DNA from: Roseivivax isoporae LMG 25204
Lineage (GTDB): Bacteria; Pseudomonadota; Alphaproteobacteria; Rhodobacterales; Rhodobacteraceae
Direction: 5' to 3'
Assembly: GCF_000521865.1 (NCBI RefSeq)
Contig: NZ_JAME01000037.1
Coordinates: 1 to 40,144 of the forward strand
Length of the DNA stretch: 40,144 nucleotides
Shown: positions 1 to 40,144 of the stretch, piece after piece
How the letters are laid out: each line of letters starts with the position of its first letter
How positions within the stretch are numbered: position 1 is the stretch's first letter
The notes under the pieces: model-generated
Databases searched by the model: none
Told to the model about the DNA's origin: nothing
The model's input: the letters and a program-made list of their open reading frames with translations, nothing else
Program-made: the position numbers and the translations under genes

Positions 1-1091
1 GAGACCTGGCTTGGCCGGATCGCCACGCTGCGGGCCGAACCGCACCTGACACTCCTGTTCCACCTTTCTGGCGGAATCGACAGCCGCGTGGTGACCGCGT
101 TCCATATCTGGCTCAATCGGCACGGTCCGGCATCCGTCGCGGCCACCGGCGTTCGCAGCCTGACGAACAAGTCGCATGAGGACGATTTCGAGATCGCGAG
201 GAAAGTGGCCGAGGCGGGCGGCGTAAACCTCAATACTCCCGGCCCCTCAGCCCCGCGCACGCTGAGCGTCGACCAGGCACTCGCGTCCTGGCGCGCCACC
301 TCCGCCGGCGCTTATTCCCCGGTCCGCACGCCCGTGTCAGTCTCCCCCCCTCCGAGATCCACTTCTCTGGCCACGCGTCGAACGGCCTGAAATGGATCGT
401 GGACGCGCAGGCGGCCCGGCGACGCGTCCGGACGATGAGACGCTCCTACGGCTTCTTCGGCCGGGGGGACCGGTCTCGCTGGCAGGCCGCCTTCGAGGCC
501 GAGCTCGACCGGCTCACGGTCCGAGCGGGAGGTGACATCGGCCGGGGGTGGCGCCGCTTCCTGCGCACGGGCCGCGCCCGGTTCCACGGCGGACAGGCGG
601 CCTCCTACAAGACGCAGGTGGCGATCCTCGACAGCCGGCTCGCGTGGCAGGCGGCCGAAGCGCGCCCCGATGTCGGCGGCGACTTCCAGTTCTGCCACGA
701 CGTGCTGCACGCACTCGCCCCCGACCTGCTCGAGGTGCCATTCGACAGCGCCGCGAAGGCCCTGTCGGCGGATGCGAGGGACCATCTCACGACGCTCGGG
801 CCCCTGTCCCCGGGCCCCGGCAAGGTCTTCGGGACCTTTCCGGAACACACCACGACAGACGCGACAGAAACCACGCGCGGCGCCGCGGTGCGAGACCTGC
901 TGGCCGAGATCGACAAGGGCTGGCACGAGCTGCCGCCCGGTCGCCTCAACCTCTTCTGGAACTGGCACTACTGGCGGATTCGCCGTCGCCTCGCGCGCGA
1001 TCAGGTGCCGCACCCGGTCGCCCTTCGGCATCTGCATCCAGCCTGGCTGCTCATCCGGTTGAAGGAACTCGGGGTCGAACTGGCGCAATAG
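1..1091 (+). pseudogene. Asparagine-synthase-like protein, 5'-truncated by the window and frameshifted
   Basis: The gene enters from the left edge already open. Its first 30 or so codons contain SGGIDSRVV, the SGGxDS pyrophosphate-binding loop of the asparagine synthase / N-type ATP-pyrophosphatase fold. Frame 1 stops at 388-390, but the protein continues without a break in frame 3 (through SEIHFSGHASNGLKW and on to TAG at 1089-1091). The switch falls in a run of seven C at 344-350, so a one-base slip there splits the gene. Asparagine-synthase-like proteins without a real asparagine role are common in capsule and EPS loci, which is why it could be linked to the cluster, but that is inference. 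The ~230-residue C-terminal part has no motif I recognise. It is either a true pseudogene or a homopolymer sequencing error. Confidence 0.6.
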
Positions 1092-1238
1092 CATCTGCCC
1101 ATGCCTCCGGGTCGACCTGCTGAGCGTGCTCGCGACCGGCGAGGCCTATCGTTTTGATCTGCTTGCAGGGGAAGTGAACGAAATAGGTAGTCAGCGCACG
1201 GACCGGACTGGCCGGACGAGTGCTGTGCCGCCGTAGTC

Positions 1239-1269
1239 GTCCCGGGATCCCGCGGCCATTCCCCGGGAC
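1239..1269. terminator. Possible bidirectional terminator hairpin
   Basis: GTCCCGGG (1239-1246) and CCCGGGAC (1262-1269) form a perfect 8-bp inverted repeat with a 15-nt loop, between the convergent ends of the asparagine-synthase-like gene and the LysR gene. There is no T-run on either side, so function is uncertain. Confidence 0.35.
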
Positions 1270-1276
1270 CTGACGC

Positions 1277-2170
1277 TCATCCGCCCGTCGCCTGCACGTG
1301 GTCGATGAAGGCACGCAGCGCCGGGGGCATCAGGCGGCGGTCGTAATAGTAGAGAAGCGGTCCCGGGAACGCGGGCGTCCAGTCGTCGAGCACGGGGAGG
1401 AGGGCGCCGCTTGCGAGATCGTCCGCCACGTAATCGTCGAAGGTGTAAACCAGCCCCAGCGAGGCGCGGGCGGCGGCGAGCGCGGTCTCGACGCTGTTCA
1501 CGGCGAGACGGCCCTCGGGGACGATCTCATGCGCCTCGCCGTCCTGCGCCAGCGACCAGGGCAGGACATTGCCGCCCGAGAATACCGTGACGATGCAGGA
1601 ATGGCGCGCGAGATCGCGCGGATGCCCGGGCGTGCCGTGCCGCGCGAGGTACTCGGGGGTCGCGGCCACGATCATGCGCTGCGGGGCGCCGAGCCGCACC
1701 GCGATCATGTCCTGCTCGAGCGTCTCCTCGTAGCGCACGCCCGCGTCGAAGCCCGCGGCGATCACGTCGACGAGGTCGGCCTCCGCGACCACCTCCATCC
1801 GCACGCAAGGATGGCGCTCGAGGAAGGCGGCGACGTGCGGCATGAGCCTGAGTTCGATCGCCGGGCGCGGGCCGTTGATGCGCAGGCGTCCTGCCACCCC
1901 TTCGGCCGCGGCGAGGCCCGGGCCGCGGGTCGCGTCCTCGAGCACGCTCAGCGCGTCGCGCGTCCGTTCGAGCAGCCGCTGTCCTTCTTCCGTCAATGCG
2001 GCGCTGCGCGTCGTGCGGTTGAGAAGCCGGGTGCCGAGCTGCTCCTCGAGGTCGCGGATGCGGTCGCTCAGGGTCGAGGGCGAGACCGCGAGTTCGGCCG
2101 CCGCGCGGCGGAAGTTGAGATGCCGCGCCACGACGGCGAACTGCGCGAGCGCATTGAGGTCGACCTGCAT
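1277..2170 (-). CDS. LysR-family transcriptional regulator
   Basis: A 297-residue protein of normal LysR length. Residues about 3-62 form the winged helix-turn-helix (FAVVARHLNFRRAAAELAVS, then the typical TLSDRIRDLEEQLGTRLLNR and TxxGxxLL stretch). The rest is a periplasmic-binding-like effector domain. The start is the ATG at 2168-2170; the reading frame stays open upstream but loses LysR similarity there. It is divergent from the short-chain dehydrogenase at 2291, the classical LysR-target arrangement, with a dyad in between (see 2176-2222). It most likely controls that oxidoreductase. The inducer cannot be read from sequence, and no direct link to EPS synthesis is visible. Confidence 0.92.
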   Translation of the reverse strand: MQVDLNALAQFAVVARHLNFRRAAAELAVSPSTLSDRIRDLEEQLGTRLLNRTTRSAALTEEGQRLLERTRDALSVLEDATRGPGLAAAEGVAGRLRINGPRPAIELRLMPHVAAFLERHPCVRMEVVAEADLVDVIAAGFDAGVRYEETLEQDMIAVRLGAPQRMIVAATPEYLARHGTPGHPRDLARHSCIVTVFSGGNVLPWSLAQDGEAHEIVPEGRLAVNSVETALAAARASLGLVYTFDDYVADDLASGALLPVLDDWTPAFPGPLLYYYDRRLMPPALRAFIDHVQATGG

Positions 2171-2290
2171 AGATTGTCCGATTTTCCGGATGGCTCTTCC
2201 GGACCGTGCCGGATTATCGGACGCATGGTCAACGTCTACCTTCAGTCCGGTCCGGGCCACGAGCGGCCCGCAGCCAGAAGGAAAAGAGTC
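2171..2290. promoter_or_regulatory. LysR/SDR divergent promoter region with a dyad operator candidate
   Basis: The 120-bp gap holds two 14-bp half-sites in inverted orientation, GTCCGATTTTCCGG (2176-2189) and CCGGATTATCGGAC (2209-2222). They match at 12 of 14 positions and their centres are 33 bp apart, about three helical turns. Two direct copies of TTCCGGA (2184-2190, 2197-2203) sit inside. This geometry suits binding of a multimeric LysR protein over both promoters. Binding itself is inferred. Confidence 0.55.
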
Positions 2291-3046
2291 ATGACCGACA
2301 AGATCGCCCTCATCACCGGCGCGAGCCGCGGCCTCGGCCGGGCCGCCGCACTGAAACTGGCCGAGACGGGCACCCATGTCATCGGGACCTACAACCGTTC
2401 GAAGGACGCCGCAGACGAGGTTGCCGCCGGAATCGAGGCCTGCGGCGCCAGGGCCGCGATGCTGCCCTTCGACGCGGAGACCGGCGACATCCCGGCCTTC
2501 GCTGCGGAGATTGCTGACACGCTGCGCACCAGGTTCGGCCGCGACAGCCTCGACCACCTCGTCAACAACGCGGGCATCGGCGTGCATGCCCCCTTCGCCG
2601 AGACTGCGGCGGAAGATCTCGACCGGCTCTACCGCATCCACGTGCGCACGCCCTTCCTGCTGACCCGGGCGTTGCTGCCGCTCGTGGCGGAGGGCGGGCA
2701 CATCCTCTTCGTCTCCTCGGGGCTCGCACGGTTCGCGCTGCCGGGCTACGCGGCCTACGGCGCCATGAAGGGCGCGGTGGAGGTTCTCGCGCGCTACGGT
2801 GCCCGGGAGTTCGGCGCGCGGGGCATCCGGGTGAACAGCCTCGCCCCCGGCGCGATCGAGACGGATTTCGGCGGCGGCGCCGTGCGCGACGATGCCGAGG
2901 TCAACGCCTTCGTCGCCGCGAACACGGCGCTCGGGCGCCCGGGCCTGCCAGACGACATCGGCAACGCGGTCGCGGCGCTCCTTTCGGGGCGGCTCGACTG
3001 GATGACCGGCCAGCGCGTCGAGGTGTCGGGCGGGCAGTCCCTCTGA
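2291..3046 (+). CDS. Short-chain dehydrogenase/reductase (SDR)
   Basis: A 251-residue classical SDR. The N-terminus has the Rossmann motif TGASRGLG (TGxxxGxG). NNAG follows around residue 93, then the catalytic Ser in FVSSG and the YxxxK motif (YGAMK). The C-terminus ends in the usual GxxxxVSGGQ-type segment. The ATG at 2291 is preceded by an A/G-rich stretch (AAGGAAAAG) that can serve as ribosome binding site. It is divergently transcribed from the LysR gene and is the probable target of that regulator. The NAD(P)-dependent substrate cannot be predicted. Confidence 0.92.
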   Translation: MTDKIALITGASRGLGRAAALKLAETGTHVIGTYNRSKDAADEVAAGIEACGARAAMLPFDAETGDIPAFAAEIADTLRTRFGRDSLDHLVNNAGIGVHAPFAETAAEDLDRLYRIHVRTPFLLTRALLPLVAEGGHILFVSSGLARFALPGYAAYGAMKGAVEVLARYGAREFGARGIRVNSLAPGAIETDFGGGAVRDDAEVNAFVAANTALGRPGLPDDIGNAVAALLSGRLDWMTGQRVEVSGGQSL

Positions 3047-3058
3047 ACAAGGACGCGT

Positions 3059-3084
3059 CGCCGCCGCCTCAGCGCGCGGCGGCG
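3059..3084. terminator. GC-rich hairpin between convergent genes
   Basis: CGCCGCCGC (3059-3067) pairs perfectly with GCGGCGGCG (3076-3084) across an 8-nt loop. It lies between the SDR stop and the end of the leftward sulfotransferase, overlapping the latter's last codons. It could stop transcription in both directions, although no T-run is present. Confidence 0.4.
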
Positions 3085-3872
3085 GCGTGGGAGAGTGCTG
3101 CCTCGTGGATGGCGAGGTCGGGGGCGCAGAGCTCGCGCAAGCGGGCGAGGACCCTGTCGGGAAAGGGCGGCGCGCCGTCGGGGGCGGCGTTCAGGCGCTG
3201 GAGCCGGAGCGGCACGCCGAAGGTCTCGCGGTAGCCCGCAAGGAAGGCGGGCTGGCGGTCGAGGAAGCCCACGAGCGCGAAGCCGTCGAGCCGCGCGATG
3301 GCCTCGCCCGTGGCTTCGGCCACCGCGTCCTCGGCGATGTCGTTGCGGCCCGCGAGGTAGCGCAGGTAGACCCGGGCGTGCCGGCGGGCGACGGAGCTCT
3401 CAAGATAGGCCTCAAGATCGTCATCCACGAGCCCCGCCCGCTGCGCCATCCGGAGGTTCGAGATGGTCCGCGCGAGCGGCTCGCGCAAGAGCGTCACGTA
3501 GCGGTAGCGGTCGCCGAAATGCGCGTGCGCGGCCTCGGACCACAGGACGTGGCCGTGGATCAGCATCGTGTCCCAGGCCATGTGCTGCAGCATCAGGGTC
3601 TCGCGCAGGTCGAAGACGCGCCAGCCCTCGTCGAAATCCTCGTGGCAGGCCCGCGGGTCGTCGCGGCCGAAGGCGCGGATCGCCGCCGCCCGCCGGGTCG
3701 AGACCGCGTCGATGACGCCGATGCGCTGCTGCATCGGCACGGTGGCGTACATCGCCTCGGACAGCGAGGTGCCGCCGCATTTCGGCATGTGGAAGAACAC
3801 GCTCGGGTGGCGCGGCGGCGATCCGGTGGCGGTGCGCAGGACGCGCCCCCCGCCGATCGCCATGCGCCGCAC
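3069..3872 (-). CDS. Sulfotransferase family protein (family-2 type), 1 of 5
   Basis: About 267 residues. The 5'-phosphosulfate loop is visible near the N-terminus as FFHMPKCGGTSL (around residues 26-37). The 3'-phosphate motif is LLREPLARTISNL (Arg near 130, Ser near 138), and an HGH stretch lies between them. These match PAPS-dependent sulfotransferases of the family-2/HS2ST-like group, which usually modify carbohydrates. I chose the GTG at 3872 because AGGGA sits 7 nt upstream; an ATG three codons further in (3863) is the alternative. It is a single gene, convergent with the SDR. Its place at the edge of an EPS locus suggests sulfation of the polymer, which is inference. Confidence 0.8.
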   Translation of the reverse strand: MRRMAIGGGRVLRTATGSPPRHPSVFFHMPKCGGTSLSEAMYATVPMQQRIGVIDAVSTRRAAAIRAFGRDDPRACHEDFDEGWRVFDLRETLMLQHMAWDTMLIHGHVLWSEAAHAHFGDRYRYVTLLREPLARTISNLRMAQRAGLVDDDLEAYLESSVARRHARVYLRYLAGRNDIAEDAVAEATGEAIARLDGFALVGFLDRQPAFLAGYRETFGVPLRLQRLNAAPDGAPPFPDRVLARLRELCAPDLAIHEAALSHAAAAR

Positions 3873-4100
3873 CAGACGTTCCCTGAAGGGGGCTTTGCGC
3901 GCCAAGGCTGCCTCGTGTCGCTCGGCCGGACGGGTGCCGGGGCCCCTGCCGGAATGGATGTGGGACGGCCGGCGCGTCGCGCGCGACCCGTGCGGCGACC
4001 GTAGCGCCGCAGCGCGGCAAGGCGCAATGCGCCCGCGCCCGCTTTTGCCCCCGGCGCGCGCGGATGGCGTCGAAACCGGCGCCTTCCCGCGAGACGCGAA

Positions 4101-4125
4101 CGCCCCCGTGCGGGGCACGGGGGCG
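4101..4125 (-). terminator. Strong hairpin downstream of the small RTX gene
   Basis: CGCCCCCGTG and CACGGGGGCG form a perfect 10-bp stem with a 5-nt loop, about 30 nt after the RTX stop codon. It has no clear T-tract, as is common in very GC-rich genomes. Confidence 0.6.
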
Positions 4126-4155
4126 CGGCATTCCGGCCCGTCGGCCGACTGCGGT

Positions 4156-4695
4156 TCAGAGCACCGTGTCGGTGGCGAAGATCGCGTTGACGTCCTCGAC
4201 GCTCAGGCCGGCGAAGATGATCGTGCCGCCGCTGTCGAGTTCGACCACCGCGCCCTGCGCGCCGTCGGTGACCGACACGACGCTCACGTCCTCGAGCAGG
4301 ATCTGGTCGATGCCCGTCTCGTAGTCGAAGATCTTGTTCCAGCCGGTGGCGTTGTCGCGGAAGTAGAACGTGTCCGACCCCGCGCCGCCGAAGAACTTGT
4401 TGTCGCCCTCGCCACCGCTCAGCAGGTCGTTGCCGACGCCGCCCGCGAGCTTGTCGTCGCCGACGCCGCCCACGAGGGTGTCGTCGCCCGCGCCGCCGCT
4501 CAGGGTATCGTCGCCCGGGCCGCCGGCCAGGCTGTCGTTGCCCGTCCCGCCCTTGAGCATGTCGCTGCCCGCGCTGCCCTTGAGGGAATCGTCGCCGCCG
4601 GCACCGTTGATCGAGTCGTTGCCTCCGGCGGCATTGATCGTGTCGTCGCCGTTGCTCGCCAGGAGCGACTCGATGCCGTTCGATGTGAGAATCAT
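4156..4695 (-). CDS. Small RTX calcium-binding repeat protein, probably type I secreted
   Basis: A 179-residue acidic protein. Residues about 14-110 are roughly ten consecutive RTX nonapeptides of the form GGxGxDxLx (for example GGAGDDTLV and GGTGNDSLA), which bind calcium in a beta-roll. A C-terminal segment (FYFRDNATGWNKIFDYETGIDQILL and on) resembles the post-repeat region of RTX proteins that carries the uncleaved type I secretion signal. There is no enzymatic domain and no Sec signal. It is monocistronic, with a long AT-richer upstream region holding a dyad (4849-4877) and a terminator hairpin behind. It may act as a secreted EPS- or surface-associated calcium-binding protein. The exporter genes are not in the window. 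Confidence 0.85.
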   Translation of the reverse strand: MILTSNGIESLLASNGDDTINAAGGNDSINGAGGDDSLKGSAGSDMLKGGTGNDSLAGGPGDDTLSGGAGDDTLVGGVGDDKLAGGVGNDLLSGGEGDNKFFGGAGSDTFYFRDNATGWNKIFDYETGIDQILLEDVSVVSVTDGAQGAVVELDSGGTIIFAGLSVEDVNAIFATDTVL

Positions 4696-4848
4696 GGAAT
4701 CATCCGTCTTAAAAATGGCCGCCGAAATAGGGGCCGAGTGGAAACACCTGGGACGGGCAACGCCTTAATTCCGCCACATCCCGGCCGGACCTTAGCCGCG
4801 ATCGATGACGAGTCAACGAAACGGCCCGCGCTGTCGCGCGCTGCAGTG

Positions 4849-4877
4849 CGTTCTGATTAAAGCCCTGATTCAGAACG
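4849..4877. promoter_or_regulatory. Perfect inverted repeat, operator candidate upstream of the small RTX gene
   Basis: CGTTCTGA (4849-4856) and TCAGAACG (4870-4877) are perfect inverted copies with start-to-start spacing of 21 bp, two helical turns. The direct repeat CTGATT overlaps both halves. It is about 155-180 bp upstream of the RTX start, in an AT-rich setting. It looks like a site for a dimeric regulator; which one is unknown. Confidence 0.5.
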
Positions 4878-5003
4878 ATTTATAGAAATGCATCGTGGGG
4901 AATTCAGGGCCGCGACGGCCGGGCTGGCCGGCAATCGCCCAAAATTTCTACCTTGAAAATGCCACAATCTCAAATTGTTTCCACCGCGCGTGCGCGCTGC
5001 CTT

Positions 5004-5031
5004 CCCGTTGCGCCCGCAAAAGCGGCACGGG
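5004..5031 (-). terminator. Terminator-like hairpin after the exo operon
   Basis: CCCGT/ACGGG and the inner CCGC-AAAA-GCGG form a bulged stem-loop about 20 nt past the stop of the last gene in the leftward exoP-L-A-M-sulfotransferase operon. Confidence 0.4.
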
Positions 5032-5052
5032 ATGGCCCGGACTCACCCGAAC

Positions 5053-5922
5053 TCACACGCTCCAGTTGTCGAAGGGCAGCCCCGTCATCTCGCGGAAGAG
5101 CGCCGCGTCAGCGGCGAGATCGGCGCGGAACCGGGCGCGCAGCGCCTCGGGGAACGGCGCGGCGTGGCGGGCGGGCCCGCGCGCGAGGCCGCGTCGGATC
5201 CGGTCGCGCGTGCCGCGGCCGACGAGCCCCGCGATCCGCCGTCCCGCCGGCGACTGGGCGAAGCGCAGGACCGGCGCGGGCACCCGCGACAGCTCGCGGC
5301 TGTCGTTCTGCGCGCCGGCGTCCGCCACCGCATGGCGCGGCGCGCCGATATGGTCGCAGACCCGGTCGAACACCGCCTGGGGGTCGCGCACGAGCAGGTC
5401 GAAGTCGAGGACCGCCACCGCCTCGGCCGGGAAGTGGCGGCGATATTCCGCGAGCTGGCGCGCGTAGCGGCTCGCATCGAGGATGTGGTGGTATTCGTGG
5501 CTGTCCGCGAAGGCCTCGAGACCGCCCGGCAGCGTGCCCATGAGCACGCCGTGGCGGAACTGCGATTCCGCCCGCGCCACCGGGTCGCGCACGATGTAGA
5601 CGAGCCGCGCCTCGGGACAGGTCTCGGCCATCCGCGCGGCGACGCCGGGAAAGTCGCGGGACTTGGTGTAGTTCGGGCTCGCCTCGCCGCGCAGACGCGG
5701 GGCGCCCGGGGTCTCGCGCGCGAACTGCGCCTCGTACCAGTCGAGCCCCTGCGGCCAGTTCTTCTCGGCCACGAAGAAGTCCGTCTCCTTGTCGCGCGAC
5801 ATGTCGATGCCGGGATGGGCGGCGAGCTGGCGGTAGAGCGTGGTGGTGCCGCATTTCATCGCGCCGATGATGATGAAGTGCGGCAGGCGCCGGCCGGCGG
5901 CGGCCGTGTGGGGGGCGGTCAT
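5053..5922 (-). CDS. Sulfotransferase domain protein, 2 of 5, last gene of the exo operon
   Basis: A 289-residue cytosolic sulfotransferase of the Sulfotransfer_1 type. The PAPS 5'-phosphosulfate loop is IIIGAMKCGTTTLYRQL (MKCGTTT at 22-28). KETDFF follows at 45-50, and the 3'-phosphate site is YIVRDPVARAESQF (Arg112, Ser120). All expected PAPS-binding residues are present. The ATG overlaps the stop of the ExoM-like gene by 4 bases (ATGA), so it is translationally coupled to a sugar transferase. This is strong contextual evidence that its acceptor is the EPS repeat unit or its lipid-linked precursor. The exact sugar and position cannot be read. Confidence 0.85.
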   Translation of the reverse strand: MTAPHTAAAGRRLPHFIIIGAMKCGTTTLYRQLAAHPGIDMSRDKETDFFVAEKNWPQGLDWYEAQFARETPGAPRLRGEASPNYTKSRDFPGVAARMAETCPEARLVYIVRDPVARAESQFRHGVLMGTLPGGLEAFADSHEYHHILDASRYARQLAEYRRHFPAEAVAVLDFDLLVRDPQAVFDRVCDHIGAPRHAVADAGAQNDSRELSRVPAPVLRFAQSPAGRRIAGLVGRGTRDRIRRGLARGPARHAAPFPEALRARFRADLAADAALFREMTGLPFDNWSV

Positions 5923-6815
5923 GTCCGCGATCCTCCGTAGAGCGCGCGCTGGGGCAGCTTCAGGCAGCCCGCGCAGACGCCCGCATGCATGGTGCCGCGC
6001 ATGAGCCAGAAGGCGCGCCGCTCGCGGTTCGGGACCGAGAGGCCCGCGCGCAGCCCGCAATAGCCCGCCTTGAGCGCGGCGGTGGCGAAGAGGCGCACCC
6101 GCGCGGGCGCGTCCGTGGCCGAGGCGGCGTAGCTCTGGCCGATCCGGTAGCGGCGGCGCAGGAGCCAGCCGAGGCTCAGCCGTTCGGGCGGCACGGCCTC
6201 GGTGACGACCGCCTCGGGTGCCACCGCATAGACCGCGCCGAGCCGGCGCAGGCGGAAGAAGAACTCGGTGTCCTCGCCGCCCGAGCGGCCGCGGGCGAGC
6301 TCGAAGCGCGCGGCGCGCCAGGGCGCGTCGCCCCAGCGCAGGAGCGCGTTGCAGGTGTGCCCGGTCTCGACCACGCCGCCGCGCGGCGCCGCGCGCTGCG
6401 AGTGGAAGTCGCCGCGCACGATCCAGTCGGGCGTGCCCGGGTCGTAGCGGGCCCGGCTCGGGCCGAAGATGCCGTCGGCGCCGGTCTCGCGCTGGCGGGC
6501 GAGGAGCGCCTCGAGCCAGTCCTCGCGGGCGATCTCGTCGTCGTCGAGAAAGGCCAGCCAGTCGGCGTCCGCCGCGTCGAGCCCGGCATTGCGCGCGATC
6601 GAGATGTTGCCGCCCGGCACGTGGCGGTAGCGCACGGGGAAATCGAGCGCCGCCGCGGCCTCCGCGACCCGCGCCTCGGCGCTCGGGGTCGCGTCGTTGT
6701 CGATCACGAGGGCCGACAGCGCGACGCCCCCGGGCACCCGCAGCCGGCCGAGCGAGGCGAGCGTGTCGGCCACGTGCGGGCGGCGGAAGGTGCAGATGCA
6801 GATCTCGATCCTCAT
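5919..6815 (-). CDS. exoM: ExoM-like family 2 glycosyltransferase
   Basis: A 298-residue GT2 enzyme. Features I recognise from succinoglycan ExoM are the N-terminal CICTFRRP, the donor-site FLDDDE (around residue 90), RGDFHS, TGHTCNALLR and SGGEDTEFFFRL, plus the C-terminal HAGVCAGCLKL segment. In S. meliloti ExoM adds a beta-1,4 glucose to the lipid-linked succinoglycan intermediate; the same reaction here is likely but not proven. It acts at the inner face of the cytoplasmic membrane. It overlaps by 4 bases with exoA upstream and with the sulfotransferase downstream, so it sits inside one operon. Confidence 0.85.
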   Translation of the reverse strand: MRIEICICTFRRPHVADTLASLGRLRVPGGVALSALVIDNDATPSAEARVAEAAAALDFPVRYRHVPGGNISIARNAGLDAADADWLAFLDDDEIAREDWLEALLARQRETGADGIFGPSRARYDPGTPDWIVRGDFHSQRAAPRGGVVETGHTCNALLRWGDAPWRAARFELARGRSGGEDTEFFFRLRRLGAVYAVAPEAVVTEAVPPERLSLGWLLRRRYRIGQSYAASATDAPARVRLFATAALKAGYCGLRAGLSVPNRERRAFWLMRGTMHAGVCAGCLKLPQRALYGGSRT

Positions 6816-7837
6816 CGCCAGCCCCCCGGCCGCGCCATCTCGGTCAGGAAGCCCATCCCCCAGGCGCCGTGCATGGCGGCGAGCGCCGGGCCCACCCAGA
6901 GCGCGCAGGCCGAGCGCCGGCGCAGGACCTCGCGCAGGGTCAGCGCCGCGAGCGCGCCCGCGTAGAGCCCGGGCAGGAGCAGCGCCGCGGGCGCCCAGGG
7001 CGCCGCGAGAAGCCCCGCGAGGCAGGCCAGGACCACGAGCGGCGGCAGCATCTGGCGCAGCCGCGGGCGCATGCGGTGCCTCTTTACCGTCTGCGCCCGG
7101 CCCACGCCGTAGCGCCAGTACTGCCGCGCGAGGGCGGCGGGCGTCGGGCGCATGACGTAGCCGATGCGGATCGTCGCATCGAGCCAGATGCGTCCGCCCG
7201 CGCGCCCGATGCGGTGGTCGAGCTCGGCATCCTCGTTCGCCACGAAGCGGGTGTCGTAGCCGCCCACCGCCCGGAAGGCCGCGAGGTCGAAGCCCGCATG
7301 GTGGCCGTGGTCCACGTAGCCCGAGCGGGTGCCGCCGCGATGGCCCGACCCGCCCGATCCCGCGCGGGTCTCCATCGCCCAGGCGGCGCCGCGCTGGAAA
7401 CAGCCCGTGCCCCCCGAATCCATCACCGTGGCGAGCGCCGCGACGCCCCGGGCGCGCAGGGAGGAGGCCACCCGCAGCACGTAGTCCGGCGGGTAATGCG
7501 CATGGGCGTCGACCCGCACGAGGATCCTGTGCCGCGGCTCGGCGCAGGTCTCGACCACGAGGTTGACCGCCACCGATTGCAGCCGCCCGGGATTGTCGAC
7601 GAGCCGCAGGTTGGGCCGGGTCAGGGCCATCTCGCGCACGATCGCGGGCGTGCGGTCGCGGCTGCCGCCATCGGCCACGACCACGCGCACCTGCTCCATG
7701 CCGGGGCAGTCCATGATCGCCGCGAGGGTCGCGGCGATATGCGCCTCCTCGTTCAGGACGGGGATCGCCACGAGGATCTCGGCCGGATCGACGGCGGGCG
7801 TGTCGGCCACGGGCGGGGAGGAGAGCGGGCGCGTCAT
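6812..7837 (-). CDS. exoA: ExoA-like succinoglycan family 2 glycosyltransferase
   Basis: A 341-residue GT2 protein with the ExoA signature. It shows VAIPVLNEEAHI at the start, VVADGGSRDRT, the acidic donor site RVDAHAHYP, GGSGHRGG...VDHGHHA, then NEDAELDHRIGRAGG and QYWRYGVGRA. Two or three hydrophobic segments near the C-terminus (around residues 270-330) anchor it in the membrane. ExoA adds the first glucose, beta-1,3-linked, to the lipid-linked galactose in succinoglycan synthesis. The start ATG overlaps the ExoL-like stop by 4 bases. The close match of motif order makes the family call firm; the linkage is inferred from the family. Confidence 0.87.
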   Translation of the reverse strand: MTRPLSSPPVADTPAVDPAEILVAIPVLNEEAHIAATLAAIMDCPGMEQVRVVVADGGSRDRTPAIVREMALTRPNLRLVDNPGRLQSVAVNLVVETCAEPRHRILVRVDAHAHYPPDYVLRVASSLRARGVAALATVMDSGGTGCFQRGAAWAMETRAGSGGSGHRGGTRSGYVDHGHHAGFDLAAFRAVGGYDTRFVANEDAELDHRIGRAGGRIWLDATIRIGYVMRPTPAALARQYWRYGVGRAQTVKRHRMRPRLRQMLPPLVVLACLAGLLAAPWAPAALLLPGLYAGALAALTLREVLRRRSACALWVGPALAAMHGAWGMGFLTEMARPGGWR

Positions 7838-9033
7838 GTCCCGGCGCCGCCCGAACAGACCCGCTCCACCACGGCCGTGATGTCCTCGGGCGATTGCACG
7901 AAATCGGTCTCGGGCCGGGCGAGGAGCGCCGCGCCGCGGGCCGCGACGGCCTCGGGCGTCAGCCCGGCCAGAAGGGCCGCGAGGTCGTCGGCCTCCGGCC
8001 GGGCGATCGCCCAGCCGAGCCCGTCCGCCTCCACCCGGCGGCCGGTCTCGGTGCCCGCGACGGCGATGCTCGGGCAGCCTGCCCAGCTCGCCTCGTAGAT
8101 TCGGTTCGGCAAAAGCCAGTCGGAATTGCTGCCCCGCTGCCACAGATCCTGCGCCCAGACGAGGTCGCAGCCGCCGTAGACGCGCGCGAGGTCGTCCGGG
8201 TAGGCGTAGGGCCCGTGGAAGGTCATGTTGGGCCGCGCCGCCAGCACCGCGTCGAACTCGGGCAGCGCGTGGCGGTGCACCACGCCGTGGATCTCGACCC
8301 GGATCGCCGGGCCCATGCGGTCGGCGAGCGCGGCGAGGAGCGCGAGGCTCGGGGCGCAGCGGATGGTGCCCACCCAGCCGAGCCGCAGGGGCCCCGAGGG
8401 CGCGGCGCGCCGGTGCGGCCGGGCGGGCAGCGCCGCCCCCGCGGCGAGCTTGTTCTCCCAGAGCGCCCAGGGGCCGTCATAGGCCTGCAGCGGCGCGAAA
8501 TACTCGGTGACGAAGCTCGGCGAGGAGACGACGAGCATCGCGCAGCGCGCGAGCAGGAACCGTTCCGCCCGGCGCATGGCTCGCGCCTTGGCGCCTTCGC
8601 CCACGAGCGCGCCGTTGATGTCGAGGCATTCGTAGACCAGCGGCACCCGCCCGGCCCCGGCGCTGGCGCGCGCGGCCCAGGCGATGGCCAGCATGTCGAG
8701 GTTGCGCGCCACGATCATGTCGGCCTGCCGCAGCCGGGCGCCGTGCGGCGCGACCTTGGCGACCGAGCCCGCGACCGCGGCGGCGCGCAGCGGCAGGTTG
8801 TCGTTCACGGTGTTGAAGAGATGCGTGTTCGGCCAGTCGGGACGGAAGTCCCGGTTCATGTTCTGCCGGCGCATGGTGAAGCTGTGCACCGCGTAGCCCG
8901 CCGCGCGCATGGCCCGGATCCGGCGGATCTGCGAGATCTCGGCCACGTCGAAGCCGAAGACCTCGATCCGGAGCGGCCGCGCGGGCTGCGCCGCGGGCGC
9001 CCTGCCCGGTCGCTGCCGCGCCGGCTCAGGCAT
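7834..9033 (-). CDS. exoL: ExoL-like GT-B glycosyltransferase
   Basis: A 399-residue protein with the two-domain layout of GT-B enzymes. The N-terminal half reads IRRIRAMRAAGYAVHSFTMRR, then DMIVARNLDMLAIAW and VYECLDING. The C-terminal half has GWVGTIR, FHGPYAYPDDLARVYGGCDLVW and the donor-binding IYEASWAGCPSIA. Order and spacing resemble ExoL of succinoglycan synthesis, which adds a beta-1,4 glucose, and its position next to exoA and exoM supports this. The gene overlaps the exoP stop by 8 bases and exoA by 4. The ExoL name is less certain than ExoM and ExoA. Confidence 0.72.
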   Translation of the reverse strand: MPEPARQRPGRAPAAQPARPLRIEVFGFDVAEISQIRRIRAMRAAGYAVHSFTMRRQNMNRDFRPDWPNTHLFNTVNDNLPLRAAAVAGSVAKVAPHGARLRQADMIVARNLDMLAIAWAARASAGAGRVPLVYECLDINGALVGEGAKARAMRRAERFLLARCAMLVVSSPSFVTEYFAPLQAYDGPWALWENKLAAGAALPARPHRRAAPSGPLRLGWVGTIRCAPSLALLAALADRMGPAIRVEIHGVVHRHALPEFDAVLAARPNMTFHGPYAYPDDLARVYGGCDLVWAQDLWQRGSNSDWLLPNRIYEASWAGCPSIAVAGTETGRRVEADGLGWAIARPEADDLAALLAGLTPEAVAARGAALLARPETDFVQSPEDITAVVERVCSGGAGT

Positions 9034-11329
9034 AGTACTCGTTCACCTCGGTGCGGTTGTAGCCCTCGTAGCGCCGGAGCGGCACGCGGGTGAAGAGCGC
9101 GCCGAAGAAGCGGTCGCGGCGCAGGCCGTGCTGGCGCAGCGCCGAGGCCACCTGTTCCTTCGGCGTGGCCCCCCAGCGCACGGCGAGCACCAGCGTGTCG
9201 CAGAGCGTGACGAGCAGCCGCGTCTCGGCCACGCCGTGCAGCGGCGGCAGGTCGACGATCACGTGGTCGAAATGCTCGCGCAGCACCGCGAGCGCGCGCC
9301 CGACCCGTTCCGCGTCGCGCGGACCGAAGGCCGAGGTGCCCTGGTGCGGCACGTTGCCGATCACCGCGAGGCCCGGGAATTCCTCGATCGGCACGAGGTC
9401 GGGCATCGCCGCCTCGGGGTTCTCGCAGAACCGCGGCAGCATGTTCGCCTCGGGCAGGACCCGGCGCAGCGTGCGCGTCAGGTCGCAGGTGATCGTGTCG
9501 AGGTCGACGATCGCCACGGATTCGCCCCGCGCGGCGAGGAAGTTCGCGAAGTTGAAGGCGGTCGTGGTCTTGCCCTCGTCGCGCACCGAGGAGGTGATGC
9601 CGATGACCGTGCCGCCCTGCCCGGCCGCGGCGCGCGGGCGCGCGAGGGCGAGCTGCACCTGCAGCCCGCGCATGGTCTCGGCGGTGACCGAGGTGGGCCA
9701 GGAGGCGGCGAAGCCGAAGGTGCGCAGCGCCGCCGGCAGCCGCCGCCAGCCCCGGAGCCGCTCGCCCGCGCCCGGATCGATGGCCGCGGCCCTGGCGCGG
9801 CGGCGGTCCGAGCGGAAGCTCGGCACGATCCCGAGGAAGTTGAGCCCCAGCACCGCGGGCACGTCGGCCTGCCGGCGGAAGCGGTTGTCGACCGCCTCGA
9901 TCAGGAAGATCAGCCCGAGCGCCACGACGAGCCCGCCGAAGGCCGCGAGCACCACCACGCGCTTCGATTGCGGGGCGGACTTGCTGTCGGGGGGCACCGC
10001 CCAGGCGATCACCCGGGCAGAGGTGGAATCGAAGGTCAGGAGCTGCGAGGTGCTGTTGTACTCCTCGAGCAGCCGCTCGTAGAGCTGGCGCTTGGCCTCG
10101 GCCTCGCGCTCGAGCCGGCGCAGCTGCACGGTCTTGCGCGCGTCCTCGCCATAGGCCGCCTGCAGCTCGCCCAGGAGCTCGCGGGTGGCGGTCACGCGCT
10201 GGCGCAGGGTCTCGGCGCGGGCGGCGAGCCGGTCGCGGATCTGGCCGTACTCGTCGAGGATCAGCTCGCGGGTCTGCGCCTTGCGCCGCGCGAGGCTCTG
10301 CATCACCGGCGCCTCGCTGTCCCAGGTCAGCAGGAGTTCCTTCTCCTCCTGCAGGAGCTGCGAATAGGTCGTCTCGAACTCGTCGAGCGCGGCGCTGCGC
10401 TCCTCGGGGGGCAGCTGCACCGCCTCGATGTTGCCGCTCTCGATCTGGTTGCCGAGCTGGCGCAGCTGGACCTCGAGCGCCAGCGCCTCGCCCTGCAGGC
10501 GCACCAGCTCCTCGTTCGCCGCGTTGAGCGCGATCTCGCTCGGCAGAAGCTGCCCCTCGGGGGCGAGGAGCGCGTTGTCGGTGCGGTACTCCGCGACCGC
10601 CTGCTCGGCCGCCTCGACGCCGGCGCCGAGCTCCTCCACCCGCTCGGCGAGCCAGGTCTGGGTGCGCTCGGCCGAGGCGATCTGGCGCCGGCCGGAGACC
10701 GAGAGGTACTGCTCGATCAGCGTGTTGACCGCGCGGGCCGAGAACTCGATGCCGGGCGAGGTGTAGGTGACGTCGATCACGAAGGTCTCTCCGGCGCGCT
10801 CGACCCGGAGCCCGCGGGTGAAGGCCCGGCGCACCGCCTCGGTGCGGCGCTCCTCGCGGGTCTCGGGCGCGAGCTCCTGCTCGGGCTCGTCCCCGAGCCC
10901 GAAATCGGGCAGCGCGCCGAGCATCCGCCGCGCGAAGGACGGCTCGGACGGCTGCGCGGCCTCGAAGAGGCCGAGATCGCGGGCGGCGGACTGGGTGACC
11001 TCGCGCGAGGTCAGCACGCGCAGCTCGCTGTCCACGGTCAGCGCGTCCGACATCAGCAGCCCCGGCATGGCGCCGGCATTGCTCTCGGGCGTCTGGCCCA
11101 CGCGCGGGTCGATCAGGATTGACCCGTTCGCGGTGTAGACCGGTGTCGCCGTCAGCACGTAGGCAAGCCCCACCGCGACCGCGCCCGTGACCATCACCGC
11201 GAGCAGCAGCCAGTGCCGCAGGACCTTCTCGACACTGTCGCGCAGCACCGCGCCGAGGTCGATCGCCGGCAGGACCGAATCCCGGGAGGACGGAGCGGCC
11301 GTGGCGGGGGCGCGGTCGACGTTGTTCAT
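9026..11329 (-). CDS. exoP: ExoP-like Wzz/Wzc polysaccharide co-polymerase with divergent BY-kinase domain
   Basis: A 767-residue inner-membrane protein controlling EPS chain length and export. It has a first membrane helix at about 40-60, a long periplasmic Wzz/GNVR region with coiled coils (about 180-440), and a proline-rich motif before the second helix (about 455-480). A cytosolic tyrosine-kinase-like domain follows. Its Walker A is TSSVRDEGKTT (Lys587), Walker A' is IVDLDTIT (Asp609, Asp611), Walker B is VIVDLPP (Asp693). The C-terminal tail carries Tyr754, 757, 765 and 766, the usual autophosphorylation cluster. The A loop and A' lack the canonical PGEGK and DxDxR residues, so catalysis may be altered. 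It is the first gene of the leftward operon. The ATG at 11329 lies just before the first helix; its ribosome site is weak. Confidence 0.88.
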   Translation of the reverse strand: MNNVDRAPATAAPSSRDSVLPAIDLGAVLRDSVEKVLRHWLLLAVMVTGAVAVGLAYVLTATPVYTANGSILIDPRVGQTPESNAGAMPGLLMSDALTVDSELRVLTSREVTQSAARDLGLFEAAQPSEPSFARRMLGALPDFGLGDEPEQELAPETREERRTEAVRRAFTRGLRVERAGETFVIDVTYTSPGIEFSARAVNTLIEQYLSVSGRRQIASAERTQTWLAERVEELGAGVEAAEQAVAEYRTDNALLAPEGQLLPSEIALNAANEELVRLQGEALALEVQLRQLGNQIESGNIEAVQLPPEERSAALDEFETTYSQLLQEEKELLLTWDSEAPVMQSLARRKAQTRELILDEYGQIRDRLAARAETLRQRVTATRELLGELQAAYGEDARKTVQLRRLEREAEAKRQLYERLLEEYNSTSQLLTFDSTSARVIAWAVPPDSKSAPQSKRVVVLAAFGGLVVALGLIFLIEAVDNRFRRQADVPAVLGLNFLGIVPSFRSDRRRARAAAIDPGAGERLRGWRRLPAALRTFGFAASWPTSVTAETMRGLQVQLALARPRAAAGQGGTVIGITSSVRDEGKTTTAFNFANFLAARGESVAIVDLDTITCDLTRTLRRVLPEANMLPRFCENPEAAMPDLVPIEEFPGLAVIGNVPHQGTSAFGPRDAERVGRALAVLREHFDHVIVDLPPLHGVAETRLLVTLCDTLVLAVRWGATPKEQVASALRQHGLRRDRFFGALFTRVPLRRYEGYNRTEVNEYYA

Positions 11330-11637
11330 TCGGTGCCAATCCAAATCGGGTCTTCCGGCCGTCCCGCGGTGGCCTGCCGCGGCGCGCGCGGGCGGACCCT
11401 CCGGGGGCCGCGCGGGGCCGGCCGTCAGGCAGTGCGTGCTGGAGCCATGCAACTTATTCAAGAAAAAAATCGTGACGCCGCCATGACGCGCGGAAAATGC
11501 CGCAGAGCCGGGCAGCGGGCCCGCGAAGTGCCGCAGGGCACCGCGATCGCGGGTCCGCGGATTTGCCCGCGCCTTTCCAAACCGGGCCCGGCTTGGCACA
11601 GTCGCGCGCGACACGGGCTACCGGGCGGGATCTCCTC
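11330..11637. promoter_or_regulatory. 308-bp divergent promoter region of exoP and a sulfotransferase gene
   Basis: No gene is seen. It holds an AT-rich island (about 11450-11475) with ATGCAACTT at 11453, 16 nt before GTGACG. It also has a perfect 12-bp palindrome, CCGCGATCGCGG (11541-11552), running into the element GGGTCCGCGGATTTGC (11551-11566). Nearly the same element recurs in the exoF/wzx gap. The promoters of both operons must lie here. Confidence 0.5.
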
Positions 11638-12513
11638 ATGCGCGAGTTTCAAGCGACCTTCGTCGGCATCGGCGGGCAGAAATGCGCGACGACCTGGCTC
11701 TACGGGGTGCTGCGGCAATGCCCGGACGCCGCGGTCAGCGACGAGAAGGAAGTGGACTTCTTCAGCTACTATTTCGACCGCGGCTACGAATGGTACGAGC
11801 GGCATTTCGCCGGCACCGCCGGGCGGCGCCACCGGGGCGAGATCTCGCCCTCCTACCTGATCCATCCCGCGGCGCCGGCGCGGGCGGCGGCCTACAACCC
11901 GGACCTGCACGTCTTCGTCACCCTGCGCGACCCGGTGCGGCGGGCCTTCTCGAACCACCTGCACGAGGCGCGCAAGGGCCACGTGAGCGGCGCGAACCTC
12001 GTCTTCGAGACCGCGCTCGACAACAACCCGCTCTACCTCGACCAGGGGCGCTACGCGACGCATCTCGCGCGGTGGTACGACCATTTCCCCGCGGACCGCA
12101 TCCACGTGCTGTTCCAGGAGGAGATCACCGCCGACCGCGCGGGCGCCGCGCGCGCGGTGACCGACGTGCTGGGGCTCGCGCCGCTTCAGGACTTCCTCGA
12201 CCTGCGCGCGAACGAGAGCGTGCGCTACCGCAATCCCGCGCTCGGCACGGCGCTCTGGCGGCTCGGGCGGGCGGCGCGCGACCGCGGGCTCGGGCGGCTC
12301 GTGGAGCACGCCAAGGCGGCGCCGGGCATCCGGCAGCTGCGCAGCGCCAACCGGGAGGCGATGACCGAGGTGGTGGACCCCATGGCGCCCGAGACCGAGC
12401 GCCGGCTCGAGGCGTTCTACGCCGACGAGGTCGCGGCGCTGGAACGGCTGGTGGGCCGGCCGGCGCCCTGGCCGCGCTTCGCCCCGGCAGGAGCGCCGCA
12501 GGCGGTGGGCTGA
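11638..12513 (+). CDS. Sulfotransferase domain protein, 3 of 5
   Basis: A 291-residue Sulfotransfer_1-type protein. The 5'-phosphosulfate loop is VGIGGQKCATTWLYGVL (residues 9-25); Ala17 replaces the usual Gly of GTT, a tolerated variant. EKEVDFF follows at 36-42, then GEISPSY and the 3'-phosphate motif VTLRDPVRRAFSNH (Arg97, Ser105). The ATG at 11638 follows GGGCGGGA. It is divergent from exoP and may share control with it. It ends 19 bp before the end of the convergent subtilase gene. It probably sulfates the EPS repeat unit; the acceptor is unknown. Confidence 0.85.
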   Translation: MREFQATFVGIGGQKCATTWLYGVLRQCPDAAVSDEKEVDFFSYYFDRGYEWYERHFAGTAGRRHRGEISPSYLIHPAAPARAAAYNPDLHVFVTLRDPVRRAFSNHLHEARKGHVSGANLVFETALDNNPLYLDQGRYATHLARWYDHFPADRIHVLFQEEITADRAGAARAVTDVLGLAPLQDFLDLRANESVRYRNPALGTALWRLGRAARDRGLGRLVEHAKAAPGIRQLRSANREAMTEVVDPMAPETERRLEAFYADEVAALERLVGRPAPWPRFAPAGAPQAVG

Positions 12514-12532
12514 TCCCGGCCGGGCCCCGCGG

Positions 12533-15133
12533 TCAGGCGAGGACCAGGTGATCGCCGTCCTGCTGCAGGACGGCGAGGTCGCGGGCCTCGTCCATCACCA
12601 CCTTGAGGAGGGTCTCGCGCCGCCCGCCCGTCTCGATCGCCACGAAGACCGCGCCCTCGCCCGCGCGGAACTGCATGTCCGCCGCCGGCCGCCCGTCGAG
12701 CCCGGTCAGCAGGATGCGGTCCCCCGCGCCCGCGTCGAAATCGGCGATCACGTCGAAGGCGCCCGCGTCGCGCAGGTCGAACAGGAAGACGTCCGCCCCC
12801 GCGCCGCCCGTCAGCAGGTCGCGCCCCGCGCCGCCGTCGAGCGCGTCGTCGCCCGCCTCGCCCGAGAGCTTGTCCTCGCCCGCGCCGCCCGTGAGCGTGT
12901 CGCGGCCCGCGCCGCCCCGGAGGACGTCGTCCCCGGTCCCGCCCTCGAGGGAATCGTCCCCCTCCCGGCCGAGGAGCCGGTCGTCCCCGCCCGCGCCCGC
13001 GAGGTGGTCGGCGCCCGGGTCCCCGCGCAGGACGTCCGCCCGGTCGGTCCCGGTCTGGCGCGTCATCGGCATGCCGGGCCCGGGCGGTGTAACAGGCCCC
13101 GGCGCGGGGGAGCCCGTGCCGCCCCCGCCCCCCGGCGGCACCGGGTCGCCGGGCGGCAGGCCCGCGGCGCGCAGGAGCGCGTCGCGGCCGAGCACCGCGT
13201 CGGCGAAGCGGAAGGTCTCGATGCCCTCGACCGTGGCGCGGCCGTCCGCGGTGGCGAGCGTGAGCGCCGTGCCGCCGCGGCCGAGCGTGACCTCGTCGAG
13301 CCGCGCGTCCACGACCAGCAGGTCCGCGCCCGCCCCGCCGAGGAGCGTGTCGTCGCCCGCGCCCAGGTGGATCACGTCGTCGCCCCGGCCCGCGGAGAGG
13401 AGGTTGTCGCCGTCATGGCCCAGAAGCGTGTCGTTCCCGTCGCCCGAGACCACCGCCTCGAAGGCGCGCGGCGTCGCGATGGCGAGGGCCACGCCCGCGA
13501 TCCGGCTCGGGCCCGCGCCCGACAGGTCGATGCGGCTGTCGCCGGTCACCGCCGCGGCGTTGATCGTGTCGTTCCCGCCGTCGCGGTCGGCCAGCACGTG
13601 GCGGTCGCGGTCGTCCGCGTAGAGCGTGCCGAACTCGTCGGTGTAGACGTGGAGGTCGTCGGCCTGCCCGCCCGTGTCGCCGTGCAGGACCAGCTCCGCG
13701 CCGCGCAGCACGCCGCGCGCGGGCAGCCCGCCCTCGGTGGCGGAGGGGTCGCGGTTGTGGATGTCGACCCGCCAGGTCCCCGTCCCGCTCTCGCCCATGG
13801 TGGCGACCGAGGAGAAGGCGAAGTTCCGGATCGTGCCGATATAGGCCGAGCCCGGATGCTCGTAGACGAGCTGCACCCGGGTGCCCGCGGGGCTCGTCAG
13901 GAAGATGTCGAGATTGCCGGTCATGCGCCAGGTGAAGTCGAGCGAGAGCTGCACGTGCTCGACCGCGATCGCCTGCCCGACCGCGATCTCGAGCACGAGG
14001 TGGTCGGTGCGCCCGGCCACCATGTCCTGCCCGCCCGGCACGTCCACGGCGAGCGTGTCGAGGGTGGCGGCGGTCCGCTGCGCGGTCCAGGTCTCGGCCA
14101 GGCGCACCGCGTCGTGCACGTCGAGATAGCCGAAGCCGAAGCTGTCGCTGAAATGCCCGCCGCCGCCGTTCCTGGTGTCGATGCCGGTCTCGATCCAGCC
14201 GAGGCCCGCCTCCGCCCCCTGCCCGAGGATGTCCCGGCGCGCCGAGAGCGCGAGGATCTGCTGCACGTCGCGGTATCCCAGGCCCGGGTTGGCCTCGAGC
14301 ATGAGGGCGACGGCGGCCGAGACCGCGGGCGCGGCGAAGGAGGTGCCGGTGGCCGAGGCGAAGCGGTCGTTCGGCAGCGTGGTGAAGACGTTCCGCCCCG
14401 GCGCCGAGAGGAGCACGTTGGCGCCGAGGCTCGTGTCCTCCCAGGCGTCGCCCGAGGGCGCGACCGCGCCCACCGCGATCACGTAGGGCGAGTTCTGGTA
14501 GTTGTGGTAGTTCGACGCCCCCGTGGCGCCGCCATTGCCGGCCGAGAACACGATCACCGTGCCGAGGCCGTCGCGCCCCTCGGTTGCGGTGGCGCGCAGC
14601 GTCTCGCCGGAGGCCGCCATCTCGGGGCGGGCGAAGTTGTCGTGGAAGTTCCGGGTGAAGCTCCAGCTGTTGTTGACGATGTCGAGCGCCGCCGCCGCGG
14701 CGAGGCCCGCGCGCACGTGATCGCCCACGTCGGGGTCGGAATAGTCGATGCCGAGCCCCACGAGCGTCGCGCCCGGCGCGATGCCGACCGAACCGCGGCC
14801 ATTGCCGCCCGCGGCCGCGATCACGCCCGCGACCAGCGTGCCGTGGCCGTCCGCGAGGGTCTTCGGATCGACCCTCACCTCGCCGCTGCCGAGCGCGAAG
14901 TTCCAGTCCCGCGTCGCGTCCCAGGCATGGGCCAGCTCGTCGTGGGTGTGGTCGATCTGCGCGTCGAGGACGCCGACGCTGACCCCCCGGCCGGTATAGT
15001 CCCGCCAGGCGGCCTCCACGGCGATGTCGACGGTCGAGAGGGTGGAGCTTTCAAGGAACCAGCTGCGGAAGGCATGAGGATCGGACACCAGCTGGTCGAC
15101 GCTGGTCAGGGGGGCGGCGGGACGGGCCGTCAT
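12533..15133 (-). CDS. Subtilisin-like (S8) protease with P domain and RTX repeats
   Basis: 866 residues. The S8 catalytic triad is complete: Asp57 (GVLDAQIDHTH), His97 (DGHGTLVAG) and Ser265 (GTSFAAPA), with Asn200 as oxyanion residue. A proprotein-convertase P domain follows (about 378-485). Two RTX blocks come next (about 550-600 and 695-790), separated by a Pro/Gly-rich linker, and a C-terminal region typical of type I-secreted RTX enzymes. There is no Sec signal and no inhibitory propeptide of usual size. The ATG at 15133 has GGAG 8-12 nt upstream. It is probably exported by a type I system and active once calcium folds the repeats. Within an EPS locus it may mature other RTX proteins or act in the matrix; that role is inference. 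Confidence 0.88.
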   Translation of the reverse strand: MTARPAAPLTSVDQLVSDPHAFRSWFLESSTLSTVDIAVEAAWRDYTGRGVSVGVLDAQIDHTHDELAHAWDATRDWNFALGSGEVRVDPKTLADGHGTLVAGVIAAAGGNGRGSVGIAPGATLVGLGIDYSDPDVGDHVRAGLAAAAALDIVNNSWSFTRNFHDNFARPEMAASGETLRATATEGRDGLGTVIVFSAGNGGATGASNYHNYQNSPYVIAVGAVAPSGDAWEDTSLGANVLLSAPGRNVFTTLPNDRFASATGTSFAAPAVSAAVALMLEANPGLGYRDVQQILALSARRDILGQGAEAGLGWIETGIDTRNGGGGHFSDSFGFGYLDVHDAVRLAETWTAQRTAATLDTLAVDVPGGQDMVAGRTDHLVLEIAVGQAIAVEHVQLSLDFTWRMTGNLDIFLTSPAGTRVQLVYEHPGSAYIGTIRNFAFSSVATMGESGTGTWRVDIHNRDPSATEGGLPARGVLRGAELVLHGDTGGQADDLHVYTDEFGTLYADDRDRHVLADRDGGNDTINAAAVTGDSRIDLSGAGPSRIAGVALAIATPRAFEAVVSGDGNDTLLGHDGDNLLSAGRGDDVIHLGAGDDTLLGGAGADLLVVDARLDEVTLGRGGTALTLATADGRATVEGIETFRFADAVLGRDALLRAAGLPPGDPVPPGGGGGTGSPAPGPVTPPGPGMPMTRQTGTDRADVLRGDPGADHLAGAGGDDRLLGREGDDSLEGGTGDDVLRGGAGRDTLTGGAGEDKLSGEAGDDALDGGAGRDLLTGGAGADVFLFDLRDAGAFDVIADFDAGAGDRILLTGLDGRPAADMQFRAGEGAVFVAIETGGRRETLLKVVMDEARDLAVLQQDGDHLVLA

Positions 15134-15276
15134 CGAGAACTCCGGATGCAAGCGATGTCTGCGGCAGTACGGGCGCAATCTCGCCTGCGATCGGGGCTCA
15201 AACTGGGAAATGCGGTGGCACCGGACCGCCGCAAAGACGGCCTTCCGATCCAATTGGGCGGGCCGGTCCGTGCAAG

Positions 15277-15322
15277 GATCGGGGCGACACCGGGTCAAAC
15301 CGCCCCATGGTCGCCCCCGATC
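15277..15322 (-). terminator. Long inverted repeat between SGNH esterase and subtilase genes
   Basis: GATCGGGGCGAC (15277-15288) pairs with GTCGCCCCCGATC (15310-15322) with one bulged C across a ~21-nt loop, just after the leftward esterase stop. It could be a terminator, or an operator upstream of the subtilase gene. Confidence 0.45.
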
Positions 15323-15345
15323 CCTGACGAAGTCCTGCGCGCCGC

Positions 15346-17274
15346 CTATCCCGCCGGCAGGAGCGCCAGGAGCGCGTCGCCCGCGGCGCGGCCGTTGGCC
15401 TGCATGCCAGCGGCGGTGTAGTGCGGGTCCTGGTCGGTCGAGAGCTGGTGGCCCGCGGGCGGCTCGACCACGCGGAAGCGCGGCAGCGCCCGCGCGTCGC
15501 CGCTGTCCTGGTCGAAGCGGCGCAGGAAGACCCGCATCGCCTCGCTCCGCCCGTCGCCCGCGCTGTTCAGGTGGCTGCCGATGTTCCACAGCACCATGGG
15601 CACGTCGGCCACGTGCGCGCGCAGGTCGGAGAAGAACTGGCTGTAGGCCGGGCCGTGGTTGACCTCGTAGGCGCCGCCGAACTGGTCGTTGGCGCCGAGG
15701 CTCCAGACCGCGCCGACGATCTCGTGTCGGGGCCCGAGCGCCTCCATCGCGGCCTTCATGGCCACCATCTCGGCCCACATGCGCCCGCCGGTCACGGGCA
15801 CGGTCGAGCCGCGTCGCCAGTCCTCGGTGTTCATGAGCCCCGATCCCGGATCGCCGAGCGCCATCACGAGGAGCGGCCGTCCCCGCGCCGCCGACCAGCC
15901 GACGAGCCGCGAGGCCACGGCATGCACCCGCGACATGCGCGCCGCGGCCGTCGCCGCCACCGGCTCGATGCAGGGCTGCGGCACGTGCCGGGCCGAGGCG
16001 GTGAGCGAGAAGGTGGGCGAGGCGCGCAGGCAGGGCATGTACCAGATGCGCGGGTCGAAGGCCGTCTCGCGGGCCTCCGGGCCGATGTCGCCCGCAACCG
16101 TCCCGAACTTCTGCGACGTGGCATTGGCGGAATTGCTGTCGCCGCCCACGATGACGACGTCGCAGGCGACGCTGTGGGGATCGACGGTCGCGAGGTCGTA
16201 GAGCCGCACGTTGTCGACCCAGCCGCCGGTGAAGCCCGAGGGATTGAACGAGGCGCGCAGGTAGGCGCCGGTCGCGGCGGCGGCCGGCACGTATTCGAAG
16301 TTCTGCCAGGGTTCGGTCAGCGTGCGCCCCGAGGTCGACCCCGCGCCGCCGAGCTGCGCCTTGACCGTGCCCGCACTCCGGTCGAAGTCGAAGAGCAGGA
16401 GATGCGCGTGCCCGGGCACCATGGCCGCGCCCGTCGCGAGCCGCACGTCGTTGCTCGAGACGTCGAGGCATTCGAGCCGCCCGTTCGCGACCTGCCAGTT
16501 CTCCCTGAGGTCCACATGCGCGGTCGTCTCGAGCGCCGTCTCCGCCGCGGTGAAGAGGTTCGCGGGCGCCGCGAGCCCGGTCGCCGGCGCGGGCGCCACG
16601 ACGAGGGTGAAGGCCGGCAGCGCCGCCTCGGTGCCGTCGGCGTCGGTGACGCGCAGGACGAGCCCCGCGAAGCTGCCCGCCGTCGCCGGCACGCCCGAGA
16701 GCGCGCCCGTCGCGGGATCGAGCGCCATGCCCTGCGGCAGCGTGCCCGCCGCAAGCGCGAAGGCCAGGGGCGCCCGCCCGCCCGCGGCCACCGGCACGAA
16801 GAGGTAGGGCACGCCCTCCGTGGCCGCGGCCGGCGGCGTGCCGGCAAGGGTCAGGGGCGCGGTGCCGCCGCCCGTGTCGCCCCCTGTCCCGCCATCGCCC
16901 CCGGTGCCGGTATCGCCGCCCGTGCCGGTGTCACCGCCCGGATCGGGGGCGCCCGAGCCCGGGGCCACGCTGCGCCGCCGGCGCAGGGTCCCCTGCACGA
17001 GCAGGGTGAGCCCGTCGGGCCCGCGGCGCCAGATGTTGAGGACATGCGCCGCGCCCTCGGTCACCGGGGCGAGCACCGCGTCGGTCAGGAGGCCCGCCTC
17101 GGTCAGCACCGTGTCGAGGAGCGGCCGGCTGTCGTGGTCGGCGGCGACGGTCACCACGATCTCGTCGCCCTCGGCGCGGTTCTCCACCGCGAAGTGCAGG
17201 GGCTCGCCGGCATAGATCTCGACATCCGCGCGCCTGCCCCAGCGCGCCGCATCCACGCTCACCGTCCGCACCAT
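15346..17274 (-). CDS. SGNH/sialate-O-acetylesterase-like hydrolase with Ig-like and CBM-like domains
   Basis: 642 residues. An N-terminal beta-rich segment (1-100) is followed by a Gly/Asp/Thr repeat linker (about 111-138), a putative Ig (He_PIG) domain (about 139-228; LPQGMALDPATGALSGVP is diagnostic), and a jelly-roll, CBM-like region (about 240-360). The C-terminal SGNH hydrolase has block I GGDSNSAN (Ser380), block III GAND (529-530) and block V DPHY (Asp616, His618). This resembles acetylesterases that remove O-acetyl groups from carbohydrates. There is no obvious Sec signal or RTX repeat, so the export route is unclear. AAGGAG lies 7 nt before the ATG at 17274. It sits downstream of exoF on the same strand and may edit acylation of the EPS. 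Confidence 0.75.
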   Translation of the reverse strand: MVRTVSVDAARWGRRADVEIYAGEPLHFAVENRAEGDEIVVTVAADHDSRPLLDTVLTEAGLLTDAVLAPVTEGAAHVLNIWRRGPDGLTLLVQGTLRRRRSVAPGSGAPDPGGDTGTGGDTGTGGDGGTGGDTGGGTAPLTLAGTPPAAATEGVPYLFVPVAAGGRAPLAFALAAGTLPQGMALDPATGALSGVPATAGSFAGLVLRVTDADGTEAALPAFTLVVAPAPATGLAAPANLFTAAETALETTAHVDLRENWQVANGRLECLDVSSNDVRLATGAAMVPGHAHLLLFDFDRSAGTVKAQLGGAGSTSGRTLTEPWQNFEYVPAAAATGAYLRASFNPSGFTGGWVDNVRLYDLATVDPHSVACDVVIVGGDSNSANATSQKFGTVAGDIGPEARETAFDPRIWYMPCLRASPTFSLTASARHVPQPCIEPVAATAAARMSRVHAVASRLVGWSAARGRPLLVMALGDPGSGLMNTEDWRRGSTVPVTGGRMWAEMVAMKAAMEALGPRHEIVGAVWSLGANDQFGGAYEVNHGPAYSQFFSDLRAHVADVPMVLWNIGSHLNSAGDGRSEAMRVFLRRFDQDSGDARALPRFRVVEPPAGHQLSTDQDPHYTAAGMQANGRAAGDALLALLPAG

Positions 17275-17382
17275 GGCATCGCTCCTTGCCCGAGACGGCG
17301 GGAGAATGGGCAGGCGGGGGTTAACCGGCCCCGTGGCCCGCGCGCGGCGGGCGGGAAGGCGCGCGCAACGCCCCCCGGGGCG

Positions 17383-18585
17383 TCACGGCTCGGCGTCGCG
17401 GGCGGTGACGAGCAGGGTCTCGCCCGGCAGGAGCGGTGCGGCGGGCGCGACCCCGGTCAGCCGCGCGCGCCCCTCGCGGGGCCCGAGGATCGCGAAGCGG
17501 ACATCGGCGATCTCGGGGGCGGCCAGCATGTCGACGGCGCCGTCCGACAGGAGCGACAGAAGGTGCACGTGGCGCGCGTAGCGCACCCGCAGCGCGCGCA
17601 GCTCGGCCTCGAGCCGGGCGCGGTCGGCGAGCGCCGCCTGCTCGATCTGCGCGAGGTGGGTGACCCGGGCGCGGCGGGCATCGGCGATGGCGCGCTCGGC
17701 GGTGAGCTTCGCGGTCTCAAGCTCGAGGATGCGGCTCCGGGCCGTGGCCTCGCGCTCCTCGGCGCTCGAGACCTGCGCGCCGGTCTGCAGGCCGCGCTCC
17801 TGCAGCGACTGCGCCCGCTCGAGCGCGTCGCCGAGGCTCTGCGCGATCTCCTCCTGCACCGTGATGCGGGCGTCGAAATTGCGGCTCTGGCCCGTGATGG
17901 TCTCGATCTCGCGCTCCCAGAATTCCAGCAGCGTGGCCGAGCCCGCGCGCTCGGCGGCAAGCTGCGCGGCCTCGGCGGCGACCATGGCGTCGAGGTCGAC
18001 CACCGCGGGCTCGGGCACCTCGGCGCGCAGGTCGTCCCCGAGCGTCAGGGCCACGTCGTCGCCCGCGAGCCGCGCCCGCACCCGGGCGAGCGCCGCCACG
18101 GTGCGGGCGATCTCGAGATTGGCCTCGCGCCGGTCGGCCTCGGCATTGGCCTCGGCGCGCAGCACGTCGAGCCGGTTGACGCCCGCCTGCGCGCTGCCGC
18201 CCGAGAGCGCCAGCGCCGCGGCCACGGTCATGCCGGGAAAGTACTCGTAGCGGCCGGGCGCGCTCACGTCGCCCGCGACGACGACCGGGGCATAGTCGAG
18301 GAGCATCAGGCTGACCCGCGGATCGACGTAGAGCTCCCCGTCGCGCATGGCGGCCTCGAGCCTGTCCTCGGCGCCGTCGAGCGTCAGCCCCGACACCGTG
18401 ATCCCGCCGACCCCGGCGAGCCGCACCTGCCCGTCGGCATCGACTAGCGTCTCGATCGTCTGCTCGGTGGCGGCGATCGTCACCTCGACTCGGTCGCCCG
18501 CGATCAGGCGGTAGCCCTGGGCCGCCGCGCCCGTCCATGCCAGCGCGCCCACCGCCAGCGCTGCAAGATGAATTCCGACCCGCAC
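17383..18585 (-). CDS. exoF: ExoF/Wza-like polysaccharide export protein
   Basis: 400 residues, close to ExoF length (about 420). A Sec signal peptide covers residues 1-22 (cleavage near AAA-QG). The polysaccharide export domain follows (YRLIAGDRVEVTI to DPRVSLMLLDY, about 24-95), then an SLBB-type segment (VVVAGDVSAPGRYEYFPGMT...), and a long alpha-helical, coiled-coil part (about 200-340) as in ExoF-type periplasmic exporters. The start is GTG at 18585, supported by CAGGAGA 8 nt upstream; no good ATG exists. A GC hairpin (17368-17383) abuts the stop, but the esterase gene 108 bp on could still be co-transcribed. It works with ExoP in export across the envelope. Confidence 0.85.
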   Translation of the reverse strand: MRVGIHLAALAVGALAWTGAAAQGYRLIAGDRVEVTIAATEQTIETLVDADGQVRLAGVGGITVSGLTLDGAEDRLEAAMRDGELYVDPRVSLMLLDYAPVVVAGDVSAPGRYEYFPGMTVAAALALSGGSAQAGVNRLDVLRAEANAEADRREANLEIARTVAALARVRARLAGDDVALTLGDDLRAEVPEPAVVDLDAMVAAEAAQLAAERAGSATLLEFWEREIETITGQSRNFDARITVQEEIAQSLGDALERAQSLQERGLQTGAQVSSAEEREATARSRILELETAKLTAERAIADARRARVTHLAQIEQAALADRARLEAELRALRVRYARHVHLLSLLSDGAVDMLAAPEIADVRFAILGPREGRARLTGVAPAAPLLPGETLLVTARDAEP

Positions 18586-18784
18586 GGGATGCCGTCTCCT
18601 GCCGCCTGCTTCGGGGGACAGCTATTTGCGGGGCCCGCGGATTTGCAACTCCTTTCTGCCCCGCCCCCCCGGCGCGGGTCCGCCCGCCCGCGCCCCTGAG
18701 CCACTTTTTGCGGCAGTGCAGCATCGTGTCGCCGGACGGGCGCCAATCCCCTTCCCCGGCGGTGCCGCCTGTGGCATGTGACGG
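18586..18784. promoter_or_regulatory. Divergent promoter region of exoF and wzx
   Basis: The 199-bp gap contains GGGCCCGCGGATTTGC (18631-18646). It matches the exoP/sulfotransferase promoter element at 15 of 16 positions and is likewise followed a few bases later by CCTTTC. TGCAACT (18644-18650) overlaps its end. No gene is present. A shared regulator of export and flippase operons is inferred. Confidence 0.5.
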
Positions 18785-20218
18785 GTGGCCGTGCCGGTCG
18801 TGACAACCGGTGCGGGCGGCCGCATCGGCGACGGGGAAACGCACGTGCTCAAGGCCAGACAGCGGGTGGCGGGATCGGAGGTGCTGCAGGCGCTCACCGC
18901 CTTCTTCTACGTGATGCTGGCCCGCGGCGGCGGCACCGCCGCGACCCTCGTCTACACGGTGATCCTCGTGCGGCTGCTCACGCCCGAGGAATTCGGCGCG
19001 GTCTCCTCGCTCTGGTCGCTGGCGCTCCTGCTCGTGCCGCTCGCGACGCTGAACCTCGCGCCGGTGGCGATCCGCACGGTGGTGGCGGCGCGGCAGGCGG
19101 GCGACGACGCGCTCGCCGCGGGCTTCGTGGCCTTCACCCGGCGGGTGAACCTGGTCGCCGCGCCCGTGGCCATGGCGCTTTTCCTCGGCATCGTCTGGCT
19201 GCGCTTCCCCGACCTCCTGGGCGCCGCCACGGCCGGGATCGGGCTAACCGCGGTCGCGATCCTCGGCATGGCGCAGGTCCAGACCGGCGCGGCGATCGGC
19301 GTGGCGCTCGACAAGGCGGCGGCGACGCAGGTGCCGCGCGAGCTCGTGCGCCCGGTGATGCTGCTCGCGGCCCTGCTGGTCGTCGCGGCCTTCGGGCTGC
19401 CGCTGTCGCTTTCGGGGGCGCTCATGCTCTACTGCGCGACGGTGCTCGTGAACATCGCGCTGCAGGCCCACCTGTTGCGCGAGGCGATGGCCTTCGTCAC
19501 CGCGCAGCCGCCGCGCATCGAGAACGCCCGCTCCTGGGTCGCCACGGGGCTCTTCCTCCTGCCCACGCGCATGGTCAACGACAACGCCAAGCTCGTGATG
19601 ATCGTCGCCGCCTCGGCGGTGCTGCCGCTCGACCAGGTGGCGCTGATCACCGTGGCCCTCAGCGTCTCGGGGCTTCTGAACTTCGCCATCTCCTCGGTCG
19701 AGATCTCGTTCTCGGCCAAGCTGTCGCGGGCGCTGCACGCGGGCGACACGGGGCGGATCACGCGCTTCCTCGCGGTCGCGGGCGGGGTCAAGGTGCTGCT
19801 CTGCGCGGGCATGGTCGCGGTCGTGGCGCTGCTTCTCGACCCGCTCCTCGCGCTCTTCGGCACGCATTACGCGGTGGCCGACGACATCACCCTGATCCTC
19901 CTCGGCATCCCGCTGGTGCAGGCGCTCTTCGGCAAGGCCGACCTCGTGCTGCTGGTGCACGACCTGAGGCACCGGATCTTCTGGATCCAGCTCGTGACGC
20001 TCCTCCTCCTGCCCGCGAGCGCGGCCCTGTCGCTCCTCCTGCCCGGGCTCGACGCCACGCGGCTGACCGCGGCGGGCTATGTCTGCGCCTTCGGCTTCGG
20101 CTACGGCGCGCTCTGGTGGACGGCGCGGGCCGCGACCGGCATCGACACCTCGGCCCCGGGGGCGCTCCTGCGGTTCCTCCGCGCGCGCCGGCAGACGCCC
20201 CCCGGAGACGGATCATGA
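18785..20218 (+). CDS. Wzx-type flippase / polysaccharide biosynthesis membrane protein
   Basis: About 477 residues, mostly hydrophobic, with roughly 12 predicted membrane helices. The N-terminal GGGTAATLVYTVILVRLLTPEEFGAVSS is the hallmark of Wzx/MATE-like polysaccharide flippases (RLLTPEEFG). It would flip the lipid-linked repeat unit to the periplasmic face, as ExoT does for succinoglycan. The start is uncertain: GTG at 18785 gives a polar 20-residue lead, while GTG at 18845 (behind GGGGA) starts nearer the first helix. The stop overlaps the next sulfotransferase ATG by 4 bases, giving a flippase-sulfotransferase-GT2 operon. Confidence 0.83.
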   Translation: MAVPVVTTGAGGRIGDGETHVLKARQRVAGSEVLQALTAFFYVMLARGGGTAATLVYTVILVRLLTPEEFGAVSSLWSLALLLVPLATLNLAPVAIRTVVAARQAGDDALAAGFVAFTRRVNLVAAPVAMALFLGIVWLRFPDLLGAATAGIGLTAVAILGMAQVQTGAAIGVALDKAAATQVPRELVRPVMLLAALLVVAAFGLPLSLSGALMLYCATVLVNIALQAHLLREAMAFVTAQPPRIENARSWVATGLFLLPTRMVNDNAKLVMIVAASAVLPLDQVALITVALSVSGLLNFAISSVEISFSAKLSRALHAGDTGRITRFLAVAGGVKVLLCAGMVAVVALLLDPLLALFGTHYAVADDITLILLGIPLVQALFGKADLVLLVHDLRHRIFWIQLVTLLLLPASAALSLLLPGLDATRLTAAGYVCAFGFGYGALWWTARAATGIDTSAPGALLRFLRARRQTPPGDGS

Positions 20219-21198
20219 CCCGACCCGCGCCCCCTGCCCCGGTCTTCGTGGTCGGCCATCCGCGCTCGGGCACCACGCTCCTCGCCTCCATGCTGGGCCG
20301 GCACCCGGATTTCGTGGCGACGCCCGAGAGCCTGTTCCTCTGCCAGGTCCGCTACCAGCTCGGGGCCGCGCGCGCGAAAGGCCCCGGGGCGGTGACTGCG
20401 GCGGCGATGCGGGGGCCGCTGCAATACATGATCGCGGACGGGGACGCCTTCACCGCGCGCCTGCGCGCCGCCGCGGGGGACGGGCCCGTGGACGAGCGCA
20501 CGCTCTTCGCGGCGCTGCTCGAGGACTATCGCGCGGCCCACGGCGCCACGCGGGTGGTCGAGAAGACGCCGCTGCACCTGCGCCACATGGACGAGCTGTC
20601 GGCCTGGTTCCCGGACTGCCGGATCGTCTGGATCGTCCGCGACGGACGCGCCTGCATCCGCTCGCTGCAGAAGGTCGCCTGGGCCAGTTCCGACGCGCCC
20701 CGGCTCGCGCGGCAATGGGTGCGCAACATGGCGCTCGGCGCCGCGCTCGCCCCCGCCGCCGGCCCGCGGCTCATGACGGTGCGCTACGAGGCGCTCATCG
20801 CCGATCCCGGGACCGAGCTCGCGCGGCTCTGCGCGCATCTCGGCGTCGAGCCCGCCCCGGGCATGGCCGAGACCGCGCGCGGCACCACGGTCATCAAGCC
20901 CACCGAGACGAGCTGGAAGGGCAAGGTCACGACCCCCGTCGACGCGAGCCGGGCCGAGGCCTGGCGACACGAGCTCTCGCCCGAGGACCTCGCGCGGGTG
21001 GGGCCGATCATGAACGACACGCTCGCGCGGCTCGGCTACCCGACCGATCCGGTCCGCCCGACGCTCGAGACCTGGCGCGGCCGGGCCGCGACGCTGCCGC
21101 CGGTCGTGCGCGCGCAGCGCTGGCTCTTCGACCGCCACCGGCGGGTCTTCGGGCCGCGCATCGGCCGGCACGCGGGCAGCGGGCAGAAGGCCTCCTGA
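20215..21198 (+). CDS. Sulfotransferase (Sulfotransfer_3 type), 4 of 5
   Basis: A 327-residue protein. The phosphosulfate loop is VVGHPRSGTTLLASML (PRSGTT at 16-21). VVEKTPLHLRHM lies at 114-125 and the 3'-phosphate site is IVWIVRDGRACIRSL (Arg142, Ser150). KTP and the R...S pair are typical of sulfotransferases in EPS loci. CGGAGA precedes the ATG. It overlaps the flippase stop by 4 bases and the following GT2 start by 1 base (TGATG), so it is coupled to both. That argues for action on the lipid-linked saccharide before or around flipping. The acceptor is unknown. Confidence 0.85.
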   Translation: MTRPAPPAPVFVVGHPRSGTTLLASMLGRHPDFVATPESLFLCQVRYQLGAARAKGPGAVTAAAMRGPLQYMIADGDAFTARLRAAAGDGPVDERTLFAALLEDYRAAHGATRVVEKTPLHLRHMDELSAWFPDCRIVWIVRDGRACIRSLQKVAWASSDAPRLARQWVRNMALGAALAPAAGPRLMTVRYEALIADPGTELARLCAHLGVEPAPGMAETARGTTVIKPTETSWKGKVTTPVDASRAEAWRHELSPEDLARVGPIMNDTLARLGYPTDPVRPTLETWRGRAATLPPVVRAQRWLFDRHRRVFGPRIGRHAGSGQKAS

Positions 21199-22100
21199 TG
21201 CTGTCCGTCGCGATCTTCGCCCACAACGAGGAGGCGCATATCGGCGCGGCGCTCGCCGCCGTCGCCGCGGCCGGGATCGGGCCCCGCGACCGGGTCACGG
21301 TGCTGGTGAACGGCACCACCGACCGCACGATGGAACGGGTGGAGGCCGTCGCCGCGGAGGATCCGCGGGTCCGGGGCGTCGAGATCGCCTTCGGCGACAA
21401 GGCCAATGCCTGGGACGTCTACGTGCAGCACCTCGCCCCCGAGGAGGCCGAGGCGCATGTCTTCATCGACGGCGACGTGCAGGTCTCGCACGGGTCGATC
21501 GCGCTCCTGCGGGCCGCGCTCGACGCCCATCCCGAGGCGCTCGCCGCCTCGGCGCTGCCCCGCGGCGGCCGGCGGGCCGAGGACTGGGCGGCACGGGTGC
21601 TCGAGAACCACGGCCTGCCCGGCAACTTCTACGCGCTGCGCGGATCGGTGGTGGCGCGCATGCGCGGGCGGTTCTGGATGCCGGTCGGGCTGATCGGCGA
21701 CGACACCTTCCTGCGCAACATGCTGCTGCGCGACCTCGACCCGCAGGCCGCGCCGGAGCTCGCGCGGATCCGCCCGGTGCCGGGGGCGCGGTTCGACTAC
21801 CGCTCGTTCCCGCTCACCTCGCTGGCGGGGGTGCGGGCGCTCTGGCGGCGGCACCGCCGCTACGCGCTGCGCGAGGCGCAGATGCACGTGCTGATGCGGC
21901 ACCTCGCGCGGACCGGGATCGCGGGCCTGCCCCGGCGGATCGACGCGCTCTACGGCGCGTGGTCGGTCTGGTCCGACATGCGCACCGCGCGGGTGGGCTT
22001 CGGGCCGCGCCGGCTGCTCTTTCCGCTGGTGATCCCGCCCGCGCGCCGCGCGGCCGGGCAGGATCTGGGCGCCGGCCTCTGGTACGCCGACGAGGACTGA
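21198..22100 (+). CDS. Family 2 glycosyltransferase
   Basis: A 300-residue GT2 enzyme. It starts LSVAIFAHNEEAHIGAAL, has TVLVNGTTDRTME, then the acidic donor site VFIDGDVQVS (around residue 92) and the acceptor-side IGDDTFLRN. There is no membrane anchor. The ATG overlaps the sulfotransferase stop by one base. It likely adds one residue of the EPS repeat unit. Donor and linkage are not readable, and it does not clearly match a named succinoglycan Exo enzyme. It ends 7 bp from the end of the convergent GH16 gene. Confidence 0.85.
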   Translation: MLSVAIFAHNEEAHIGAALAAVAAAGIGPRDRVTVLVNGTTDRTMERVEAVAAEDPRVRGVEIAFGDKANAWDVYVQHLAPEEAEAHVFIDGDVQVSHGSIALLRAALDAHPEALAASALPRGGRRAEDWAARVLENHGLPGNFYALRGSVVARMRGRFWMPVGLIGDDTFLRNMLLRDLDPQAAPELARIRPVPGARFDYRSFPLTSLAGVRALWRRHRRYALREAQMHVLMRHLARTGIAGLPRRIDALYGAWSVWSDMRTARVGFGPRRLLFPLVIPPARRAAGQDLGAGLWYADED

Positions 22101-22107
22101 GGCGCGT

Positions 22108-24891
22108 TCAGAGCGGGATCAGGGTCACATCCTCGGGCAGGCCCGCCTCGGTCAGGAGGCGCGCCGCCACGTCCCCGTCCGCGTCGAGGAAGACGAGCGC
22201 GTCCCCCTCCCGGACCACCGAGACCGGCCCCTGCCCGGAGGCGATCGCCACCTCGATCCGGTCCTCGGCCTCGAGATCCGCGATCCGGTCGCCGTCCATC
22301 TCGCCGAGGCGGAAGGCGAAGACATCGTCGCCGGCCCCGCCGGTCAGCCGGTCGCGCCCGGGCCCGCCGTCGAGCGTGTCCGCCCCCGCCCCGCCCCAGA
22401 GCGCGTCGCTGCCCACCCCGCCCGACAGGCGGTCGGCCCCGTCCGCGCCCGCCAGCATGTCGTGGCCGGGCCCGCCGTCGAGCGTGTCGCCGCCGTCCTG
22501 GCCCAGGAGGCGGTCGGCCCCCGCCCCGCCGTCGAGGCTGTCGGCGCCCGGCCCCGCCTGCACGCGGTCGCGGCCCGTGCCGCCCACGAGCGTGTCGTTG
22601 CCCGCCCCGCCCCGGAGCACGTCGTCGCCCGCACCCCCGTCGAGGTGGTCGCCCCCGTCCCCGGCCTCCAGCGTGTCCGCGCCGGCCTCGCCGTGGAGCC
22701 TGTTGCCGCCCTCGGAGCCGGTTTCCCGCAGGATGTCGTCCCCGTTCCAGCCGTAGAGCACGTCGATGCCCGCGCCGCCCTCGATCAGGTCGTCGCCGTC
22801 CATCCCGATCAGGGTGTCGTCGCCGCCCGCGCCGAGGATCGTGTCGGCATGGACGCTGCCCGAACTCGTGTGCGCGCCGTCGTCGTCGAAGAGGAAGAGG
22901 CCCCCGGTCATGTCCCAGACCGTGCCGTCGGCGAAGACCACGCGTTCGACATGGGTGCCCACGTCGTGTCCGCCGATGCCCGGCGTCGCCTTCAGCATCA
23001 CCCGCTCGGTCCCGGTCCCCGTGTCGATGCTGACATGCCAGCGCGCCCAGTCCACGTGGCTGCGCACGTCCTCGGGCCGCGCGTCCGCAAGGAACAGCGT
23101 GTCGGTCCCCTCGCCCGCGCGTTCCCAGACGAGGTCGACCCCGCCCGCATTCGCCCCGTCGCCGGTGCGCAGCACGTAGGTGTCGTCGCCTGCCCCGCCG
23201 ACCATCCGGTCGACGCCCGGGCCGCCCTCGATCCGGTCGTCGCCGTCGCCGCCGATCAGCATGTCGTTGCCGCCTTCGCCCCGGAGCGTGTCGTCGCCCG
23301 CGCCGCCGTTGAAGGTGGTGCCGAGCGCGTTGCCGGCGAGCAGGTTCGCGGCCCCGTCGCCCACGAGCGTCGCGTCCTCTCCCGCCGCGAGGGCGAGGCC
23401 GGGCGTGCCTTCCACCGACACCCGGCGCACGGCCGGGCCGTAGAGGTCGATCTCCTTCTGCGCGCCGGTGGTCAGCCGTCCCGTCTCGAGATCGGCATAG
23501 GGCCCGAGATCCTCCGAGCGGGGCATCTCCTCGATGCCGGGGATGTCGTAGACCCGCACGTGGTCGATCTCGAACGCGCCCGCGTCGGGCGTCCCGGCAC
23601 CCGGCCCGCCGGTCCAGCCGCCCACCGCGAGGTTCAGCGTCAGCGCCATGGGCTCGTGCATGTCGGGCGGCGTCGGCACGCGGAACATCTCGCGCCCGTC
23701 GAAGCTGAAGACCAGCTCGCTGGGCGTCCAGAGCACGCCGTAATCGTGGAAGTCCGCGGCGGTGTCGGGCACGATCCACTGCTCGGCCGCGGTGACCTTG
23801 GTGCCCCAGATCTCGGAATGCACCGCGGCGCGGTAGCGGGTCGACTGGTCGCCCAGGGCCTCGAGGATGTCGATCTCAGGGGGCCAGTGGAAATCGTCGC
23901 GGGTCAGCCAGAAGGCCGGCCAGAAGCCCTGCCCCTCGGGGATCCGCGCGCGCACCTCGAAATAGCCGTAGAGCTGCGAGAAGGTGCCGTGGGTCACGAG
24001 GCTTCCCGACACCCAGTCGGTGGCGACCTCGTCCTGCAGGTCCTCGGGCGTGCGCCGGGCGGTGATCGACAGGATCCCGTCCTCGACCGAGAAGGGCGAA
24101 TGCGACCCTGTTTCCGCGGAAAGGTAGGTATGCTCGCGCGCGCCGCGGGCCAGGCCGGCGGTCACCGGGTGCCCGTTCGGGGGCGCGGACTGCCAAGGCC
24201 CGCCGGCGAGCGTGCCGGCGTCGTCGAACTCGTCCGCGAAGGTCGGCACGCGGCCGTCGAGCAGGTCGAGCGGCGAGGGCCCGAGCCCGAAATCGGCGGC
24301 GGTGAGGTCCGCCGTCGCCACGCCCTCGAGCAGCACCGACTGCGCCTCGCCGAACCGCAGGAGCGTGCCCGCGCCGGTGTCCTCGGCGGCGTCGAGGATC
24401 GCCGCGGCGCTCTCGAAGCCCGGCAGCCAGAGCGCGAGGATGTCGGTGCCCGGGGTGAAGTCGGTGATGCGGTCGTGGCCCTCGCCCGGCTCCACGTGGA
24501 AGGTGTCGCGCCCGCCCCCGCCGGTCAGCGTGTCGTCGCCGCCCCGCCCGGCGAGCGCCTGCCGCCCGTCACCCGCGCTGATCCGGTTGTCGAGCCCGTT
24601 GCCCTCGACCGAATGCCAGAAGCGCACGCCCTTGAAGACCGCGTCCTCCACGTGCTCGGGCAGGGTCAGGGACCGCCAGGCCCAGATCGTGTCGTGGCCG
24701 CCGTCGGCGGTCTCGACGACGGTCGCGTCGGGATCGTAGAGCCGGTACTGGTCGTCGCCGGCGCCGCCCTCGAGCACGGTGCCCGCATGGCGGTTGAAGA
24801 TGTAGTCGCCGCCCGCACCCGCCTCGATCCGGTCGCCGTCCGCGCCGGTCCTGAGCGCGTCGCGCCCGTCGGTGCCCGTGATGGTGGTCAT
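22108..24891 (-). CDS. ExsH-like GH16 endo-glycanase with N- and C-terminal RTX repeats
   Basis: 927 residues. Short RTX-like repeats occur at the N-terminus (about 1-50 and 105-135). The GH16 catalytic domain spans about 215-450, with active-site EIDILE (Glu339 nucleophile, Asp341, Glu344 acid/base) and the family motifs YGYFEVRARIPEGQGFWPAFWL and FHDYGVLWTPSELVFSFDG. The C-terminal half (about 520-860) holds two large RTX blocks and a secretion-type tail. There is no Sec signal, consistent with type I export like the succinoglycan depolymerase ExsH. It probably cuts beta-glucan linkages of the EPS to set chain length or release polymer. GGGAG precedes the ATG at 24891. The Prs-type exporter is not in the window. 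Confidence 0.87.
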   Translation of the reverse strand: MTTITGTDGRDALRTGADGDRIEAGAGGDYIFNRHAGTVLEGGAGDDQYRLYDPDATVVETADGGHDTIWAWRSLTLPEHVEDAVFKGVRFWHSVEGNGLDNRISAGDGRQALAGRGGDDTLTGGGGRDTFHVEPGEGHDRITDFTPGTDILALWLPGFESAAAILDAAEDTGAGTLLRFGEAQSVLLEGVATADLTAADFGLGPSPLDLLDGRVPTFADEFDDAGTLAGGPWQSAPPNGHPVTAGLARGAREHTYLSAETGSHSPFSVEDGILSITARRTPEDLQDEVATDWVSGSLVTHGTFSQLYGYFEVRARIPEGQGFWPAFWLTRDDFHWPPEIDILEALGDQSTRYRAAVHSEIWGTKVTAAEQWIVPDTAADFHDYGVLWTPSELVFSFDGREMFRVPTPPDMHEPMALTLNLAVGGWTGGPGAGTPDAGAFEIDHVRVYDIPGIEEMPRSEDLGPYADLETGRLTTGAQKEIDLYGPAVRRVSVEGTPGLALAAGEDATLVGDGAANLLAGNALGTTFNGGAGDDTLRGEGGNDMLIGGDGDDRIEGGPGVDRMVGGAGDDTYVLRTGDGANAGGVDLVWERAGEGTDTLFLADARPEDVRSHVDWARWHVSIDTGTGTERVMLKATPGIGGHDVGTHVERVVFADGTVWDMTGGLFLFDDDGAHTSSGSVHADTILGAGGDDTLIGMDGDDLIEGGAGIDVLYGWNGDDILRETGSEGGNRLHGEAGADTLEAGDGGDHLDGGAGDDVLRGGAGNDTLVGGTGRDRVQAGPGADSLDGGAGADRLLGQDGGDTLDGGPGHDMLAGADGADRLSGGVGSDALWGGAGADTLDGGPGRDRLTGGAGDDVFAFRLGEMDGDRIADLEAEDRIEVAIASGQGPVSVVREGDALVFLDADGDVAARLLTEAGLPEDVTLIPL

Positions 24892-25016
24892 GCCTGCTCC
24901 CGTTCCGTCCTGCTGCCGGGGACCGGCGGTCCCCGCGCCCCACTACCGCATGACGGGAAAAGATGACATGCAATGCAACTTTTGAGGATTTCCGCCGTGA
25001 CGTTGCGGCGCCGGGC
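24892..25016. promoter_or_regulatory. Promoter region of the RTX GH16 gene
   Basis: The 125-bp gap contains ATGCAACTT (24973-24981) followed 15 nt later by GTGACG. This pairing is nearly the same as at 11453 upstream of exoP, and both lie upstream of a leftward gene. It is otherwise AT-richer than its surroundings; no gene is seen. Confidence 0.4.
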
Positions 25017-26270
25017 TCAGGCGAGGGCGCGCAGGTCCTCGTCGCTGCTCACGAAGAAGGCGGTGAGCAGCACGATCATCAGCTCGTGCCCGCGATAGAG
25101 CGAGGTGCCGACGAGCGAGGCCACCACGCAGCCCACGAGCAGCACGAGCGCGCCCGCCGCCCCGGCCGAGCCGGAGGCGGCGTGCAGCCGCAGGAGGCGC
25201 CGCGCGGTCGCGAGGATCAGCGCCATCATGGCGAGGAGCGCGGGCCAGCCCGCCGCCACGAGGATCTCGAGCACGAAGTTGTGGAAGGACCGGCTGGTGG
25301 TGGCGCCCGCGTGCTGGGTGGCGATGCGCTCGTTCAGGAAGGCGCCGGATTCCCAGAAGGCGCCGTAGCCCACGCCGAGGAAGGGATGCCCCGCGCTGAC
25401 CTCTCCGGCGATCTCCCAGAGATAGGTGCGCCCGGTCAGCGTCGCGGACTTGCCCACCGCGTCGAGCACCGCCTCGACAGGGTCGATGCCGAGGATGGCG
25501 AGCAGGACCGGGCCCACCGCCAGCGCGATCACGCCGCCGCCGAGCGCCGCGAGCGCGGCGACCGGCGGCACCCGGCGGACGCACAACAGGAACAGGAGCC
25601 CCGCCAGGACCGGCGTCAGCAGCACCGCCGTCATCGCCTGCGACAAGGCCAGCACCACGACCGACGCCGCCATCGCCGGCACGAGCAGGAACCGGACGAG
25701 CCGCCCCGCCTCGGCCGGGCGCATGAGCCAGATCGCCATGATCGCGACGATGGCGAAGGTCGCCCGCAGCCCCAGCATGTTCTTGTGCGAGAAGAGGCCC
25801 GCGAGCCCCCCGGCCCGGGTGTAGACCGGCCAGGGGAACGCCCCGGTCGCCCAGTGCAGCATCGACAGGATGACCGCCCCCGACAGGACCACCGCCAGGA
25901 CCTTGAGCAGCGCGTTCAGCGAGTAGCGCCAGCCGAGATAGGTGCCGATCGCCATGGTCATGCCGAGCTGCAGGCCCGAGACCACCGTCTCGCCCCGGTC
26001 GTAGGACCACAGGACCGAGGCGAGGCAGGCCAGCGGATAGGCCAGGACCAGCCGGTTGCGGCCTACCACCGCCAGGAAATAGGGCCAGGTCAGCACCATC
26101 CGCAAAAGCGCCAGCCCGTAGCACATGAGCCAGACCAGGGACTGCACCGGCCCGAGCTGCACCAGCATGTCCGAGCTGACCGCGATCACCACGTAGAGGA
26201 GGCCCGCGTCGACGAGCGTCCAGAGGTCGATCCGGGCGCGGTCCTCGGGGACGGCGGCGAAGGCGGTCAT
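25017..26270 (-). CDS. Wzy/ExoQ-like O-antigen ligase family polymerase
   Basis: 417 residues with about ten hydrophobic membrane segments. The diagnostic RAGGLAGLFSHKNMLGLR (around residue 160-175) matches the F-x-H-K-N-x-L-G motif of the WaaL/Wzy/ExoQ superfamily. The large periplasmic loop contains LTGRTYLWEIA and HPFLGVGYGAFWE, which are also family motifs. ExoQ polymerises succinoglycan repeat units at the periplasmic side, and with Wzx, ExoP and ExoF present this protein completes a Wzy-dependent pathway. Its start ATG is 2 bp from the acyltransferase stop, so the two are one operon. Confidence 0.83.
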   Translation of the reverse strand: MTAFAAVPEDRARIDLWTLVDAGLLYVVIAVSSDMLVQLGPVQSLVWLMCYGLALLRMVLTWPYFLAVVGRNRLVLAYPLACLASVLWSYDRGETVVSGLQLGMTMAIGTYLGWRYSLNALLKVLAVVLSGAVILSMLHWATGAFPWPVYTRAGGLAGLFSHKNMLGLRATFAIVAIMAIWLMRPAEAGRLVRFLLVPAMAASVVVLALSQAMTAVLLTPVLAGLLFLLCVRRVPPVAALAALGGGVIALAVGPVLLAILGIDPVEAVLDAVGKSATLTGRTYLWEIAGEVSAGHPFLGVGYGAFWESGAFLNERIATQHAGATTSRSFHNFVLEILVAAGWPALLAMMALILATARRLLRLHAASGSAGAAGALVLLVGCVVASLVGTSLYRGHELMIVLLTAFFVSSDEDLRALA

Positions 26271-26272
26271 GG

Positions 26273-27340
26273 TCAGCGCGCCTCGCGCGGGGCGGCGGCG
26301 GCGGGCGCGCCCTGCCGCCCGAGCACGAGCCCGTTCAGGCGGCGCTGCAGCGGCCGCTCCACGTAGTGGAAGATTGCGAGCCCCATCCAGATCACCAGCG
26401 CCATGGTCAGGACCACGAAGAGCGCCGCGCCCGGGGCCGAATGCAGCTGCGGCAGCCGCTGCCAGACCTCCGCCGCCGGCACCACCAGCAGCAGGTGGAA
26501 GAGGTAGATGGCGTAGCTCGCGTCGCCCAGCCGCTCGAGCCGGGGCAGCCGCGGGATAAGCGTCCCGAGCCCGAGCGTGCCCGACACGATCAGCACCCCC
26601 GCCGTGCCCCAGACGAGCGTGCGCTGCGCGTGGTCGTCCGGGTCGACGCCGCGGCCGAAGAGCAGGAGCACCGCGATCCCCGCCGCGAGGACGGCGGCGT
26701 TGCGCGCGATCCCCCCCGGCGCGCGCAGCCAGAGCGCCGCGACGAGGCAGCCGCCCAGGAACTCGAGAAGGAGCGGGCTCGTGTAGGTCGCGGCGATCGC
26801 GGCCCGCGGCGCCAGGAGCGCGCCGAGGACCACGAGCGTCCCGAGGAGGCCCACGAGCGCCATGAGCCTGTGGCGCGCCGGCACGAACAGGCAGGCGGCG
26901 AAGGCGAGGTAGAAGAACATCTCGTAGTTGAGTGTCCAGCCCGGCACGAGCACCGGCCAGACCTGGTCCCCGAAGGTCGGCGAGTAATGCGGCACGAAGG
27001 CCAGTGAGGCGGCCACGTGGCCCGCCGTGACGGTGATCCAGTCGTAGCCCGCCGCGGTCACGAGGCCGAGCCAGGCCAGCGTCGCGATCCAGTAGGGCGG
27101 CGCCACGCGGAAGGCCCGCCGCAGCAGGAACGGCCCCGGCGCCGGCTGGGTGTAGTGGCCGATGCTCCACATGATGAAGCCGCTGATGACGAAGAACAGG
27201 TCGACCCCGGCATTGCCGAGCGGCAGCCACAGGACCGCGCCCTCGGGCAGGCTCTCGGCCGCGCGCTTGCCGGTGTGCAGCGCCACCACGGCCAGCGCCG
27301 CAAGCGCGCGCAGGTACTGGATGGCGTGGATGCGGTTCAT
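26273..27340 (-). CDS. Acyltransferase 3 family protein (ExoZ-like)
   Basis: 355 residues, about ten membrane helices. The N-terminal IQYLRALAALAVVALHTG has the RxxA and catalytic His of acyltransferase 3 enzymes. DLFFVISGFIMW follows, and the protein ends with the usual FHYVERPLQRRL. It would move an acyl group, typically acetyl, onto the EPS precursor at the membrane, as ExoZ does for succinoglycan. It is the first gene of a two-gene leftward operon with the Wzy-like polymerase. The ribosome site before the ATG at 27340 is weak. The reading frame stays open upstream, but that stretch does not resemble protein. Confidence 0.85.
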   Translation of the reverse strand: MNRIHAIQYLRALAALAVVALHTGKRAAESLPEGAVLWLPLGNAGVDLFFVISGFIMWSIGHYTQPAPGPFLLRRAFRVAPPYWIATLAWLGLVTAAGYDWITVTAGHVAASLAFVPHYSPTFGDQVWPVLVPGWTLNYEMFFYLAFAACLFVPARHRLMALVGLLGTLVVLGALLAPRAAIAATYTSPLLLEFLGGCLVAALWLRAPGGIARNAAVLAAGIAVLLLFGRGVDPDDHAQRTLVWGTAGVLIVSGTLGLGTLIPRLPRLERLGDASYAIYLFHLLLVVPAAEVWQRLPQLHSAPGAALFVVLTMALVIWMGLAIFHYVERPLQRRLNGLVLGRQGAPAAAAPREAR

Positions 27341-27688
27341 GCGGAGCGGCGTCCCGCAGACCCGGGGGGCCGGGGCGTCGGGCGCTGCGAGGGGCGCGGA
27401 AGGGCGGGCATCGGCACGGGCGGGCGTTCCGGGCGGTTGATCCGAGGACGGGTCCGGACGGGCCGTTCCCGCGCGCGGGCCCCAGGGCCCCGCGCCACGC
27501 CCCGGATACAAGATGCCCGCGGGATTGCCAAAACGTAAATCCGTGCCGCGGCGTGCCGCATGCGCGGGCAGCACGCGATAAAGTTCGCGCGACGCTCCGC
27601 CGCCGCCATTTGCAGCGCTCCCGCCACGCCTCTACCGTCGGTTGCGCGGGCCCCGCAGCCGAATCGCCCCTCTCCAGAAAGGTCCCTC
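27341..27688. promoter_or_regulatory. 348-bp divergent promoter region, acyltransferase/GH16
   Basis: No gene is seen. It contains CCCGCGGGATTGCC (27516-27529), a looser copy of the element found in the exoP and exoF divergent gaps, then an AT-richer stretch AAAACGTAAATCC. The two leftward and rightward operons must be driven from here. Confidence 0.4.
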
Positions 27689-29716
27689 ATGCGGCTTTCC
27701 GTGTTCCTGCCGTTCCTCGCGCTCGCCTCGGCGCTCGCCGCAGGCCCCGTCCCGGCCGCGTCCGGGTCCGCGGGACCCGACCTCGCGGGCACGGTCCCGA
27801 TCCTCGAGGAGAGCTTCGAGGGCCCGCTCCGGCGCTATGACGGGGTCACCGGGCTCTGGTCCACGGGCGGGCGCACCGGGCGGCTCATGACCAATGCGAG
27901 CGAGGCGGTGTTCCTCGACCGGGGCATCCTCGGCCCCGAGGCCGACGCGCTCCTGCCCGACTTCCTCGCGGTGACGCCCGAGGGGCTGTCGCTGCGCAGC
28001 CTGCGCCTGCCCGAGGCGGTGCTGCCCGAGCTCCGCGCCTACATGGCGCGCACGGGCCAGGGCGATCGGGCGGACCGGATCCGCTACGGCACCGCGCGCA
28101 TCACCACCGCCGAGACCTGGTCGCAGGTCTACGGCTATTTCGAGATCGAGGCGCGGATGCCGCGCGGGCGCGGGCGCTGGCCCGCGTTCTGGCTGACCCT
28201 CGCCGGGCCCGGCTGGCCGCCCGAGATCGACGTGGTCGAGGCCTATGGCGACGGGCTCGACCTGCCCACGCCCAAGGACGGCACCTTCAACACCGCGGTG
28301 TTCTTCGACGCGCTCGACGCGGAGGGCGAGCCGACCCATGCCACCGACATCGACAATCCCTTCGCCACCACCGAGGAGGGGCGCGAGCCCAAGGTGAAGA
28401 TGCGCGGCTCCCGCGAGATCCGCAATTTCCACCACCTCGTGGACGCGGCCGCCCTCGGCGCGGACATCTACGCCGATTTCCACGTCTACGCGGCGCTCTG
28501 GACGCCCGAGCACGTGATTTTCTACTTCGGGCCCGACCGCGACAACCTGCGCGAGATCTACCGCACGCCCACCCCCGAGGACGTGCACGACCCGATGTTC
28601 GTGATCGCGAACGACCAGTTCACCGCCCGCGGCGGCATCTTCCGCCCGCGCCCCGCGGCGCTCGACCGGGTGCTGACACCCGAGAACGACTTCCTGATCC
28701 GCCGCATCACCGTGCGCGCGCTCAGGCCCGGCCTGACCCTCGACATGGGCGCGGGCGACGATCCCTTCGACGCGCGCGACAGCGTGATCCTCGGCACGCC
28801 GGGCGACGACGTGATCGTGCCGGGGGCGGGTTTCGACATCGTGCGGACGGGCGGCGGCGCCGACGAGATCCGGCTCTCGCGCGGGCGCGCGCAGAAGATC
28901 CTCGAGGGCTTCGACGCGGACGACGTGGTCGAGCTCGAGGGCTATCCCTTCGCGGACGAAGCCGACGCGCTGCGCCGGCTGACCCAGGTCGGGGACGACG
29001 TGTGGCTCTCTGCCGGCGCCGATCCCGACTGGCCGCACACGGTCGTCTTCCGCGACGCGCAGGTGGCCGATTTCCACGCCGGGCAGTTCCGCGTGCGCTG
29101 GTCGGTCGGGCCCGACATCTGGGCGAGCCGCGCCGACCTGCCCTCCCGCCCGACGCTCGACGAGGACGGCGACGGCGTGCTGACCGGCACGCCGCCCGCC
29201 GCCTGGCTCAACGACAAGGGCCGGCCGGTGCGCATGGTCGGCACCGAGGGCCCCGACCGCTTCATGATCGCGCACACGGCGAGCGCCATCGAGACCCCCG
29301 CCGGCACCGGGCTCGACACGGTGATCTCCTGGATCCCCTACACGCTGCCCGAGGGGATCCGGCACGGCGTCGTGCGCGGCGCGGGCGCGGTGCTGCAGGG
29401 CGGCCCCGGCGACGACCGGCTCGAGGCCGAGGGCCGCGGCGTGACGCTTGCGGGGGGGCCGGGCGACGACCTGCTCGTGGTGACCGACCGCGCCGAGACC
29501 GTGACGATCCGGATCGGGCCGGGCGACGGCCACGACCGGCTGCGCGGCTTCCGCGACGGCGTGACGCTCGCGCCCGCGCCCGTGCTGCGGCTCGAGGGTC
29601 CGCCGCGGGTCGAGCCGGGCCCTGGCGGCGCGCTCGTGCACCTGGCGCCGGACCAGAGCCTGCTGATCGAGGGGCTCGACGCCGCGGCGGCGCGGCGCGC
29701 GCTCGGCCTGCCCTGA
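27689..29716 (+). CDS. Second GH16 glycoside hydrolase, Sec-exported, with degenerate RTX-like tail
   Basis: 675 residues. A Sec signal peptide covers about 1-25 (AAGPVPAAS). The GH16 domain spans about 40-350, with active-site EIDVVE (Glu179, Asp181, Glu184) inside GWPPEIDVVEAYGDG, and YGYFEIEARMPRGRGRWPAFWL before it. A ~50-residue insertion follows the active site (THATDIDNPFATTEEG...), absent from the other GH16 in this locus. The C-terminal part has only scattered RTX-like GGPGDD motifs (for example around 570-605). Secretion and probably substrate site therefore differ from the RTX enzyme at 22108-24891. It may play an ExoK-like role in trimming EPS. AAAGG precedes the ATG. Confidence 0.83.
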   Translation: MRLSVFLPFLALASALAAGPVPAASGSAGPDLAGTVPILEESFEGPLRRYDGVTGLWSTGGRTGRLMTNASEAVFLDRGILGPEADALLPDFLAVTPEGLSLRSLRLPEAVLPELRAYMARTGQGDRADRIRYGTARITTAETWSQVYGYFEIEARMPRGRGRWPAFWLTLAGPGWPPEIDVVEAYGDGLDLPTPKDGTFNTAVFFDALDAEGEPTHATDIDNPFATTEEGREPKVKMRGSREIRNFHHLVDAAALGADIYADFHVYAALWTPEHVIFYFGPDRDNLREIYRTPTPEDVHDPMFVIANDQFTARGGIFRPRPAALDRVLTPENDFLIRRITVRALRPGLTLDMGAGDDPFDARDSVILGTPGDDVIVPGAGFDIVRTGGGADEIRLSRGRAQKILEGFDADDVVELEGYPFADEADALRRLTQVGDDVWLSAGADPDWPHTVVFRDAQVADFHAGQFRVRWSVGPDIWASRADLPSRPTLDEDGDGVLTGTPPAAWLNDKGRPVRMVGTEGPDRFMIAHTASAIETPAGTGLDTVISWIPYTLPEGIRHGVVRGAGAVLQGGPGDDRLEAEGRGVTLAGGPGDDLLVVTDRAETVTIRIGPGDGHDRLRGFRDGVTLAPAPVLRLEGPPRVEPGPGGALVHLAPDQSLLIEGLDAAAARRALGLP

Positions 29717-29822
29717 TGGCGGCGGTTGCCGGACAAAAGGGGCGCGCGCGGCCCCTTGCCTCGCGGCCGGTTTCGGGGAAGGTGCGGCGCAGGCGCGCCA
29801 CCAGACGGGAAGCGGACCTCGG

Positions 29823-31799
29823 ATGAAGTATCGCAGCGAGATTGACGGCCTGCGGACGGTCGCGGTCGTGCCGGTCGTGCTCTTCCATGCCGGGCTCGGG
29901 CTCTTTTCCGGCGGCTTCGTCGGCGTCGACGTCTTCTTCGTGATCAGCGGCTTCCTGATCACCACGATCCTGCTCGGCGACCTCGAGGCCGGGCGCTTCA
30001 GCATCCTGACCTTCTACGAGCGCCGCGCCCGGCGCATCCTGCCCGCGCTCTTCGTGGTGCTGCTGATCTGCCTGCCCTTCGCCTGGGCGTGGATGCTGCC
30101 GTCGATCTTCGAGGAATTCGCCCGCAGCCTGATCGCCGTGGCGCTGTTCTTCTCGAACGTGCTGTTCTGGCGCGAAAGCGGCTACTTCGCCCCCGCCGCC
30201 GAGGAGAAGCCGCTCCTGCACACCTGGAGCCTCGCGGTCGAGGAACAGTACTACCTGATCTTCCCGCTCCTGCTCTGGGCGCTCTGGCGCTGGCGGCGCG
30301 AGCGGCTGATGTGGGTGGTGGCGGCGCTCGCCGCGGCGAGCCTCGGGCTGAACCTCTGGGCGCAGCGCAACGACGCCATCAGCTCCGAGGCGGTGTTCTA
30401 CCTGACCCCGACCCGCGCCTGGGAGCTGCTCGTGGGCTCGCTCTGCGCCTTCCACGACCGCCCCGAGCGGCGGCGGGGCAGCGACGCGCTGGCCGGGCTC
30501 GGGATGGCGATGATCGTGCTGCCGATCTTCCTCTACGACGCCACCACGCCGTTTCCCGGCCTCTACGCCCTGCCCCCGGTCCTCGGCACGGCGCTCGTGC
30601 TGCTGTTCGCGCGGAGCGGCACCCGCGTGGCGCGGCTCCTGTCGGTCGGACCCGTCGTGGGGATCGGGCTCATCAGCTACAGCGTCTACCTCTGGCACCA
30701 GCCGCTCCTGGCCTTCGCCCGGCTGCGCAGCCCGGGCGAGCCGCCGCTCGGGCTGATGCTGGCGCTCGCCGCGGCGTCGCTGCTCCTCGGCTATCTGAGC
30801 TGGCGTTTCGTCGAGCAGCCGTTCCGCCGGGGCAAGCTTTCGCTGCTGCCGCGGCGGGGGCAGATCTTCGCCTTCAGCGGCGCGGGCATGGCCGCGGCCA
30901 TCGGCTTGGGCGCCATCGGCATCGCCGCCGACGGCTTCTCCGGCCGCATGCCGCCCGCCTTCTTCGAGCGCGAGGCGGTGCTTGCCGCCGCCGAGGCCGA
31001 GCGCTTCGAGGCGATCGGCCAGGGCACCTGCCACTACAACCGGATGGGGGAGCGCGCCCGGCTCGACGACTTCCTCGGCGCCTGGACCTGCGGGCCGGAG
31101 GGGCCGGGCCCGGTGCTCGCGCTCTACGGCGACAGCCACGCCGCCGACAAGGCCGCGGTGCTGCGCCTCGCCGGCATGGCGCCGCTGCAGATGACCGGGG
31201 CGGGCTGCCCGCTCCTGCCGGAGAGCGGCGGGCCGTCCTATTGCGACACCCTGCTCGCGGCCTTCGTCGAGACCGCCCGCGCCGCCGGCGCCGAGCGCGT
31301 GGTCCTCGCCAACCGCTTCGAGACGAACGAGCTCGCGCCCGCCTACCTGTCGCGGCTCGCCGATTTCTGGACCGAGGCCTTTGACGAGGTCTACCTGTTC
31401 TCGCCGATGCCGGAGTTTCCCGGCCTCAAGGAGGGCTTCCTCCTGGGCGGGCTGCCGGCGGTCGCCGCGCTGCATCCCGAGACTGCGGAGGGCACGGCCT
31501 TCGCCGACGCGGCCGCGCGCGCCGATCTGGGCAGGCTCGCGGTGCTGCCGACCGAGGTCTATTTCTGCGCGGACAGGCCCGGCTGCGGCGCGGTGGCCGG
31601 CGACGCGCTCCTGCTCCTCGACCCGACGCACCTCACCCGCGCGGGCGCGGCCCGCTTCGCCGAGGCCTTCCGCACCGCGGCCCCCTTCGGGACCGCGGAC
31701 GACCTCGCCGACTGCGCCCCCGATCCCTGTCCCGCCCTCCCGGTCCGGGAGGGACGGGCGGGAACCGGGAGCGCGGCTCCGCTCAGCCCATCGCGGTGA
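29823..31799 (+). CDS. OafA/YrhL-like acyltransferase with C-terminal SGNH domain
   Basis: 658 residues. The N-terminal acyltransferase 3 domain (about ten helices, 1-350) begins YRSEIDGLRTVAVVPVVLFHAG, with the catalytic His in FHAG, then GGFVGVDVFFVISGFLIT and LHTWSLAVEEQYYLIFP. An extra helix follows at about 355-375. The periplasmic SGNH domain has block I YGDSHA (Ser438) and block V DPTHLT (Asp600, His603). Such two-part enzymes O-acetylate polysaccharides. It lies 106 bp after the GH16 gene on the same strand. Its last 17 bases overlap the 3' end of the convergent CHRD-RTX gene. Confidence 0.9.
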   Translation: MKYRSEIDGLRTVAVVPVVLFHAGLGLFSGGFVGVDVFFVISGFLITTILLGDLEAGRFSILTFYERRARRILPALFVVLLICLPFAWAWMLPSIFEEFARSLIAVALFFSNVLFWRESGYFAPAAEEKPLLHTWSLAVEEQYYLIFPLLLWALWRWRRERLMWVVAALAAASLGLNLWAQRNDAISSEAVFYLTPTRAWELLVGSLCAFHDRPERRRGSDALAGLGMAMIVLPIFLYDATTPFPGLYALPPVLGTALVLLFARSGTRVARLLSVGPVVGIGLISYSVYLWHQPLLAFARLRSPGEPPLGLMLALAAASLLLGYLSWRFVEQPFRRGKLSLLPRRGQIFAFSGAGMAAAIGLGAIGIAADGFSGRMPPAFFEREAVLAAAEAERFEAIGQGTCHYNRMGERARLDDFLGAWTCGPEGPGPVLALYGDSHAADKAAVLRLAGMAPLQMTGAGCPLLPESGGPSYCDTLLAAFVETARAAGAERVVLANRFETNELAPAYLSRLADFWTEAFDEVYLFSPMPEFPGLKEGFLLGGLPAVAALHPETAEGTAFADAAARADLGRLAVLPTEVYFCADRPGCGAVAGDALLLLDPTHLTRAGAARFAEAFRTAAPFGTADDLADCAPDPCPALPVREGRAGTGSAAPLSPSR

Positions 31800-33099
31800 G
31801 TTCGATGATGCCGGCCTGGCCCGCGATCTGCAGGTTGATCTCGTCCTGCGCGGCGCCGTCGACCAGCGCCCAGAGCACCTGGCCCGAAGGCATGTGGGTG
31901 ATGAAGGCCTCCTCGACGCCCGCATCGCCCGAACCGGAATCGGCGTAGGTCAGGCGGAAGTCCCCGGCATTGGCGACCCCGCCATAGACCAGGAGATCGC
32001 CCTCGTCCCCGGCATAGTCGCCGATGAAGTCGGAGCCGTGCCCTTCGGCGCCCAGGTGGAAGAACTGGTCGGCGCCGGCCCCGCCCATGGCCTCGTCGAA
32101 GCCGTAGCCGCCGTTCAGCACGTCGTCGCCGTCACCGCCCAGGAGCGTGTCCGACAGCGCGTTGCCGGTCAGCGTGTCATTGCCCGACTGGCCGATGAGG
32201 CGGTCCGCGCCGGTGCCGCCGAAGATCATGTCGTCGCCCGCGCCGCCGATGACGACGTCGTTGCCGGCATCGCCCGAGAGCATGTCGTCGCCGTTCATGC
32301 CCATGAGCACGTCACCTTCGCCGCCGCCCGAGAGCGTGTCGTTGCCGCCCCCCCCGGAAACGGTGTCGTTGCCCGCGCCCGCGTCGAAGACGTCGTCCTC
32401 CGCGCCGAAGACGAAGCTGTCGCTTGCCTCCGCGCGCTGGTCCTCGAGCCGGTCGAGCGCCTCGTCGAGATCGATGGCCTCGATCTCTCCGGCCGCCGCG
32501 GGCAGGATCGGCACGTACCCGTCCTGCGTGCCGTCGACCTCGCCGTCACCGCCGCCGATATTGCCCGGCACGTCGAGCCCGTGCAGCACGATCTCGCGGA
32601 AGGTCAGCGGCAGAATGTCCTCGGCGGTGTACTCCGCGCCGGTCACGGGGCTGCCGAAGTTCGCATCGTTCCCGAGCTCGTAGGATTGCAGGAAGCTCAG
32701 CTGGCCGTTCATGTCGGCCATGGGATGGTTGCCCCCCTCGGGCGTCACGAGGCTGAGGAGCACGTCGCCGTAGGACGCGACGCCCTCGATCACCTCGACG
32801 ATGCCGTCGCCGTCGGCATCCTGCGCAAGGCCCGGGGTGACGGAATCGATCGGGTTGCCGTCATCGTCGAAGCGGCCATGGATGTGCTGGACATGGGTCT
32901 CGCCCGGCGTCAGGCCCTCGGCCAGGATCGACACGTTCAGGTAGCGGGAGCCGTCGGCCTCGGTGTTCAGCGAGAGGATCGCGTCACCGGTGACCCCCGA
33001 GGAGTTCAGCGCGGCGAGATCCACCGCCCAGAACCCGTCGACGTCGTCGCGGCCGAGAAAGGCCTCGAAGGATGCATAAGTCGGGTCGAGATGTGCCAT
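31783..33099 (-). CDS. CHRD-domain RTX calcium-binding protein
   Basis: 438 residues. An N-terminal CHRD-type domain (about 20-175) has the His-containing HVQHIHGRFDDDG and NHPMADMNGQL segments. An acidic linker follows, then about ten RTX nonapeptides (about 243-345, such as GGGGNDTLS and GGAGDDMIF) and a C-terminal region of the type I-secretion kind. There is no Sec signal. The ATG at 33099 is behind AGGAG, which lies inside a hairpin (33111-33134). CHRD domains occur in secreted bacterial proteins of unclear function, so I make no activity claim. It may be an extracellular matrix protein of the EPS layer. Confidence 0.82.
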   Translation of the reverse strand: MAHLDPTYASFEAFLGRDDVDGFWAVDLAALNSSGVTGDAILSLNTEADGSRYLNVSILAEGLTPGETHVQHIHGRFDDDGNPIDSVTPGLAQDADGDGIVEVIEGVASYGDVLLSLVTPEGGNHPMADMNGQLSFLQSYELGNDANFGSPVTGAEYTAEDILPLTFREIVLHGLDVPGNIGGGDGEVDGTQDGYVPILPAAAGEIEAIDLDEALDRLEDQRAEASDSFVFGAEDDVFDAGAGNDTVSGGGGNDTLSGGGEGDVLMGMNGDDMLSGDAGNDVVIGGAGDDMIFGGTGADRLIGQSGNDTLTGNALSDTLLGGDGDDVLNGGYGFDEAMGGAGADQFFHLGAEGHGSDFIGDYAGDEGDLLVYGGVANAGDFRLTYADSGSGDAGVEEAFITHMPSGQVLWALVDGAAQDEINLQIAGQAGIIELTAMG

Positions 33100-33110
33100 A
33101 AGTCCGGTTT

Positions 33111-33134
33111 CTCCTGTCTTCGGGACAACAGGAG
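33111..33134 (-). promoter_or_regulatory. Hairpin covering the ribosome binding site of the CHRD-RTX gene
   Basis: CTCCTGT (33111-33117) and ACAGGAG (33128-33134) form a 7-bp stem with a 10-nt loop. In the leftward mRNA the AGGAG that serves the start at 33099 is the 3' arm, so the stem would hide it. It could be a translational switch or a DNA operator. Confidence 0.5.
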
Positions 33135-33166
33135 CCACGGACGCGCCCCGACCCGAGTTTCAGGAA

Positions 33167-33185
33167 CCGCCCGCTTTCCGGGCGG
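33167..33185 (-). terminator. Hairpin downstream of rfbA
   Basis: CCGCCCG and CGGGCGG form a perfect 7-bp stem with loop CTTTC, 7 bp past the rfbA stop. It probably ends the rfb transcript. Confidence 0.5.
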
Positions 33186-33191
33186 CGCGGC

Positions 33192-34082
33192 TCAGCGCGC
33201 CGGCGGCTCGTGTGCCGCGAGGTTGGCGAGATACGCGCCGTAATCGTTCTTGGCGAAGAGTTTCGCGCGCTCGGCCAGCGCCGTGCGGTCGATCCAGCCG
33301 AGGGCATAGGCGATCTCGTCGGGGCTGCCGGTCTGCAGGCCCTGGCGCTTCTCCAGCGTGCGCACGAAATTCCCCGCGTCGAGGAGGCTTCCGTGGGTGC
33401 CGGTGTCGAGCCAGGCATAGCCGCGGCCCATCTGCTGCACGGTGAGCTGTCCGTCGGCCAGGTACATCTCGAGGAGCGTGGTGATCTCGAGTTCGCCGCG
33501 CGCCGAGGGCGTGACCTTGCGCGCGCGCTCGGGCGCGGTGCCGTCGAGGAAGTAGAGCCCGGTGACCGCGTAGGACGAGGGCGGCACCGCGGGTTTCTCG
33601 ACGATCTGGCGCACCCGCCCAGCGTCGTCGAAGTCGACGACGCCGTAGCGTTCGGGATCGGCCACGCGGTAGCCGAAGACGGTGCCGCCGGAGCCTTGCG
33701 CATCCGCGCCGGCCAGGAGCTCCGGCAGGCCGTGGCCGAAGAAGATGTTGTCGCCGAGCACCATCGCCGACGGCCGACCCGCGAGGAAGTCCTCGGCCAG
33801 GAGGTAGGCCTGCGCCAGCCCCTCGGGGCGCGGCTGCACGATGTAGGTGAAGGCGAGGCCCCACTGGCTGCCGTCGCCCAGGACCCGGCGGAACTGGTCC
33901 TGGTCCTCGGGCGTGGTGATGATGGCGATCTCGCGGATGCCCGCATGCATCAGCACCGAGACCGGGTAGTAGATCATCGGCTTGTCGTAGACCGGCAAAA
34001 GCTGCTTCGAGACGCCGAGCGTGACCGGGTAGAGCCGGGTGCCCGAGCCCCCGGCGAGGATGATGCCCTTGCGATCGCTCAT
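33192..34082 (-). CDS. rfbA: Glucose-1-phosphate thymidylyltransferase (RfbA/RmlA)
   Basis: 296 residues, the usual RmlA length. It starts KGIILAGGSGTRLYPVT (nucleotide-binding GGxGTR), followed by SKQLLPVYDKPMIYYPVSVLM, LGDNIFFG and GRGYAWLDTGTHGSLLDA, all conserved in RmlA. It joins dTTP and glucose-1-phosphate to dTDP-glucose, the first step to dTDP-L-rhamnose. The ATG overlaps the rfbD stop by 4 bases. It is the last gene of the leftward rfb set. Confidence 0.96.
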   Translation of the reverse strand: MSDRKGIILAGGSGTRLYPVTLGVSKQLLPVYDKPMIYYPVSVLMHAGIREIAIITTPEDQDQFRRVLGDGSQWGLAFTYIVQPRPEGLAQAYLLAEDFLAGRPSAMVLGDNIFFGHGLPELLAGADAQGSGGTVFGYRVADPERYGVVDFDDAGRVRQIVEKPAVPPSSYAVTGLYFLDGTAPERARKVTPSARGELEITTLLEMYLADGQLTVQQMGRGYAWLDTGTHGSLLDAGNFVRTLEKRQGLQTGSPDEIAYALGWIDRTALAERAKLFAKNDYGAYLANLAAHEPPAR

Positions 34083-34939
34083 GTGCGGGATGCTCCGAGT
34101 TCCTTGAGGATGTCGGCGAGGCCGCGGCGCCAGTCCGGCCGCGCGACGCCGAAGGCGGCCTCGGTCGCGCCGGTGTCGAGACGCGAATTGGCCGGCCGCG
34201 CGGCCGGGGTGGGATAGTCCGAGGTGGCGATGTCGACGACCTCGGGCGCGAGGCCCGCCTGGCGGAAGATCTCGCGCGCGAAATCGGCCCAGCTGACATC
34301 CGGACCCCCGGCGAAGTGGTAGGTCCCGGAAAGCCCGGGATCGTCGGCGAGCGCGCGGGCGATCCCGCGGCAGGCATGCGCGATGTCGGCGGCGGGCGTC
34401 GGGCCCCCCACCTGGTCGGCGACGATGGTGAGCCGGTCGCGCTCGGCCCCGAGACGCAGCATGGTCTTCACGAAGTTCCGCCTGTGCGCCGAGACCACCC
34501 AGGAGGTGCGCAGGATGACATGGGGGCCGCCCGCCGCGCGCACCGCCGCCTCGCCCGCGAGCTTGGTGCGGCCATAGGCGCCGAGCGGCGCCGTGGGCGC
34601 GTCCGGGGCAAAGGGCGTGCTGCCCGCGCCGTCGAAAACGTAGTCGGTCGAGATGTGCACGAAGGGGATGCCGGCCGCCGCCGCCGCGCGGGCCATGGCG
34701 CCCGGCGCCTCGGCATTGACCACGTGCGCCTCGGCCTCAGCCTCCTCCGCCGCGTCGACCCCGGTCCAGGCGGCGGCGTTGATCACCGCCCGGGGCCCAT
34801 GCGCCGCGATCGCCGCGGCGCAGGCGGCGGGGTCGGAGAGATCCGCCGCCTCGCGCCCGAGGAACACCGCGTCCCCGCCCGCCTGCCGCGCCAGTTCGGT
34901 GGCCACCTGTCCGGTCCGGCCGAAGACCAGGATCGTCAT
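34079..34939 (-). CDS. rfbD: dTDP-4-dehydrorhamnose reductase (RfbD/RmlD)
   Basis: 286 residues. The NAD(P)-binding start is ILVFGRTGQVATELA. STDYVFDG follows, then the catalytic YxxxK in YGRTKLAGE, and FHFAGGPDVSW-type C-terminal motifs (YHFAGGPDVSWADFA). It makes dTDP-L-rhamnose in the last step of the pathway. GGGGAG precedes the ATG at 34939. Upstream, where rfbB would be expected to abut in an uninterrupted operon, a sulfotransferase gene on the other strand intervenes, so rfbDA probably needs its own promoter in 34940-35153. Confidence 0.95.
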   Translation of the reverse strand: MTILVFGRTGQVATELARQAGGDAVFLGREAADLSDPAACAAAIAAHGPRAVINAAAWTGVDAAEEAEAEAHVVNAEAPGAMARAAAAAGIPFVHISTDYVFDGAGSTPFAPDAPTAPLGAYGRTKLAGEAAVRAAGGPHVILRTSWVVSAHRRNFVKTMLRLGAERDRLTIVADQVGGPTPAADIAHACRGIARALADDPGLSGTYHFAGGPDVSWADFAREIFRQAGLAPEVVDIATSDYPTPAARPANSRLDTGATEAAFGVARPDWRRGLADILKELGASRT

Positions 34940-35153
34940 GTCCGTCTCCCCTCAAGGGCCCGCGAAGACCATCGCCAGCGCGCCGCGCATGGCGTAGTCC
35001 GCCGCGTCCCGATCTGCAACCGGAGGGCAGCCGCTCGAGCCGCCCAACTTTGGACCCCGTGCGCCTCCAACGCGGCTTGGTGCCGGCGAGGCAAGGTGGT
35101 TCCTCGGCTTCGCTCGTGTATACCGACCCGGCACCTTGACCGGATCCGGCGCC

Positions 35154-35810
35154 ATGATGTCCAGCAGCCATCGCTTCATCTACCTGCACGTCCCTAAGAC
35201 TGGCGGGAACACCATCCAGTCGCTGCTGCTGGACCTCAGCGACGACAGGAAAGTCTGCACCGGCCATCAGGACGGGCGGGACCGTTTCGAGGTCCGGGGG
35301 CCGGTCACCCCCCGCAAGCACGCCACGCTCGCCGACTACACCCGGCGGCTCGGCATGGGACTGGACGATTGCCGAGTGATCATCTCGGTCCGGCACCCGT
35401 TCGAGCGTCTGGTCTCGGCCTACTTCAGCCCCCATCGATGGATGACGCGGAGTGCTGCGGATACCTGGGAAATGCGTCCGCCGATCTGGGATGAAGCTCT
35501 TTTCGAGGACATGCTGCAGCGACCGGAATGGCGACCCGCCATGCATCACCTCGACACTGACGAGGGTGTCCGGCCTGCCGATCACGTCATCCACCTCGAG
35601 AGCTTCGCCCGCGATCTGGCTCGAACACTGCACGCGCTGGACGTGCCGCTGGCATGGCCCGGGGCGCCCCCGAGGGTCAACCGCTCGGCCGCCCCGGCAG
35701 AAATGCGCAAGGTCCTCTCGAGCCGCACGCTGCGGGACCGGATCGAAGATCTGCATGCCGCGGATATGGATCACTTCGGCTACGAGAGCTACGACTTGGC
35801 GCCTCGGTAG
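35154..35810 (+). CDS. Sulfotransferase family 2 protein, 5 of 5, interrupting the rfb genes
   Basis: 218 residues. FIYLHVPKTGGNTIQ (PKTGGNT at 14-20) is the phosphosulfate loop and VIISVRHPFERLVSAYF (Arg80, Ser88) the 3'-phosphate site, the standard pair of family-2 carbohydrate sulfotransferases. I start at the first of two adjacent ATGs. It lies between rfbD and rfbB on the opposite strand to both, ending 7 bp from the rfbB stop. Its base composition is visibly less GC-rich than the flanking rfb genes, which suggests later insertion. Its presence beside rhamnose genes raises the possibility that rhamnose is the acceptor, but this is guesswork. Confidence 0.8.
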   Translation: MMSSSHRFIYLHVPKTGGNTIQSLLLDLSDDRKVCTGHQDGRDRFEVRGPVTPRKHATLADYTRRLGMGLDDCRVIISVRHPFERLVSAYFSPHRWMTRSAADTWEMRPPIWDEALFEDMLQRPEWRPAMHHLDTDEGVRPADHVIHLESFARDLARTLHALDVPLAWPGAPPRVNRSAAPAEMRKVLSSRTLRDRIEDLHAADMDHFGYESYDLAPR

Positions 35811-35817
35811 CGCCGCC

Positions 35818-36864
35818 TCACCCGGTGCCGAGCCGCCGGCCGACGCCGTCGCGGTCCTGCAGGGCGCGCCACCACGCCTCGTTGTCGAGATACCAGCGCA
35901 CCGTGCGCTCGAGCCCCTCCTCCACGGTCACCGAGGGGCGCCAGCCGAGCTCCTCGCGAATGCGCGTGGGATCGATGGCGTAGCGCGCGTCGTGACCGGG
36001 GCGGTCGGTGACGAAGGTGACGAGGTCGGCATAGGGGCTCTCGGGACGCGGCCGGAGCCGGTCGAGGATGCCGCAGAGCGTGCGCACGAGCTCGAGGTTG
36101 CTGCGCTCGTTCTCGCCGCCGATGTTGTAGGACCGCCCCACCCTGCCCTGTTCGAGCACGCGCAGGAGCGCGTCGGCATGGTCCTCGACATAGAGCCAGT
36201 CGCGCACGTTCGAGCCGTCGCCGTAGACCGGCAGCGGTCGGCCCGCGAGCGCGTTCAGGATCGTCACCGGGATCAGCTTCTCGGGGAAATGGTAGGGCCC
36301 GTAATTGTTCGAGCAGTTGGTCAGCAGCACCGGCAGGCCGTAGGTCTCGTGCCAGGCGCGCACCAGGTGGTCCGAGGCGGCCTTGGTCGCCGAATAGGGC
36401 GAGCGCGGGTCGTAGGGCGTGTCCTCGGTGAACTTCACGTCCGGATCGTGCGGCAGCGAGCCGAAGACCTCGTCGGTCGAGACGTGGTGGAAGCGGAAAT
36501 CCCCGGGCCGTCCGGCCTTGGTCCAGTAGGCGCGCGCCGCCTCGAGCAGCGTGTAGGTCCCGGTCACGTTGGTCTCGACGAAGGTGCCCGGCCCGTCGAT
36601 CGAGCGGTCCACGTGGCTTTCGGCCGCGAGGTGCAGGACCGCATCGGGCGCATGCGCATCGAGGATGCGGTCGAGCGCCGCGCGGTCGCGGATGTCGGCA
36701 TGTTCGAAGGCGTAGCGCGGGCTCTCCGCCGCCTCCGCCACGTTGTCGAGGCAGGCGGCATAGGTCAGCGCGTCGAGGTTGACCACGTGGTGGCCGCGCG
36801 CCACCGCGAGCCGCACCACCGCAGAGCCGATGAAGCCCGCGCCCCCCGTGACCAGGAGCTTCAT
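35818..36864 (-). CDS. rfbB: dTDP-glucose 4,6-dehydratase (RfbB/RmlB)
   Basis: 348 residues. It has the Rossmann [20 protein letters not shown], the active-site STDEVFG, the YxxxK in [12 protein letters not shown], and [14 protein letters not shown] with the [17 protein letters not shown] substrate loop. All are canonical for RmlB. It converts dTDP-glucose to the 4-keto-6-deoxy intermediate with NAD+. The ATG at 36864 overlaps the rfbC stop by 4 bases. It ends 7 bp from the convergent sulfotransferase. Confidence 0.96.
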
Positions 36865-37430
36865 GCGGCGCCCTCCCAGGTGAAGGGCGTGTCGAAATCC
36901 GCGAGGCGCGGCGCGCGCGCGTCCTTGTCGGACAGGACCGGCTCGGTGCCCCCGAGGCCCCAGTCGATGCCGATGTCCGGATCGCTCCAGAGCACCGCGC
37001 CGTCGCAGTCGGGCGCGTAGTGGTCCGAGCACTTGTAGACGATCTCGGTGTCGGGCTCGCGGGTGACGAAGCCGTGCAGGAAGCCCTCGGGGATCAGCAG
37101 CTGCCGGCCGTTCTCGAAGCTGAGCTCGACCCCGGTCCACTGCCCGTAGGTCGGGCTGCCGCGCCGTATGTCCACCGCCACGTCGAGGAGCCGCCCCCGC
37201 CCGCAGCGCACGAGCTTGGCCTGCGCATGCGGCGGCGCCTGGAAATGCAGCCCCCGCACCGTACCGGCCCTGGCCGAGAGCGAGTGGTTGTCCTGCACGA
37301 AGTCGACGTCGAGCCCCGCCTCCGCCATCCGCCGCCGGTTCCAGCTCTCGGAGAAGAAGCCACGCTCATCGCCATGACGCGCGGGCGTCAGGATGACGAC
37401 GCCTGGCAGGGGGGTCAGTTCGATCTGCAT
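36861..37430 (-). CDS. rfbC: dTDP-4-dehydrorhamnose 3,5-epimerase (RfbC/RmlC)
   Basis: 189 residues, normal RmlC length. It has the cupin motifs [17 protein letters not shown], the catalytic His in [20 protein letters not shown], and the catalytic Tyr region YKCSDHYAP. It epimerises C3 and C5 of the 4-keto sugar. It is first in the leftward rfbCB pair. The ribosome site before the ATG is weak (GGAAAA). The likely promoter lies in the AT-rich 37431-37784 region. Confidence 0.95.
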
Positions 37431-37784
37431 CGGTCAGTCTGACTTTTCCAGTTATCACTGGAGCGCCATAGCAACACCCCGACGCGCTGTCATCCGGGTT
37501 CAGGAACCAAGATGATGCTCGGCCAATTTTATTGGCACAAGCATTTAACCGGTTAACTGAGCACGGCTAAAAGCCGCCGGAAGGGCTAGTCAAGAGCAAA
37601 TGTTCCGCATGCATGCAGACTGCCATCTGAACTCATCCTATCCTTCACCACTGCTGGCTTGCCCCTCCGATTTCGACTTCATCAAGCTCTACTCGCCGAG
37701 TATATGTTCAGACGAAGAAAAACGTCGGAGGAGACCCTCCCCTCTAGGGAACCTCTGCGTGTAGGTAGAATAAGGAGAAAGAAC
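37431..37784. promoter_or_regulatory. 354-bp AT-richer divergent region with two palindromes, rfbC/GT-D gene
   Basis: GCCAAT-TTT-ATTGGC (37522-37536) and the perfect 12-bp palindrome TTAACCGGTTAA (37545-37556) lie close together, 90-125 bp upstream of rfbC. AAGGAG at the right end (about 37772-37777) serves the GTG start at 37785. An in-frame open stretch upstream of that GTG has poor start signals. The base composition drops sharply here, marking the edge of a foreign segment. Confidence 0.5.
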
Positions 37785-38684
37785 GTGGCGGATTCAGAGA
37801 AGCCTCAAAAGCCACCACTTGTGCTACCCCCAAATTTGCAAAGGCGCATGCGTACGACGGCGCAAGTAAACCAAGACATCGTTTCGGCTTTCCAAAGGGC
37901 CGAACCATTCTTATTGGCTCGCTTCGGCGGAATAGAGGGAAAGCTAATCGGCGAAATCATATTACGCCGCCGCCCAGATGTCGATCAGGGCCTTGCTGGC
38001 CAAGCTCGTATCAACGCGGGTATTGTACCCCCTAACCGACTAATGGTTCGAAATTGTGCAGTGGAAACTCTCGCTGCAGGAATGAAAACAGATATACTTG
38101 CGATTTGGAGCTACGACTTCCAGGTGAATTTGGCTAGCTATGTTGCCCCAAAGGCGCTTTGCCATCTAAATAGCTTTTGCCCCATACTTTTGGCACACCG
38201 ACACCAAGAAAGGCCATGGACTCAAGAGCTCAGTGGAAAAAAAGTCCTTATCGTACACCCTTTCGTCAAAAGTATCACAAAGCAGCTAGAGAGACGCAAC
38301 GAGATTAGCGTCGTGCAAAATCTTTGGCCTGATGACACGATCTTCGAGATTCTAAAACCTCCAGTGACCTTTGCTGGAGAAGAAGGTAACCTAACCTGGA
38401 CCGATGAACTGGTCCGCACCAAATCTGAAATTGCAAAACGAGACTTCGATGTCGCTCTAATAGGCGCAGGCTCGTACGGAATGCCTCTTGCTGGCTTTGT
38501 ACGCGACATGGGACGCAAGGCAATCCACTTTGGCGGAAAGATGCAGCTCGCTTTCGGAATTCTTGGAGCGCGGTGGGAGAACAATCCAAACTACAAGGAC
38601 GCATTTCGATTCGGCTGGATTCGCCCACACCCAAGCGAAATTCCAAAACTACATCAACGCGTGGATGCTTCATCCTACTGGTAG
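37785..38684 (+). CDS. GT-D-fold-like putative glycosyltransferase of a polysaccharide locus, low GC
   Basis: 299 residues from a GTG with AAGGAG 7 nt upstream, a much better start than the TTG or ATG further upstream. The N-terminal FLLARFGGIEGKLI (about 43-56) resembles the RFG-x-E donor-site motif of GT-D/DUF1792-like enzymes. The C-terminal GAGSYGMPLAGFVRDMGRKAIHFGGKMQLAFGILGARW (from residue 227) matches the G-x-Y-G-x-P-L-A ... H-x-GG-x-x-Q segment of the same group. These proteins occur in capsule and LPS loci as sugar transferases; the fold call is from memory of motifs. The gene is far more AT-rich than its neighbours and lies beside insertion sequences, so recent acquisition is likely. 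Confidence 0.6.
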   Translation: MADSEKPQKPPLVLPPNLQRRMRTTAQVNQDIVSAFQRAEPFLLARFGGIEGKLIGEIILRRRPDVDQGLAGQARINAGIVPPNRLMVRNCAVETLAAGMKTDILAIWSYDFQVNLASYVAPKALCHLNSFCPILLAHRHQERPWTQELSGKKVLIVHPFVKSITKQLERRNEISVVQNLWPDDTIFEILKPPVTFAGEEGNLTWTDELVRTKSEIAKRDFDVALIGAGSYGMPLAGFVRDMGRKAIHFGGKMQLAFGILGARWENNPNYKDAFRFGWIRPHPSEIPKLHQRVDASSYW

Positions 38685-39826
38685 GTATTCACCCCACTCG
38701 TAAATGTTCGAAAAATAAAACTTCCATCGCGACAGCGATGCACCTGAGCACCCTTCAGGTCGTTCTTGTCTTGGCTCCCCATCAGCGCCCTATTTCGCTG
38801 CTTGGAAATGTCGATGTCGACGAGGACGGTCAGTACGGTAGAGTGGACGGTGATCATAGTCAGGCGATGCGCGCCATCTTCGCGGCCAGCGCGACCACGG
38901 CGACGTTGGGATGCGCTCGCGCCAGAAGCGCCCGCAGCCACCGTCCCGTCTTGTTGCGAGACGTGCGGCATGGCGGCGCGGGCGCCCTGGATCAGCATCT
39001 TTCGCAGATACCGGCTCCCGCGCTTGGTGATGCCGAGAAGCCTGGGCCTGCCGCCGGTCGTCGCCTGGCGCGGAACAAGGCCAAGCCAGGCCGCGAGATC
39101 CCGGCCTTTCGAGAACGTGGCCGCGTCGCCCACGGCAGCCACCAGCGCGGTGGCGTTCAGGGCGTCTATCCCTGGAATGCCGGTCAGGCGCCGGGCTCTT
39201 TCATCGGTGCGCGCCATGGCGGCGAACTCAGCATCGAAAGCAGCAATGCGCCGGTCCAGTTCCGCCCATCTCGCGCGCATGTCCTCGAGCAGGAAGGCCA
39301 TGCGCGGGCTCAGTACTTCCGCGTCCGGATGAAGCAGCTCAATTAGCTTGCTGCGCAGTTTGGCGTGCCCCTGCGCCACGATATGCCCACGCTGGAGCAG
39401 AAGACTCCGGATCTGGTTGGTCAAAGACGTGCGCTCTGACACGAGCCGGTCCCGTACCCGGTGCAGGGTCTGAACGTCGAGCTGCTCCTCGCTCTTGAGC
39501 TCGACGAACCGCATCGTCGGTCGGGTCGCCGCCTCGGCGATGGCCTCGGCATCGCGATCATCGTTCTTCTGTGCCTTCACGTAGGGTCTCACGTACTCCG
39601 GCGACATCAGCCGGATCTCATGGCCGAATTCTGCCAGCGCTCGTCCCACGTGATGCGCGCCGCAGCATGCCTCCATCGCCATGATGCAGGATGGCAGCTT
39701 CGACGCGAGAGCGATCACCCCGTCCCGGCGCATCCGCCGATGCAGCACGACCGTTCCGCTCTCATCCAGTCCGACCAGGCTACAGCTGTTCTTGCCCAGA
39801 TCGATACCGAGGATCACTATGATCAT
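38675..39826 (-). CDS. IS110-family transposase, C-terminus altered by a frameshift
   Basis: The N-terminal DEDD domain has Asp9 (GIDLGKN), Glu52 (MEACCG), and Asp89/Asp92 (KNDDRDAEA). The C-terminal Tnp domain has RRLTGIPGIDALNATALVAAVGD and the KRGSRYLRKMLIQGARAAMPH serine region. After HVSQQDG the family-like sequence (WLRALLARAHPNVAVVALAAKMARIA) continues in the next frame and stops at TGA, complement of 38860-38862. The open frame instead runs on to 38675, into the GT-D gene. A one-base shift near 38941-38950 thus disrupts the end. GGAGGAAGGAG stands before the ATG. Product length in the family is about 320-345 residues, so the extra tail is not native. Confidence 0.85.
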   Translation of the reverse strand: MIIVILGIDLGKNSCSLVGLDESGTVVLHRRMRRDGVIALASKLPSCIMAMEACCGAHHVGRALAEFGHEIRLMSPEYVRPYVKAQKNDDRDAEAIAEAATRPTMRFVELKSEEQLDVQTLHRVRDRLVSERTSLTNQIRSLLLQRGHIVAQGHAKLRSKLIELLHPDAEVLSPRMAFLLEDMRARWAELDRRIAAFDAEFAAMARTDERARRLTGIPGIDALNATALVAAVGDAATFSKGRDLAAWLGLVPRQATTGGRPRLLGITKRGSRYLRKMLIQGARAAMPHVSQQDGTVAAGASGASASQRRRGRAGREDGAHRLTMITVHSTVLTVLVDIDISKQRNRALMGSQDKNDLKGAQVHRCRDGSFIFRTFTSGVNTYQ

Positions 39827-39862
39827 GGTTCGCTCCTTCCTCCTTTGAACACCGACAGCCTA
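38690..39862 (-). mobile_element. IS110-family insertion sequence, approximate extent
   Basis: The element must include the transposase and its flanking noncoding ends. The left limit falls after the GT-D stop at 38684 and the right limit before the IS5-like coding sequence begins (about 39863). I could not define the tips, since IS110 elements lack long terminal inverted repeats. The hairpin-rich 38725-38821 segment fits a noncoding end. Confidence 0.5.
38725..38821 (-). ncRNA. Tandem hairpins downstream of the IS110 transposase, candidate bridge/seek RNA
   Basis: Three perfect stem-loops follow one another: CATCGC-GACA-GCGATG (38725-38740), ACCTGA-N7-TCAGGT (38742-38760) and CAGCG-N8-CGCTG (38783-38800). 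GTCGA-TG-TCGAC follows at 38810-38821. They lie in the noncoding end 3' of the transposase. IS110/IS1111 elements encode a structured guide RNA in a noncoding end, so this is a candidate. Transcription and loop-target pairing are unverified. Confidence 0.4.
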
Positions 39863-40144
39863 CACAGGCTTCGGCGGAAGGGGCGGGCCATCCATAAAGG
39901 GGGGCGTGGCCGCCTGATCGGTCGAACGAAAGGCGGGATGAACACCAAGCTGCACGCCGTCACGGACCCCGAGGGCCGGCCTGTCCGCCTCTTCGTGACC
40001 GCCGGCCAAGTCAGCGACTACAAGGGCGCGCTCGCGCTCCAGAGCGGATTTCCGCAAGGGGACTGGCTTCTCACCGACCGCGGCTACGATGCCGACTGGT
40101 TCCGTAACGCGTTGTCAGACAGTGAACTGGCCCCGGTTTCGACC
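39863..40144 (+). CDS. IS5-family transposase fragment, runs off the window
   Basis: An open frame with GRLIGRTKGGMNTKLHAVTD, the VTAGQVSDYKGA segment and WLLTDRGYDADWFR, which carries the second catalytic Asp of the DDE domain of IS5-type transposases. The beginning of the gene, including the first Asp region and a start codon, is missing. The fragment starts abruptly next to the IS110 end, so it is either interrupted by that element or a remnant. The remainder continues past 40144. Confidence 0.75.

Follow-up and report, generated by a model that had tools for sequence, protein, structure and literature searches.

What polymer is made by an exopolysaccharide (EPS) locus that combines succinoglycan-type genes with several sulfotransferase (ST) genes? 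The window analysed here, a stretch of 40,144 nucleotides of Roseivivax isoporae LMG 25204 (contig C37), contains five complete ST genes in or beside one Wzx/Wzy EPS locus: ST1 (3069..3872, minus strand), ST2 (5053..5922, minus), ST3 (11638..12513, plus), ST4 (20215..21198, plus) and ST5 (35154..35810, plus). The original prediction had placed five STs here and proposed a new system producing a sulfated, rhamnose-containing, succinoglycan-like polymer.

The minus strand encodes glycosyltransferases of the ExoM (GT2; 5919..6815), ExoA (GT2; 6812..7837) and ExoL (7834..9033) types, which share 44%, 39% and 34% identity with the respective Sinorhizobium meliloti proteins. On the same strand are an ExoP-type polysaccharide co-polymerase/chain-length protein (9026..11329, the start being assumed at ATG 11329; 25% identity to ExoP; TIGR01005 at 1.4e-62, below the cut-off), an ExoF-type outer-membrane export protein (17383..18585; PF02563, 1.9e-12; 25% identity to ExoF), a Wzy/ExoQ-type polymerase (25017..26270; PF04932, 3.7e-13; 29% identity to the O-antigen-ligase gene at the exoQ position of S. 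meliloti) and an ExoZ-type acyltransferase (26273..27340; PF01757; 40% identity to ExoZ). All seven are reciprocal best matches of their S. meliloti counterparts, computed within two small protein sets (25 window and 18 exo-region proteins), and the exoL-exoA-exoM order is the same in both. RmlA-ExoN and RmlB-GalE (29% each) were reciprocal too, and were treated as superfamily matches. These data support the predicted succinoglycan-type core, although homology of ExoA, ExoL and ExoM at 34-44% is no proof of linkage or sugar.

No match to ExoO (whose query was taken from an unannotated gap), U, W, V, H, I, K, T or Y was found among the 25 window proteins at 1e-4, and both acyltransferases of the window match ExoZ, not ExoH, at this threshold. 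Plain succinoglycan was thus ruled out as the product by the lack of ExoO, U, W, V and H matches in the window. The contig has no ExoY, and two ExoY-like genes are located at the end of contig C18, whose products share 61% and 60% identity with the ExoY encoded within the Salipiger mangrovisoli cluster. An ExoY-like gene is present in five of seven relatives' regions, and none was seen in those of Donghicola and Citreicella.

The gene at 18785..20218 (plus) encodes a putative Wzx-type flippase, assigned by its position, its 10 hydrophobic segments and its homologues in relatives' loci, including a Paracoccus ORF (113 bits) annotated merely as hypothetical; it had no Pfam or NCBIfam match. ST4 overlaps this gene by 4 bases and the next one, GT2b, by 1 base, and ST2 overlaps exoM by 4 bases, in agreement with the predicted coupling of two STs by overlaps of 1-4 bases. 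GT2b (21198..22100, plus; PF00535, 1.1e-8) encodes an additional GT2 glycosyltransferase and is present in relatives' loci where ST4 is present. Two GH16 proteins are encoded, an EglC-like endo-beta-glycanase with RTX repeats (22108..24891, minus; PF00722, 5.1e-24; NF052454 EglC at 351 bits, below the cut-off) and a second glycanase (27689..29716, plus; PF00722, 4.1e-11), and the second acyltransferase is an OafA-type protein fused to an SGNH domain (29823..31799, plus; PF01757, PF19040). The minus strand also encodes a small RTX calcium-binding repeat protein that recurs in relatives' loci (4156..4695; PF00353, 4.2e-25), an RTX-repeat subtilase that is a recurrent neighbour (S8 protease with P-domain, 12533..15133; PF00082, 1.1e-40, PF00353, PF01483), another RTX-repeat protein (31783..33138; PF00353) and a He_PIG Ig-domain protein (15346..17274; PF05345; SGNH-esterase likeness by eye only) with relatives in Tateyamaria, Jannaschia and S. 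bermudensis.

The 5'-phosphosulfate loop and the 3'-phosphate Arg...Ser motif, which we take to be PAPS-binding elements, are seen in all five STs, as had been predicted, and are kept in the relatives of ST1, ST2 and ST3. Four of the five exceed Pfam cut-offs: ST2 (PF13469, 1.2e-18), ST3 (PF00685, 1.9e-9), ST4 (PF13469, 4.5e-36) and ST5 (Sulfotransfer_2, PF03567, 4.5e-12). ST1 has no Pfam match of its own, though some homologues pass the cut-off narrowly, but its profile, its relatives and its predicted fold agree with heparan-sulfate 2-O/6-O-STs; it carries an HMPKCGGTS loop, R130...S138 and HGH at 106-108. The structure models of ST1 and ST2, the two that were modelled, match STs in fold comparison. 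Chance motifs as the source of the ST calls were ruled out by the Pfam and profile matches, the fold and the catalytic motifs. ST2 and ST3 are of the heparan-sulfate 3-O-ST/NDST type, with profile matches to heparan-sulfate 3-O-ST at 5.7e-31 and 7e-23, respectively, and among characterised structures those of heparan-sulfate STs come closest to ST1, ST2 and ST3. With ST2 (2.1e-38) and ST3 (5.1e-31) the first match was 3rnl, an Alicyclobacillus ST whose substrate is not stated, ahead of the heparan-sulfate enzymes; Foldseek gave the same order for ST2. None of the five STs has a hydrophobic segment. By these comparisons, ST1-ST3 are carbohydrate-type STs.

ST4 is different in that protein-tyrosine STs are the solved structures closest to it and that it is related to NoeE (4e-20 against the NoeE model, far under the cut-off of the model; tblastn match of 4e-11 to noeE of NGR234), which reportedly sulfates a lipo-chitooligosaccharide. 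STs of such kinds have several substrates, so that these proteins might act on LPS, lipids or small molecules and share only a neighbourhood with the EPS genes. We regard this as very unlikely, since ST1-ST3 are carbohydrate-type by sequence, ST1 and ST2 also by fold, the genes of ST2 and ST4 overlap those of a glycosyltransferase or the flippase, and ST1-ST3 follow the EPS core across genera.

This last point comes from the comparison of related loci. Within 10 kb on each side of exoM (less at contig ends), STs were found in 13 of 13 loci whose ExoM is at least 60% identical by its best segment, in 11 of 17 at 50-59% and in 2 of 31 below 50%; the profiles were built from ST1-ST4 of the window, and therefore the count catches relatives of these and not every ST. 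S. mangrovisoli and a Tateyamaria have five STs each and nearly the same genes as the window, and similar multi-ST loci in relatives ruled out a peculiarity of the window. In both, an ExoY-like gene lies within or close to the locus; the S. mangrovisoli locus nearly follows the gene order of the window and has a Rep3 plasmid initiator within it. A search for exo loci with three or more STs, as had been suggested, found them in 11 of 17 genomes, which is no frequency because these genomes were picked for already mapped ST or exo genes; five of the other six have one or two STs on the exoM contig (one contig being only 12 kb), and Poseidonocella was uncounted. ST1, ST2 and ST3 share 58-78% identity with their counterparts in six relatives (ST3 78% in S. 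mangrovisoli), the exception being ST3 in S. bermudensis, and ExoL, ExoA and ExoM share 57-73%. The conservation of ST1-ST3 is, at the sequence level, about equal to that of the glycosyltransferases, and their catalytic motifs persist in alphaproteobacterial members across 37-78% identity.

In the regions of Tritonibacter, Donghicola, Jannaschia and S. bermudensis, three of which have an ExoY-like gene, ExoM, ExoA and ExoL were the only glycosyltransferases matched by four window and six S. meliloti queries. No glycosyltransferase family was recognised in ten further ORFs within or next to three loci; of the six that flank the Tritonibacter locus, four had no family at all and are possibly wrong frames. 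Just two of the three core STs were found in S. bermudensis and Carideicomes. Among 121 genomes, the one of the window included, relatives of ST2 occur in 25 (E<=1e-10), of ST1 in 8 (1e-10) and of ST5 in 32 (1e-5), indicating that the locus is patchy. EPS loci with at least two STs are present in nine named genera of Rhodobacterales beyond that of the window (some entries being MAGs or uncultured isolates): Carideicomes, Salipiger, Jannaschia, Tateyamaria, Tritonibacter, Epibacterium, Donghicola, Pelagimonas and Roseovarius.

The rhamnose part of the original prediction was not supported. The dTDP-rhamnose genes rmlA and rmlD (33192..34939, minus; PF00483, PF04321) and rmlB and rmlC (35818..37430, minus; PF16363, PF00908) are contiguous with the EPS locus, with ST5 amid them, at the window edge. 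The rml set had no match at 1e-10 in the regions of seven relatives, including S. mangrovisoli with its GT2b and ST4, and a search of the seven regions at 1e-3 gave just four weak superfamily matches (<=30 bits); this absence ruled out rhamnose as an established component. Besides, no rhamnosyltransferase was identified, and together these observations leave rhamnose unsupported. Genes of the rml type commonly serve O-antigen synthesis. A larger, rhamnose-containing sulfated repeat, in which GT2b or an off-locus enzyme would add rhamnose and ST5 would sulfate it, would fit the contiguity of these genes, the sulfated rhamnose of published bacterial capsules (PMC11641403, PMC11766843) and the rhamnose of synechan (PMC8205485), but it appears unlikely in view of the relatives. 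The relatives of ST5 itself are distant (best 37%), and the S. mangrovisoli locus has only a 29-bit match at another place; given also its position amid the rml genes, a link of ST5 to the polymer is a guess, and ST5 may belong to another system.

We consider it likely that the locus makes a sulfated EPS by a Wzx/Wzy route, with a succinoglycan-type backbone and STs acting on the lipid-linked repeat. An ExoY-type galactose-1-phosphate transferase from another contig would prime undecaprenyl phosphate, ExoA, ExoL and ExoM would add three glucoses to give the succinoglycan backbone tetrasaccharide, and GT2b perhaps one further sugar. As GT2b and ST4 would alter the repeat, the bare tetrasaccharide would not be the whole story in the window. 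The locus lacks the ExoO-type side-chain step, ExoV pyruvylation and ExoH succinylation. Before export, the conserved cytosolic ST1, ST2 and ST3, and ST4 where GT2b is present, would transfer sulfate from PAPS onto different hydroxyls, and the acyltransferases would add O-acyl groups. The unit would then be flipped by Wzx and polymerised by Wzy, and the chain, once exported by ExoP/ExoF, would be trimmed by secreted GH16 glycanases, sulfate replacing succinyl and pyruvyl groups as the negative charge. The EPS of Salipiger mucosus does contain sulfate (0.9%), which fits the scheme, but also mannose, fucose and 6% pyruvate, which do not (PMC2953402). No PAPS synthesis gene was found inside the cluster, and the sole APS kinase found in the host genome is part of a bifunctional ATP sulfurylase/APS kinase on contig C5. 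Gene content, homology, catalytic motifs, co-conservation and this enzyme are the observations behind the scheme, from which we infer the substrate, the step order, the number and position of sulfates and the sugar identities.

How many STs act on the polymer is a separate matter. That several positions are sulfated, as had been proposed, is plausible, but cannot be read off the ST count: with two STs and two sulfates per repeat in synechan, the delta-xssE mutant retained EPS with little effect on synechan (PMC8205485), and for Vibrio sp. KMM 8419 three ST ORFs are named and the capsule has one sulfate per repeat (PMC11641403). One or two STs might therefore act on the polymer and the rest be accessory or make minor variants, giving a sparse sulfation comparable to the 0.9% sulfate of the S. 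mucosus EPS, known from polymer chemistry (PMC2953402). This is a serious possibility that we nevertheless doubt on balance, because ST1-ST3 keep their motifs and have identities like those of the core transferases, and because in synechan the two STs match two sulfates per repeat. Going beyond the likely sulfated EPS, we propose only tentatively a so far undescribed alphaproteobacterial class, in Rhodobacterales and some others, of densely sulfated unbranched Gal-Glc-Glc-Glc polymers, each repeat carrying as many as three or four sulfates introduced by heparan-sulfate-type STs, a "bacterial heparinoid". If so, part of the Roseobacter 'succinoglycan' annotations would correspond to a sulfated polymer.

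Sulfated EPS and capsule clusters have been published, and thus a "new system" was too strong a term, but the multi-ST, succinoglycan-core family seems new. Passages in two papers describe sulfated EPS in bacteria as almost exclusive to cyanobacteria (PMC8205485, PMC13390465). If our reading is true, a conserved multi-ST locus would add a major marine group to the makers of sulfated EPS, point to culturable strains whose predicted repeat is short, open heparan-sulfate-like STs to genetics and provide a biosynthetic source for the sulfated polysaccharide of marine biofilms; judging by the similar gene sets of relatives, sulfated polymers may be more widespread among bacteria than has been assumed.

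Compared with the exo genes of S. meliloti, the window lacks the ExoO/U/W side chain, ExoV and ExoH and has exoY elsewhere, and it contains STs, none of which was found in three rhizobial exo regions, S. meliloti included; a GH16 protein near the exo genes of strain 1021 matches its larger GH16 (261 bits). The xss cluster of Synechocystis sp. PCC 6803 makes synechan, a proven sulfated EPS with eight glycosyltransferases and a rhamnose-mannose-galactose-glucose repeat (PMC8205485). Both loci are Wzx/Wzy systems with STs of different subfamilies, two there and five here. By tblastn, ST2 resembles the pSYSM ST taken as XssA (32%, 1e-29) and ST4, weakly, the one taken as XssE (26.5%, 1e-9; pSYSM 43529-44293), both names being assigned by position; XssA-like and, by this weak match, XssE-like STs thus stand together with Wzx/Wzy/PCP in the window. 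Synechan no longer accumulates when xssA is deleted (PMC8205485). Nothing but these two STs matched between the pSYSM stretch and the window genes at 1e-5, and no XssS, XssR or XssQ regulator was noticed on the contig of the window. The capsules of Vibrio sp. KMM 8419 and Cobetia marina KMM 1449 are also marine and made by clusters with ST genes, and their sulfate is chemically proven (PMC11641403, PMC11766843), whereas the window is known from genes; they are ABC-transporter capsules with rhamnose repeats and, unlike the window, have PAPS genes inside the cluster, described as a hallmark of sulfated polysaccharide clusters (PMC11641403). Finally, the STs of the window are bacterial and lack the hydrophobic anchor of vertebrate heparan-sulfate STs, but those of heparan-sulfate type have the fold and the PAPS site in common with the 2-O/6-O- and 3-O-STs, and in the alignment of ST1 with the 2-O-ST the HGH residues of the two coincide.

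Apart from the sulfotransferase (ST) genes, the genes of the window make up a Wzx/Wzy exopolysaccharide (EPS) locus. Between 25 window proteins and those of the annotated S. meliloti ml59 exo region (L105; threshold 1e-4; the ExoO query was read out of an unannotated gap), reciprocal best matches were found for ExoM (44%), ExoA (39%), ExoL (34%), ExoZ (40%), the polymerase (29%), ExoP (25%), and ExoF (25%), and the exoL-exoA-exoM order is the same in both. At this threshold, none of the 25 proteins matches ExoO, ExoU, ExoW, ExoV, ExoH, ExoI, ExoK, ExoT, or ExoY. In succinoglycan synthesis, the Gal-Glc-Glc-Glc backbone is made by ExoY, ExoA, ExoL, and ExoM, and the side chain is started by ExoO. 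The window also encodes two GH16 glycanases, the larger one carrying RTX repeats and being EglC-like (351 bits, under the model cut-off). At its right end, a low-G+C stretch contains a GT-D-like gene (37659-38684) adjoining an IS110-family transposase gene (38675-39826, reverse strand; PF02371 and PF01548), possibly a recent insertion at the assembly break.

Six PF02397 priming transferases are encoded elsewhere in the R. isoporae genome. Two of their genes, near-tandem and ExoY-like, lie at the very end of another contig, C18 (96481-97338 and 98320-99084); their products share 61% and 60% identity with the ExoY within the S. mangrovisoli locus and are similar to galactose-phosphate transferases (WbaP/RfbP models, under cut-off). 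C18, which bears one more priming transferase gene as well as two ST ORFs, is perhaps a second polysaccharide region.

The genome contains ten ST ORFs, five in the window and five elsewhere (contigs C6, C18 (two), C30, and C63). With random placement and contig breaks ignored, 1 of 200,000 trials had five of the ten inside the same 33 kb span. The overlap coupling of ST genes to glycosyltransferase and flippase genes, part of the original observation, was borne out: ST2 (5053-5922) overlaps exoM (5919-6815) by 4 bases, and ST4 (20215-21198) overlaps the flippase gene wzx (18785-20218) by 4 and the extra glycosyltransferase gene GT2b (21198-22100) by 1.

Multi-ST loci with a succinoglycan-type core exist as a family and are conserved. 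A scan for ExoM-type proteins yielded 61 loci, and STs were found within 10 kb in 13/13 loci with an ExoM identity of at least 60%, in 11/17 at 50-59%, and in 2/31 below 50%. No ST was found in any of three regions from rhizobia (L097, L098, and L105), even at E 0.01 and including ST5 among the queries. Among 17 of these genomes, picked for having ST genes and subjected to a whole-genome Pfam search read alongside the locus maps, 11 have at least three STs on the same contig as exoM, within about 45 kb (our count). Five STs are present in S. mangrovisoli (contig positions 58-88 kb), the one at 85.4 kb being a 27-bit PF03567 match, and five in a Tateyamaria (319-350 kb). Counting the window's own genome, ST2 relatives occur in 25/121 genomes and ST1 relatives in 8/121, and in 5 of those 8 the two share a contig and are no more than about 10 kb apart (our count); thus, the EPS locus is patchily distributed.

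Between the window and the loci of six relatives, ST1 (3069-3872), ST2, and ST3 (11638-12513) share 58-78% identity, level with ExoL, ExoA, and ExoM (57-73%) and above ExoP (47-61%). In Tritonibacter, a 23.5 kb region encodes an ExoY-like protein, ExoP, ExoL, ExoA, ExoM, Wzx, Wzy, ExoF, three acyltransferases, a GH16 glycanase, and ST1, ST2, and ST3, and from its gene content looks like a complete EPS set; an extra glycosyltransferase was found there neither with the queries used nor by Pfam in six flanking ORFs. In the S. bermudensis locus ST3 was not seen, a 30% match there being a different ST. The window, S. mangrovisoli, and Tateyamaria each have GT2b together with ST4. A subtilase carrying RTX repeats and a P-domain (12533-15133, reverse strand) is a regular companion of the EPS genes among relatives; of the six compared, five have it at 47-54% identity across almost the whole protein. 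Plasmids of Paracoccus zhejiangensis and of Salipiger sp. CCB-MM3 bear related gene sets; in the EPS locus of the latter (L094) the gene order is different, and one of the four STs annotated there is ST2-like. The S. mangrovisoli locus contains a Rep3-type plasmid replication initiator (L107:16201-17529, forward strand) between exoF and a GH16 gene.

The dTDP-rhamnose (rml) set, among which ST5 (35154-35810) sits, is absent from the regions of seven relatives (no matches at 1e-10; four at 1e-3, none above 30 bits). A single relative of ST5 reaches 37%, the others being distant. Three weak ones (R. isoporae C30:11609-15202, and L134 and L136 in genomes G005 and G070) lie within open frames of about 1,000-1,400 codons, which may encode large proteins or merely be long frames of high-G+C DNA.

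No hydrophobic segments were found in the window STs, and PAPS is cytosolic; the simplest order would therefore be sulfation before flipping. A bifunctional ATP sulfurylase/APS kinase encoded on contig C5 (1,048 bits) could supply the PAPS. The nearest solved structures are HS 2-O/6-O-ST for ST1; an Alicyclobacillus ST (3rnl, substrate unstated) followed by HS 3-O-ST/NDST for ST2 and ST3, the fold comparison covering ST2 only; and protein-tyrosine ST for ST4, which also matched NoeE.

Two of these proteins have counterparts in the synechan system of Synechocystis: ST2 matches the pSYSM 40411-41253 ST, taken as XssA, whose gene comes first in the xss cluster; ST4 matches the 43343-44293 ST, taken as XssE. 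EPS accumulation was lost in ΔxssA and not in ΔxssE, and for synechan, with its eight glycosyltransferases and two STs, the ratio of sugar to sulfate is 8:2; the authors stated that, to their knowledge, STs were unreported in other bacterial EPS clusters (PMC8205485). Published clusters for sulfated bacterial polysaccharides include those of synechan, Vibrio KMM 8419 (PMC11641403), and Cobetia KMM 1449 (PMC11766843), and one has been proposed in Actinoplanes (PMC13390465). The Salipiger mucosus EPS contains 0.9% sulfate, with rhamnose not reported (PMC2953402), and the main text of the S. mucosus genome paper holds no word starting with "sulfo". In Nautella R11, succinoglycan genes were named by annotation in a roseobacter paper. 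Since clusters for sulfated polysaccharides are already known, and no description of a multi-ST, succinoglycan-core family was recognized in the open-licence PMC papers searched, this family, whose product would be a sulfated EPS, seems to be an undescribed variant of such systems rather than a new kind.
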